From contig RDEW01000017.1 of assembly GCA_011109175.1 (NCBI GenBank), forward strand, positions 813,855 to 877,854: a stretch of 64,000 bases of DNA. Reading direction: 5' to 3'. The DNA is from Dicyema japonicum. Its lineage: Eukaryota > Dicyemida > Rhombozoa > Dicyemidae. The notes beneath the pieces were generated by a model that worked only from the letters and a program-made list of their open reading frames with translations, was not told the DNA's origin and searched no databases. The translations under genes and the position numbers were made by a program. Below are positions 1 through 64,000 of the stretch, piece after piece; position 1 is the stretch's first letter; each line of letters starts with the position of its first letter.

Positions 1-31
1 TATTTATAAATAAAAAAATTTTAAATTTTAG

Positions 32-1686
32 GTAATTTAATTACCACTGTCTCACTGATGCCTGGTGATAATTCTATTGATAATTATAATAGACTCCCAA
101 AAACTCTTAAGAGGTAATAAATGTTGTTGAATGATAGAATCTAAGATATCCCTTCCTAAAGTACACATTGATAATTTATCTATTACTGATGCTATCAACA
201 AAATGAATTATAAGGAAGCACCCACAATAAAACCATTCGATAAAATTTTTCTAAAAATTGATCCAAAAACCCAAAATTCTGAATTAAAAGTCATAAATAA
301 AACAAATTCAAATAAATTGAAAAACTTTAAAGAAGGCCTTTATAACAAAATAGTGAAAAATAGAGAAGAGGCAGTTATTAAAAGACAAGAATTATACAAA
401 ATTGACAATAAAAACAAATTAAAAAACTATTATTATGAAGAGGTAGACGAAAAGGCTAGTGAAAAGGATGTCCCTGATGAAGAATTCGAATATTCAGACG
501 ACGACTCTTTAAAGTGCCGCAGCGAAGATCTTGAGACTAAAGTTGAAGATGATTCTGAAAAGGATGATGAAAGTGAAGATGAAATGGAAGTTTTAGAAAA
601 AACTGATAATGATGAATATACGGAGGAGAACGAAGATGAAATGGAAATTTTAGAAAAAACTGATAATGATGAACATACACAGGAAAACGAAGATGAAATG
701 GAAATTTTAGAAAAAACTGATAATGATGAATATACACAGAGGAAAATGAAGATGAAATGGATGATTTAGAATCTGAAAATATTGAGGAGTTAATTGAAGG
801 AATGGAAAAAAGTGACGAAGATGATAAAGACCAAATAAAATTCGTTAATGATTACAACTTTGATAGTAAAAATAAAAAAATTAACGATCAAAAATTAAAA
901 TTAATGGATTTTGTTGATAATGAAGTTGAAGTATCGGGTTCTGACAGTGGAGATGAAGTTTTTGATGAACTTGATGAATATAACCCGGATTGGATTGACG
1001 ATAAAGAAATAGGGATGATGAGCACCAAAGATTAGCTAAAATTAATAGGTCTGACTTTAAAGATTATTTTAAGTAAATTGGTTGCGGATGAAGATGAGGA
1101 AGTTCTAATCAGAATTAAGGAGCAATTTTTGCCTGATGGTGATACTGAGGGGGATATTGAAAGACATCAGAGTTTTAGATGGAAGGAATGTGGTTTTAAG
1201 TTATTAAATTTATAGAAGATTTAACGCAATTCGATGGAGACAATGCAGTTTTCGGTGATTCTGAAGAGGAAGAAGATAACTCCACACAATGGAGAATTAA
1301 GAGATTTGCAAGAGAATCCTTTATTAAAGTTTTTTTTTATTTTTTACATTAGTCACAAAACTCAAATAAAGATGATGAAATAAATGAAAATTCTGGTTTA
1401 TTTTGCTTTAATTATTAGCATTTTTAAATTCAAATTCTCAGTCAGTCTCTGGTCTATCATCAATGGTGAATAATTGCAATTATTTGATTAGAAAAGGATG
1501 CGTGGGTCATTTATTGGAAGGATATCTGACTCGTGGTTAGATGGGATGTGTGAAAACAGTAATTCTGGAACTTTGACCAATCCCACTTTGAATGATGATA
1601 AAAATTGTGATGAAGATGTTAAAAGAGTTCGTAAAATACAAGATGAGAGTTCAACGGGATTTTTTGGGCGTTTTTCAAAGAAATAA
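32..1686 (+). CDS. CLSPN: Claspin-like checkpoint mediator, 3' part, several frame breaks
   Basis: Claspin is a replication-fork protein that helps ATR activate Chk1; it is long, acidic and low in complexity. Seen here: a basic helix-rich stretch (about 300-420) resembling the claspin segment before its acidic region, an acidic region with three near-identical Glu/Asp repeats (about 570-740), then the claspin-like EVSGSDSGDE block (about 925-960), a block with FLPDGD and SFRWKE (about 1125-1190), and a QWRIKRFAR block (about 1288-1310). Introns of about 24 nt (1329-1352) and 23 nt (1396-1418) are visible. The frame breaks near 738 (one base short in the third acidic repeat), near 1010, near 1074 and near 1498. 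The gene probably starts left of the window. It is either a real gene with assembly indels or a young pseudogene; preserved introns and conserved blocks favour the former. Family call fairly sure, exact exon model not. Confidence 0.7.
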
Positions 1687-1689
1687 GTT

Positions 1690-2960
1690 TTTTTGTAGTT
1701 ATTGATTATGTATTTTTTTGTAATTAAAAACTATAAGAACCTTTTTTAATTCAATATATTTTATTAAATCAAGCGAATTTATTAATTTACTATTGAATCC
1801 AGTCGACATAACCTAAGTTCTAAGGATAGTTTCCCTCAGTGATTCTGCGGTGGTCCAGGCACACCAGGTGAATAATTGGCTATCCACAAACATGTTATCT
1901 GTATTAACAGATGGGTCTTCTTCCCTCAACGAAAGAGGATCGATTGGCTTTCTTTTCAGAGAAGTCTACCAGAAATAATGACCGAGGTTTCTTGCATTTT
2001 TACAAGGAACCCGGAAACCCACTTAAAGAACAAATTATATATGCGGAGGTTTTTGAAGAAACACACTCCGATCGAATTCCTCTGTAGAAATTCGAAAAGA
2101 CACTTCCGGAAAATAGTAGGATCGACGGGAATCACTAGATGTGTGTCTGAGAATTACTCGAAGCTGAGATCATTTATTTAGTTGACTTTGATACCCTCTT
2201 AAGGTTTTTTAAAAATAATTGACTCGGCTTGGTCTATCACGATAGAAACTAAGATCAACTTGATAAGTCACTGAGTTTAACGGACGTTATGGCTTTTCAG
2301 TGTAGCCAGACATTCCAGCCTCTTTAGAAAAAGTAGTGATTCCCTCATATGCCTTATATTGTCTCGGCAATTGAGTAAAACTTGAATTTGTTCAGTCGAC
2401 ATTCGTGCGTTTCTTATATTTGAATCCAGTTTAAAGACGCTTTTTAAACATATGCAAGTAACTTAATTTAGTACGACATGGTAAGAAATTGAGTATTATT
2501 TTTCTGTTATCTTAATGGCTCGCTCATCATTTTAAATCTGATAAATGTAAAACAACAATATTGCTACAACACTAGATGGATTTATGACCTTCAATATGAT
2601 ACTAATTTTTATATCAAGACTATAAATCGACTAATTTTTATATCAAGACAGAATTGATAAATTATCGGAGCATAAGAACATATTGATGCATTGCTCAGCA
2701 ATAGCGTTAGCAAAAGGCGTACATATGGAAATACTTTTTTCTCGCAAACTAATTGGTATAATGCACCGGTGTAAAGTCATTATGTGATGAAATGAGATGG
2801 CATCTTAACTAAGTTTTATAGATGTAACTTGAGAAGTGGAAAGTGATCAAAAGACTTTCAATTGGACCTGCAGGTATGCCAGGTTTTTGTAAAGGAATTA
2901 GAATAAGGATTTGACTGAAATATTCGCTAGAGAAGGAAGCGAAGTCACGTTAGAAGAAAT
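1690..2960. other. Intergenic, no recognised gene
   Basis: AT-rich sequence downstream of claspin. An open frame at 1876-2181 (+) would encode 101 residues, but I recognise no family, and there is no exon structure like that of the neighbouring genes. I see nothing else supportable. Confidence 0.4.
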
Positions 2961-3435
2961 ATTAATTTAAGGGTCAACATTTTGACAGAAAAATTCTGGA
3001 AAGTTTCGGCTCTGACTGATGGCTATTTCCTTCATGGACTATGTTCAAGCAGCCATCGGCGTTCTCGAAAATATCCGAGATTAGATTTTCGTCTCGTCCG
3101 AGAAAGGCATGGAAAGAACAACCGAAGGCTCGGACGTTTCAACAGCAAGATGAACGAACGTCACGTTACAGGGGAGGTCGACATATTTCAGCTGCTTTAG
3201 TTTTTTGGTTTTCCCTGCGACAGAACCGGCAGAACAAGATTGTTTGTTGAGAACTTGTCCATGCAGGTGACGTTCCAGGCTACTGGCTTTCCATCTTCAA
3301 ATGGAAAGTCATTCCATCAGGATGTTCTCTGTCTCTTCGGCACAAACCGACAAGCTAAGAGTAGACAGGAAACCAGCATTATCCATTGCCCATTTAACAA
3401 CATCGTTCAGGGCTTTTACCTGGGCGTCCTTCTAT
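2960..3435 (-). mobile_element. RLE-type LINE, 3' fragment (decayed)
   Basis: Read on the minus strand, this piece has the order found in the endonuclease of the fuller element at 29-32 kb: a VKALNDVVKWAMDNAGF helix, then a degraded PDGMT motif, then a degraded counterpart of the WDVTCVDT motif. The frame is broken several times, so it is a dead copy. It is the leftmost of about nine fragments of this family in the window. Confidence 0.6.
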
Positions 3436-3852
3436 CTCACTTCCTGCAATTTTATTAGTTTGATTAAGAAAGAAGTTGAAAGTATAGTCATTTTTTGTTT
3501 TTTACCTTTAAAAATTTATCCAAAGTTATTGATTGGGAAGGAAAGTGACACTATTTATTGAGAAATCCTATAATTTCTTTTTTTTGAAAATAAAGTGTTT
3601 TTTTAGAATTGACCTAAGTCAATTTTAACTTAATAAAAATATTATCAAATGAGAGTATATCTCAATTGAGATCAGCTGAAATAAGTGGATGCACATAGGA
3701 TCAGTGTTCGAAATAAAAAAACTAGGTAAATAAAACTATCAGAATCTGCGTATTATGTTTGTCAATATTTTCCTATACATGCTGCTAATAATAATTATAC
3801 TATTATTATAGGGAACTATCGTAGAAACATAATTGTTATATTTCCACACGTG

Positions 3853-5464
3853 CGATTTTTCGGATCAATCGCGTCCATCCTCCCCTGTTACACCCAAACT
3901 TCTCATAGCATCTAGATCTTCCCCACTTACGATCCTCCGGTTGATTGTTTTGAGATCCTCATCCAGCACCTCCGGTAGTGTAGTACACGGGTACCCCCGA
4001 TATTTCTTTCCACTTGCAGCGAAATATTCCTCCATTGCCAAATTTGCAGGTGATGTGGGGTCCATCCGTAGGACATGTCTTAACAGTCTCCATCGGGCCT
4101 CCACCACAGGTCGCGTTGAGTATATTCAGTACAGTGCCTTATTGTTGATCCGTGTCGACCATTGTACCCCGCATAGTATTCGTAATTGCCTTCGGTGGAA
4201 GGAGTTAAGATTTTTGGTTTCTGAGACCGAGATCTCCAGCAGGAAGAGTTATATAGCAGGACCGGCTTCACGAAAGCATCGTAGAGGCGCAAACGAAGCG
4301 CGATCGTTACCAGTCTGTTAGCCAACCAATCCGTTTTCATCCTGTTCAGTGCGACCGTCGATAGTACTTTCCTCCGGGTGATGTCCTCACTGTCTCCGAG
4401 GAGGGAGCCGAGCTTTCTGGAACGTCTCCATCCTTCTTCCAATCTACGATTTTCATAATTTCAGTTTTAGTTGTATTAACTGTAAGAAACCATTTCCCAA
4501 GTTCTGCAGGGGCAACGTAAAGTAACCGCCTCAAGGCTGCTTTATCTTCCGATACCAAGTCAACATCATCAGCATATATAATTTCGGTGATTTGGCCATT
4601 ATAAAAACTTCTAAAACCACGCAATGCTACTTCCAAGTATACCACAATCAGCAATGGGGAAAGGAAATCCTCTAGGGAGTACCCACAGTCGTCGACAAAT
4701 TTCTAAACGACGTACTTTCAACTCGTAACGTCTGTTCTGTGTTCGACAATAAAACTTCTATCATCCTGACAGAATCCCTATTAAGGAATCCCCGCAAAAC
4801 ATCAATAAGCCTACCTCGGCGAATTGTGTCGAAAACTTTCATGTCAATCCCCAAAATTGTAGTCGTACTCTCAAATCTTTGGTAAGTGACACAACGCCAC
4901 CTATGCCCCAGACCACATCAGCGGTAGATCTGCCTGTCCTGAATCCACTGTGGCTCGATGACAGGAATTCATTCACAGGATCTTGCACACGATCCAGCAC
5001 CACCAGAGCAAGGACCTATCTTAGCGTATTGAGTAGGATGACTGGCGCAGGTTTTCCACAGGCCCGCCTCTTATTCGGTTTTTGAATCGGCACCAGAATT
5101 GCTTTGCCTAACGGAAGAAGGTCGTTAGTTGCAAACATTTCGTTTAATACTTCGGCCACGATTTCCATCAGGGTTTTTGGGCCGTACTTCAGTAACTCAG
5201 CACTTATGCCATCCGGTCCTGACGAGCGATTGCACTTAGTCTCTATTGCTTTCATAACTTCTCCCACCGTGATTTCATTTACAAGATTTCCTGCATTACC
5301 AGTGATTCAAAGAGTCGTTCAAAATAAGAAGCAATAAGTTCGGTTTGTTCCGTAGCGTCAAAAATCATATTCCCTTTGTTATCCTGAATTTTTAGTTTGC
5401 CCTTATAGTTCCTCCTCTTAAGCAGACGCATAATAATTATATGCTGTATCGCATTTAATTTCAT
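3853..5464 (-). mobile_element. RTE-like LINE, reverse transcriptase and 3' part (decayed)
   Basis: Minus-strand frames give, in order: a segment with GPDGISAELLKYGPKTL (5016-5267), typical of RT region 1-2; a D-containing finger region (4672-4854); the YADDVDLV catalytic box (about 4560); and the C-terminal region with KLGSLLGD and LYNSSCW followed by the RWRLLRHVLRMDP box (3865-4442). That order is typical of RTE-like non-LTR elements. The endonuclease is missing (5' truncation) and at least four frame breaks are present, so this is an inactive copy. It resembles the better-preserved copy at 59.9-62.3 kb. Confidence 0.8.
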
Positions 5465-5900
5465 CTCGACTTTTTTGGCTTAATTATTTAATGCAAAAAC
5501 TAACAGTCAATAACTTTTAAAAGAAGTGTCATGCATAATAGTATCTATTTTCTTCTAACTAATATGAATGCATCTTATTGTGATAAACCAGTAGATATCG
5601 ATTTTATGGAAATACTTCATTCGCAAATTATTTTAAAGTCTTTCAGTAGCACAAGTGTCAGATTTTAATATCTTAACGACTTAAAAATATTTGTGCTAGA
5701 AAAGTGAATGCAAAATACTTTGTAGGAAACATTTTTATTTTGTGTAAATATAATTAATTTTAATATAATAAAAATTTATTAATAATTTATTAATTTTAAA
5801 TATTGGTTTTGGTTGTGTCTAGTTACTGTCATTCTTTTAAACTTTATATATTTAGTCTATTTGATTACTTTTATACTAACTGTCATATTTAATTTTTAGA
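5465..5900. other. AT-rich spacer upstream of SF3A1
   Basis: Very AT-rich spacer between the LINE fragment and the SF3A1 start. No open frame or motif found. Promoter elements for SF3A1 would lie here but I cannot point to one. Confidence 0.5.
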
Positions 5901-6865
5901 ATGGCATCAATTCAATTTGCATCTGCATGTGAAGCTAATCCTGCAATAGGAATAATTTATCCTCCCCCTGAAATACGACGTAAGTACAAAAGTGGATAAA
6001 ATTTAGATATTATTGATAGAACAGCAGCATTTGTAGCAAAAAATGGTTGATTTTACTTTTATTTTTCTTAGGACTTGACTTTGAGTACAAATTAAAGCAA
6101 AGAGAAATAGCAAACCCACGCTTTAATTTCATAAATGGCAATGATCCTTATCATGAATATTATAAATATCGCATTAGAGAATTCATGGTTTCCTCCGGTT
6201 TTATAATTATGTAATTTACATGAAGGGATGGATACTACTATCAATATGAATAAAGGATCTGGTTCTGAGCCAGCACGTATTACTATTGCTGATTTGTTGC
6301 CACCATCGAACCCCCCACCTGAACTTGAGTTCATAGCAGATCCTGTTACTTTTCAAGCAATCGATATGTAAGTTAATTTTTTGTTTCTTATTCAAACTTT
6401 TCAATTTAAATTAATTTTTAGTGATATTATTCGATTGACTGCTTTATTTGTTGCTGTTAATGGGCGTAAATTTTTGATGAATCTTATTAACCGTGAACAA
6501 AAAAATTATCAATTTGATTTCCTCCGTCCTCAACATAGCAATTTTTTGTATTTTACCAAATTAGTAGAACAGTATACCAAAGTCTTTATTAATAGGTTAT
6601 TTGTAGATCCTTCTGCCTACGACTTCCATGATAAAGGAACTTGATGACGAGTTGAGTCATCCAAAACTCATAATGGATAAAGTAAAACATAGATTGGAAT
6701 GGTCCAGATATCAAGATAGAGAGAAAAAACGTGAGGAAGACATAGCTGAAAAGGAAAGATGTTTTTATTTGATATATTTTTAGTATCTTATTCTCAGATC
6801 GACTGGCATGACTTTGTAATTGTGGATACTATTGAATTTCGACCTAATGAAAAGGGTTTTCATTT
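5901..6865 (+). CDS. SF3A1: Splicing factor 3A subunit 1 (SF3a120), 5' part before assembly gap
   Basis: SF3A1 is a U2 snRNP subunit needed for branch-site recognition in the nucleus. The start is the ATG at 5901, followed by a proline-rich lead with IYPPPEIR. Two SURP/SWAP modules are seen: the first spans the intron-split region around 6007-6185 (AFVAKNG ... NPRFNFINGNDPYHEYY), the second lies about 6422-6600 (LFVAVNGRKF ... YQFDFLRPQHSNF ... KLVEQYTK). The conserved QIDWHDFVIVDTIEF block at about 6795-6840 follows a Glu/Lys/Arg-rich helix. Introns fit by frame at 5980-6006 (27 nt), about 26 nt near 6044, 6367-6421 (55 nt) and about 23 nt near 6760. The gene enters a run of N at 6866. The C-terminal ubiquitin-like domain is not seen in the sequence after the gap. 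Confidence 0.9.
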
Positions 6866-7773
6866 NNNNNNNNNNNNNNNNNNNNNNNNNNNNNNNNNNN
6901 NNNNNNNNNNNNNNNNNNNNNNNNNNNNNNNNNNNNNNNNNNNNNNNNNNNNNNNNNNNNNNNNNNNNNNNNNNNNNNNNNNNNNNNNNNNNNNNNNNNN
7001 NNNNNNNNNNNNNNNNNNNNNNNNNNNNNNNNNNNNNNNNNNNNNNNNNNNNNNNNNNNNNNNNNNNNNNNNNNNNNNNNNNNNNNNNNNNNNNNNNNNN
7101 NNNNNNNNNNNNNNNNNNNNNNNNNNNNNNNNNNNNNNNNNNNNNNNNNNNNNNNNNNNNNNNNNNNNNNNNNNNNNNNNNNNNNNNNNNNNNNNNNNNN
7201 NNNNNNNNNNNNNNNNNNNNNNNNNNNNNNNNNNNNNNNNNNNNNNNNNNNNNNNNNNNNNNNNNNNNNNNNNNNNNNNNNNNNNNNNNNNNNNNNNNNN
7301 NNNNNNNNNNNNNNNNNNNNNNNNNNNNNNNNNNNNNNNNNNNNNNNNNNNNNNNNNNNNNNNNNNNNNNNNNNNNNNNNNNNNNNNNNNNNNNNNNNNN
7401 NNNNNNNNNNNNNNNNNNNNNNNNNNNNNNNNNNNNNNNNNNNNNNNNNNNNNNNNNNNNNNNNNNNNNNNNNNNNNNNNNNNNNNNNNNNNNNNNNNNN
7501 NNNNNNNNNNNNNNNNNNNNNNNNNNNNNNNNNNNNNNNNNNNNNNNNNNNNNNNNNNNNNNNNNNNNNNNNNNNNNNNNNNNNNNNNNNNNNNNNNNNN
7601 NNNNNNNNNNNNNNNNNNNNNNNNNNNNNNNNNNNNNNNNNNNNNNNNNNNNNNNNNNNNNNNNNNNNNNNNNNNNNNNNNNNNNNNNNNNNNNNNNNNN
7701 NNNNNNNNNNNNNNNNNNNNNNNNNNNNNNNNNNNNNNNNNNNNNNNNNNNNNNNNNNNNNNNNNNNNNNNNN
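6866..7773. other. Assembly gap (908 N)
   Basis: An uninterrupted run of N. It removes the middle of SF3A1. Open frames running across it are artefacts. Confidence 1.
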
Positions 7774-9140
7774 CGAATATGTAATTATAAATATTATTTC
7801 AGTCTGTAGTGCCATAGGAAACCCAAACAACGTGCTTGGCATGTGTGGAAAGCGTAATAAATTAATGCTAACATGACTATGGAATATGAGGATTTTGGTT
7901 AGAAATAAAAATTAGTTAATTTATTCAACAATGACAACAAAGGATAATAGGTAGGCATAGGGAGGTTTAAATAATGATTATAAAATTTTGAATTATTTCA
8001 GGTGCTTCATCATTAATATTTCAAAATCGTTTGATCTCAATAATGAATTATTGACAAGTGACCCAATTATGTAGTTTATCGAAGAGGTGGTGAAAAAATG
8101 GAAATTTATGTCTAAAGGACATAAAACTCGAATAAAAGCTAATTCGTTCTGTAATGTTTTGTTATCTGCCATACCCGACAGGAAAATGTATAAGCCAATT
8201 AAGTGGTCCATTTATTTAGATTCTGTACTGTCATAACGTTTTCCTCCTATTGGATATTTTGAGAAGGTTCATTTGCATGATAGAAACCTCATTCGATGTT
8301 CCAGACCGATGTCTCTGGATAAAAATATTAAAGTTGAGGCATAAAATGTTGTTCCGTGGGTCCTCAAAAATAGCAAACTGAATTTTGAGCAAAAGGATGA
8401 AGTTTCATCCAATCTCGGTCGAAATCATAAATTTTAGAAAATGGATTTTGAGGTAACAAAAAATTTTTCATCTTTAACGCTCCTCGATTCTGTGACGACC
8501 GAGGACCTGCCTCCAGCCTTTCTTGGAGACCTCTAAACGATTATGAGACGCCTAAGAGTGGGATAGGATCCCGATAAACTACTAGATTGTCTTGGATTAG
8601 TCAACATGACTGCTGTTACTTCTTAACTAAAGTGTGAGTTCTGTCTAGCTGAGGTTTAACTAATAGAAACATTACTACTTTTTGGGTTAACTAATAGAAA
8701 CATTACTAATCTATTTTCTTGGATGCCCACTCGACAATGCAGAATTATGGAAACACTTTCAGTCCAAAGATATTTTCTTTCTACGAAAAGTCTTGCTATT
8801 CTGTACTCCCACAAATCTTTTTTCCTCATGAGGAGAAGCTTATGTTTGCCGAAATTGGATACTTCTGCGGAAATCCCAGTCCATCGGCCATCGAGATTTG
8901 CTACTGAGCCTGGATCAGACGTTAAAGCAAACAGTCGAGTCACTACTTTGCTACTGAGCCTGGATCAATCTTTTTTAATGTAATAAAATGGCATTGTTGA
9001 GAATTCATTTTACGCAGAGTCTTGGTTGTCAGTTATTTAAGTATTTTTAATGGATGAGAAGATAAATATAAATATTATTTGCTGGGTCATTTTTTGAAAT
9101 TTAGTATTATTTTGAATAAAATATTTTTTTTAAAAAGAAA
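7774..9140. other. Post-gap region with decayed open frame, no identified gene
   Basis: A polypyrimidine stretch ending in an AG near 7802 and another near 8001 look like splice acceptors. On the plus strand about 8070-8450 there is a protein-like reading (VVKKWKFMSKGHKTRIKAN, then LLSAIPDRKMYKPIKWSIY) broken by stops near 8236 and 8340; I do not recognise it. Between 8654 and 8710 a 26-bp direct repeat occurs twice, and a 20-bp one (GCTACTGAGCCTGGATCA core) occurs near 8897 and 8947. This looks like old repeat debris. Confidence 0.35.
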
Positions 9141-9146
9141 CAAATG

Positions 9147-9530
9147 TCAGTTGAGGAAGCCGGCTGCTTTGATTGCGAACGAGTTCTCTCGGAGTATGGC
9201 CATTCCAATTTTTTGTCTCAACCATAACCCTTCTCGTTGATCCCTTTTCTTTCTGGCAAGCATTCCTCTGAGTACTCGCAAGAACTCAGCCGTTATTGGA
9301 CCAACGGCTCCCGAAGATTCGGTCGCAACAGGAGTAATTCGGTAGCGGTCCCTGAGGCAAGAATATTTTTTGATTTTTAGGCTCTCCGCAGTCGAAGCAG
9401 CTGCTCCAGGTGTCTGAACCGATTTGGAAATATTAGTGCTTGAGAACGTGTCTACACAAGTTGCGTCCCAGACCAAAGATCTTCCAGACGTAAAGGGGAA
9501 AAGCTCATCTCGTCAGGTCTCTTTCCATCA
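9147..9530 (-). mobile_element. RLE-type LINE, 3' endonuclease fragment
   Basis: Minus-strand frame of 109 residues reading VWDATCVDTFSSTN, then a Lys-rich helix and VATESSGAVGPITAEFLRVL, then an REGLWLRQKIGMAI terminal block. This matches, segment by segment, the C-terminal end of the fuller element at 31.62-31.95 kb. It is a 5'-truncated copy. A closely similar but shorter terminal fragment lies at 38.27-38.40 kb. Confidence 0.8.
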
Positions 9531-9839
9531 GTTTAAAAATAATAATTTTAAAAATACTTACTCCGTGATGTCAGCAGCCGCTCTCCCCATAGTTAATAAA
9601 TAATATTTTATTGTTAATAATTTTTGTTCTATTAAAAAAAAAAAATTTTTAAAATTATTTTATTAAAAATATTTTTTGGAATAAATGTAAAAAATGATAT
9701 TTTTTCACTTAAAAAACCTTTGAGTATTTTTCACTTAGTGAGCAGCTTCATTCGATCGCATCCTCGAACGAGCCTTCGTCCGATTAGAGAAAATGAATTC
9801 TTCACTTCTTTCATTATTAAAACAAAAAAATGTCAACTA

Positions 9840-9880
9840 AGTGAACCCCCATTAATCCGAACTTCAATAATCCGAATTTT
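9840..9880 (+). repeat. Pogo/Tigger-like terminal repeat remnant
   Basis: The string containing CCCCATTAATCCGAAC and a second AATCCGAA resembles the ends of pogo/Tigger DNA transposons (CCCTCATTAATCCGAA type). A better match on the opposite strand lies at 28,262-28,292. No transposase or partner end is visible nearby, so only a remnant can be claimed. Confidence 0.4.
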
Positions 9881-9949
9881 TTGAGAGTCAGCAAAATTTT
9901 ACTAAATTTCCGTACAAAACAGGCTTTACTTTTATTATTTAACTCCAAG

Positions 9950-10080
9950 ACCACCAAGAAAGATAGGCTACTAACTAATTAAGTGATCCCAGCCTCCAAC
10001 AACATCCGAACTCTCTTAGTCTTCTGATGACCCAACCGCATTCCGAAAAGCGTCTTCTTTTTTTTCGCATCGAAATCCTA
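9950..10080 (-). mobile_element. 2A-type LINE 3' end fragment
   Basis: Contains CTAATTAAGTGATCCCAGCCTCCAAC and adjoining sequence that repeats, in opposite orientation, the 3' end of the LINE copy finishing near 50,150 and resembles the end of the minus-strand copy near 41,830. Only the 3' untranslated end is present, as expected for severe 5' truncation. Confidence 0.6.
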
Positions 10081-10576
10081 TCAGGACCGCTAGTCTGTTT
10101 TAGGCATTTTAGTCAACGTAGTGGCACATGTGAATAAAATATTTGAATAGTTTGCGGATTTGTAGGTTTTTATTAGTGATGTTATTTTTATTATTTTGTT
10201 TTAGTTTTTTTAAATTTAATATCTTTTTGATAGTGATTCAGGATGCTTGCTTGCGTGTGTAATAATAAATGGATTGAATAATCGCATTCTTAGAAAAGTC
10301 AACACACAAGGGAAACACAGATGTTTAGTGAACCATTTCATAATTTTCACTAAATAAAAAATCTCCCTAGGGGGAATCGCCCCTATGAGAAACAATGTCC
10401 TAGTAGATGATAATTGGACACAATATATTCTTTGTTACTGATCCCTCTTAGAAATACCCTTAACAACGATGAAGCTCAAGGCAAAAATTCCATTATAGAC
10501 TTTATTAAACTTCCCTTACAGGTGGGAAATAAACTAAATTAAAATCATAACCCAACTATCTACCAAGCCATGTTTA

Positions 10577-13500
10577 TTAATCGAAAATAACATCAGGAAA
10601 CCAATGCTCAATAACATCATGCGACAAATACTTTGTCCCTTTGATCACCTACCATACAATCATCACTTACTTTCCCTAAACACATCTTCATCATTGTGGA
10701 AGTATCAATCTCACACAGTATAGACGACGTCATCTACGTCACAACACAAACTACCAGTAAAAACAACTTCATCAGATTCTCAATCTCATCTCCCTTAGAT
10801 TCTTCCTCCGACAAAAGAGCGGGAAAAAACGTGCGAATAAACAATGAAATCGTATCAAAATTGTTCGAAAATCCCAGGTATTCCTCATAATAACTGACAA
10901 CCACGTGACAACACGGATGGGTCAAACAAACAGCAATGAGGACCACCAGTGAGTGAATCATGTTATGTTTACTCATCCTTCCCCACTCTACCAATCACCC
11001 CACTCATGCTGTTCCACGTGTCATTCAGAAACAACACCAACTCCTCGTCAGAGAAAGGCAACAGACTCGTCACCATCTAAGTCACCACCATAACTACAGA
11101 ATCGCTAGAAAGGCCCTCTGCTAACTCTGCCAGTCCAGGACACGTGGTTGAATACACCCTATTTACCATCGACATTAACATATCGCGCTAATGCAACAGC
11201 AGACACGACAGTACCAGTGGGTTAAAAAAGGCGTCAATTTCCACAGTAATCCAGGGACCAACCTTTCCGACGATTCTCTAAAATAAATCACTCCTTACTC
11301 TGAAGACTCTTTATGGACTCAATCAGCAGTACGTGGACTCCCACATAATTACAGATATGTACAACTTCTGACTGCAATTGGGCGGCTTCCTTCTGACATT
11401 ATCCCCTACTCTACCATTATCTCATTGAACTGATCAGGCACGTGGGAAACACCTTTTCTATCAAGTATTCTATGACACGTAACCCCATCAACAAATACAA
11501 CGCCTCCATATCTACCATTACCACACTCCAACCTTGTCGTGATGTGTAATCCTTCAAGTCGAACACGTGAGTACCCTCATTTGCACACAACCACATGAAA
11601 CAGTCACAAAAGAATGAGTAGATCATTTCTATCCGTGCCACCGCCTTCAGCAGAAAGTCAATGTACCTAAGTAACCCCAAGTTACTACCAGGGTGCAATT
11701 CGCTGCTGTAGAAATGTTTGGTTCCCAATCTCAGTGAAGTTCACCTACAGCCCATTATTAAGTGAGCCCATACCACGTGTCCAGCCAACTAGGGATAATA
11801 GAGCCCCTAACAAACAGCATCAACTTGCACAACCACATCAATGAAGACGGATATCCTCAAGTTCACTTGTGAGGGAAGACATGTGATCATTGCGGCATTG
11901 CTTTAATGTGAGCTTTCCTCTATCAGTCTTAAGAGTAGGGCACTGAGGGCACTCTCAAACTGCCTTCCGTGATGCTCCGTCGCGAACATACGGAAAGTCC
12001 TTGACAACGAAATAATCGATTTCATAAAGTTGGACCTACTGTGACCATAATAACCCACGTGGTCTCTAAGTACTCGTTATTGTTGGATAAGGATATCTCC
12101 GACTTGCTTTTCGACTGCTTCCTGAATATATGACCCAACATTCTATGTCCCAACACGGCGGGATCTAAAGCCTTTACCAACCCACGTGTCACCTGTTCTG
12201 TAAACTTCAGCCTAGTGTATTAGACATTCTTGATATACTGAACCAAGGAGAAAACCACATTCTCCAGAAATTTATCTCTGAGACTTTCCGCAAGAGTTAT
12301 CAATGGAACTAGTCTGTGTTGCCACCAGCTGCCTCCTCAGAACAAAGCACGTGGAAGTAGGTTCCCACTCCCTCTGTAAGTTGAAGGTAGCCCCCAATGT
12401 TGTTGATTCTGCTTATTCTGGATATACAAAGAGATGTGGTGCTCTATCTGGATGGGAGTGTGGCTAAATCATAGAAAAAGCTTACAAATACGCAGTTAGG
12501 CCACAGACACGTGCCAGAAATTTGAGGTATTCGTTAACAGCCATGTTTATAGAGGAAAGGTCTGAGAGGAGTGCAGGGACAGGGATCCCCTTTAAGGAGA
12601 AATCTCCTGAGCCATACGGAGGACATGTTCGTAGTCATCTACATGTCCCTCACTGAACGCCTCCTCCAATCGTACGCAGATGTCCAATACACAGTGAGTT
12701 GACAAAGTCTGGAGCTTCCGGAACAAATATTCTAAATGTGCTTTGACCTGACTCATCTTTTGGGTTTTTCTAGTCAAACACGTGTCAAGTAGTTGTCCCA
12801 CCATGTGCACAATGAAGATAACAGACTTGACGTCCAATTCTCACTCAAATTTTATCTTTTTCCCACCACTGAGCATATTAAGCCCCAAAATGAGTCTTAT
12901 TTAGTCCGTTGCAGACAACAGGATCTTAGTCACGGAAGGTAACTACAACACATGTAACCAGTACCTCACGGCAAATATTGTTGAACAGCTGGGCATTGAC
13001 CTCCTCCATCATATCCATAAGGAATGTCTTCCTCTACGTTATAGGTAGTTAAACTGGAGATAAGTCACAACAAAACTAGTTGGTGGGGAAATTCAGGAAT
13101 TTCAACTCAGTAGAAAGCTTGGGAGGTAGTTGTCTAAATATAAAAGGGGACCAACAATTTGATGGCACCAAAACATCGAGCACAGAGGTCTTGGGAAAAC
13201 CTGACCTTGTCCCGGATGAGACAGGCAAGAGAGAATGCCAATACTGTGCTGATGAGGATCGAAGACAAGGATTCCTCCGTTAGTTCCGTGGCTATTCCGA
13301 TGAGGACACTTGGAATTAGGAAATTTGTCACGGATAATCAGTCTGAAGAGTCTAAAGGGAATCAGACTGTTAAGTTCCGTCTAAATCTGAGACCACTTAA
13401 TCACCCAGGGGATGGATTCGAAGTGAGAAGTGTTAATTTTAAGGACATTCATCTTCATGTTCTTTTCCGTTGAAATTGAATAATCGTGGATCATCTGACC

Positions 13501-14135
13501 AACAAAGGAAACCTCCTTCCGGATTTTGCCGAAGAGGGAGTCGACCTCGTTCAGTAACCGGGTCCCTGAAGCTCAGAGGTAACAAATACCGGATCTTCTC
13601 CCCATGAATACACAAATGACAGTAGAAGTAGATGACGACCACGTGCTTAAAGTTAGAAATGTCAGAGATGATGAGAATAGCAATCACAAGGTCGGTCACC
13701 AGCTTCAGAATGGATACAGTCGGGTAGTAGTTGGTGTTCTATGGTGAGAAGAAGCACTACAAAGTCAAGTCGTGGTAGAGTATCGGCCAAATGTCTGGAG
13801 AAGTCTTGGATGTGGTAAGAAGTCTCATAAAGTGCTGGAGAGTATAATGCAGGGGACCGATGTCCTGTATAATATCCATCCTGAGAAAGCCAAGATTGGA
13901 AACAAAATCCTTTGTGAGAGAAATTTAAACCGGCTTAATGTCTAAGGAATCATGCTTCTTGGATATATACTTGATAGCAGACTCCACGTTTTTATCCGCT
14001 ATCCATCCGGATGTGTCACACAGCATCTGCATGCAGGAGTAATGGTACCTTTTTGTAGTTGTAAAACCTTACAAGGAGGCCACTACATCTTAAGCATAAA
14101 TTGGAGGTATATTCGGATAATACATAGCAATCCAT
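10577..14135 (-). CDS. NCKAP1: NCK-associated protein 1 (HEM/Nap1), WAVE regulatory complex subunit
   Basis: NCKAP1 is a large helical scaffold that pairs with CYFIP in the WAVE complex and relays Rac signals to Arp2/3-driven actin assembly. Start chosen: ATG at 14135-14133, followed by a segment with GLLVRFYNYKK matching the family's VGMLTRLYNIKKA. Then come ADKNVESAIKYISKKH (family: DKNLESAVKFIVRKF), a helical block near 13,250-13,700, the MDMMEEVNAQLFNNICRE segment (about 12,980) aligned with [21 protein letters not shown], and a C-terminal VVLIAVCL hydrophobic segment (about 10,940). The last exon reads DVIEHWFPDVIFD and stops at 10577. Introns verified by frame include 14048-14027 (22 nt) and 13930-13910 (21 nt); others fit at 21-29 nt. 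Stops inside the readable frame near 12,850-12,910 disappear when introns of 21 and 27 nt are removed. Not every internal join was resolved, for example near 13,750. Confidence 0.8.
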
Positions 14136-14615
14136 TTTAATTTTATTATTTTATTTAAAGTTTAAAATTTCTGTAATTTTTAATCAATTTTTAATTAATT
14201 ACTTTTTAACAGGTGTGGGAGATAAAAGTAATAATCCGTCTCTCAAAAACCTCTCCAAGTTATTATCTACACTAGAATCAAAAATTCCCTAATCAAAGAT
14301 CACTTCATGATGCTCGGTCTCTGAAAATAGTAAAACAATTGTCAACGGCCTTTGACTTTACGCAAATAAAAAGAGAATCATATCTACTATGGGGGACAAA
14401 GTTTGCATTCTTCAAACCATTCCGGAAACTGAGCCATCTGCATTTGTTTACTACTTATTTTTTTAACCACCAGTTCCCTTCACTTGAAACGATTGGAGGT
14501 AAATAAGTAAATATATTGGTGGTATCCATGACTACTAGAACTCTTCAAGGCTTTCCAGACCTGTTAAAATTCAAATTCCTTTGTCGGGAAAATTGACAAG
14601 TGATTAATCTCCCTT

Positions 14616-15660
14616 GTGTGTTTGTCAGGGACAGAGTGCATGAAATTCAAGGAAACACACATAGCGGAGATCCCGAGATTATTGAGATGGATTCGCTATT
14701 CCTTCTACGTGGGTGGAGCGTATGAACTCTCTCTCAGACGGAAGATCATGAGGCATATACAATCAGAGTCGCCGCCTCTGAAAGAGACTGTGGATATGAT
14801 GATATGATGTCAGAATTGCATATGCCGCATGATTTTCAGCCAGAGAGAGTTTATGCGTTCGATTCTCGAAGAAAGGGTCAGAATTTTCAGACATAACTGG
14901 CATATTCACTTGTCGGCGAATAACTTGAAGATATGGATGCTTGCTGTTTATTTTATTTACTTAGAACCAAGAATCACCGACAAAACAATGGTTGTGAATC
15001 CACAAGAACTCATTCGGATGACGTAATCGTGGTGGACACATCTCTAAAATCTTCTATATCTGAAGGAAGAATCCGGGAGTATGTGAACCAGATTGAACAA
15101 TGGTGCAACTTGAGAGGGTTAAAGATTTCTGCTGAAAAATCTTGCGCACACCGAATAAGCAATGTGAAAAAGCACCTGAAACAAGAATACACACTGGGAG
15201 TAATCAATGCACACAGTCTGCGCTACGTGGGGGTCGACTATGGACACACAGGAGATTACATGGATGACTTAAAAGGGAGGAGAAAAAGAGCCTTTCAGTC
15301 GCTCCTATGTACACGGAAGTTACACGTTAGCCGTGACACCTACCTGTTTATCTTCAAGGGAGTTATTCTCCCTAGCTTACTTTTTGGGTGCGAGGGGTGG
15401 TTCTTCTCTCTGAAAAGGGAGAAGATCTTATCTCTTAGAGAAGACTAGGAGAGCTGCAATTAAGCTCTCCTTAAACAAGAAACTGAAGGACTGTCTAAGC
15501 CAGGACGAAAACAAGCTCTTAGAACCGATTAGCAGGATTGTGGAGGATCAATTCAGGAGGAGATCAAAGATCCAGGACACGTATATAAAGCTACGAGAAA
15601 CGTCCTTAAAAATTAATAAAAAAAAGGAGGAAGGGTCCAGGTGTAGAGTCTAAGCCCTAT
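14616..15660 (+). mobile_element. LINE reverse transcriptase C-terminal fragment
   Basis: Frames at 14,829-15,026 and 14,933-15,448 join by a frame break near 15,000 and give a DDVIVVDTS catalytic box, then a helix ending LRGLKISAEKS, a SLRYVGVDYG thumb segment and a VILPSLLFGCEGWFFS segment. This is the usual order of the palm-thumb end of non-LTR reverse transcriptases of the type whose C-termini name such a GCE(G/S)W box. A stop after 15,448 leaves a decayed tail. It is not from the 2A family; its family is uncertain. Confidence 0.7.
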
Positions 15661-17236
15661 GGTAGGGCACAGATGTAATACCCTTCAGAAAACTCCATAA
15701 CTCTGTTAATAAATCGTTTACTAGTAACTAAGAACTCATTCTAAATAAAATTGTTCACTTTATAAAAAATACCCTTATGAAGCCTACTGTGATAGGAGGT
15801 TATTGTCAATTTTGATTGTGAGATCGTTCAAGTCAGCAATAAATTTATTAAATGTGAACTTTTAACGAATTTGGCTCTGGGCTGTCTGGGAATGTGCTAA
15901 TCTAACAACATTACAACGTTATTTTTATTTTTTAATAGCACGTGTACTTATGGCCAAGTTAATTCCACGTGACATTATTTTGAAAATTGAGAATGTATGC
16001 TCACTATCCAATATGAAAGAGATTCATCACTATGCCGAGATTTTTCAAAAAAATCACAATGTTGTCACTTTTTATAATTTTAAAACCACATTGATGATCA
16101 TTGGGGTTATTTAAGTGACTCTTATTAATTTAGTGATTATTATTTCGTATGGTAGATTAGTCGTAATATAACTCACAAAACATTTCTAATTGCTAAGATT
16201 TTGATAAAATATTTTCGAATATTAAACGTAGTATTTCTGTAAACAGAAAACCTGAAAATTATTTCGGTGGTTGATTGCATCAGTGCTGATTCTCACTTAT
16301 TTAAAATTTTTTTTTTTATAAAAATCATAATAACTTTCACGTTTTAATTGTAAGCTAACGGGAAAATTGCGGAGGTGGTCGACTCGCTAGACGGAAATAT
16401 CTTCCAAAATAGAATTCGTAGCATCCTAAAAGTCGCGGACAATCTGCTCAAGAAAATATAGAGAATATCTGAATTAGGAATGTAAACCCAAAAAAGCCAA
16501 TTCCTGGTAAAAATAAATAGTTTTCTGGATGATAGCCAAACTAGGAAAGCAGAAAAAATAAGTTATCGTCACATAGGTCTGATGTGTAGAATGGCAAAAT
16601 TTATGGATAGCCTAAAAGAAACTCCTATATTATTGAAATGGAGGACTTTCTTATTAACTAGGAATGTGATTCCCGGACTCTCTGATCCGTTATGGACTGT
16701 CTCTTTCGTGTTGTCTCCTGATCACGTTAGGTTAGGCCTCTTATGTTACTCTTGCGGATTAGGATCTCCAAGAGTGTCAGCATCATGTTCTTATTGTCCG
16801 TAGACCGATTCTCGGTCGCCCCAAAAGCATTCTTGTTGCGGCGATTTTTTAGCATCAGTCTAAGAGATCGAAGCCCCACATGACTCAATATATTGCAAGT
16901 TTCGTGTTTTTAGTACAGGATGATTCCCGATTTTCCACATGCCAGTTAGGTTTTTTAGGTTGATTTTTTGTGACATTTGCATAGCAAATATTTGTATCGA
17001 AGATCACCCTCAGTGTAATCCCGTTAATGGTGAGTAACTTCGTTAAGTGAATAATTACTAGTAACGACACAGCCACCACGTGAACAGAGATAATTCTCTT
17101 AGCGCCCTAAAATGTCCATCCTCAGGTTCAATGCTCACTGTCTCTTGAAGCTGGCATCTGATTTGTTTATGATTAATAAATATTTGAAAATAATTACTAG
17201 TAAAACAACCACATCATTTATAAAAATCGAAATAAA
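15661..17236. other. Region downstream of RIOK1, possible short-exon gene not identified
   Basis: At 15,900-16,130 a plus-strand reading MAKLIPRDIILKIENVCSLS runs without support from a family. On the minus strand about 16,300-17,090 there are several exon-like stretches separated by GT...AG spans of 20-35 nt, for example DATNSILEDISV (about 16,410), NKNMMLTLLEILIRKSNIRGL (about 16,770) and VVAVSLLVIIHLTKLL (about 17,050). Composition and spacing look like a host gene, but I do not recognise the protein and could not build a continuous frame. Confidence 0.3.
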
Positions 17237-18854
17237 TTATTTCCTCATTCTCATAGACACCACATGCTGTCTCTTCTTCACATGCTTAGGTGTCTTAGTC
17301 AATCTTCGAATACGGTTCTGTTCCTTCACTTCCATCTTAAATTTCTACAATGACAATAAACACTACCTTTCTACTATTTGGGGACATATCCCTTATTCTA
17401 ACAACATTAACGTCCTTCCCGCTCTCATTCTCACCACTTACAACCTCTTCACAGGAACCACCTCAGAGAGTTCCTTACTGGAATCACTCCCATCCACCTT
17501 TGGCGTAAAAATGTTAAGGCCGACAAAACTCACGTAGTTAATCTAAAATTAGAAAACTCAATACAGCATCCATATCTCCATCCTGAACCAACTCAAAGTC
17601 CCTCTCAGCATCCTTTAGATCATCCAAAGTTCGGGGGATATAAGTATTCATAAACACTTCATCCAAATCATAATTTGGGAGGACTTCAAAGTTCATAATC
17701 ATCTCCAACTGATCCTCTCCATCACCAAATGTAGGATCTACCACAAAGTCGAACAACTTCCGAATGGTAAGGGTCACAACATTATTCCTTCGAAAAAAGG
17801 CTAAGATCACAACATGGGGGTACCTGTTACATTCTTACAGTCCATTCTGAGAAAATTCAGGGCATTTGGATGGTCATGTTCAACAGCCTGGGCCACATCA
17901 ATCACATGCATTTGGTCTCCGACCATCCTAAGAGTTATTACGATCCTTACATTATGTTGAATTCACTCAAATCCGCGTGGACCAAATGACACACGTGGTA
18001 TAACTTCCTCATTATGAGAACACACTGCACGTATAGTCTCGTGCCAGTGAACCACCAAGTTGGACCTGCTTCAATAAATGAGCAGGCCAACCATCCTCTC
18101 CGATGAAGGACATAACAATCACGTGCTCTTTTATGCAGATTGGCTCAGGACAGGGAATTCCTGCCTTGTACATTCTGGTATAAGGATACAAATCGACCTA
18201 TTGAGGTTCCCAAATTCTTTTTCGGCCCACATGGATATACTTTTCCGTGAATTTCCTCGAAATCCCTGTCTGAACCTATACTCCCCCTGCAAGTATCGTT
18301 GACGGTCCTTGAAGACGAGAATAGAGGTTTTGAAGATCTGCAAGTTAGTGGAAGCAAACCTTAACGGCTAACTGTCGGTTATTAGAGGAGGTGGCATAAT
18401 ACACGTTGGCCTCCTTCCCAGTGTTGATGCAACCGTTTATTACAGAGATCATTCGACTTCTGACCAGTTTGTAGAGAATAAGTAGAGTCCGCTGATCAAG
18501 GACCTGCTCAGAGGTTGCTCGACTGGACTTGTCGCGAGTTCGGTTCGACTTGTTGTTTGGTGAGAAACAATCTCCTTCAATAAAGGAGTTAATGCATCGG
18601 AAAGTGTCTAAGATAGTAATTGACTCAAAAACCAGAGCTCAGACTTTGTAGTAGTCCCTTATTGGCTGGTAATGGTGCGCTGCTGACTGATTTTGTGAAT
18701 TCGGACGTCTCAGCTGTATAATTCATTAATATTATCACTACCGCTTCCATTAGATACTTCTCGTCCTCGTCAGACTCGCTATAGTCTTTAATAAAGATAT
18801 TATTAAAATACCCTCGTAGAAAATTATCCCACCATCGTCGACACCACCAAGCAT
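17237..18854 (-). CDS. RIOK1: RIO kinase 1, atypical kinase of 40S ribosome maturation
   Basis: RIOK1 is an ATPase/kinase acting in the cytoplasm on late pre-40S particles. Start: ATG at 18854. Seen: an acidic N-terminus; [18 protein letters not shown] before the fold; the ATP-binding [16 protein letters not shown]; the catalytic Lys in [19 protein letters not shown]; the catalytic loop [10 protein letters not shown]; the metal-binding [29 protein letters not shown]; and a basic C-terminal tail with TPKHVKKRQ, stop at 17237. Ten introns of 21-28 nt were placed by frame. Removing them leaves 1385 nt, one short of 462 codons. The missing base lies near 18,037, where the Glu codon of the family's ARELY-type segment has only two bases. 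That is either an assembly error or a true frameshift. Confidence 0.93.
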
Positions 18855-18986
18855 CCTTGCTGAAAACTATATTTAAATTTTTATTTATAAAATATTTAAA
18901 TAATAAAATATATTAAAACAAATATTCTTTATCTAAGCAAATATTAATATTAAGAATAACTACTTGATACCCAAGTTAATTAAAAA

Positions 18987-21838
18987 ATGTCATGTGGCTC
19001 GCCGACGACGTGGTGGCATTTGAAAAAAAAGAACCACACTTTCCCCTATCTTCACGGGTGGACCAATAAGGAAGGCCTGCGTTGCTGCGGGGACGTTGAG
19101 GCAAACCCTGGACCAGCCAGAATAGTCCAACTGAACATAAATGGAATCAAGAACAAAATACTCGAACTTCGGACATTTGTGAAAGAAAATCACATTGATC
19201 TGTTGCTAATTCAAGAATCTAAACTTTCTCCAAAGAATTCAACACCAGTATTTCCGGGATTCACAGTAATTCGCCGTGACAGAATTGGCAAACTTGGTGG
19301 GGGTCTTCTCACAGTTATCCGCAACGGCATTCCGTTTGAGGACATAACCAACAGTGCTTACACTATGCTTAAAGGATATGGAAATCTCGAACTTTTGGTT
19401 ACCAAAATACGATTCCCAAGACTATCAATAACAATTGTCAACGCATATCTCCCACCGCTGAGTTCCTGCTCGTCCAGTGCCCCAGACTCACTCCTCTCGC
19501 GTCACTAAAGGATGTGATTATCTGTGGTGACTTCAATGCGAAGCACCCACTGTGGCTGACAGGACAAACCTACGACAAAAGAGGGAAGATGATAATTGAG
19601 GACCTCCACAGCCTATGTATACTCAACGATCCTGCATCTCATACAAGAACACCTACTCGACGTAATGATAAACCTTCTTCTATCGACATCTCATTGTCAT
19701 CACCGTCCTTGGCCCCACTTATTGACTGGTCAGTGAAGTATGACACCAGGAGTGACCACAACCCAATATTTTTGGAGGTCAAAACAAGGTCACGGATAAA
19801 AGGACAATGCCCAACAATAACTAACTACAGCCTTGCGAATTGGAAAGGATTCAAGGAATACGTCGATAATTGTATTGGACTATTAAATTTCCCCACTTTT
19901 CCCTCCGTCGAACAATTAGTGAAATGGTTCAACTCCATTATAAACGATGCGAAAAAGAAGTACATTCCTATGGGGAGACAACCAACGTCATCAAAACGTT
20001 TTAACACAACGACGAAACATCTGATCAGAGAACGAAATAATCTAAAGATGGTAAAATCGCCAACAGAAGAGAACATCAGGAAAATACGAGAATTGAACAG
20101 AGAGATCGACAACAACATAAAGACAGAAAATGCAAATAGATGGACGAGACTATCGAAAGCTCTCTACAAAAACCCCCCAATGCAAGAGTGTGGAAGTGGA
20201 TCAAAAACATCAAAAGACCTCCCCAGAGAGAAAAGTCGAAGTCTACATAAAACCAGACACTCTGATAAAATATTACACATCTATATCCTACAGGAAGTTT
20301 TCAAAAGAACACCAAGTATTCCTGAAAAAGATTGAACCGAAACGCTCCGATGACTGGATCCTATTTACTAGTCAGGATGTTCGCAGAGCCATATCTAAGG
20401 CCAACAACTCAGAGGCCAAAGGACCAGACAACATAACCACATGTGAACTGAAGCACCTAGGCCATCGAGCCCTGGAACTATTAGCCTATATATTCAACCT
20501 ATCCATTAACACAAATACAATCCCTGAAATATGGAAGAAGTCTCTAATCAGACCTATCCGAAAACCCAACAAACCAATAGATGAACCATCTTCCTATCGC
20601 CCAATATCTATTCTAAGTCCGGTCTCAAGGATCCTTGAAAGGCTTGTTTTGGAAAAAATACAAGACTCAATCTCAATACCTCCGACCCAGCACGGATTCC
20701 GGGACAACCATTCGACGACAACACACCTTACAACCCTCACACAATTCATTGCGGAAGGATTTAACTCCCCCAAACCCATCAGAGGACAGTACTTATATCC
20801 GTGGACATCACAAAAGCGTTCGACTCAGTCCCTAGGAAACTCCTAACAAAGAAAATATACGAAACCAACATCCATCCGAACCTGAAACTTTGGCTTGGAA
20901 ACTTCCTAAATGGAAGACGAGCACAAGTACTCTGCAACAACATCAAATCAAGATCTCGCTATTTCCCAAATGGAGTCCCTCAAGGCTCCCACTATCACCC
21001 CAACTCTTCAATCTCTACATAAACGACATGCCACAAACCTGTAATGAAAACTGTCTAATCCTCTCCTATGCCGACGATATCATTCTTGCTCCAAGAACAG
21101 AAGCATTCAATCAGCGACTCAGTTGGCTCAACAAATGCTCGACAACTTGGAACTATGGCTCTCGAAGCGGAGACTTGACACATCAGCAGCAAAGTCCTTT
21201 GTCACACTGTTTACCACCTACAAGAGACAGCTCTGTATCGAACCAAAAGTCTTTATGAAGAACGAAGCTATCTCTATTAACAAAACACCGAAGATTCTGG
21301 GAGTAACCTTTGATCAGGGACTCACCTTTATCCGGCATGTTGAAAACAGAGTAACTTCTGCTCTGAAAAATGAGAATTTTAAAAGTGCTCTCAAAAACAC
21401 TTAGAGATCAAACTGGGATCCTTGCCACGATTTACAAACAATTTATCCAACCAACGATGACGTATGCAAGTCCTTCATGGGCAATGCAAATGTCACGATC
21501 TTCCACATTGAAATTATCTGCAATCGAGGAGACTGCAATAAGGTTAATTGGACCAGATCACAATATCCAACCTATTGAAAATTTTTTAATTGAACTACAA
21601 CGGAAATATTAAAGGAGGCTGTTCTAACAAGCTGCCCTCTATTCCAAATACTATCGAATTATCTACAATCATACAGAAATTTTGAGCCGAAGCCATGTCC
21701 AATGAGAAGAGCTGTTCAGGATTCTCGACCCCGCCGGACTCGTCCTCACCTTTGTCGGTCTGGGATCACTTAGTTAGATGAGAACTTTTATTTCTTTCTC
21801 TTTGACCCAGTGATCCTGGGGGTAATAATAATAATAAC
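18987..21838 (+). mobile_element. APE-type LINE with N-terminal 2A-like peptide (near full length, frame-broken)
   Basis: Order seen: an N-terminal lead with two Trp and basic residues; CCGDVEANPGP (19,083-19,115), a full match to the 2A consensus D-V/I-E-x-N-P-G-P; directly after it an apurinic-type endonuclease (VQLNINGI, LLIQESKL, RRDRIGKLGGGLL, then GDFNAKHPLW near 19,530 and YDTRSDHNPI near 19,740); reverse transcriptase with GPDNITTCELKHLG, the DITKAFDSVP box (20,801), GVPQGS near 20,970, and YADDIILA (about 21,067). It ends near (TAA)n at about 21,822. Frame breaks near 19,500, 20,280, 20,780, 21,000 and 21,170 mean this copy is inactive. A 2A peptide makes the ribosome release the lead peptide and continue. 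Confidence 0.9.
19089..19115 (+). other. 2A-like ribosome-skipping motif (GDVEANPGP)
   Basis: Residues 35-43 of the LINE reading frame starting at 18,987. The glycine-proline pair at the end would be the skip point, placing the endonuclease immediately downstream with an N-terminal proline. All consensus positions D, V, E, N, P, G, P are present. Confidence 0.85.
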
Positions 21839-22242
21839 TAAGGAATACGAATAAGACATAGTGCAATAGAGATGTCGTCACCACCTCAACCAGAATGTAA
21901 AGCACTCACGTAAAGAAACAACAAATGGCAATATTCGTATTCCTTACCGACTTCTCCGTTCACTCTGGGAACTTTTAATTGCTGAGGACTTAAAAAATTT
22001 TTACAAAAAAGGTTTTTTTTAAATATCAACTGTCAGAGCCAATGTTCCGCTAAATCTACTCACCATACTGGTCAACTCTGCATGGTAGGCAATACAAATT
22101 TATGGATCGATCCAATAATCGTGGAAACTTCGGGAGTTTCAAAGCAACCTTACAAGAAACATCAACTGACATCTATCAAAATACAACATCTCTGTATGCT
22201 GTCTACAAAAGATAAAAATGACCGTATAATGTAAGGAACTTT

Positions 22243-22530
22243 TTGGCAAATTGCACTTTTTACCCTCTCATCGGCCGTCTAAATGACCAGGTACCCACAA
22301 ATGTCGCAATGGACAACTACTTCGCACACACAGGAGCCGGATTCTGTGGAAGGCCTAGATCGACACTTCTGACAATCTTGAATGAAAACCTATCGGAGTT
22401 TGGTATGAGACTAACTTCGGGGGACGACCAGAACTACCTAAGAGAACTAGTGCGCAACACAAGATCATGGTCGAGGCTGACGGAAAGGATGATTCGGAAA
22501 ACGGCACAAGAGAAACTTAACTAATTATTC
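22243..22530 (+). mobile_element. RTE-like LINE C-terminal fragment
   Basis: A 93-residue frame with VPTNVAMDNYFAHTG, RPRSTLLTILNENL and LTSGDDQNYLRELVRNTRSW matches the terminal region of the plus-strand RTE-like copies at 39.6-39.9 kb and 62.7-62.95 kb. Everything upstream of that region is missing. Confidence 0.7.
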
Positions 22531-25016
22531 TCGGGCATCAATTCTGGCATATTTGTTAAATATAGCGTTTTTAGAAATAAAGCGAATAGGGCCTGAGAAA
22601 GACATGGATAGTTTTTGGTAGGGGGGTTTGTGTGAAATAGACTTATTCGTATCCACAAATTTCATGTTTTGCTTTTGACAAATAAAGAGCGTAAATGGAT
22701 TTGCTGCAAAGAATATATTTTCACATAATCCAAAATAAAAACAAGGATGACTTTCTAAACTTTTCGAGGACCTAACATTTCAGAATTCACCATGAAATCA
22801 AAAAGATGCTGAGTGGACATGGACTTTGTCGCACAACTGCATTGTGAGGCTTTCTGTCCTCCAAAAAGTAATATTAAGGTTTCATATTTCACTTTAGGAC
22901 AGACAAGTGTCGTCAAGCTTACGAAATTACAAGATCTGTCACAAAATACTGACTGTAAAACTATTCAAGAGACATTTAAAGGGCCACTATCCACTTTATT
23001 GCAAAAAATGCAGCAAAGGATTTTACAGGAAGGATAGGTGGAATGAACACATGTGCTCTTTATTATAAAAATAAATTATTGTGACGTCAACGACCAAATG
23101 TTAGTAGCATGCATTGAGGCATAGAAGCTATCGCTAAGACTACGTTCTAGATCGTCGTTTCTGGCCGATTTCGACCTCCCATAGTCGGTATAGGATCACT
23201 TCATTAGGTGGGACATTCATTCTCTATTAGTCGCCACTATAATTTATCGTCGTATAGCATCACGTCCGGCTAATAAGTCTTACTTATTATTCTAAAACAA
23301 ATGGTTACCGGCTTCTTTTCGAAAGAAAAACGAAATTTTTAATTTCGTTCAAAAACATGTTCGACGTAGTATGGGACAAAAAAGGAAGACCTTGACATCG
23401 GTCTCCGATTTTCAGATTAATTAGGGTGAATTAAAGAATGGATTAGGGTGTATTAGAAAATGTGTTAGGGTAAATAAAAGAATGAATTATGTTGTACTAG
23501 AGAATGGATTTGGATGTATTAGAGCAGAGCTTTTCAAAAAATAATTCTCGAGCAATAATACGACAAGCAGGGATTATCAAGTTTTCGCCAATATTGTGAG
23601 GTTTTAGTTGTTTTGCTATCACTTCTGAGATCAGGTATAAACATTTCAATGATTCCTTTGTGTTTAGAAAAGTTTCACTGAACATCATTTGACTAGATCT
23701 ACGATTCATAGTAAAAACCAAATAATACTTAAGTTGTTTTTTTCAAATGGATAAAATAATCCACAGATTTTTAGTCCGGATGCTTGGAAGTAAAATGTCT
23801 CTTTAGTTTGCTAAGAACCATAGCATTACTTGCCAAAAATCCATGCAAATTAGACATTTAGGTAGTTTATTGTTATTTTTGCATATACATCCAAATGACA
23901 TACAAGAATCTTTATAAGAACGACGAACTGATTTACCCATAAGCACGTTGATGCGCACGTTATTAAAAAATTTATAAATAATGGTTAACCAATGTAAATG
24001 TCATTTAATGTATAATAAAAAATGATTATTTTAATTTTAGTAATTATTTTAATTCGTTTATCTTTTTAAATTAATTAAGTCAAAAATGTATATAAATTTA
24101 TTCAAATTTGTATTTGGCAGGCGGCACACTAGAAATTGTCTTGCGGCACACCGTTTGACAACCTCTGGGTTAAAGAGTACCGAAATTTCTATTGCACGGA
24201 AAAGAAAAAATTGCGAAATAAAAAATACATGACAAATGACTATAAAAATTTTATTTCTAATTTTTTGAGAAAATAATTATCCCACATTGTGAAATAAAAA
24301 TTTCGATACTTTCAGAAATTCTTAAAAACTGTGAACTTGATAATTTGTTTTTGAATACATTTCAAGGATGAATGGATGAAACTGGGATCTTTTTTCAATC
24401 TTCCCTTTTTGAACAATTTCATGTATTTATAGAAAGGGCATAAAGCAATGAAAAGTGAGAATAACTATAGTTTTTTGTGCTAATGCAACTATAACAATAA
24501 AAATTAAACCTTTCGTTATTAGGCAAGTCAAAGACCATAATGTTTAAGATGTTGACTTGGAAATATATTTACTATGCAAATTAAAGGGTTTGGATGACAA
24601 CATAACTTTTTGAGGTTATCAGTCATTTTAGTGATGATTTTAATTAAATCATAATTATTTAAACAAAAAAATCAAATCAAAAGTGGTCCCCGCCTACATA
24701 TCGACGTTCAGTTGCCTCTCGCAATCGCTACAGATGTAAACTGAAGTAATGAATTAAATGTTGAGAAAAAAGTTTTTTTTACTTATAGATAATGCTCCAA
24801 ATCATGTTTTAACAAAATATTTTGAAAATTAAAAATTTTATTCCTTCAAAAAAACACAACTGCTAATCTTCAACCAGTCGATTCAGTCATAATCAAGAAC
24901 TTTAAGCATTATTATGAAAAAGACTTATTTTTGATTACATGGAAGTCCTTAATTAGAAAAATAAATTTTTGTGAATTTACGAAAGGGCATCATTATGGTA
25001 TCTCACGCATGAAGTA
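22531..25016. other. AT-rich intergenic region, no recognised gene
   Basis: About 2.5 kb without a supportable gene. Short open frames at 22,813-23,037 (+) and 23,497-23,721 (-) show no known family. A short run at 23,415-23,520 repeats GGATTAGGGTGTATTAG-like units loosely three or four times. I see nothing else. Confidence 0.5.
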
Positions 25017-25024
25017 AAGAAAAC
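25017..25024. repeat. MULE target-site duplication, left copy
   Basis: AAGAAAAC, directly before the element; the same 8 bp occur at 27,688-27,695 directly after it. MULE insertions usually duplicate 8-11 bp. Confidence 0.65.
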
Positions 25025-27687
25025 GGTTCCCATTCAAAATGGCCTCTTTCAAAATGGCCTCCATTCAAAATGGCCTCCATTCAAAATGGCCTCCAATAAA
25101 ATTTCTCAGGTTTTGGATAAGTTCATCAATAGACATCACGAGATATTTTACCAAGGTCCTCGACATCTTTAGGTAAAAAAGTCATCTTTTTAAATCTTAT
25201 AAAAATTGATTTTACCAAGGTCCTCGACATCTTTAGGTGAAAAAGTCATCTTTTTAAATCTTATAAAAATTGATTTTAACAGGTCCTATGGGTAAGTGGA
25301 ACATTTTACCAAGGTCCTCGACATCTTTAGGTGAAAAAGTCATCTTTTTGAAATCTTATAAAAATTGATTTTAACAGGTCCTATGGGTAAGTGGAACAAT
25401 TTACCAAGGTCCTCGACATCTTTAGGTAAAAAAGTCATCTTTTTTAATATTTTTATATAAGTTTAAAATGAAATATTTATTTTCAAAGAAAAAAAGGAAA
25501 ATGATTATAAATGTTAATAGAACACATATTCTACTAAATTGAATATATAGTCTGTCGGATCCATATTAAGTAATATTTGTTCTTGAACAAATCTCAATAT
25601 ATTCTCAGATAAAGCGATATATTTAGTTTTTCTAAGAATTTTTTCTCCATTTTGTAATCTTAAGAATTTAATCATTATGCCTTCTTCTTTTATCAATTTC
25701 TTTACAAAATTTCTTGGCGTCTTGTTTAGTGTCCCAAATGTACTTCTAAAAACGTTGTGCCAGCCTTCAATGGAGTTATTTGTCCGAGGTAAGTCCTCAT
25801 ATAGATTATCCAGATTATTCCAATAATTAATTGGAAATCTTGGAATTAATCCATTTTCTTGATTTCCGATATAATTGATCAAGAAATATTGATATAATGG
25901 AGTTAGAATCACAGGAAAATCTGATCTCGACACTATCCAATCAAAAGTGTTCTTTACAGTATGTGTAGGAATAAAGGAGAGGCATTTCAACAGTTTTACA
26001 AATCTATCGTTAATTTTAAATCACATTTAACCTATTTATATCTTCATTATTTATGTCGTTGAAAATTCCTAGTTCCAATATTTTTTTATTAATATTTTGT
26101 CCTAGATGGAACATGCAGCAATTTATCCGTGCGTTTGGAAATGATTTTTGAAAAGAGTTTATTGCTCCTTTTTCAAAATCTGAGACAATAACTCTTGGTT
26201 CTAAATCCGGAATGAGACGTTTAATTATTTGAAGCATTGTGTCATATTCATTTTCAGTTTTTGATGTTAAAAGACAGAAAATTATTGGAATTACATGGTG
26301 ATTAATTATTACCGATATTGTGAATAATTGCTTCCAAGGAAGAGGGCAGACAGAAAAAGTCCCATCAATAGACCATATTTTATGATTTTTTAATGGTGTC
26401 GTCATTTCAGAATTAAAAAAAATAACCATATTTGTCTCAACATCTGATAAGTTAATCATTAATATACCAATATTTTGGCGAAAACTGTGTCCAAACTGAT
26501 AGAATCTATGCCCTCGTAAGGTATACATTAAATTCTCCTCAATATTAAGAACTGAATCATCACTTTCGTGTGGGATACTTTTTCTTGTTCTATTAATCAG
26601 TTGTTCCAGAGAAGAATGAGTCCCTGTCAAAGCAATAGTTGTCAAATTTTGTCCAAGCAGAGAATTATTAATAATCTGTCTAGGACCCATATCACATAAG
26701 AGTGATTTCTGCTTTATGTCCTCCCGTATTAAGGCTCTCTTGACAAATTCACTCCTTGGAAGATGATTATGTTGCTTCAGACTCCAAACTTCATCACAGG
26801 ATTGAATAGTTTTTACAGATCCAGGACAAGTACGATCTGAGCACCTCCAATATGTGATATGTCCCTTCCTGTATTTTAAATGATAAAGATTTCCATCATG
26901 TTCTAAACTTCTATTTCCCTTTTGGTTAACAAGAAACGGCATGCAATAGTGAATCAATTAATTAATTAAATTATTCAAAAGTTTTATTATAATAAAAGAA
27001 ATTAAAAGAGACAATAACTTATTAAATTTAGTTTTAATAAAAATAATTAATTTTTATTCCAAAGTCAATTAGTATCTTAAAATCATAGGGTTTGGAGGAC
27101 TTTGGTAAAATGTTCCGCTCACCCATAGGATCCCTTAAAATCAATTTTTATAAGATTTAAAAAAGATGACTTTTTTACCTAAAGATGTCGAGGACCTTGG
27201 TAAAATGTTCCACTTACCCATAGGACTCCTTAAAATCAATTTTTATAAGATTTAAAAAAGATGACTTTTTTACCTAAAGATGTCGAGGACCTTGGTAAAA
27301 TGTTCCACTTACCCATAGGACTTCTTAAAATCAATTTTTATAAGATTTAAAAAAGATGACTTTTTTACCTAAAGATGTCGAGGACCTTGGTAAAATCAAT
27401 TTTTATAAGATTTAAAAAAGATGACTTTTTTACCTAAAGATGTCGTTTCGCTAAAATCTCGTGATGTTTATTGATGAACTTATCCAAAACCTGAAAAAAT
27501 TAATTGGAGGCCATTTTGAATGGAGGCCATTTTGAATGGAGGCCATTTTGAATGGAGGCCGTTTTGAATGGAGGCCATTTTGAATGGAGGCCATTTTGAA
27601 TGGAGGCCATTTTGAATGGAGGCCGTTTTGAATGGAGGCCATTTTGAATGGAGGCCATTTTGAAAGAGGCCATTTTGAATGGACACG
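25025..27687. mobile_element. Complete Mutator-like element (MULE) with tandem-repeat inverted termini
   Basis: 2663 bp. The two ends are inverted copies: outermost GGTTCCCATTC (left) and GTGTCCATTC (right, reverse), then 16-bp units reading ATTCAAAATGGCCTCC, about four at the left and eleven at the right. Inside them lies a single-copy block with TCAGGTTTTGGATAAGTTC, then a second array of about 95-bp units containing GGTCCTCGACATCTTTAGG, about four per side. A transposase gene lies between on the minus strand. An 8-bp direct duplication flanks the element. The unequal repeat numbers show that the termini expand and contract. Because ends, duplication and catalytic residues are all intact, a recent insertion is likely. 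Confidence 0.88.
25514..26957 (-). CDS. MULE transposase with FLYWCH finger, two exons
   Basis: Cuts and pastes the element. Removing a 28-nt GT-AG intron (26,031-26,004) leaves 1416 nt, 471 residues, with no stop. Residues about 10-67 form a FLYWCH-type zinc finger (HLKYRKGHITYWRCS ... CPGSV ... HNHLP). The MULE/RNase-H-like core follows: first Asp 198 in WSIDGTF, second Asp 260 in VSDFEKGA, a CMFHLGQN zinc/histidine box, and Glu 388 in NNSIEGWHN, completing the DDE triad. Start taken as the first ATG, 26,957; an alternative ATG lies five codons later. The C-terminus stops at 25,514. The intron length matches host introns, so the element is spliced by host machinery. Confidence 0.92.
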
Positions 27688-27835
27688 AAGAAAACACAAT
27701 AAAAATTGTTTCAAAAAACATGGGCAATCGAATGTCATTAAAATCTGCTAATGAAAATATGCAAAATTTTGTTTTGACTGAGTACAAAAAACTGGAATAA
27801 CTTGCTAATAAAAAAAATTTGTGAAGAATATATTG

Positions 27836-28150
27836 TCGCCGGGTGGCATAGTTGTTAGGTGTCGTCTAAAGTGACTTAGGTTACGGGTTCGATTCTCGCT
27901 GCTGTTCACCTGGTGGAAGGTTCCACGCATCTACGATGTTAAAAGGGTTTGACGAGTGACGCCCTCACCAGTGGATACTCTAGAAAGGACCCACGCACAA
28001 GAAAAAGAAAAAAAAGAAGTGAAGATCAGTCCTTGGTTCTACGATTAGTTAAAATTAACTGTTCTTTACTTAAATAAAGTGTGTGTCCTCCCTATGCGGA
28101 GCTATAAATATTATGGCTCACGTGAAAAGGCTTTATTATTATTATGTCGA
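27836..28150 (+). repeat. tRNA-derived SINE with LINE-like 3' tail
   Basis: The 5' part looks like a tRNA promoter: A-box-like TGGCATAGTTGTTAGG (27,844-27,859) and B box GGTTCGATTCTC (27,886-27,897), spaced as in tRNA genes. A tRNA-unrelated body follows, with an A-rich stretch at about 27,999-28,017. The end reads GGAGCTATAAATATTATGGCTC, CGTGAAAAGG and then TTATTATTATT. That end closely resembles the tail of RTE-like LINE copies at 62,937-62,990 and 44,655-44,705. SINEs commonly borrow the 3' tail of the LINE that mobilises them. It is not a functional tRNA gene: no acceptor stem can be closed. Confidence 0.8.
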
Positions 28151-28261
28151 CGAGGGAATAATTAGTGCTGAAAAAGGAAAGATTATTATATATGAAAACA
28201 TAAATATTAATTACAATTGAATTAGTATTTTTATTACTTTCACAATCCGAAAGGCGTCCAA

Positions 28262-28292
28262 TTTTTTGTTCGGATTAATGAGGGTTTACTGT
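28262..28292 (-). repeat. Pogo/Tigger-like terminal repeat
   Basis: Reverse strand reads TACAGTAAACCCTCATTAATCCGAAC, close to the canonical end of pogo/Tigger elements. The other end and a transposase are not present; probably a solo end or truncated element. Confidence 0.5.
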
Positions 28293-28329
28293 ACATAAAA
28301 AATACAATATTAGGGGAAAATTAGCGATT

Positions 28330-28440
28330 ACTATTTTAATTATTATTACCTCCAGGATCACTGGGTCAAAGAGAAAGAAAAAGTTTTCAACTAAGTGATC
28401 CCAGACCGACGAGGTAGAGGACGAGTTCAGGCGGGTCTAT
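28330..28440 (-). mobile_element. 2A-type LINE 3' UTR fragment
   Basis: Begins with the reverse of the (TAA)n tail and continues CCAGGATCACTGGGTCAAAGAGAAAG and CTAAGTGATCCCAGACCGACGAGG, the reverse complement of the end of the element at 18,987-21,838. A severely 5'-truncated insertion. Confidence 0.8.
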
Positions 28441-28565
28441 TTTAATTTTTTTAAACAAAATAATTTTTTAATTAATAAATAAAATACCTTTCTTATTTTT
28501 AACATGCTATTTAATTTAAAAATAATTTTCAAATAAAATTTTATTAAAAATTTAAATAATTACGC

Positions 28566-28650
28566 TTCCGCGAGAGACTGGTTGGTTCCGAGAACGTATC
28601 TCGTTGGCTATTGTTAGGGGAAATAGCATGGCCATTCAGATGCCTAAATT
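28566..28650 (+). mobile_element. RLE-type LINE, 3'-terminal 80 bp fragment
   Basis: Practically identical to 31,869-31,953, the last coding bases of the larger element that starts 360 bp downstream, in the same orientation. The two copies are therefore head to tail, with the short one upstream. Confidence 0.9.
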
Positions 28651-29009
28651 TAATTTTTATTAATTACCTTAATAAATTTTTTTCTTATTACGCTTTTGCA
28701 GATATGATTTAAAAAATTAAAAAATATTGAAAAAATGTATAAATTATTTTACTTTATGTAGTTGATGCGCTTTTCTATTGGGGGAGAAGATGAACTGTAT
28801 TAATAATAAAAAGATTCCTTTGATTTAAAATATATGAAATGCAGATTGAACATATGACTTATTAACTTTTTGAGTGTAATGATACTTTCAGATAATACGC
28901 CTTCTGAATTTGGACAAAAATTAACCAGGAATTTATTCTGAATCAGAAGGGAGATTTTTTTGATTTTATAAATTCAAATATATACAGTTCTATCTCCTAT
29001 TATCTATTC

Positions 29010-31975
29010 ATGTCTGTTTTTTATGATGTACTACACGAAGACACCTCATGCAAAGGGTGCAGAGTATCCAATTCCCGCAAGTGCGGGATTCGATGTTCTG
29101 TATGTGTTGGTTACTACCACATAGGTTGTGAAAAACTATCCAAGAAAATTGCTCGATCACTTCCCTCGTGGTCGTGCCGTCTGGAACTCACTAAAATTGA
29201 ACCTCATGATCATTTTGTGTCATCATCATCTGTATCAGATCTTCTGGAAGCCATGTCTCCGGAGGATTTTCTGGTTTTATTATCAAACACGCGACAAAGG
29301 AAGATTATCCCTGTCAGGATCCCCAAGGCTTCCCGGATCTCAATTGCTTCTGCCCTTTCTTCTTGCATTGAGAAAGCTGTGTCCAATGGCTCGAAAAAGG
29401 ATTGGATGGTTCTTTTCTCTTTCCCTGTCCCTGGCTATGGGTTAGAGAGTAAGCCTGCCCCATCTTCTCGGAAACCCTCTCTATCCCATGTCCTGAAGAA
29501 GCGCGTGAGTGCCTTTATGGATTCATGGGAGTCCCTGGCTGAAGAATTATTTGTTTCCCCAGTTGATTACTTCCCAAAGTCCAATTCCAACAATCCAGTA
29601 TGGCTCCTGAGAGGCTTCGCTCTCGTGTCAGGAGGAAATTGATGGAGGGCGATCTTACTGCTGCAGTTCGAACTGTTTGTACGGATTCTGACCCGGTGAA
29701 AGCCACTCAGGAGACACTCTGTATATTGGGACAGAAACATCCTCCTGAACCAGAAGACTTTTGTAAACCTGTTCGTCCAGAACAATCTATGCATGATATT
29801 TCCACTTCAGCCATTTACAACGCTCTTTGTTCTTTCCGAAGAAGTAGCAGTGGAGGAGTTGACGGTCTCAAACCTGGCCATCTGTCAGACTTGGTGTCCC
29901 ATTCTGTCGGCAGGCCTGGATCGCTACTCTTGGAGCGAACCCGGGATCTCGTAGCTCGCATGCTTTCCGGAAACGTTTCCGATTTTGGTCGGAATCTCCT
30001 CTTTTCGGCGAATCTAACGGGCCTTGGAAAGAAAGATGGTGGTATTCGCCCCATTGCAATTGGAAACGTATTTCGACGTTTATCCGCAAAAATGGCTTGT
30101 CGTTTTGTTATCTCCCGAATTTCAGCCGAATTTTGTCCTTCGCAGCTTGGTGTCGGAATCAATGGCGGCTGTGAAGCTGGGATCCACGCAGTGAGAGAAT
30201 TTGCGTCACAATCAGCTGAATTGAATGTTGAGGACAGAGTTTTATTCAAATTGGACCTCCGGAATGCCTTCAATTCAGTCAGAAGGGACACCGTCCTTGA
30301 TACCTGTAGGAGGAGGATTCCTCAGATTTATCCCTTTGTATATCTCGCGTATTCGGATCCATCCCCTCTTGTTTTTGGCAGTGGAATTATTTCGTCCGGA
30401 TCCGGAGTTCAACAGGGGGACCCACTCGGTCCTCTTCTATTTTCCTTGTCTATCGACCATATTGCCCAGGACCGTTGCACTCCACTGAACGTCTGGTATC
30501 TGGACGATTGTATTCTCGGTGGAAGTCCCGATGATATTCTCTCCAAAGTTGCGTCGATCAGAAGTTTGTGTGGAAAAATCGGTCTGGAATTTAACAATGA
30601 AAAGTGCGAAGCAATTAATCTGAATTTGAGTTCCGATTCATTCTACCTTTTTCATAGAAAACTCTGCGAATCATCCCAGGGGTTAGGGAGACTCATATTG
30701 ATTCTCTCGACTTCCTTGGGTGTGGGATTTTGGTAAACCGGGTGAGGGAGTTATTGGAAGGCAAGAGGACTAATTTACGTCAGTATGCCGACAGGATGAG
30801 TTTTTTGGATCATGTCGCCTTTTTTATGCTGAAGAATTGTCTCCTTCTCCCAAAACTCCTTTTTATTCTACGGGGATCCCCATGCTACGCCGAAAAAGAC
30901 CTTCTATCGTTAATTGATATGGATATCCGGTCAACGATGGGGTCCATTCTTAATGTTCGTTTTGATGATTTCGGATGGTTACAGGCCTCACTCCCTGTAG
31001 CCTGCGGTGGTTTGGGTCTTTCTCTTCCTTCGGACGTTGCTTTGGGCGCCTATTTATCTTCGTTCGGCTCGTCAAGGCGTTTAGTGGATACGGTCCTTCA
31101 CTCTACTTCCGGACTAAACGTACCGCTGACGCCGTCGGGAGCCTGGGATGAATGGATGAATTTGTACCTGAATGCTCCGGTCAATTGTGATAAGCAAAAG
31201 TCCTATTTGTTTTGTGTCTTCGAAAAGAAGAAAGAGTCCCTTGAAAAGACGGAAGATGTAAGAAGGCTTGCCTGCCTCAAAACAGCCAGTTGCCACTCGA
31301 CGGGGGCCTGGATGAACGCTTATCCATCTGCCGAAATTGGAAACCTGTTGGATGATGAGGCTGTGAGAATAGCTACCTCGCTTCGTCTTGGTCTTAAATT
31401 GTGTGCCGAAAGAAAATGCCGCTGTGGACGTTGGATCGATCCTTTTGGTTATCATCCCTTGTCATGCAAGATGAGTGCGGGTCGTTTCCCCAGGCACTCC
31501 TGTCTTAACATGACATTAAAGAATTCCCTTGCCTCTGCTGGACACCATTGCCTATTAGAACCTGCTGGTCTTTCCCGAATCGATGGAAAACGCCCTGATG
31601 GGATGACGACTTTTCCATTCGCCAACGGACGAAACCTGATCTGGGACGTGACGTGTGTTGATACTTATTCCCCGTCTAATTTGGGTGCTTCTGCTTCAGA
31701 CCCAGGACATGCTTCGAAGCAGGCCGAGGAACGAAAGAGGAGGAAGTACCAGAGAATTTCGGAGGAGTATCTTTTTGTTCCATTCGTGGTGGAAACGTCA
31801 GGAATCCTTGGCCCCCAAGCAGATGAGTTGGTTCGTAAGATCGGCTCCATGATTCAAGCTGTGACCAAGGATCCGCGAGAGACTGGTTGGTTCCGAGAAC
31901 GTATCTCGTTGGCTATTGTTAGGGGAAATAGCATGGCCATTCAGATGCCTTAATTTAATTTTTACATTTAAAAGT
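29010..31975 (+). mobile_element. RLE-type LINE, near full length: PHD-like finger, reverse transcriptase, restriction-like endonuclease
   Basis: Three frames overlap, so two single-base breaks (near 29,620 and 30,733) split one protein of about 980 residues. Order: N-terminal Cys/His finger of PHD type (CKGC, CGIRCSVCVGYYHIGC, WSC; 29,050-29,180); linker with IPVRIPKASRISIAS; reverse transcriptase with SGGVDGLKPGHLSDL, PIAIGNVFRRL, LDLRNAFNSVRRD, GVQQGDPLGPLLF and WYLDDCILGGS (about 30,494); thumb with LPVACGGLGLS; then CRCGRW ... HPLSCK ... RH zinc ligands (31,415-31,500), EPAGLSRIDGKRPDGMT and WDVTCVDT (31,640), the KxPD...D pattern of restriction-like endonucleases. No APE domain is seen. 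Upstream ends are unclear. Elements with such endonucleases often insert at preferred sites. Confidence 0.88.
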
Positions 31976-32004
31976 GTTCTTTAAATAAATTGGGTTTAAT
32001 TTCA

Positions 32005-32700
32005 AAAAAAAAAATTTTTTTTTAATTAAAAAATTTAAAATCCTTGGGTAGGACAGCGTACTTATCCGTTTCCACCTCTCGGCCTTCTCAGCGGCAGAAC
32101 AGGCTTCATAGGCACTCTGGAGTAGGTTGCAAGGGGCAAACGTGTCGGTGCAGGTGACGTCCCAGATAAGAAGTTTCTCGGTTTCAAAAGGGAAGATTGT
32201 CATCCCATCTTATCCATCACCGTCACGCCTGCAAAGACCGATTGACTCGAGCATGGAGGGGTGTCCGGCAACGTCCAAAGCTCGCCCAACGGCCTTGTTC
32301 AAGGCCATGTGTCTGGGAAATCTGCCTGCACTATTCCTGCAGGAGAAAGGGTGTGGGCCAAAACAGTCGATCTGGTCTCCGCATCGGCCCTATGTGGAAC
32401 ACAGACTTTTAATCCCAATCGTAATGAGATTCCAAAATGGACGCATTCGTCATCCAGGAGGATACCCAAAACTCCATTGAGATTGGCGTTGAGCCAGACA
32501 CCTCTCTCGGAAGACGCCTCCGACCTTGGCGATGTTGGCTAGATGACACTAGCAAATCATCAAAAGGAATTACTGCATATATCATCGTCCAGGCCGCGCT
32601 GAGAGAACGCGGAAGGAAGGCAGGCCAAACGAGCATGGCCAGCGTCCTTGTCAATAGAGAATTAAGGCAGAGTGTAGAATCCTCTTGACATGGGTGTTAC
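32005..32700 (-). mobile_element. RLE-type LINE, endonuclease fragment (opposite orientation)
   Basis: Minus-strand reading gives MTIFPFETEKLLIWDVTCTDT (32,150-32,203) and, upstream, a degraded KRPDGMT-type motif and zinc-ligand region. The 3' end faces the 3' end of the larger plus-strand copy only about 30-50 bp away, so the two copies are tail to tail. Confidence 0.8.
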
Positions 32701-33018
32701 AGACCATTAGCGATGATGGATATGAAAGGATAGAAAGGTCCACAGGGTTGTGAATTCCAAGCCCCCGAGTCTCAATGGCAGCGTAGCTTGCTTCCATGAG
32801 TAATCCTCGGACAGGAAGTTGAAGATACGCTCCGCTGTCGTACAGAAGATCACGTTAATCTTTGGAGTTATAATTTATTTTATTTAAATAAATTATATTA
32901 AATTGTCTTTAAAAAATTTATTTTAAATAAATATGATCCTCACTATCTAGTGGACATTTTATAGTCACATCACCAAGTCTAATGATAATAATTCCCAAAG
33001 TAAATTAACCATAAATAA
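32701..33018. other. Spacer downstream of endophilin
   Basis: AT-rich with nothing recognisable apart from the tail of the LINE fragment and the likely 3' untranslated region of endophilin on the minus strand. Confidence 0.4.
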
Positions 33019-33996
33019 TCATATAATAGGCTTAATACAGGATACAGGCACTAATCCAGTACAGGTACCCCGTCTCACTTTTATCATACCATTAACTTCC
33101 ACTAATGACTCTGCCCTTAATACTTCATCCGCTTGAAGACTCAACTCATTCATGTTTTTTGCCTCATATTCAAATATTACTTGCACCCACGTGGATTCAT
33201 TTTTTGATGTTTTCTTTCCACCACTAACAGTCAGCACAATCACAACCTCATCAATCCAGGAACCAACGCTCCCAGCAGTTTGGCAGCCTCTGTGTGGTAT
33301 TTAAACTGGGCCTGAATCAACTGTAAAAAAGTATCCTCCATACATTCCTGCATTTATTATAACGACAACCCCCTTAGCGGCGAACTCACTCATTTTATAA
33401 ACGGTCTCCTCCATGGCGGTCTCGAAGGCCACTTTGAGGTCCTTTAGTTCAGTGGAAGACTAGGATCACAGAAAGGATCACTGTGTTGGCGTTTCTGGCC
33501 GCGTCGTAGGAAAGACGAAGGTACTCTAGCTCCTTCTGGCATTCTAATGGTCACTGACTTTCTTAACCTCGATCTCTTCGAAATTCTTGATAAACTTTTC
33601 TAGTGAGGCGTAAAATTCTCCGTGGATTTTCTGCACCATTTTCTGCTCAATTTCTGCCAATCCCAATTCCGTGGCACCGATTTCACTGCAAACTGAAGAA
33701 ATCGAGGTAAAAACACGTGATGTCTGCACAAAACTGGCACCCAAAGACCTGGGATTTATCCTCTTCTCGGTCTGAAGATTGGGGAGACTTAAAGGTCGTA
33801 AATCACCCATAATTGAGCGAACAGCCTTCTTTATGTTCTGACATTTGTTGAATAGGTCTTCGAATTGAGCGTCGTATTGAGTCCTTTCGGCAGTCCCCAG
33901 TATTTCCCCAGTCTTTTGACGAACCTGACTTAGAGGAACTGATGTGCTTTTAACCTTCTTCTTAGCTACATCCATAAAACTCTTAAATTTGTCCAT
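33019..33996 (-). CDS. Endophilin (BAR plus divergent SH3)
   Basis: Endophilins bend membranes through a BAR domain and recruit dynamin/synaptojanin through SH3 in endocytosis and autophagy. ATG at 33,996; 295 residues in five exons with introns at 33,558-33,536 (23 nt), 33,481-33,460 (22), 33,369-33,348 (22) and 33,246-33,224 (23); all joins keep frame. N-terminal amphipathic segment MDKFKSFMDVAKKKV, then TAERTQYDAQFEDLFNK and LRPLSLPN as in endophilins, a BAR helix with LEYLRLSYDAARN, and LIQAQFKYHTEAAKLL. SH3 at the end has FEYEAKNMNELSL and GLVPVSCIKPI, but the Trp and Tyr of the ligand groove are replaced. A-type versus B-type cannot be decided; the N-terminus leans to A or B equally. 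Stop at 33,019. Confidence 0.88.
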
Positions 33997-34075
33997 TACG
34001 GCTAATTAGAGTACAATATTAATATATTTGAATTATTATTAATTTTTTGTTAAATACATTAATAATTTAAATCAC

Positions 34076-34691
34076 ACAGGGTTTTCATATTTATTTAATA
34101 ACTTTGTCATAAAATTTAATAACTTTGTCAAATATTTTTGGTATTATTAAGTTCCTACAAAAAACAAATTTCAGCGCAAAAAAAATTAAATGAATAGTTA
34201 CAAAAATATTACTGTATCCGAGGATAACCGAAAACTTATAATAATTAGATATGAAGCAGGATTGGCTTATTCAAAATAAGTGAAGACATCTGCATTAACT
34301 ACCAGACAGTTGTTTCCATCGTCAAAAATAAGAGAAGTTTCGCCTCAACAAGACATAATTGTGGACGAAAAAACTTAATTCATCGAACATTTTATTTTTG
34401 ACTAAAAGAATTGAAGAAGATGCTTCATTTACGGTGAAGACTTTACAAAATTCTTTATTTGATGTGCAAAGAAAAAATGTCTCTCTATCGACATTGTGTG
34501 CAATGATTTGTATAGCCACATGCGGAGCTATTTAGTTAAAGCATTGGCTAATGAGGAATATTAATTTACAGTTGTTTTTTTAAATTAATTATAACATTGG
34601 TTTTTTTTCTAATTTGACCTTTGACAAAAGTTATAAAACATTTTGCCAAAGTTATTTAATTTTCTGACAAAGTTATTAAATAAAACCCTGT
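34076..34691. mobile_element. Short DNA transposon with inverted ends, decayed Tc1/mariner-like
   Basis: Ends ACAGGGTTTT and AAAACCCTGT are exact inverse repeats, and the next 60 bp also match inversely with AT-rich differences (TTTAATAACTTTGTCA units on both sides). The interior (34,215-34,345, plus) reads VSEDNRKLIIIRYEAGLAYSK and then, in another frame, NYQTVVSIVKNKR, like the N-terminal helix-turn-helix of Tc1-type transposases; the catalytic part is gone. No clear TA duplication flanks it. A non-autonomous, internally deleted element is the best reading. Confidence 0.55.
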
Positions 34692-34909
34692 CGTTTAATT
34701 TATGTGAAATTTTTTGTGGTTCATCTTTTGTAGTGGTGCTGGAAAAGAATTATTATATCCTCTACCTCACCGATTACCACGACGGGGTGGTTTCATTATA
34801 TCCCCTGTATTACCTTCTTGCTGTCTGGTGAACTATTTTACAACTGTATGTCAACGAGATCTGTAGCAAACTTATGGAACTATGTGTTTTGAGGCCTCAA
34901 AGTCACATT

Positions 34910-35210
34910 GCGCTAATTCAGGAGTAAAATATTTGCAGATTAGTCTCCACTTCATGTTTCCCAGGATTCTCTGTTATACGGAAGGATAGGGTAAGTACAT
35001 CCGATGGAGGCTTTTATATTAGCGGAATTGTATTCACGGATGTCTGTCAAACTGTGTCTTCACTCTGTGAGGGGGATATCTTGGAACACATCTCTATTGG
35101 CAAATTGTTTTATACATTCCACCATCTGGATAATGTCCGATCTCTTATTTCATAGATATTGAGACTGTGGGCTGAAAGAGATTATTATTTGTGACGATTT
35201 GACATCCATG
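34910..35210 (+). mobile_element. 2A-type LINE, endonuclease fragment (decayed)
   Basis: Reads FPGFSVIRKDRVSTSDGG and FTDVCQTVSSLCEGD, aligned with the FPGFTVIRRDR ... GGGLL and FEDITNS segments of the element at 19 kb; stops interrupt the frame. Confidence 0.65.
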
Positions 35211-35499
35211 TATCTTATAGTCTCAGCCACCTTACAGCTTAAGGGAGTATATATTGCCGAGTAGACCATATGACTATAATCCTACTAAGCCATCAAGCTT
35301 AATCCTTAATCCTAAGTCATCAGAGCAATGGCATTATTAATTTTTATTCTGAATTTTTATTTGAAACCAGAAACTTAGACATTTGTAAAAATCATGTTTT
35401 AATTGCCAAAACACACTGCATTGTAGTGATGCCCATACCTAGAGGCCGCGAAACCATTTTTGTACGCGAAAATCGCTGAGTGGTCGTAATATCATTTCC

Positions 35500-37500
35500 G
35501 ATTTAGTTGACTTCTTTAGATTGTTACTCCTTCTTGTCCAAGCTATTAGGCTCTAGTATGGAAGGGTGTTAGGCAGACTCCAGTCCGCGATTCACAACAT
35601 CATTCAAGTTATTGTGACTGGGAATCTCCTAGGTCCCATCCCAAATCTAGCATTTCCTCCGAGAGAAAGGGTAGTTACCTCGTCAGGGCGCTTGCCATCT
35701 ATACGATCCAGGCCCACAGGTTCCAAAATGACTGGAAACTAGCCGCCCTAAGAGAGATGAACAACCCTTAAATGGCGTCTTGTCTCGGGAACCGGCCACT
35801 GCTGAGACGTCAAGAGAGCGTGTAAAGTCTTTTGCAATCCACAACATATCAACAACGACGTGGATGAGGCTGGCACAAGTCGATCCCGAGACGGAAGGAT
35901 ATCCGATTTCGGAGGGCATCCTGTTCCAGACGGGAACCAATTGACGATGATGGAACGCGTTCACCAGCCACTGTTGTAAGGGAAAGAGGCTGACAGAATG
36001 CAAGTTTGACGGTCCAAGTCACTGTTTCCAATGGGTCAAATGAGAACTCTTGAACGTAATGTTGGTCCAGTTCCTCAATCTGTGTGTTCTTCAAAAGCCA
36101 TCGACCAACTCTTCAATCCATCAGCAATTTTGTCGCCCGGAGCGGATTTGCATAAATCTAAAAGAATAGTTCGGATAAGAACTGTGTTGTTTGATAAGAG
36201 GACAGGAAGGATGGCAAGGAAACGTCCACATGAGAAGTTAGGTCGATACCCCCAAATCTGACGGGTAAGAATGCTTGCATCAATCCAATGTTATCGAACT
36301 TTCTACTCACAAATTCTTTAGTAGACTTGAAAGTTGAAATTCTCCACATCGGCAATAGCAGCGTTGGGGAGAAAAAACGTGATCCAGCTTCGTGATTTAG
36401 AGAATTCATTTTTCGAGAGTCCCAGATTACAAATTTTGGGTTTACATGCGTTAATCTCGAGTCCATAACTGCTAAGAATGGGAAGAAATATTCGAGACTT
36501 TTGATTCACCGATCGTAGCATCGTTCAAATACCAACAAATTAAAGCCGTCACAAACGAACGGGCAGCCTCATCGACTGCTGAGGCAAAAAGAAGTGGGCC
36601 AAGAGGATCACCTTATTAGATCTGATGATTTAGTGAGTCCACTACCAATAACGAGATGAGTTGGAGTACCGTTCGTAATGTGAATAATTCTTGGGGCTCT
36701 CCTCAAAATGGATTCAAGAAGATGGTCCCCTCTCACTTCTCTCACCGGATTGAAGGCGGATTAGGCTTCCAACGGCAATAGGCATGATTCCGCACCAGTG
36801 CTTCGAGGTAGACAATAAGAAAATAGATTTCACGGGTGATGAGGGGATGTTCATGATACAAACAGGTTTACAAGTTTGGTTAAAAGAATATCGTTGATTC
36901 CTTCCTCTATTAGAGGTCATCCGAGTATTTCGAACTGGTTATTAGGGGTATCTGCGACCATAGGAATTAGTCTATGGAAGAATGATATGATTGACTTCCA
37001 TTCAGGAAACTAGAATCAGAAATTACTAATCTAGCGTTTTGCAGAGTTGAACGTTAGGCCTTTCGAATTAAGTTACCCTTCTTAGACTATCCAGTACATC
37101 ATTGGGTTATCCCCCATAGTCCAGTCGTCTAAAAACCACGTGTTTAATGAAGTAGAAGCACATTTGTTACACGGCCGATTCCAAGGCTGAACAGAATAGA
37201 CTCCAAGTGGTCCCCTTGCTGGATTTCTGTAAAGTAGGGAATGATGAATTTACGATGTGCCAGGTTTGACTTTTTCCCGTAGGAGGAATATACATGGTCG
37301 TATATTGAAGGGGGTGCATGAACCAATCTCCAGAATTACATCACAGCGTATGTCGTTAAAGGAATTTTCGATGTCAATCACGAGGATAATATACTGGATA
37401 TTCTTGTAGTGTTGTTCAAAAGTCCACGCAGGATGAATTGGCGCTTACAACTTCCAGGAGTGCCGACACCAACCTAGGCTGGTCGCAGATGATCGACAAA
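35500..37500 (-). mobile_element. RLE-type LINE, reverse transcriptase portion (decayed)
   Basis: Minus-strand pieces in order include IPYFTEIQQGDHLESILFSLGI (37,144-37,260; QGD box), WYLN-like catalytic remnant near 36,580, LMQAFLPVRFGGIDLTSHVDVSLPSFL (36,200-36,290) matching the LPVACGGLGLSLPSDV thumb of the element at 30.97 kb, and an RSLDVSAV/RLG zinc region near 35,700-35,900. Many frame breaks and a rearranged order near 36,700 show an old copy. Confidence 0.65.
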
Positions 37501-38265
37501 CCTGGGGAGGACTGTATTGCCCGCCAATTTTGATGATGTGGTATCATTGGGAGTATTGATTGACAGTTTTCTTTTGTTGACTTTTTTGCTTTTTCGCAGG
37601 TCATTTTATCTTTTGCAGGTTTTAACATTTTCCTTGTACTTTTCAACAAAAAGATTTGATTTCTTATTCAATTTTTTTTACAAATTATACAAAGTTGAGG
37701 AAGACAAATAAGCTTGGGTCCTTACTTCGAGACAGTGAGGACATCGTTTTATATAGTGTTTGCTCCACTGGTCCTTTGAGTCTCGAGAAGGCGGGCCAGG
37801 ACACGAGAGAAGGTTATCTGCGAACATGAAGGGTAAAGTGACGATTTTGTCTGGTCTTATAATGATTTTCTATCGAATACCACGTGGCGCCAGCGTTAGT
37901 GTGGTGCTATGTGGCTACTTGAGTTGAAGATTTTTTGTTTGCTTCTACTCTTCTTCCTCTTCCCTTTGGCTCCAGGGAGCTTGAATTCTTCATTCAGGTT
38001 GGTATCCAAGAAAATAGACTTGCTCACGGGGGAAGACGGATATTCCAGGTAAACTGTTAAATATTCCTGCCACGCGGAGGAAATCGTTATTCAGGTATGA
38101 AATATTGATGAATTCCGATTTTTATGTTGACCTCAATGCCTAGATCAGTGATTCTTAACCTTTTTTAATCACACTCGCGAATTTTTTTTGCCCTATATTT
38201 CACAAGTCAAAAAGTTATTACCACATAATTTTTTTTAACAAAAAATTTTTTTAACAATTAAACAA
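37501..38265. repeat. Dispersed repeat, possible LINE 5' region
   Basis: Around 37,885-37,990 a segment with CCACGTGGCGCC, TGGTGCTATGTGG and CTTCTTCCTCTTCCCTTTGGC recurs reversed at 39,160-39,240 and at 53,945-54,025. The reading VGIQENRLA near 38,010 recurs in the minus frame near 8,700. It may be the 5' untranslated and N-terminal region of a LINE family whose other parts are fragmented here. No gene seen. Confidence 0.4.
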
Positions 38266-38269
38266 ATTT

Positions 38270-38405
38270 CAATTGAGGAAGCCTGCTGCGTGGATTGCGA
38301 ACGAGTTCCCTCGGAGTATGGCTATTCCAATCTTTTGTCTTAGCCATAACCCTTCTTGTTGATCCCTTTTCTTTCTGGCAAGCAATCCTCTGAGTTCTCG
38401 CAAAA
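38270..38405 (-). mobile_element. RLE-type LINE, 3' end fragment
   Basis: Nearly identical to 9,150-9,290: GAGGAAGCC(T/G)GCTGC, then GCGAACGAGTTC and CTTTCTGGCAAGCA. It ends abruptly at a RLE-family coding sequence with a premature cut. Confidence 0.8.
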
Positions 38406-38639
38406 CGTACATAATTATTTTAGAAATATTTTTTTATTTAAAAATCATAGTTTTAATGAGATCTCTGTGGTTGATGAGTATTCACATGATTCTCTAAATT
38501 TGCCTTTCTTTTCTTAAGTGCAATCCTTATATCTCCTATTGTACATTTATTTTGTTTTGTTTTTTTCCCGATGACATTGTTGAGAGTGTTAAATCCTCTT
38601 TCCATGCAATATGAATTCGGAAAACATAGAATGATTTTA

Positions 38640-38960
38640 GTTCTCAGCTAACTAAGTGATCCAAGACCGACAAGGAAGACGACGAGTCCGGCGGGGTCGA
38701 GAATCCTGAACATCTCTTCTCATCGGACATGGCATCGGCTCAAAATTTCTGTATGATTGTGGACATTACGATAATGTATGGAATAGAGGGCAGCTCGGTA
38801 AACTAGCCTCTTTTAAGAGTTTCCTTTGTAATTCGATTAAGAAATTTTTAATGGACTGGATTTTGTGTTCTGGTCCAATTAACCTTATTGCAGTCTCCTC
38901 GATTATGGATAGTTTCAATGAGAAGGATCGTAAAATCTACATTTCCCACGAAGAAATAAG
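38640..38960 (-). mobile_element. 2A-type LINE 3' fragment
   Basis: Reverse of 21,540-21,770: CTAACTAAGTGATCCAAGACCGACAAGG, then GGACATGGC and a stretch reading in minus orientation through the C-terminal IEETAIRLIGPDHN-like end. Includes part of the last coding segment. Confidence 0.75.
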
Positions 38961-39019
38961 TTAAAGTAAACAATTAATTAAGTGTATCCAGTTTCCACTT
39001 CTACAGATTCCATCCGGAA

Positions 39020-39300
39020 TCAACATAAAAGGTAAAAGACGTCCATGGTTGCAGTTGTGAAAACCCTCCAGTGGAGTGGGGGAGAGCAAATGATCCTTTT
39101 TTCGTGCCGGCCTGGCACTGGGCGCCACCTAGACAGGTGGATCACATGACACCACTCTAATAGGAAGAAAGAGGAGGAACAGACGAACAAAACTGAAACT
39201 TCAACCAATTAGTCACGAAGCACCACATGGCGCCACGCGGGTATTTCTATTTTGAAATAAATATAAATGTTATATTTTTAATATAATATAAATGTTATTG
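39020..39300. repeat. Dispersed repeat copy (see 37.9 kb)
   Basis: Contains GCACCACATGGCGCCACGCGG and GAAGAAAGAGGAGGAACAG, reversed relative to the copy near 37.9 kb. No coding function proposed. Confidence 0.4.
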
Positions 39301-39950
39301 TTATCTATTCGGAAAACATAGAATGATTGCAAGAAGAAAATTGTTATCTACGGTTACTATGCAAAAACTTATGAAATGTTGGATAAGAAAATGCTCGGTC
39401 GGGCCATCACTCCGACTCAGGTTGTATGAGGCGTTCGTGAGGCCCATACTAACATACAACTCTGGGACGTGGGGAATTTCGAAAACGGACGAACAAAAAC
39501 CTTGACTCCTTTCACAGAAGGCAACTTCGGTCTCTCTTGGGACTAAAGTGGCCAATACGTGTAGGGAGTGAAAATTTATATAGAAGATGCGGTTCCGGAC
39601 CTCTGAGCACCATGATCATGAAGGCTCGCTGGAGATTGTTTGGCCATATTCTCAGATTGGAACAAGACACGCCAGCAAACGTCGTCATGGAAGAATACTT
39701 CGATACGTCAGGGGAGAAGTTCAGAGGTCGTCAAGAATAACTCTTCCGGAAGTCCTTAATGGTGACCTGAGATCAGTAACCAGACAACTAAAGGACGGTG
39801 AAGACCTTAGTAGTCTGCGGCACTTGGCATCGGACAGGAGGGGATGGGAAAGGCTAATTAAGAGGATTGTTCAGACGCGGCACGAATAGAATTATAGTTT
39901 ATATGATTCTATGTAGTTGCTTATAATAATAATAATAATAATAATAAATG
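39301..39950 (+). mobile_element. RTE-like LINE, C-terminal part with (TAA)n tail
   Basis: Reads ARRKLLSTVTMQKL, LRLYEAFVRPILTYNSGTWG, then, across two frame breaks, the RWRLFGHILRL box and LPEVLNGDLRSVTRQLKDGEDLSSLR. Followed by (TAA)n at 39,926-39,949. Same family as 3.85-5.46 kb and 62.3-63.0 kb. Confidence 0.8.
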
Positions 39951-39999
39951 TTATCTTAACCCCACTTTATTTAACCAACAATAAAGTTAAATTTAGTAA

Positions 40000-41720
40000 T
40001 CACAACCTTCCTCGCCATCCTGTTCGCCAGCCTCTCAGGCAGGTTCGATTCTGGTTTCTGAAACAATTCCGAGAGCGCCTTGTCCAATTGAACCTTTTGT
40101 TCATATGGATCTCCGGGCTTTGCCTTCTATACTCCAGTGTCAGGCTCTCTAAGGTCCGTTTTAATACAGTAAACTGTAGATAGGCCTGGAGCTTCCTATC
40201 TACCCCTAACTGTTTCAGATAACCCTTGTGGTACTTTGTTGCAATTCCTTCCCACGTCATTACTATTAGAACAACGAGGAGCTTGCAACCAAGCATCTGC
40301 CCCATCTCGTTTGCAAGCAAGTCATACTTTTTTTTCTCCATCTCCACAGTCTGCAAACGGTCTTGAGACGTAATGCCTAACCTCTATGATAAGGACTTGG
40401 CCAGACTCCTTCTTGTACCACAATGTCCGGTTTATTGTGCTAGACTATCACCGAGGTACGGATAACACTGTCTACCTTTATCTGAACCCTGGTGTTCTCT
40501 ACTACAGATTGCACCTTATGAGTCCGCAACTTTCTGGTGTGGCGAATACCATACTTATTGCATAGTAAAAGATGAAGATTCCTTACTACCTCGTTGTGTT
40601 TTCACATATAGTCGTGGCAGAGCATGGATCCGTACCGAGTGCCTAAATGATCAACCGACATGCTCCTTGACTTACAATGGGGACATTTATTTGTTGATCG
40701 ACCCCAAAAAATATTGCGGTCTTGCATATACGTGTACAGTACCTCCGATCGAGGTGAGTTGTCACCGTATTTTAGCCATATTGTCGACGACTCAAGGTCG
40801 ACATGTGGGTTGTCCAATGCTCTGAAGAGGACCTTATGAAGGCTTTTTAAGTTGATCTTTTCCATCAAATTATTATATTGTAATTCGATCAACGCCTTCA
40901 CATTTACTAGCCCACCATCATCAACACCATACTTAGCAGACAAAAAAGGTCTGATAGTGCCTAGGTGGGTTGCCCGTGTTTTCTCGGTCGTTATTATGGC
41001 GTGCTTCCTAGCAGACACACTTGACCCAGCTATCAGGGTGTCGTGCATTCGCATTAGGATACGCTCACTTAGTTGGACTACTCCACACAGTCCACGGCCG
41101 AATTTATCACGGGGTAAATATAGTCTCTCCTTATTGGCTGCCAGCACATGGACATGGTTCTCTCTGAGTACTCCACGGATCATAACATCCATCTCATCAT
41201 ACTCTTTGGGCTCAAACTCCACAACACCTATGTAGTAGTTTAGCAGCGAGACAGCATACTCATTTAATGCTAGGAACAAATTCCTTGCATTTAGAGACGT
41301 CTTACATAATAACGCTGCTCTTTTACAAATGCCTTCAGTAATTTGTCGCTTTGTCTCAGGCATTATAAGGGACTTTGGAGTTCGGTAACACCCAGATACT
41401 TAAATTTTTCGTGTTCTTCTAAGAACCTTACTAACTCGCTACATACCTGCGTGTTAGTCGCAGACTTGGAATAATTCAAATCTAGTTCGATACTCTCAAA
41501 GAATTCCCTGGCACAGACCCCCATGGAGTAGAGCTCTTCAGCTGTTCGAGCATACATCTTCAGGTCATCGATAAAAAGAAGGTGATTTGTACTGAAACAA
41601 CCCCCTCATAATGAACTGGTATTTGCTCAAACCAGTCATTGAGGCGGCGACTCAATGACTTTTAACAGAGAACAAAGAGCAGCGGAGACATGCTATCCCT
41701 CTGAAGGATACCCCTCTTGT
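40000..41720 (-). mobile_element. Second RLE-bearing LINE family, RT C-terminus plus endonuclease (decayed)
   Basis: Minus strand, in order: IDDLKMYARTAEELYSMG (about 41,520-41,570; RT catalytic DD), a thumb with FKYLGV (41,400), then 253 residues with NEYAVSLLNYYIGVVEF, ANKERLYLPRDKFGRGLCGV, NKCPHCKSRSMSVDHLGTRYG (Cys/His zinc ligands, 40,640-40,690), then KYDLLANEMGQMLGCKLLVVLIVMTWEGI (40,230-40,330). The order RT, CCHH zinc ligands, nuclease is that of RLE LINEs of R2/R4/NeSL type, but it is unlike the family at 29-32 kb. The cysteine-histidine finger is intact; the nuclease is frame-broken. Confidence 0.7.
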
Positions 41721-41829
41721 GTTTTACCTCGCTTATCCGGTGCCTATTATTTAATTTAATTCATTAACCCCGAATTTATTATTTATTTATTTAATAACCC
41801 CAAAAAAAACACCAAGAAAGAAGGAGTAA

Positions 41830-43500
41830 ACCAACTAATTAAGTGATCCCGGCACGCCTCAACAGGATCGAGAGGTTTTTCCTATGTTCTTCCAGAGTAC
41901 CCACGGCTTTCCTGAATAGACGACGATCATCTTTCATTAGAGTTTGAAGAGGGGTGCGTTTTTTCCCCAAATTTCGTGTATTTGAGGTTTCTAGCCTTGA
42001 ATGGATGAAACGACTTGTTTCCGATGAAGCCGGAGCCGTTATTTTCGATTGCGGCGTGGTTAAGCATTGGGGGAAAAAATCGCGGGTAAATTTGTTAGAC
42101 GTGCAAGTTTGCCTGTTAGGGAGTTGATCTTGTATGAATTGGATATTGAAGCTCCATAGGCCCATGAGACACAAGCATACTCTACCGTCGGTTTTAGAAG
42201 TTGATTGAACAAGACGACAGCACATTCCTTGACGGCCAGGACTTTAAAAACGGTTTGATTATATTTAGTTTCCTGAGACCCTTTGTCATAACGTTCTTCA
42301 TATTTTGAGAAAATGTCATCAAAGGGTCAAATGTCACTCCCAGGATAGTTGGACGAATCTGTAATGGTAAGGAGTCTCTATAAATGTTTAAATCCAGTGT
42401 ATGTTTTTCTTTTCTGTCCATGGTGAAGATTGTATGCGTTGATATATCCCTGGATATGAGAGACGATTCAACTTCAACCAGGCTCCTAGGTCATCAATAT
42501 GTGACTGAAGCTCTGATTTTGCTGTACCCACGTATTTATTCCTGCTAGCGATGATTAGGTCGTCAGCATAAGTGAGAAGCATTGAATCTGGTCCTACAGG
42601 GCAGGGTAAATCGTTGAGGAATAAGTTGAATAACGCCCGAGAAAGGGGCGATCCTTGAGGGACACCATTTGGTAGTAGACGGGCCTATACAGACACGTCC
42701 TCTTCTTCCGGAGAGAAAATTGGCTATCCATCTTTTTAAAACCGGCTGAATGGTGGTGTCAAAATTTTTTTCGTGAGTATGTTCTCGGGACAGAATCGAA
42801 CGCTTTCTGGATGTCCAGGGAGACCACGATTGTCCGTAGGTTCGTTGAACCCTTCTGATATAAATTGAGACAGTGAAGTCAAATGTGTCGTAGTTGAACG
42901 CTCACATTTGAAACCATGTTGAAAGTGGCAGTCAAGCAAATGGGATTTAATTTTCCAGAGTACGAGTTTCCCCATTAGGCGCGATAATGCGCACGTTAAT
43001 GAATTTGGACGGTAGAAAGAAGGTATGGTCTTCGGTTTTCCTAGTTCTTAGGATGGGTATTATAAGTGAATTCTTCCATTTTTATGGGATGACGTTCTTG
43101 TTAGAAGACAAATTAAAAATTGACGTAATCGAATTGATTGCAACATTACCAAGATGTTTTAGCAAAATTCCCGGAATGCCGTCAGAACCACACGTATAAA
43201 ATCTCTTCATCGATCTTATAGCCTGTGTAACCTCGGCCACGAAGTTGGTTTAGGCATTAAATTCCGAAGGTGACAAGAATGGGATTTCGAAAAGTCCTTG
43301 TGACTTATGGATGCGTAATGTTTCATTAGGTTGTTAGCTTGCACAGTATTTGGAGCAGAAAAAGATTCTGATTCATCTGATTCGACGAATAGTTTTCCAT
43401 AAAAGACTCGTGAATTTCATATGTCCAATATATGATAATAGGCGGTTCCACGCCCTATCTTTCTTTTATCTGATGAGCTTTGTAATTCTCTGATTTAAGT
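41830..43500 (-). mobile_element. 2A-type LINE, reverse transcriptase (decayed)
   Basis: From the 3' end CTAATTAAGTGATCCCGG it reads back through LIHSRLETSNTR, IRPTILGVTFDPLMTFSQN (42,300), LLTYADDLIIASRN (42,540-42,580), GVPQGS-like remnant (42,650), FNEPTDNRG and HGFKCERSTTTHLTSLSQF (42,870-42,930) and the upstream KNSLI-PI region (43,050). Same subfamily as the copy at 48-50 kb. Frame broken several times; endonuclease absent. Confidence 0.8.
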
Positions 43501-43599
43501 TCTTCATTCTCGAGGAAATGTTAACCTAGTGTGTACCCCCAGAACGTATGGCTTCAGTTTTGTCGTGGTCATTATTCGTAGATTCATGATGGAGAGGCC

Positions 43600-43930
43600 A
43601 AGAGCGAAAGGATCAAAGCTCAGTAATCTATCCAATAACCTTCGCAGTTCGATGTGAGTGCATCGTCGATGAGTGAAGATAGACATGAAGCGGCAGAGAT
43701 CCGAACTGCCTTCGGAATCCTCAGTGGTATTTTCCTTGACTTTCGCAAGCTGGATATGTTTAAGAGGACAGAATTGGAGTCAGAGATTGACTGCTCGAGA
43801 ACTGGTCCGATTTGTTGGTAAGTTCTCTTAGGGGGTCCAGTCTCAGGTATCCGTAATGGTATAGGATAACTCAACATAAGAATCCCTCGTTTGTTCTGTG
43901 CCTCATCACCTACTAGCTATCCTTTTGTCC
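43600..43930 (-). mobile_element. RLE-type LINE, N-terminal linker fragment
   Basis: Minus frame includes RKIPLRIPKAVRISAASCLSS, which aligns with KIIPVRIPKASRISIASALSS of the element at 29.3 kb. Neither finger nor RT is present. Confidence 0.7.
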
Positions 43931-43959
43931 CATTCCAACCATTACGCCTTGATATCGAG

Positions 43960-44710
43960 GACGTCCAACAATAGACGGGAAGACATCGCGAGGAGCATCA
44001 TCTTCAGCAAACCCTTCCTTGCAATCTACAACCAAAGCAGCAACATCTTCATCAACAATTTTGAATAATTCCAACTGAAGACAACCAATACAACGTGTAA
44101 CGCCACATTAGGAGATAGTGAAGATATCATTCGGAGAAAAGCCATGGCAAACGCTGCATTACACAGGCTGAAAAACCTATGGCTAAAACAAAAAGAGAAT
44201 AACATAAAACAAAGGATAATGTTATACGAACACCTTGATCAAACCAATCCTTTCTATACAACTCTGGGACCTGAGGCACTTCAAAAAAGGAATTGGAGAG
44301 GCTAGACTCGTTTTACAGGAATCATCTAAGAAACATAACTGGAATTTCCTGGCCATCTACGTTCTCGCGGAAAGGACTGTACAATAAATGTGACTGTACA
44401 CTATTAAGTCTTGAGATCATTAGCTCTCGTTGGAGACTTTTTGGACACGTCCTGAGGTTGGACCCGAATCCCCCCGAATATCGCAATGGAAGATTACCTA
44501 ACGCTTTCATGAAGACCGAGAACAACCCTCCCGGTCGTTTTACAAAACGATCTGAAAGCAGTGAAGAAAACATTGGCATCTAGTGACGATCTGGACACAC
44601 TGAGGACCTAGCTAAGAACAGAAGAGCTTGGAGCAAGCTAACTAATTCTCTATATTTTTTGCTGCACATGTGAGGGCTGTAAATACTATGGCTCTCGTGA
44701 AAGTGATAAT
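43960..44710 (+). mobile_element. RTE-like LINE C-terminal part with tail
   Basis: Reads across breaks: SEDIIRRKAMANAALHRLKNLW (44,110-44,170), LYEHLDQTNPFYTTLGP, FYRNHLRNITGISWPSTFSRKGLYNKCDC (44,300-44,395), SSRWRLFGHVLRLDPNPP. It ends CATGTGAGGGCTGTAAATACTATGGCTC, CGTGAAAGTGATAAT, the tail shared with the SINE at 27.8-28.15 kb. Confidence 0.8.
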
Positions 44711-46940
44711 AGAATGGTGTTGATGTAAGATACTCCTATATCCTGAAAGTTTGTCTATTTTAAAGTTAATATTAATTTTTTTTCAGTCAATGCTTAGTGG
44801 ACAGAAAAAATGATGGGATCGTAGTTCACAATCTATCGGATCTTGGTCATATTTAATCATTTTTTTATAGATATAAATAGATCTTCTCTAATCATTTTGG
44901 TTGATAATAGTAGATCTTAATAAGTATTTATTTCTGATCATTTTTAAAATTATCATTATCGTATTTTTGAAAAATAAGATTTCATTACTTGGATATCAGT
45001 TAAAATGATAAATTAACTAAAATTATTGCGTAAAATGTAAATTAAAATACCCTCAGTACTAAAACTTGATTGATCGTCTCCTCAAGTCTTAAATCCGATA
45101 TGAAATACATCTGTCATATAATTTTGACTATAAATATAAACCGATTAAAATATTATAAATGCAAGCAATTTTGATATTTTTGTTTTCTCTGACATTCGAA
45201 TGTATTTTTTACGTTTATTTGAGTCAAAAATACAAAGACTCTGATGGGCCGTTATGTTAAAAGAAGGGGTGCCATCTCCACAGTGCTCTGTCCACTAAAC
45301 ACAGTCGTAGCCAAGTGCACAAATGATGGAAAAGTCCACAGAGGAAGTCATGTTCAAGGCAATCTTTGTCAAGTTGTTGCTTATACACACAAACAAAAAA
45401 CCCGGGTTTCTATTCAAAATTATTTAGGCTGTTGCAAATTGCATTCCAAACTACAAATACAGCGCAAAAGTGATTTCAGTGGTACTCAACAAGGGAAAAG
45501 TCGCATGCCCATCAAATACTATACTTTCAGACTGTAGACTATTCAATTTGTAGCTTATATGCTTATTATTAAGGTTTCCTCCTAAATACTCCCATAAGTC
45601 TAACATAAGGAAAAATTCTTGTTATCTGAAAGCAAAAAATAAGAAATACATGCGTACATACCCATCAATCGAAGTGACATGCATAGGTAACGAATTCATT
45701 CATATAAAACAGAGGAAATTGAAAAAATATTTGTTAGTCCTACCATCATTACAGAACGGAATTCGACTTCTGCTGAAACTTGTCCTAAAGGACATATTCT
45801 TAAATCATGTGAATGTCTGAATTTCACTGAATGCAGTTCTGTACAAGTATACAATAATATATGTCTCGTCAAATATTATGGTGATTCTATGGCAGCTAGG
45901 GTAAACGTTCCTCTTTAAAATAGGCAAAAATTGGATGCGTTAAAACACAAGAACTAAAATCTGAGATAATTGACAGCAAATTGTCGACTATTTCAAAAAA
46001 TAAGAAATTTATCACAAATTGTCTGGTTAAACCCGGGTTTTGTTATAATCTATATTAGGCAAAATTCGCGGGAAAAATATCAGGAAATTTTCAAAAATAT
46101 GGATCAATATTGTAATCTAAAGAAACCCTGTTCTAACTGTGAAGTAAAAGCGATTATTATTGGTTTATAATTTTAGTGAGTTTAGTCCCGAAAAATAAAG
46201 TTTTTATTAATTTAAAACGATTAAAATGCCCACAAGGAACCACTCTGGTTGAATGTTACGGAATAAATGGGAGAGCTTACTCCAAAAATAAAATCTGTTA
46301 TAGTAGAGCAAAAAATAGAGTTACCAAAATTTCTAAATTCTTAGGTTTACGGAGTTTGTGGAGATTTTGGTAATTTGCCAATTCACTACAACTTTATAAA
46401 ACACACTTCTAAGCCTTGGACGAGTGGAAATTGTCCAAAAAACTCAAAATCGATTAGGATGCTTGTTAGCTAGGTTTTACGTTTTTTTATGTGTAGTCCC
46501 AAGTCATTGTATATTGCTTTTGCATTCTATAAGAGAAAATGCAGGTTTAATGGTTATGTGATATTTTTGTTATTTGCCAAGTAAAAACGATTACAGCTAG
46601 TAACGACAGCAAACCAATGTACACATTGATGGATTCCATTCCATACTTCAAAAAATTAGTGACTAACAACACATCCATGCTATCATTCGCAATTTACCCT
46701 AAAAAGAATCCGAAAATTCAATGCAGATGTATCGGAAGCAGACTTTTAAAGACAAAACTTATATGTTATGTCCCTAATCTCACTTTATCTAACTAAACTA
46801 ACATTCTCTTTAACTAATAACAATAATAATTCTGGTCGTGCTCATTCTTTGGAACTAATTACTAGAGAAATTTTTATAGCAATTAAAATTTAAAATATAG
46901 CATTTAAATATCACTATAGTATTTATAAACCACATAATAG
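44711..46940. other. AT-rich region, no recognised gene
   Basis: Short plus frames at 45,244-45,537, 45,970-46,170 and 46,176-46,373 lie in one direction with CPQGTTLVECYG and similar motifs, but I recognise no family and see no supported splice joins. Could be an old, decayed repeat. Confidence 0.35.
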
Positions 46941-46943
46941 CAT

Positions 46944-47180
46944 TTACACAATTTTAATTTTTGAAAAAATAAACGTTAAAAACAAGTAAAGATTTTTAAT
47001 TAAGTTCAAAACTATTCCTCTAATTTTTGCTAGCTTACTCTCAGAGATGTCCCAAATCCCAGAATTGTAAGTTTGTACTGGAGAATGAAAGAGTTGTAAA
47101 ATCTTAATCTCGTTTTTGTTCTGAAATATCTTTTTATGAAATAATGACCTTATTTTTTCAATGCAGCTGTTGCTAAACAT
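46944..47180 (-). mobile_element. RTE-like LINE remnant
   Basis: Minus frame with RSLFHKKIFQNKNEIKI and VQTYNSGIWDISESKLAKI resembles the YNSGTWG segment of RTE-like copies. Very short and AT-rich; low confidence. Confidence 0.45.
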
Positions 47181-47359
47181 TTTAGTGCTATTTCTATTTT
47201 TATACTTTTAGATTTCTTCGAGGGTTTTTAAATCCTCTACCTCGATGTGACTTTTTGTAGATTCTATATATTTTAAGAGTTTATGTTTTAATGTTCTTAC
47301 TCTGTCCAAAGATTTAGAGTTTTCAATCCTTAAGCGTAGGTCTTTTTGTGTAATCCTGA

Positions 47360-47775
47360 TAGACTGCTATGGCCAGCACCCTCTCGTCTGCAAGAGGAGC
47401 GCTGTAAGATCTCCAAGGCACGAGGCTCTAAATGAGATTGTCAAACGGGCTATGGATGCTGCTGGATACTCGGCCATTCTTGAACCGGTCGGTTATGCAG
47501 AAGTGACGGGAAACAACCGGACGGGATTTGGGACGTGACATGTACAGACACGTTCGCCCCGAACAATTTTCACGAGTGCAACCTCTGCCTACAGGTATAG
47601 AGGACTATTTCATGTCGGATGGCATGAAATACTGCGGTCAATCGCGTGTAACTTTGCCATCTGTCTTTGACAACGATTTGAAGCCCAATAAACGACAACT
47701 GAAAACGGATGTCCTGAGAAGCATCACTTAGAACAAATAGGAGCAGGAAGAGGCTGGTGAAAAGGGTAATTATGT
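47360..47775 (+). mobile_element. Mosaic: RLE-LINE endonuclease piece joined to RTE-LINE C-terminus
   Basis: First part (47,390-47,570) reads SPRHEALNEIVKRAMDAAGYSAILEPVGY and a degraded WDVTCTDTFAPNNF, from the RLE family. Directly after it, from about 47,590, comes GIEDYFMSDGMKYCGQSRVTLPSVFDNDLKPNKRQLK, from the RTE-like family. The two are in the same direction and join without a spacer. Confidence 0.7.
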
Positions 47776-47940
47776 TTCCACACGTGTGGAAATATAACTT
47801 TTTATGTTTATACTTAATGTTACAATTAATAATAAATTATTTATTCCTACAAGTTTTTCCAATTTTTTTCTGCCACATAAAACATAATTATCAGACAAAG
47901 GAAACAAATCATGCACAGCTGAAAATTTAAGCGTAGCGGC

Positions 47941-50160
47941 ATGCGGTTCACCTGTTGTTGTGGTGGCGCCTGGTGCAAGTTATGCACTAAAGAAAAGCGT
48001 TTGAACTTCTCCATCCCTCTACGTCCTTTGGAAGGGTGGCCTACCAACTTCAATTTGCTACTCCAGTCTGGCGACATCAAACCTATCCCGGGTCCTGATT
48101 CCACGCTGGTCATTCTCCAACTTTATGTCAATGAAATCCGTAATAAAGTGCTGGAGCCACGTTCCCTCTTGGCCCGTTTGAAAATGGACATTGCCATTAT
48201 TCAGGAGTCTAAACTCTCCACGTCAGCCGCCACCCCACGCTTCCCTGGATACAATATACTCCGAAAGGATCGGACAAGAAGTCTCGGTGGAGGATTATTG
48301 ACGTTTGTTAGGGAGGGTCTTTTGTTCACCGATGTCACCCCGTTTATATTTTCTCTTGGCAAAGGAGACCCTATTCTGGTGCAAATCTCTATCGAAGTTC
48401 CTTTCTCACCCTCAAGTCGTTTTACACTATGTAATATTTATATTCCACTTCAGAGTTCGTCGACTTCCCTTATTCCAACGTATGTTCCAAACATATCGAA
48501 ACTTTTTGAACTGAAAGATCTGGCATTAAGCGGCGACCTAAATGCCAAACATCCATTCTGGCTCCGGACACAATCAGCCGATAGTCTCGGAGAGTACATC
48601 CTTTCCTTACTTAATGATTTGACTATCCTCAATGATTCGGACGCTTACACAAGAACCCCGGCTTGCAGAAGGGACAGTCAACATCCTCGGACCTGTCTTT
48701 CTGCTCTCCTTCTATGGCTGGATGTATTACATGGAATGTTCGTTATGGTTTCTCAAGCGACCATAACCCCATTGTGTTGAGACTTAGAAGGCCTATTTGT
48801 TCACTGTGTTGTTCTACAAAGTTCAAAAATTATTTGAAAGCTGACTGGCAAGGTTTCAGGCGTATGTGGACAATAGTCTGTTTGACTTACTATGGTTAGT
48901 TGTACAGTAGATAAGACGGCCAAGATTTGTCTGTTATCATTTTGAAGGCTGATAAACTATTTATACCTGTCGCCTCTTACAAGAAGTTCAATCCAAGATT
49001 ATCATCTCAAATTGTGTCACTCATCAAGAAATGAATGCGCTGAAGAGAAAAGAACGCAGTCCAATAACTCCTTTTATTCTATACGTTCACTGAATACCAA
49101 ATTATCTGAGCTTATCCGAACTAATAACAGACTCAAATGGAGCCGTCTAGTTGGACGACTATGTCACAAAAACTCTTGCGCCACATTTTGGAAAACGCTA
49201 AGAAGGATCAATAGCCTCATCAATAGGAGGACTGCGGTACTGGGCCGTACTCGCAACGCTTCGGAACCCAAACTGCAAACAAGATTATGAAGTACTACGT
49301 ATCGATCAGCCATAAAGATTTTTCTCGTTCTACACTTGTTGAAACAAGAACCGTATTCCACTTTCTTCACCTTCCCCCATGATGTTGACAAGGCTATTAA
49401 ATTGCTACGTCCCACTCGTTTGTGGTCCCGACGGTGTTTGCACTATTATCTCAAACACCTTGGACCTCAGGCACGGGCCATACTATCAAGACTCTACAAC
49501 GACTTTATCAACTACCATACGCTACCTAATATATGGAAGAACTCCCTGATTTCGCCAATTTTAAAACCTGGAAAACCAAAAGACGTTCCCTCTTCTTACG
49601 TCTCAATAACTTGTATTTTATCAAAAGTGCTGGAAAATTTGTATTAATGCGTATTTCTCCTGTTCTACATCTACCAGAATTTCAATATGGTTTCAGGGTA
49701 GACCGTTATCAACGACTCATTTGGTTCTATCTCCCAGTTTATTACTGACGGCTTCAACATGAGAACACACTTACGGACGGCCTTAGTATTATCGATATAC
49801 AGAAGGCCTTTGATTCTGTTCTGAGGAAACTCCTAACGCAAAAGATTTTTAATTCTAACTTACATCCGAATATCAATCTATGTGGAAATTTCTTAGTCAG
49901 GGTTTCGTACATTTTTGCAAGGAACTGGGAAACTCATTCGAAGGAAAATGTGGCCCATGCAGAAGAATTTCGGTCGGTTATAAAAAAAGTGCACGCCAAT
50001 TGAATTCCTATGCAGAAGGAAGAGAAGGCGCTTCCGAAATGCGGTAGGGTTATAGACGAAGAGAGTTCGGATGTTGTTGGAGGCTGGAATCACCGAATTA
50101 GCTAGTTTTGACCTATCTTTCTTGGTGCTTTTGTAGTTAAATTTATTAAAAATAAATAAT
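47941..50160 (+). mobile_element. APE-type LINE, second copy with degenerate 2A-like motif
   Basis: N-terminal Cys-rich lead, then LLLQSGDIKPIPGP (48,055-48,096), at the position of the 2A motif of the first copy, but with Glu and Asn positions changed. The endonuclease follows (VNEIRNKVLEPRS, AIIQESKLS, RKDRTRSLGGGLLTF, GDLNAKHPFW near 48,535), then frame-broken RT pieces (HLGPQARAILSRLYND near 49,460; PEFQYGFR; DIQKAFDSVLRKLL near 49,800) and, after an internal deletion, the 3' end near 50,150. Confidence 0.82.
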
Positions 50161-50755
50161 CAAGACAGATTTTTCTTATGACAAAAGGAGAAATCAAATA
50201 ATCTTAGTCCAAATGGGAATAACATCTTCCCAAAATCTTCAGCAAGAAGAGTGAAAGAAACTGAAAAAATAAGACATTCTTTTCAAAAAGTTGAGATGAT
50301 ACTTGTATTACTAATTACCTGGAGAGGTTTTACAAATTCATATTAGTAAGTCCTTTTTATGGTGATTCCTGTAAGTCATTTTTATGGGAGATTTCTCACA
50401 TTGGAAGAATGTATTTTTAGTTATTATTTGGTTTTGTCAAAAAATCTATATCAATCTCGGTTAATATTTCCAAATCCATTTCTCTATTATTAGTATCATT
50501 TATAGATCATCATACCTTCATTATTTTATTTCAGCCTCAAAAAATACTAATCATCCATCTTCTGATGGAATTTAAAGCCATACGTACTTATATCAGGCAC
50601 TCCTTCAATTTCCTAACTATAAAAATTGAGAGCGTAGATTTTTCACTTTATAAAAATTAAGTGTATAAATGCAACCTCATTACTAAAAAACACAAAACTA
50701 AAAAGCAAAATAATTTTCATTAGTAACATTAGAATAGTCCGTATATAAATAAATC

Positions 50756-53453
50756 TCATAAAGGCAAAATATTTCTGTACTTAGAAAACCTCCCTCGAAA
50801 CTGATTCATCTCTCCATTCTGCTTCATTCGCATTTCCTCAATCTCCTTTGAATGCCTTTCCACCATACATTGATACTCCCTCAAAACAATCTGTTCCACT
50901 TCACTCCCAGATCTATCAGTCAACTATGATTATTAACAAGAGTACTATTGGACGATCAAACGTTGAAAGCTGAGAACTGGGACACACATGCACATCATTG
51001 TCTGACGCTGGTACTTCGGCATTCGAGGGATATTCGGTGGTTACGGAAGAAACATCAAACCGACCCAACTTCACCGTCTCCTAGAAAATCACTCCAAAAA
51101 CAACTGGAACTTCCGTGGTGACAGAACTCTCTGCTTCACATTTGACCTCCGCCGTCTTATGGGTATTTCCACTTAGGTCACGTGTTTTGAACGTCTTATT
51201 AAGCTCTTCCTCCAACTTAGCCAACGAAGTTTGGTTCTCCTCTCGTTTTGAGCAACAATCGGGCTTTTCCATACACGAGGATAAGGAGTCGAACGAGTTT
51301 TCGTGGTTAATAACGGACTCCGGCTTCGGAATTACCAGTGTCGCGGAGGAATCGTTCATGGGAATAGACATACTTTGAGGATCTTCCTCCTTAACCTCTG
51401 AATCAACAGGTTCAGAAATCAAGTCGTCCTAACCCTCACAACAACAGTCCACCTGGCACTCCGATGCTTTCTCAACGAGTTCTTCCAACAATTTCAACAG
51501 CCGTTCAGCCTCATAGTCTGCAAGGTACTTTTCGTCCACCTAAAATTCATATTAGGAAAAAATGACCAAATTCGCAATTATGTCTTGTGTGGACTCTTTT
51601 GAAGAGTCAAAGATGAAAGTGACCGCATCCCCTTTTAAATTTGTCAATTTGACTTTGATGTCGTTGTTCTTTTTCCCAACCAGCTCCATGGTGATCCGTC
51701 TCTTTTCACCATCTTCATTATCCCCCTCCAGAGTCCGTTCAGTCCCCTCCCTGAAATAAACCACAGCCAAACTCAGCTACCAAGGTGAGATCTTCTACTT
51801 TCGGAGGATCCAAACCCATCGATTCGGGGATTGACTTGGCCTCAGAAACCACCGATGTTCAGTCTCCCCAGCCTCAATCTTTCTGCATTCCTCCTTGTAC
51901 CTCTCAATGCTAATATGTATGTGCTTTGCTATGGCAGTGCTGTTTTCACTACTAATGAACTTATTCGAGACCTTCAATTAACAACCAACTAACCATCTCC
52001 TCAGCCACTGACAGAGCTGAATCTTCTCGGAGATTGTAGTTCATATAAATCCCAACTTTATCCTTTATCAGGAGGTCACATGACTTGCTCAAATCGGCCG
52101 CTGAGATCCTCAGAGTTATCCGTCACCTTTCCCTTCCATTCCACAGGCAATCACGTCCACATTTAGGGTACTCATTTCCTCTGAGAACACATTCAGTCTC
52201 AATAACTCATCCGCCGTGTACCTATCAAGGAATTACAATATCACAAAAACCTATTCTCCTTCTTATAAGCAATACAACTCCCCAAGATGCTCTTTAGCCC
52301 ATCATCTGATACCTTGTTGAGACTATCCGGGGGACAACCCTCACAGTCAGCCCAGTCTTACCCCCGACACTTTCAAATAGATTTGAGCCGCCGAGGTACA
52401 TTCGTTGTAGGGATACTCAGAGGTTACCATCTCCAGAATGCACATCCCGAACGCATACATGTCCACCGCCTCGTCGTAGCACTCTGTATACATCTCAGGA
52501 GCCATAAACTCAGGAGTCCCTGCCATAATTCTATGGTATTACCAATCACTGATTTGGCGAAAGATCCCTCACGAAACGTGGCTAAACCGAGATCGCCGAT
52601 CTTCACCGATCCCGTGGGACCTGTTATAAAAATATTGTCGCATTTGAGATCCCTGTGAATAATAGGTTTGCTTTGAGAGTGCAGGAAGCTCAATCCTTTC
52701 AGGATCTGCAGACACCAACGGTTGAGTACGCGTGGTTTCACTTTTTTGAACCGCTTTATGTATCTAGAGCCTTGACCCTTCAAGAATACGTTTTAAGGGT
52801 TCCTGAAGTCATCAGCTCTGTCACTAAGATCAGTTCGATCCCTTTAGGAGTTTTCGTCTCCCAGAAATCGTAGAATCTAATACTTATGGTGATTTCATGG
52901 AAACCTGACAATGTTTGGATTCTGCAATCCCTTAAGGAGTTCGATCTCTTCCTTGAACCTCTTCCGGTCGATCTTTCCCAACTTTGTACTCTGACAATTT
53001 TTCAAGTCAAATTACCTTCAGTTCACACCAGGCCACCGCTGCCCCTGTCTCCGTGTCTAATCCACGGTAGACAGTCTTGAAGGAACCAGTTCCCAGTTCA
53101 GCTCCGAACTTCACAAAGGACCCAGTCGGAGACATTGCAACGATCCTGTCCTCGGGCTTCTCTTCCTCTTCCTGGTCCCCGGCAGGAATCAATCCCGCCA
53201 CAGAAATCGCCGTGGTAGTCGATTCCGGGTTTTTTTCAACCTCCGGAGTTGGAGCGACCTCCTCGTTGCTGAGACAGGGTTTCAGGTTGGTAGGGCAACT
53301 TGGATTACTCACGTGGTGAACGTCGCTAGAACAACTGACGCTTTTTAAACGGTTCGAAGAAAAAAATTTGGCGTATTTATCGCCGAATGAGCTAGCCAGC
53401 TCATTAAAGTCAAGAAATCGGCCTTTTTTGTTGATTTTGGATTTGTTGGACAT
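50756..53453 (-). CDS. WNK: WNK (with-no-lysine) protein kinase, multi-exon
   Basis: WNKs control cation-chloride cotransport and cell volume via OSR1/SPAK. Start: ATG at 53,453. Kinase domain from about residue 107: glycine loop GTGSFKTVY holding the catalytic Lys, Cys at the usual Lys site (VAWCEL), [19 protein letters not shown], then [18 protein letters not shown]. Two PF2-like (OSR1_C) segments follow ([19 protein letters not shown], and [16 protein letters not shown]), an acidic Ser-rich tail, a GRFDVSS box of RFxV type, and a C-terminal coiled segment ending at 50,756. Introns fixed by frame: 53015-52991, 52904-52877, 52789-52764, 52542-52520, 52361-52340, 52250-52222, 52126-52101, 51993-51972, 51566-51540, 51433-51398, 51104-51081, 50945-50924 (22-36 nt). 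The join around 51,750-51,830 is unresolved. Confidence 0.93.
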
Positions 53454-54365
53454 TGGATCTTGCTCCAGCCCAATATGTCTAAAAAATATTATGATCTTGT
53501 TAGAAAGTGAAAGTTTATGAGGGAAACAGTTAAATAAAAATACCCACAATAATGAAGATTATCACAAATAACTTTTGGGAAATTTAAAATTTTAATTATT
53601 TTTAAAAATTAATTTATAAATTAATTACTTTAAGTTCCTTCATAATTTTTAATAAATGAAAATATTTTATAAAGGAAAAAAAAGAGAATAAATGGTCATG
53701 TATTGGCTGCCATTTAATAAATTGTTTTCAAAAATATATAATTAAATTCAATTTATTGAACCAGAAGAACATCGTCATAGTCGGAATGAAAAAAACTCAA
53801 GTGATATTGGCCTCCCTCAGCAGTCTATGCATAATCGGACTTAAAGGAGCTCCGTCCAGGGGGAACTCCTCTGGATGGCTGTTAACTAATGCTTTTGTTT
53901 GGATATAATTTAGGATTATATCTAGAGCAACCAGAGATGGTAACCACATGACGCACGCTAACAATTCAAGCTCCCTGAATCAAAGGGAAGAGGAGGAACA
54001 TGAGAAACAAACAAAAAATCTTTAAGGAGTGTAACTCCATTATTTCCTGGATACATCGTAATCAGAAAAGGTGGGATACTTGACCTACTCTGATGTGAGC
54101 AGACAAGTGGACAATATAATTTACATGAAAGGACCGCTGAACAAATCTCGATTGATGTCGTTAATGATTTAGGTCACCTCATTTTGATTGACTTATACAT
54201 TTCCCGTCGGGATCCTGCCCTATAAATTATGTTCCAAAACTCGATATAAGTCTACTAAGACTTTCATAGTGACAATAATCTAATTATACTAAAGTAGAGC
54301 CGATTCAAAACCCCACATAGGAACAAAGCAACCTTCAGAACTACATAATCTTCTCCTTGATCAAT
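53454..54365. other. Upstream of WNK; repeat debris
   Basis: AT-rich until about 53,760, then a dispersed repeat copy at 53,945-54,025 like that at 37.9 kb, and unassigned sequence. No gene seen. The WNK promoter should lie in 53,460-53,700 but I cannot identify elements. Confidence 0.4.
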
Positions 54366-54368
54366 ACA

Positions 54369-54605
54369 CTATTCATGGAAAAGACGATCGCATCTGCTAC
54401 TTCGTTTAATTTTATTAATTATTTGTATAAAAATATTCATAAATTCATGCAGTTCAATAGATAAATTTTTCACTACCAAATTCTGCCTGTGCAAAATGCA
54501 ATGAACAAATATCGCATTTGGGCATTTTATTTTAAAAATACCATAAAGTGCACGCTTTGTTATATAAATTATTTTAAATAAATTTATGTATAAATATGTC
54601 ATCAT
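54369..54605 (-). mobile_element. hAT-like transposase remnant (ZBED5/FAM200-like)
   Basis: Minus frame with CPNAIFVHCILHRQNLVVKNLS then ELHEFMNIFIQIINKIKRSSRCDRLF follows the conserved order of hAT transposases related to ZBED5/FAM200 (HCIIHRE...LVAKKLSPELHEVLN). Only about 78 residues remain; stops on both sides. Confidence 0.65.
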
Positions 54606-55039
54606 TAAAAAATTCGTAATTAAAAAACTCGTTGAGAGACACTGATCTAAACCGTGTAATCTTCCCAGCAGAAAGCTATTTGTCTTCCGAGCAGTGTATA
54701 GATGTTATAACACTACATTCGACTCCGAACCTCGTTCCCATATAAAGAAGAGGAACTCTCTGAAGATAATTAACCTCTACCTTATTTGACTTGAGGAATA
54801 AAAATGTTTTATTCAAAAAATCACAACCCTCATAAACAAAAAAGAAAAGTCTTGGAATCGAATATTATTATCTATTAAACAAATGAAATCGCGATACTAC
54901 TTTGGAATATAACCTGATGAAGTATTACCCCCTACAAGACACAAGGACTTTTCGAGGACTCTCTACTGTTGCTTACGTAATTTGTATTTAAACCATCTTC
55001 ATGGATCGAACTTTTTACTCACGTTGAGGCTACATAGGC

Positions 55040-56110
55040 GTTAAGATTCATGAAAAGTCATATACGTCTCGTCTATATGGCATTCCTGAAATTCTGCTAA
55101 AGCATCTTGAAGAGATTGCAGTCAGATCGATTAGTTCAATTTTAATTTGTCTTCAATACGAACGCTATTTCTAATAAATGGAAGAACTACATATCATACC
55201 TGTCTTAAAACCAGGAAAACCTAACGCCCACCTTCATCTTACTGCCCGATATCCCTGACCTGTACGTCATCGGGTCTCATGGAAAAACGTGCTTTGGAAA
55301 ATTAAACCCCATTTTCCCTTTTGTCACTACCAACATGGATTCAGATTGAAACGTTCTACAACAACACACTTAACTTCCTTGACATAATTTATCCCGAAAA
55401 ACTTCAACGAACCTAGACGGCATCTACGAACAGTATTAGTCTCGTTAGGCTTCCAAAGGGCATTTAATTCAGTCCCGATAATCCTACAAACGAAAATTGT
55501 CTTCAACATCTCCATTCAACCGACTTTAAAACGACGGATAGTCAATTTTCTTACAAAAAAGAGATTATGTGTATAAGCCATTCAAGATCGAGATCCCGCC
55601 CCCTCCTGAATGTTGTCCTTCAGGGATCGTTCTTTCTATAGCGAATCCGATCGCTTCTATTAATCAGCGATAGAAGCCGTAGGTACACGTAAACAAGATG
55701 ACACTAAATTCTAATCAATTACGTATCGATTTAAAATTTTATTATAAAATTACGTAATAATGTTTAGCCATACTAATTTTAGCTCTAAAATTTAATCATT
55801 TTTAAAAATTTTTAACATAAATATTTAAAATTACAATCTGTCAAGCTAAACTATTTCAAATCAACCCTCTACGATGTGGGCACCACCCATATCTACCAAC
55901 ATATGATATACTCTGCCCCTTTTGCAACCTCAACGTGCTGAAAACAAATCACCTATTTCAATGTCATGAATTGGCACAACGTTTCTCCACAATGCCGGAA
56001 CTGACCGATGGGAGCGACCAACATCTGCTGCGTCCTAATTAATAGCTGTTGGCCTCCTACAAGTTAGTGAGGCTGGGGTTACTTATCTAACTAACTAAAT
56101 CAACCCTTAC
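55040..56110 (+). mobile_element. 2A-type LINE, reverse transcriptase and tail (decayed)
   Basis: Reads IPEILLKHLEEIAV, HIIPVLKPGKPNAHL, QHGFRLKRSTTTHLTSLT (55,330-55,385), FQRAFNSVPI, then, after an AT-rich insertion or deletion, NPLRCGHHPYLPTYDILCPFCNLNVLKTNHLFQCHE (55,870-55,975), a Cys-Cys-His-Cys finger common at the end of LINE polymerases. Ends near 56,125 with GTTAGTAATAATAAAAG. Confidence 0.7.
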
Positions 56111-56309
56111 CCAGGTAATGTTAGTAATAATAAAAGTGATCCAATTTAATAAAAAACACATCTTAAAAAATTTCAAAGGTCACAATTTTTAGCTCGACTA
56201 ATATGAACTGTGTTATATTTATTATTTTCTTCGTCCTAGGTCAACAATAGTTATCAGTTCTCCTTTCTTACTGACAACTTGGTACTTTTTTGTAGAAACT
56301 TCGTCATAT

Positions 56310-56870
56310 AATGGGTAGGCCTATTACCCTCATTGGCTTCCCAATCATGACGTAATAAAATTTCGGAAAATTTAGAAAATGAGTCTATAAGAACCATAAT
56401 CTGATATATTGCAAACTAACCCAAGAAAAGTTTTTATTTTGAGAAGAATATCCACGTAAATCAACAAGATCTACAATGTATTGATCTCTTGGAGCATAAG
56501 CAATGATTGGCGTAATTTCAGGTTTATTTGCAAGAATTCGTTTTGACTAAAATTACTATATTTAATACCTGACAATATACACATTTAGAGACCACAGTAC
56601 TAACTTTTCTACGTGTAGCACCATAAAAAGTAAGTGATAATGAACTAAATAATTTATCTCGCCCAAAGTGATCAAGATTATGTTGAGCCTAATATAAATT
56701 GGATAATATAAAACTTCAATGTATTTTTTTATGTTCTGTTTCTTCAAGATAAAAGTATTCCAGTTCTATACCATTTTTTATAATGTAGGGTTTCACATAT
56801 TTGAAAATGAATTGTTCGGCACATCTTCTGATTTTTGCCCGTTCTTTCCTGTCAGGGTAATTATCGATTG
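56310..56870 (-). mobile_element. Integrase-type (rve-like) transposase remnant
   Basis: Minus strand contains ITPIIAYAPRDQYIVDLVDLRGYSS (about 56,450-56,530) and, with a break, LIDSFSKF (56,370-56,395), the pattern of DDE integrase cores related to Ginger/KRBA2-like proteins (first Asp in VDLVD, second near DSFSK). No zinc-binding or C-terminal part is seen. Remnant. Confidence 0.55.
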
Positions 56871-57106
56871 TTTTGTAACAATATTATATCAAAACAAAAT
56901 ATGAACAATAAATTCTAAAAAAAGAAATTAAAAATTATATTATAGAATGTTAGAGATAATCCCGATAATTATGATTGATATTCTATCATGACTGTCAGTT
57001 ATACAAATCAATGATTATATATTAGATTTGTAATCTGTGATCGGTAGAAATAATGGTTTGGTTTTATAGTCATTAGTGTAGGGTGACCTTGCTCAGTCAG
57101 AGATTG

Positions 57107-57615
57107 ATGGTGAAGCAGTCTGTTACTTTAGATATTAAAGAGGTCTTTGATCTTTTCGACTTTTGGGATGGACGAGACGGAGAGGTCGACGCCTTCAAGG
57201 TTGGGGACGTTTTGAGATCTCTGGGGATCAACCCAATGAACGACACGGTTTTGAAACTTGGAGGGACCTCTAAAATGGGTTTTTAGTGATCATTATCCAC
57301 AGGAGAGAAGGCATACAAATTCGAAGACTTCTTGCCGATGTACAAAGCGGCTTGCAAGGAAAAAGATACGGGGACATTCGCTGACTTTATTGAAGGATTC
57401 AAAACCTTCGATAGGGAAGGACAAGGCTATATTTCAGCTGCAGAACTGAGACACGTACTCATAAATTTGGGGGAAAAACTAAGGGATGAGGACGTTGACA
57501 ACATTCTTAAGTGTACTGACGTGGCTATTGATTTGGACGGAAACATAAAATATGAAGGTAAGGAAGTTTGGCATTTGTAGAATTTATCCGCAAAGTAATG
57601 GCAGGGCCACACTAA
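57107..57615 (+). CDS. Essential myosin light chain (muscle-type, lophotrochozoan-like)
   Basis: Essential light chains clamp the myosin lever arm; in molluscan regulation they also contribute Ca binding. Start at ATG 57,107 (another lies at 57,083) gives a start [14 protein letters not shown] comparable to scallop light chain. Exons 57,107-57,278, 57,303-57,557 and 57,581-57,615 are joined by introns of 24 nt (57,279-57,302) and 23 nt (57,558-57,580). Product 153 residues. First EF-hand-like region [21 protein letters not shown] (scallop: [10 protein letters not shown]), then [30 protein letters not shown] and [14 protein letters not shown], ending [14 protein letters not shown], all in the order expected. 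Translation is uninterrupted. Neighbouring DNA gives no functional hint. Confidence 0.95.
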
Positions 57616-58037
57616 TTTATCACTAACCAATAATTAATTATCATAAAATTGATAACGATGTTATTGTTCGTAGTTTACTCCCGGTCCCTTCGTGTGAAAT
57701 AAACCCGTGGCTAACATGAACGTCACAACCAAAAGCGAACTCTCAAAGAGATCAGAAAAGTGTATTTACCTCTGTGTAGAACACGGAGGCGAACTGGAAT
57801 AGAATCAAATATTTTGCTTTGTAGTGGCTACGGGACGAGCTCCAAAATACCGTTTCTAGAGATCTTTAATCATGGTTTGTTGATATTATTGTATTTATTT
57901 AACATCCCAGGACCACGGTAAAACTAAGCTAATTATCATGTGATCCCGATGCTTTCCATTAGTGATTTCATCTTTGACATTATTGCATTCATTATATTAA
58001 TCCAAAGAACATCAAGAAAAATTTCAAGGCTTACTAA
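57616..58037. other. Spacer downstream of myosin light chain
   Basis: AT-rich 3' flank; nothing recognised besides a GCTAATTATCATGTGATCCCG segment near 57,928, which resembles the ends of LINE copies at 41.83 and 9.96 kb. Confidence 0.4.
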
Positions 58038-58900
58038 TTAAATCATCATTTTAAGGCTTACTAAGTAGCGCCTGTGACAGATTATGGCTCTGTGGTTAAC
58101 ACTGTCTTTGATATGTCGAGACATGACATTCAGGAGACATTTGGAACTAGAAGTTGAGATGAAGTAAGCAATCACCGCATGACCGTCCTGGGCGAAAAAC
58201 AAATTGATCATTTCTGAATTAATCTTCTTTTTCCAGCTTATTTGTAATCCTCCAGAAGACAATTTTTCCATGATTTTTAAGATTGACCGAATTAGGCTGA
58301 TCGGACGGTAGCTATCAGGATCATTCTTTGGTCTTTTTGTCTTCGCTACCACCCATACAATGGTCTTCTTCCATTCCTGTGAAACACGACCAATTTTTAT
58401 GCATGCGTTGAACATATCTTTGAGAACTTCAAATAAAATTTCTGGGCCTTCTTTGAACATCCTAGCTTTTATGAAATCACTGCCCGGAGCTTTATTCTTG
58501 ACAGTTCTTATTACTATCTTCAGTTCTTCTAGAGAGAACTCTAAAAATGCTGTTTTCTCTGATAATGGTTCGTAACAAGTCTTCTCCGAGATGACATCAT
58601 CGTCCACATCAAATATCTTTTTAACCTGTGTCTCAAAAACTAGAGGTATTTTTTCTTCAGCATAGTAGGTGCCATCCGGTTTTTTGAGCACAATCTTGTT
58701 TGCGATTGACTCTGGGTTCCTCACTCTTCGGTATACCTTCCAGAAAGAGGGATTGTGTTTGTTTAGCTTCCGTAGTCGAGAGTTCCACTTATTCTCATTC
58801 CGACTTTTGAATTTTTCAGACAACTGCTTTTGTAGTTCGCCAATTTTGTGAGACAAGGCTAAGCGGTCCTGTGGGTCTACGCATCTCTCAGTTTAGTTCT
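58038..58900 (-). mobile_element. Jockey-like LINE, reverse transcriptase N-terminal half
   Basis: A 272-residue open minus frame with KLNKHNPSFWKVYRRVRN, IVLKKPDGTYYAEEKI, NKAPGSDFIKARMFKEGP, RVSQEWKKTIVWVVAKTKRPKNDPDSYRPISLI. This is the finger/palm entry of a Jockey-type polymerase. The AFD and YADD boxes are absent, so it is truncated. Different from the other families in the window. Confidence 0.75.
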
Positions 58901-59870
58901 TAGATTATTTCTTTTCAACACAATCTTCTTGATGTGCCATGGAATAAGGACAACATTATCGTTTTTTGAGTTTATTTTTCTAGCAAAGTTATTGTTTTCT
59001 TCTGTAACCGAAGATTGTTTTCCAATTTTTTGTAAATTGGAAAATTTCGATTCTTGAGCAATAAAAGACAGTAAACAATTTTGAAGACGATGGGATTATT
59101 ATTGCAAATGTAAGCAATCAATAATGAATGAAAATTTGTTTCATGAACTCTCTGAAATTGCGAAATATAAAAGGCTAAAATCAAATTTGGAAAAATTGCA
59201 AAACCCACGGTATTCAATCGAAGAAAGTTATGCAGATTTTGAAAAGATCAGTTCTATTTCTGTAAAGGGAGATATTGAAAATTATTTTATTGAAAGTTAT
59301 GAGAAGAATGATTTAATGGATGTGTTAAAATGAATAACAAATAATAAATCCAATGACATATTGCAACCTTCTAAAATTCCCGCTACTTCAATTGCAGTTG
59401 AACGATCTTTCTCCTTTTTGAAAAATAATAATATTTGCACTTGAACGATCCTTTTGAAAATAATAAATCAGTTATCGCTCCCCACAGACAGAACACACAC
59501 TTAAAGCAAAGTACAGTTATAATAGCTAATCAAGGAGGATCAAAATGCTCTTCACTTCTTGTTTTCTTTTTCTTGGGTGTATGCCATTTATAGACGATTC
59601 GGTTCCGCAGTGAAGTTCACTGATGACGGCGTCACTCGTCAAGCCAAAGCATATTGATGGAACCTTCAACCAAAATGTGCAGTATCGGGATTCGAAAAAG
59701 CGACCTTCAGGCATCTTGCCCGACAACCGCCACACTGCGCCTTTTGAAAAAAAAGATGTCTAAAGATAGAAATATCAATAAAAACAATATCGAAAAATAT
59801 TTCATGCTAAATTATAATTTCTCTAATAGTAAAACCAAAGAAAATCAATTGTAATTAATTAACACTATGT
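58901..59870. mobile_element. Decayed hAT C-terminus and unassigned repeat
   Basis: Plus strand 59,124-59,440 reads ELSEIAKYKRLKSNLEKL and, after frame breaks, SKIPATSIAVERSFSFLKNNN, the end of hAT transposases (the dimerisation region usually contains ...SIAVERSFS). The part 59,520-59,860 has short frames on both strands without a family. Confidence 0.5.
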
Positions 59871-62330
59871 AAGCTGAATTCTTCACAAACGCGTTGTAAA
59901 GCCTGCATCTAATGTCAATTCCAAGTCCTTTGGCCCTTAGCCATCCTTTCTTCAGCCATTGCCGTATTTGCCAGTGTTTTCTTCCTTAGTACATCTTCAG
60001 CGTCTCATAGTAGAGAGCCGAGCTTATTAGTACGTCTCCATCTTTCATGAGTAATATCGTCTCTTTTGATTTCCGTAATTTCAGTTTTGTTAACATTTAC
60101 GCTGAGAAACCATTTTTCTCAAGCTCCGTTGGTGCATTTTCTAGCAGGTGTTGGAGAAAATCCACATCATCCGCATATGATGTCTCTTCTATGTCGCATT
60201 TACGGAGATCGCGGAGTGCAGATTCAAGGTATATGGTAAATAGTAAAGGGGAGAGGGAATCACCCTGGGGTGTCCCAATCGTTGTTTTGAAACTGCGGGA
60301 AGTTGCTCTTTCTGTCCTCACAGATAGTCTTGTGTTCGCAAGTAGTAGTCTGATTATCCTAACCGACGATTCATCCAATATTTGCTCAAGCACATTCATC
60401 AGTTTCTGTCTGTTTATTGAGTCGAAAGCTCTGGAGAGATCTATTCCCAACACGGTCGTTGCGCTCTTGAATCTTTGGTGCGTTGCGCAGCGCCATCTGT
60501 GGCTCCATACAATGTCTGCCGTAGACCTCCCTTCTCGGAACCCACTTTGACTTGCTGGTAGGTATAGATCCGCCACACCCTTTATCCGGCTTAGTGCAAT
60601 GTTTGCCAGCACCTTGCGTATCGAATTCAGAAGTATTATCGGGCGGAGATTTTCTACTGGTCTTTTTGATTTGTTCGGTTTTTGTATGGGTATTAATAAT
60701 CCATTTCCAAGTCCTAGATCGGTATTAGTTTCAAAGACGTCATTTAGGGTTTTTGCAATTGTGTTGCTAAGTTTTTTTGGCCCATATTTTAGGAGCTCAG
60801 GGCTTATGTTGTCCGGCCCAGCACTCTTGTTGTTTTTCAGTTTATTTATCGCTAATTTCACCTCTTCCACTGTGATTGAGATTTTTAGCGCCTTTGCTTC
60901 TCCTTGGAAAGGGGGAAAGTCATTATTTTCTTTATTCAACAGTGTTTCGAAGTGTCGTGCAATCAATTCTGCTTTTTCTTTTCTGGTTACCCACGAATTT
61001 TCCATCTTTGTCTTTGATGTGAAGGATGTTTTGTCCTTTCTTTGTCCGCAGCAAAGCCGCATACATCCTTGAATTGTCCTTTAGGCATTCCACATCTTTT
61101 AATAGAGATGTAATAATTTCCCGTGAGTGTTTTCTGTTCATCTTTTTGATTTTCCATTTTAGTTCCCTTTGTTGGATATTAAGCTCTTTTTTTTACTCTC
61201 GTCTGACGTGTTTGCCGCTTTTAGCCGTAGCTCTCTGCAATGTTTTGCCATATCTGGCACGTTCGGGTGGTGATTTAATTTTAGGGCGTGATGATTTCGG
61301 ACTCCAAGGCATATATTGGCCGACTTGGATATTACCTGCTTTGTTTGATCCCACAGAGTTCGTACTGATGATTCCGGTGCGGTTTTCTCCATAAGAATCT
61401 CGATTTGTTCGTGATATTTAGCTCTACAAGTGGGCTCTAACCACAATTTTTCTGTCTGAAAGTATATATTGGGCTTTGTCTCGCCTTCTTCGCGTTTTCA
61501 ATGTATTTTTTCCCAGTCAGGTGCTTTTTCCACAGAGTTTTGCAATGACGATCCTGTGGTCGCTGTCAGTTGTTGTCCCCTGGTAGGAACGTGCATCATT
61601 TAGCAGGTGTTGATCAGACAGATAATGTAGTCGATTTTTTTTTTTTTTTTTTTTTTTGTCCGTTTGTTTTTTTCTTTGTCCGTGCCACGTCGTCTTGTGG
61701 CAAGCTGAGTGCGTGAAGGCCGTGTTGCACAGGAAAAGGCTATTTGCCTCGCAGAAGTTTACCAGAGAGGCTCCAGATGCATTTCTCCTTCCGCGCCCGT
61801 GTCTTCCAATAGAGGATTCTTCGGGCCCCATTCGCATTCCGGCCTTTGCATTCATATCTCCCGCAACAAAGACAAGGACGAGGAAGTATTATTAGAGTAT
61901 GTGCTTGATAGTTCTGAGTAGAATTCCTCGAGCTCACGGGGTTCTTGATTACTCGTCCACAGTGTGGTGCATAGACATTTATGACAGTTATATACTCTTG
62001 GACGGGCATAGTTCATTTAGTTTGACTTGTAGGACACATATTCGGGCGTTGACTCTCCAAAGCGATGTAATTTTTGAGGTAATCCACGTGTAGGGCAGGT
62101 CCCATGCCGTAGTGCTTGTATTCAGTTGGAAGAGAATCAGTCGGTAATTGCTCCATGTCTCATCGCGTCCATTTTCGATTTTCGTCTCTTGTAGGAAGCC
62201 AATAGATATTTTGTATTTCTCGAGATCGTCACAAAGTACTTTCCTTGTCCAATCTTTCGATATTCCACATGCGTTGAACGTCATTAGCCTGAATTCTCGA
62301 TTGTATGATGATTGTTTTTCAGACATTTTT
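59870..62330 (-). mobile_element. RTE-like LINE with endonuclease and reverse transcriptase, near full length
   Basis: Minus-strand order: endonuclease start FRLMTFNACGISKDWTRK and GFLQETKIENG (62,150-62,310), MPVQEYITVINVYAP (61,960-62,010), CEANSLFLCNTAFTHSACHKTTW near 61,730, TTTDSDHRIVIAKL near 61,550, then RT with NKSAGPDNISPELLKYGP (about 60,810), LRPIILLNSIRKVLA, SQSGFREGRSTADIVW, GIDLSRAFDSINRQ (60,410), GTPQGDSLSPLLF (60,260) and ETSYADDVDF (60,160). An A-run (T-run on plus, 61,627-61,650) interrupts the endonuclease-RT linker, and frames break near 61,440, 61,520 and 62,010. Confidence 0.85.
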
Positions 62331-62347
62331 CTTAACCGTTGTACAAA

Positions 62348-62995
62348 GAAAAAACGAGGCACGTCACCACCTCACCAAAAAACTGTACAACGCTGGGACA
62401 TGGGGAAGTTTTTTCTACGAACTATTGAAACTGGATTCGTTCCATTGAAGGCAACTAAGAAGCTTACTCGGAAAAAACGAGGCACGTCACCACCTCACCA
62501 AAAACTGTACAAACGCTGGGACATGGGAAGTTTTTTCTACGAACTATTGAAACTGGATTCGTTCCATAGAAGGCAACTAAGAAGCTTACTCGGAATGGAG
62601 TGGCCACGTAGAATATCAACCACTGGTATCTACAACAAGTGTATGTGTTCTTACATCAGCAAGGATGTGATAGATGCCCGGTGGAGGCTATTTGGGCATG
62701 TACTAAGAATGAACCCGGACCCACCCGCTAACAAAGCGATGGAAGATTACTTTGACAGTTGCGAAAAACCCTTCCGCAGACGACCTAGATCGACACTTCC
62801 GAATGCCTTAAACAAAGACTTAAATCGTGTGAGAAAAAATCTAAAGACGGGGGACGACCTGGACGAATTGAGATCACTCGCATTCGACAGAGGAAGATGG
62901 AAAAGACTAACTATAAATATTGTTTCTTTGAGTGTTGCACATGCGGGGCTATAATCATTATGGCTTTCGTGAAAGTGCCTTAATAATAATAAGCT
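62348..62995 (+). mobile_element. RTE-like LINE C-terminal fragment with internal tandem duplication
   Basis: Frame reads FYELLKLDSFHRRQLRSLLGMEWPRRIS, IYNKCMCSYISKDVIDARWRLFGHVLRMNPDPP, RRRPRSTLPNALNKDLNRVRKNLKTGDDLDELR, then a tail GGGGCTATAATCATTATGGCTT, CGTGAAAGTGCCTTAATAATAATAA. The first 123 bp are duplicated in tandem (62,348-62,470 and 62,471-62,593). Confidence 0.85.
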
Positions 62996-63189
62996 GAATT
63001 CTTCTCCTCTTTGGGCATTGACCCTCACTGTTCCCATCGAATGCCACTTGAGAAAGCAAATTACTAGACAAGACATCTGTTTCTCTTGGTTCCTCTTCGA
63101 CGTTACTTCCGAGTTCAGAGCCTCTTGAGATAGGATGATTTGTCACTCTTGTAACCTCATCATCATAGTTATCAACTTTCAGGCCATGT

Positions 63190-63690
63190 CTATGCTATAT
63201 TATCATGCTCTCTAAAGTTTTTTTGATCGTCGTTGATTAAATATACGCCCTTGTAGAGACATCCACGTTGAGTCTTTTCATATAGGACTTGTAGTACTTT
63301 GTTACTACTCAATCCCATGTCAAAACAATCGGAATTATTGTCACATTGGCCTTGTGAATTTGTGCTAGTTCTTTTGCAAGAAGGTCGTATTTGTAGAGTT
63401 TTTCCACTTCAACATGTTTTAGCAAATCTTGGGAAGTGATCCCTATTTCGTTTTTGGATTTATCGTGTACGAAAATATCAGGTTTGTTATTTTTAACTTG
63501 TATATCCGTTTGTAGTGTTGTATCGACTCGTATTTCAACTTTACTGTTTGACATAATCGATTGGACTGTATGCGTCTTTACCCTCTTGGTTCTTTTTATT
63601 CCAAATTGCCGACATGGTTGCAGGTGTATACATCTTACAACTTCGTTATGTCGCCGCATATACCGGTAAGCATCCTAGTACATCGTGTAG
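63190..63690 (-). mobile_element. Second RLE-bearing LINE family, endonuclease fragment
   Basis: Minus frame: RRHNEVVRCIHLQPC, VEIRVDTTLQTDIQVKNNKPDIFVHDKSKNEIGITSQDLLKHVEVEKLYKYDLLAKELAQIHKANV. The PD...(D/E)xK-type order KPDI ... EIG ... EVEK..KYD is that of a restriction-like nuclease. The 40.0-40.6 kb copy shows the same boxes (KYDLLANEMGQMLG). Confidence 0.65.
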
Positions 63691-64000
63691 CCAAGTGATC
63701 CACACTCTTTTTGGCCATACCAATTTGCTTTCATCTCTTCAAAGAACAGATTCCAATTTTGTATCATGCAGTACATTGCTTCCGACCTTGGACTAGTGTT
63801 TCCCCAGTAAGCCATTCTGTTGATCCATTGATATCGACATTCGTATTTTCAAAACACCTAAATATAATTGAATGAAGCAATTTCTGATTATTCTTCTCCA
63901 GATAATTCTTCTTTTATGTTATTCCTTTATATTGTCAGTGTTCAAGTTAGAAATGTCATCCACATTGTATTTGGGTGCAATAAATCTTGCGATAGTGGTC

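Follow-up and report, generated by a model that had tools for sequence, protein, structure and literature searches.

A near-fixed candidate branch-point signal in the micro-introns of a dicyemid genome

The window analysed here, by which we mean the whole 64,000-nucleotide stretch of Dicyema japonicum DNA (genome 64.67 Mb in total), raises the question of whether its genes are truly interrupted by introns of little more than 20 nt and, if so, how a spliceosome finds them. An earlier interpretation (the sequence-only reading) had proposed ultra-short introns for all readable host genes, had placed them within positions 33019–57615 and had noted that such lengths are known from dicyemids. The last point agrees with the literature: dicyemid micro-introns are an already known trait, in print since 2007 (Aruga 2007, PMC2222250; Zverkov 2019, PMC6543705, citing Ogino 2010; Lu 2019, PMC6736024). 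Their recognition was open, the published view being that of Irimia and Roy, who report no branch-point signature in 41 dicyemid introns (PMC2483917).

Five of the six genes named in the earlier proposal contain such introns. As had been claimed, removal of GT-AG introns restores the conserved proteins in endophilin, the myosin light chain, the WNK kinase domain, RIOK1 and SF3A1. The proposed span holds the endophilin, WNK and light chain genes only; RIOK1 (18.9–17.2 kb) and SF3A1 (5.9–6.87 kb) lie outside it. The features, in window coordinates, are as follows:

5934..6857, plus strand: SF3A1, first part, the remainder lost to an N gap
5980..6006, plus strand: SF3A1 intron, 27 nt
6046..6071, plus strand: SF3A1 intron, 26 nt
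6198..6225, plus strand: SF3A1 intron, 28 nt
6368..6421, plus strand: SF3A1 intron, 54 nt
6582..6606, plus strand: SF3A1 intron, 25 nt
6761..6783, plus strand: SF3A1 intron, 23 nt
17586..18542, minus strand: RIOK1 kinase domain, aligned coding part
18338..18359, minus strand: RIOK1 intron, 22 nt
18175..18197, minus strand: RIOK1 intron, 23 nt
18004..18023, minus strand: RIOK1 intron, 20 nt, with ambiguous borders (margin 0)
17928..17950, minus strand: RIOK1 intron, 23 nt
17801..17823, minus strand: RIOK1 intron, 23 nt
33019..33996, minus strand: endophilin-like gene (BAR and SH3), complete, four introns, 295 aa once spliced
33536..33558, minus strand: endophilin intron 1, 23 nt
33460..33481, minus strand: endophilin intron 2, 22 nt
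33348..33369, minus strand: endophilin intron 3, 22 nt
33224..33246, minus strand: endophilin intron 4, 23 nt
50756..53453, minus strand: WNK kinase gene model, kinase domain by alignment, C-terminal half by gene finder only
52991..53015, minus strand: WNK intron, 25 nt
52877..52904, minus strand: WNK intron, 28 nt
52764..52789, minus strand: WNK intron, 26 nt
52520..52542, minus strand: WNK intron, 23 nt
52340..52361, minus strand: WNK intron, 22 nt
52222..52250, minus strand: WNK intron, 29 nt
57088..57612, plus strand: coding part of the myosin essential light chain that aligns with scallop ELC (start codon not settled)
57110..57131, plus strand: light chain intron, 22 nt, absent from the first list
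57279..57302, plus strand: light chain intron, 24 nt
57558..57580, plus strand: light chain intron, 23 nt

For endophilin, the proposed lengths of 23, 22, 22 and 23 nt are exact, and their removal leaves a protein with BAR (1e-21) and SH3 (2.9e-8) domains in the domain search. Copies of this gene decide nothing as a divergence test, because one copy, at 98%, has diverged too little and the exons of the C53 copy contain small indels. The light chain introns of 24 and 23 nt were recovered along with the additional one, and the best 120 matches listed for this gene point to a spiralian, with no named dicyemid sequence among them or among the best 120 of 7185 actin matches. For the other three genes, the introns stand in the parts aligned, at 22–29 nt in the WNK kinase domain (22–36 nt proposed), 20–23 nt in RIOK1 (21–28 nt proposed), and 23–28 nt plus the single 54-nt intron in SF3A1 (23–55 nt proposed). 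The 429-nt 'intron' called at the end of the WNK kinase domain is probably a gap in the alignment where the protein is divergent. The introns of 21–29 nt proposed for NCKAP1 are unconfirmed, because the alignment is weak (63 of 198 positions identical, over part of the protein only) and the gene model had no Pfam match in the domain search; its five called introns were left out of all final counts, and the earlier extension to every readable host gene is not supported. Actin introns are also uncounted, since the reading frame of the copy used seems to be broken close to the 3' end.

Across 14 loci, we placed 100 introns by homology to reference proteins, using a protein aligner that was nearly indifferent to intron length and allowed GT-AG borders only. 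Ninety-three of them are 20–30 nt long (hereafter tiny), with a median of 23 nt; as in dicyemids, most are shorter than 30 nt and the median falls in the twenties. PRPF8 alone has 39 introns, 37 of them tiny, with no stops in 2286 aligned codons at 84% identity. In a boundary test confined to this gene, GT-AG, the border pair of U2-type introns, scored 9946, compared to 6295–9363 for eight other pairs. A border test covering 65 of the 93 tiny introns found 56 with borders unique by at least 5 score units and 6 with ambiguous borders. Of the 332 introns called by a gene finder whose prior on length was flat from 15 to 100 nt, 172 were 20–30 nt long (154/304 when distinct introns are counted, as its loci partly overlap), versus 5 of 68 on the reversed sequence. 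Because 0 of 238 gene-finder introns reached a margin of 4, this set serves as support only. The existence of introns of these lengths, far beyond chance, is confirmed, NCKAP1 excepted.

Intron bodies are 42% T. In Paramecium, introns of length 3n are under selection for in-frame stops; we rejected such selection here, as the difference between 3n and other introns is not significant (19/23 versus 42/70, P-value = 0.075; 12/13 versus 32/52 in a smaller set). Positions +3 to +6 of the 5' site together hold 1.52 bits across 65 introns placed by homology, PRPF8 included, and about 0.9 bits across 161 introns partly picked with a learned splice-site model; the dicyemid 5' splice site is described as very weak, at 0.5 bits (PMC2483917).

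The sequence-only reading had also proposed aligning the introns for a branch-point consensus and its distance to AG. In 38 of the 56 homology-placed tiny introns outside PRPF8, the A of a T-N-A falls at −7 to −9, compared to 16.0 ± 3.2 in shuffles (0 of 2000 reach the observed count), and no excess is seen at −12 to −14 (15/56 versus 15.7). The same signal occurs in 133 gene-finder introns of 21–28 nt (0 of 1000 shuffles). The proposal that little room remains between branch point and acceptor is thereby borne out, the candidate A being 7–9 nt from the intron end. This A occupies nt 15–17 in 33 of the 43 introns carrying T-N-A at −6 to −10 and stays at about nt 16–17 across 22- to 25-nt introns; 13 of the 56 introns have no T-N-A at −6 to −10. 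With the A near nt 16, a sum of about 15 plus 6–8 nt would explain the 22-nt edge. The 37 tiny introns of PRPF8, which are 87% AT, show no T-N-A excess versus their own shuffles (44 versus 40.4), and the signal is therefore either not universal or masked by composition. Relative to the published absence of a signature, with which PRPF8 alone agrees, the positional T-N-A signal in the other loci is new.

The genome contains U2 snRNA, whose pairing region keeps GUGUAGUAUCUG, and U1 snRNA, whose pairing region keeps ACUUACCUGG (best U1 match 69.0 bits, slightly below the curated 69.5), and thus both RNAs of U2-type splicing with intact pairing regions. It also encodes SF1, U2AF1, U2AF2, SF3A1 (inside the window), SF3B6, PHF5A, SLU7, PRPF18 (PRP18) and SMU1, as well as the minor-spliceosome parts U12 snRNA and U11/U12-35K. 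Yeast work gave rise to the idea that a short branch-to-acceptor distance makes SLU7 and PRP18 dispensable; their loss on that account is refuted here, since both are encoded. The further proposal that SF3A/B must act in an unusual geometry is not supported: the spacing is about that of Trichomonas and Giardia (PMC2483917), and each splicing factor with a completed search was present.

Since some gene copies are decayed, including the actin fragment in the window, the breaks could be suspected of being frameshifted pseudogenes or assembly errors instead of introns. We find this hardly credible, given that the stop-free, conserved PRPF8 frame has 39 breaks at which GT-AG is the best of nine boundary pairs, and that unrelated core genes share one length peak. 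The U12 snRNA and U11/U12-35K in the genome bring up another reading, in which the tiny introns are U12-type and are processed by the encoded minor spliceosome. U12-type introns follow the pattern ATATCCTT...CCTTAAC, with a donor of the ATATCC/GTATCC type. This combination of donor and branch site was not found: GTATCC starts 0 of the 100 homology-placed introns (AT-AC introns would be missed, because the aligner allowed GT-AG only), a CCTTAAC-like branch site is by eye absent from them as a rule, and 356,796 bases yielded three loose U12-like matches (0 in three scrambled-word controls), with 0 at a proven coding junction. A U12-type identity of the tiny introns is accordingly most improbable.

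Finally, the introns could be real and have no fixed branch point, with the T-N-A excess arising from intron choice, as the stops TAA and TGA aid calling, or from composition. The PRPF8 introns, with no excess, and the 41 introns of Irimia and Roy (PMC2483917) are in line with this explanation. However, an excess at −7 to −9 with none at −12 to −14 is not expected from stop-codon choice, the excess persists when protein homology fixes the introns, and the word YTCAY, which contains no stop, clusters as well (5 of 11 at −7, in 146 distinct gene-finder introns of 21–28 nt). We consider this explanation unlikely.

Our favored reading, with a probability of roughly 0.8, is that a dicyemid-like animal here has functional spliceosomal introns of the U2 type whose length has come down to roughly two minimal distances added together. 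We infer that the positioned A is the branch point. A probably weak 5' site would pair with U1, and the degenerate T-N-A(-Y) branch site, with its A at about intron nt 16, would be read by SF1 and then by U2. U2AF would bind a U-rich stretch that for the most part precedes or overlaps the branch point, since the intron end is only 6–8 nt away. Branching would then give a loop of about 16 nt and a tail of 6–8 nt, and the exons would be joined by the conserved PRPF8 core with SLU7 and PRP18. There is, in our estimate, an even chance that the intron has been worn to one mechanical minimum, in which this loop and tail are set by two lower limits of a metazoan spliceosome that is complete in other respects, retains SLU7 and PRP18 and has a U12 spliceosome beside it. 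If so, dicyemids would be an animal system for the smallest lariat accepted by a normal spliceosome. The combination of a weak, near-fixed signal and ordinary factors makes recognition directly testable.

We know of no other animal with an intron median near 23 nt; the orthonectid median is 57 nt. Published dicyemid introns (mean 26.2 nt, median 27 nt; PMC2222250, PMC6543705, PMC6736024) are likewise short and dense, with 6.2 per gene in D. japonicum, whereas the positional branch-point signal, the 39 introns in PRPF8 and the splicing-factor list with its minor-spliceosome parts distinguish the present data. Trichomonas and Giardia, with 4 nt between branch motif and AG (PMC2483917), are similar in having the branch point close to AG, at about equal spacing, but their motif is strict (WCTAAC-type) and their introns few, whereas here the motif is degenerate and the introns are many. 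Stentor coeruleus introns, at 15–16 nt (PMC9505925), share the weak branch consensus and near-fixed branch A, which in a 15-nt intron lies at nt 10 and leaves a 5-nt tail; in the dicyemid, the A is at about nt 16 of 22–25, the tail is 6–8 nt, and SLU7 and PRP18, reported as not found in Stentor, are encoded. This contrast suggests that a 6–8 nt tail needs no loss of those factors. Paramecium, for which introns of about 25 nt and no branch signature are reported (PMC2483917, PMC12862383), is alike in length class and high intron density. The ciliates studied are without U11/U12, whereas U12 and 35K are present in this genome; that an animal genome this reduced keeps parts of the minor spliceosome is a second, separate lead.

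The tiny introns (20–30 nt) of Dicyema japonicum are confirmed as real and as part of an already published phenomenon. The relevant sections of earlier papers give a mean of 26.2 nt for 16 introns of a dicyemid (PMC2222250), a dicyemid median of 27 nt (PMC6543705, there citing Ogino 2010), and, for D. japonicum, a genome of 67.5 Mb with a mean intron length of 38.2 nt (PMC6736024, table 1). The main text of PMC10639083 names Intoshia and contains neither "dicyem" nor "rhombozoa", and a term search of PMC12249979 for introns or splicing gave zero mentions.

Introns were placed on the assembly (64.67 Mb, 191 contigs; window at G000:C68:813855-877854) with our own protein-to-DNA aligner, which was tried on a toy case and admits GT-AG introns of at least 15 nt with almost no length preference, and with a gene finder given a flat intron length prior of 15–100 nt and a small tail to 400. 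The homology-placed set comprises 100 introns from 14 intron-bearing loci, namely WNK, RIOK1, the myosin essential light chain, and SF3A1 in the window and ten loci outside it (PRPF8, EIF4A3, two PABPC1-like copies, U2AF2, DDX46, DDX23, SMARCA4, DDX47, and SF1); in SNRNP35, protein alignment placed zero introns. Ninety-three of the 100 introns are 20–30 nt long (median 23). The other seven measure 40–429 nt, at least one of them doubtful because the 429-nt WNK "intron" resembles an alignment gap. When 65 of the 93 tiny introns were tested, the borders were unique by at least five score units in 56 and had a margin of 0 in six. Across 57 loci and the window, the gene finder placed 172 of 332 introns at 20–30 nt, versus 5 of 68 in reversed sequence (154 of 304 with overlapping loci counted once).

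Five genes of the window carry tiny introns:
Endophilin: introns of 23, 22, 22, and 23 nt
Myosin essential light chain: introns of 22, 24, and 23 nt, with the coding sequence running on across all three
WNK kinase domain: introns of 25, 28, 26, 23, 22, and 29 nt
RIOK1: introns of 22, 23, 20, 23, and 23 nt
SF3A1: introns of 27, 26, 28, 54, 25, and 23 nt, then an N gap

A sequence-only reading had proposed ultra-short introns in these genes and in NCKAP1. Removal of its four endophilin introns restores a 295-aa protein that carries a BAR and an SH3 domain, and protein alignment bears out its 24- and 23-nt light-chain introns, adds the 22-nt one, puts the six introns of the WNK kinase domain at 22–29 nt (that reading: 22–36) and, up to the gap, those of SF3A1 at 23–28 nt plus the one of 54 nt (that reading: 23–55). 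For RIOK1, the claim holds for the introns of 22, 23, 23, and 23 nt, and the 20-nt one is ambiguous at its borders. The NCKAP1 alignment is too weak to count, and RIOK1 and SF3A1 fall outside the span 33019..57615 assigned to the introns. The gap (about 900 bases, 6866-7773) takes out the second part of SF3A1.

Judged by its first exon, endophilin has two more genomic copies, one 98 per cent alike (locus L002, contig C13) and one about 80 per cent alike (L003/L004, contig C53), the latter with small indels within exons. For the light chain, scallop ELC is a match at 5.8e-57; among the best 120 of 521 matches, identities are 63–74 per cent, most entries are nameless, and the tell-tale names are molluscan, annelid, brachiopod, and flatworm, so the animal is a spiralian. 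Its genome size and short introns suggest a dicyemid. Other elements of the window are as follows:
3865-5431 (-), 18992-21404 (+), 58038-58940 (-), and 60097-61855 (-): reverse-transcriptase-like elements, named by eye
25514-26957 (-): MULE-type transposase carrying a FLYWCH zinc finger
27500-27865 (-): entry of the ORF list that encodes a short, repeated peptide (KMASIQNGLHSK)
29023-31953 (+): reverse-transcriptase-like element (Pfam RVT_1)
43871-44056 (-): actin fragment, first ~60 codons with three stops

Several of the five reverse-transcriptase-like elements look broken. An actin search gave 68 matching stretches genome-wide, many with internal stops that may represent introns or decay.

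The strongest single case for tiny introns is PRPF8 (locus L078), in which protein alignment placed 39 introns, 37 of them 20–26 nt long. The product is identical to human PRPF8 at 1909 of 2286 residues, with zero stops in aligned codons, and in a boundary-pair control GT-AG scored 9946 against 6295–9363 for eight other pairs. Identity varies by region, within limits that we set: 92–93 per cent for the thumb/linker, the alpha-finger, and the RNase H-like part, 84–88 per cent for the N-terminal, RT, and endonuclease-like parts, and 65 per cent for Jab1/MPN.

The search for a positional branch-point signal took the 56 tiny introns that protein homology had placed in loci other than PRPF8; they were lined up on their 3' ends, and the shuffled interior of each intron served as control. 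T-N-A with its A at -7, -8, or -9 occurs in 38 of 56 introns (shuffles 16.0 ± 3.2; 0 of 2000 reach 38), the stricter YTNAY in 15 of 56 (5.6 expected; 0 of 2000 shuffles), and T-N-A at -12 to -14 in 15 versus 15.7 expected. Gene-finder introns of 21–28 nt (n = 133) give a like signal. An expectation-maximisation fit to 161 introns (these 133 and 28 homology-placed) returned TNAY with A at -7 (38 per cent) or -8 (28 per cent), and its likelihood gain of 85.5 compares with a maximum of 69.3 among 60 shuffled sets given equal rounds. The candidate A peaks at nt 16 in introns of 20–22 nt, 16–17 in those of 23 nt and of 24–25 nt, and 18 in those of 26–30 nt. On the simplest reading, the branch point has to lie at least about 15 nt from the 5' site and at least 6–8 nt from the intron end, two minima whose sum would explain why the lengths break off sharply below 22 nt. 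This two-limit reading is weakened because the 37 tiny PRPF8 introns (A+T 87 per cent, about 64 per cent in the others) have no T-N-A excess over their own shuffles and 13 of the other 56 have no T-N-A at -6 to -10.

The substrate is unusual, but the machinery, as far as it was covered, is ordinary, with U1, U2, SF1, U2AF1/2, PRPF8, SLU7, PRPF18, and other factors found. For U2 snRNA, 22 of 25 matches exceed the curated score, a lower bound with 46 of 4186 candidates scored; six of these at least 22 lie on contig C115, and GUGUAGUAUCUG is intact in the one copy aligned. U1 snRNA has 11 matches, the best (69.0 bits) slightly below the curated 69.5 and with ACUUACCUGG intact. SF1 has both helix-hairpin and KH domains, the U2AF2 alignment covers residues 19–470 of 471, and the genome also has matches for U2AF1, SF3B6, PHF5A, SLU7, and PRPF18, as well as for SMU1 in its N-terminal part. 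This reduced genome also seems to retain a minor spliceosome, as suggested by U11/U12-35K (locus L012; 3.1e-49, next match a U1A/U1-70K chain at 2.4e-21) and by one RNA gene on the contig carrying the window:
G000:C68:163471-163599 (-): U12 snRNA (locus L079), 85.4 bits, cut-off 53

What is added to earlier knowledge, from sequence alone, is the branch-point signal at its near-fixed position and the components of a minor spliceosome. Searches of open-licence papers on branch points and the minor spliceosome in Dicyema, and more widely on minor introns, gave, bar one unrelated paper, only PMC2483917, whose relevant section assigns the weakest 5' sites and an absent branch-point signature to 41 introns of Dicyema acuticephalum. 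According to the corresponding sections of other papers, the branch point of the tiny introns of Nyctotherus was not found (PMC2633312), the ciliates studied are without U11/U12 and keep SMU1 and RBM17 (PMC12862383), and in Stentor, where SLU7 and PRP18 were not found, the branch A is nt 10 of 15 (PMC9505925). For Trichomonas and Giardia, the part of PMC2483917 concerned gives a branch-to-AG distance of 4 nt.
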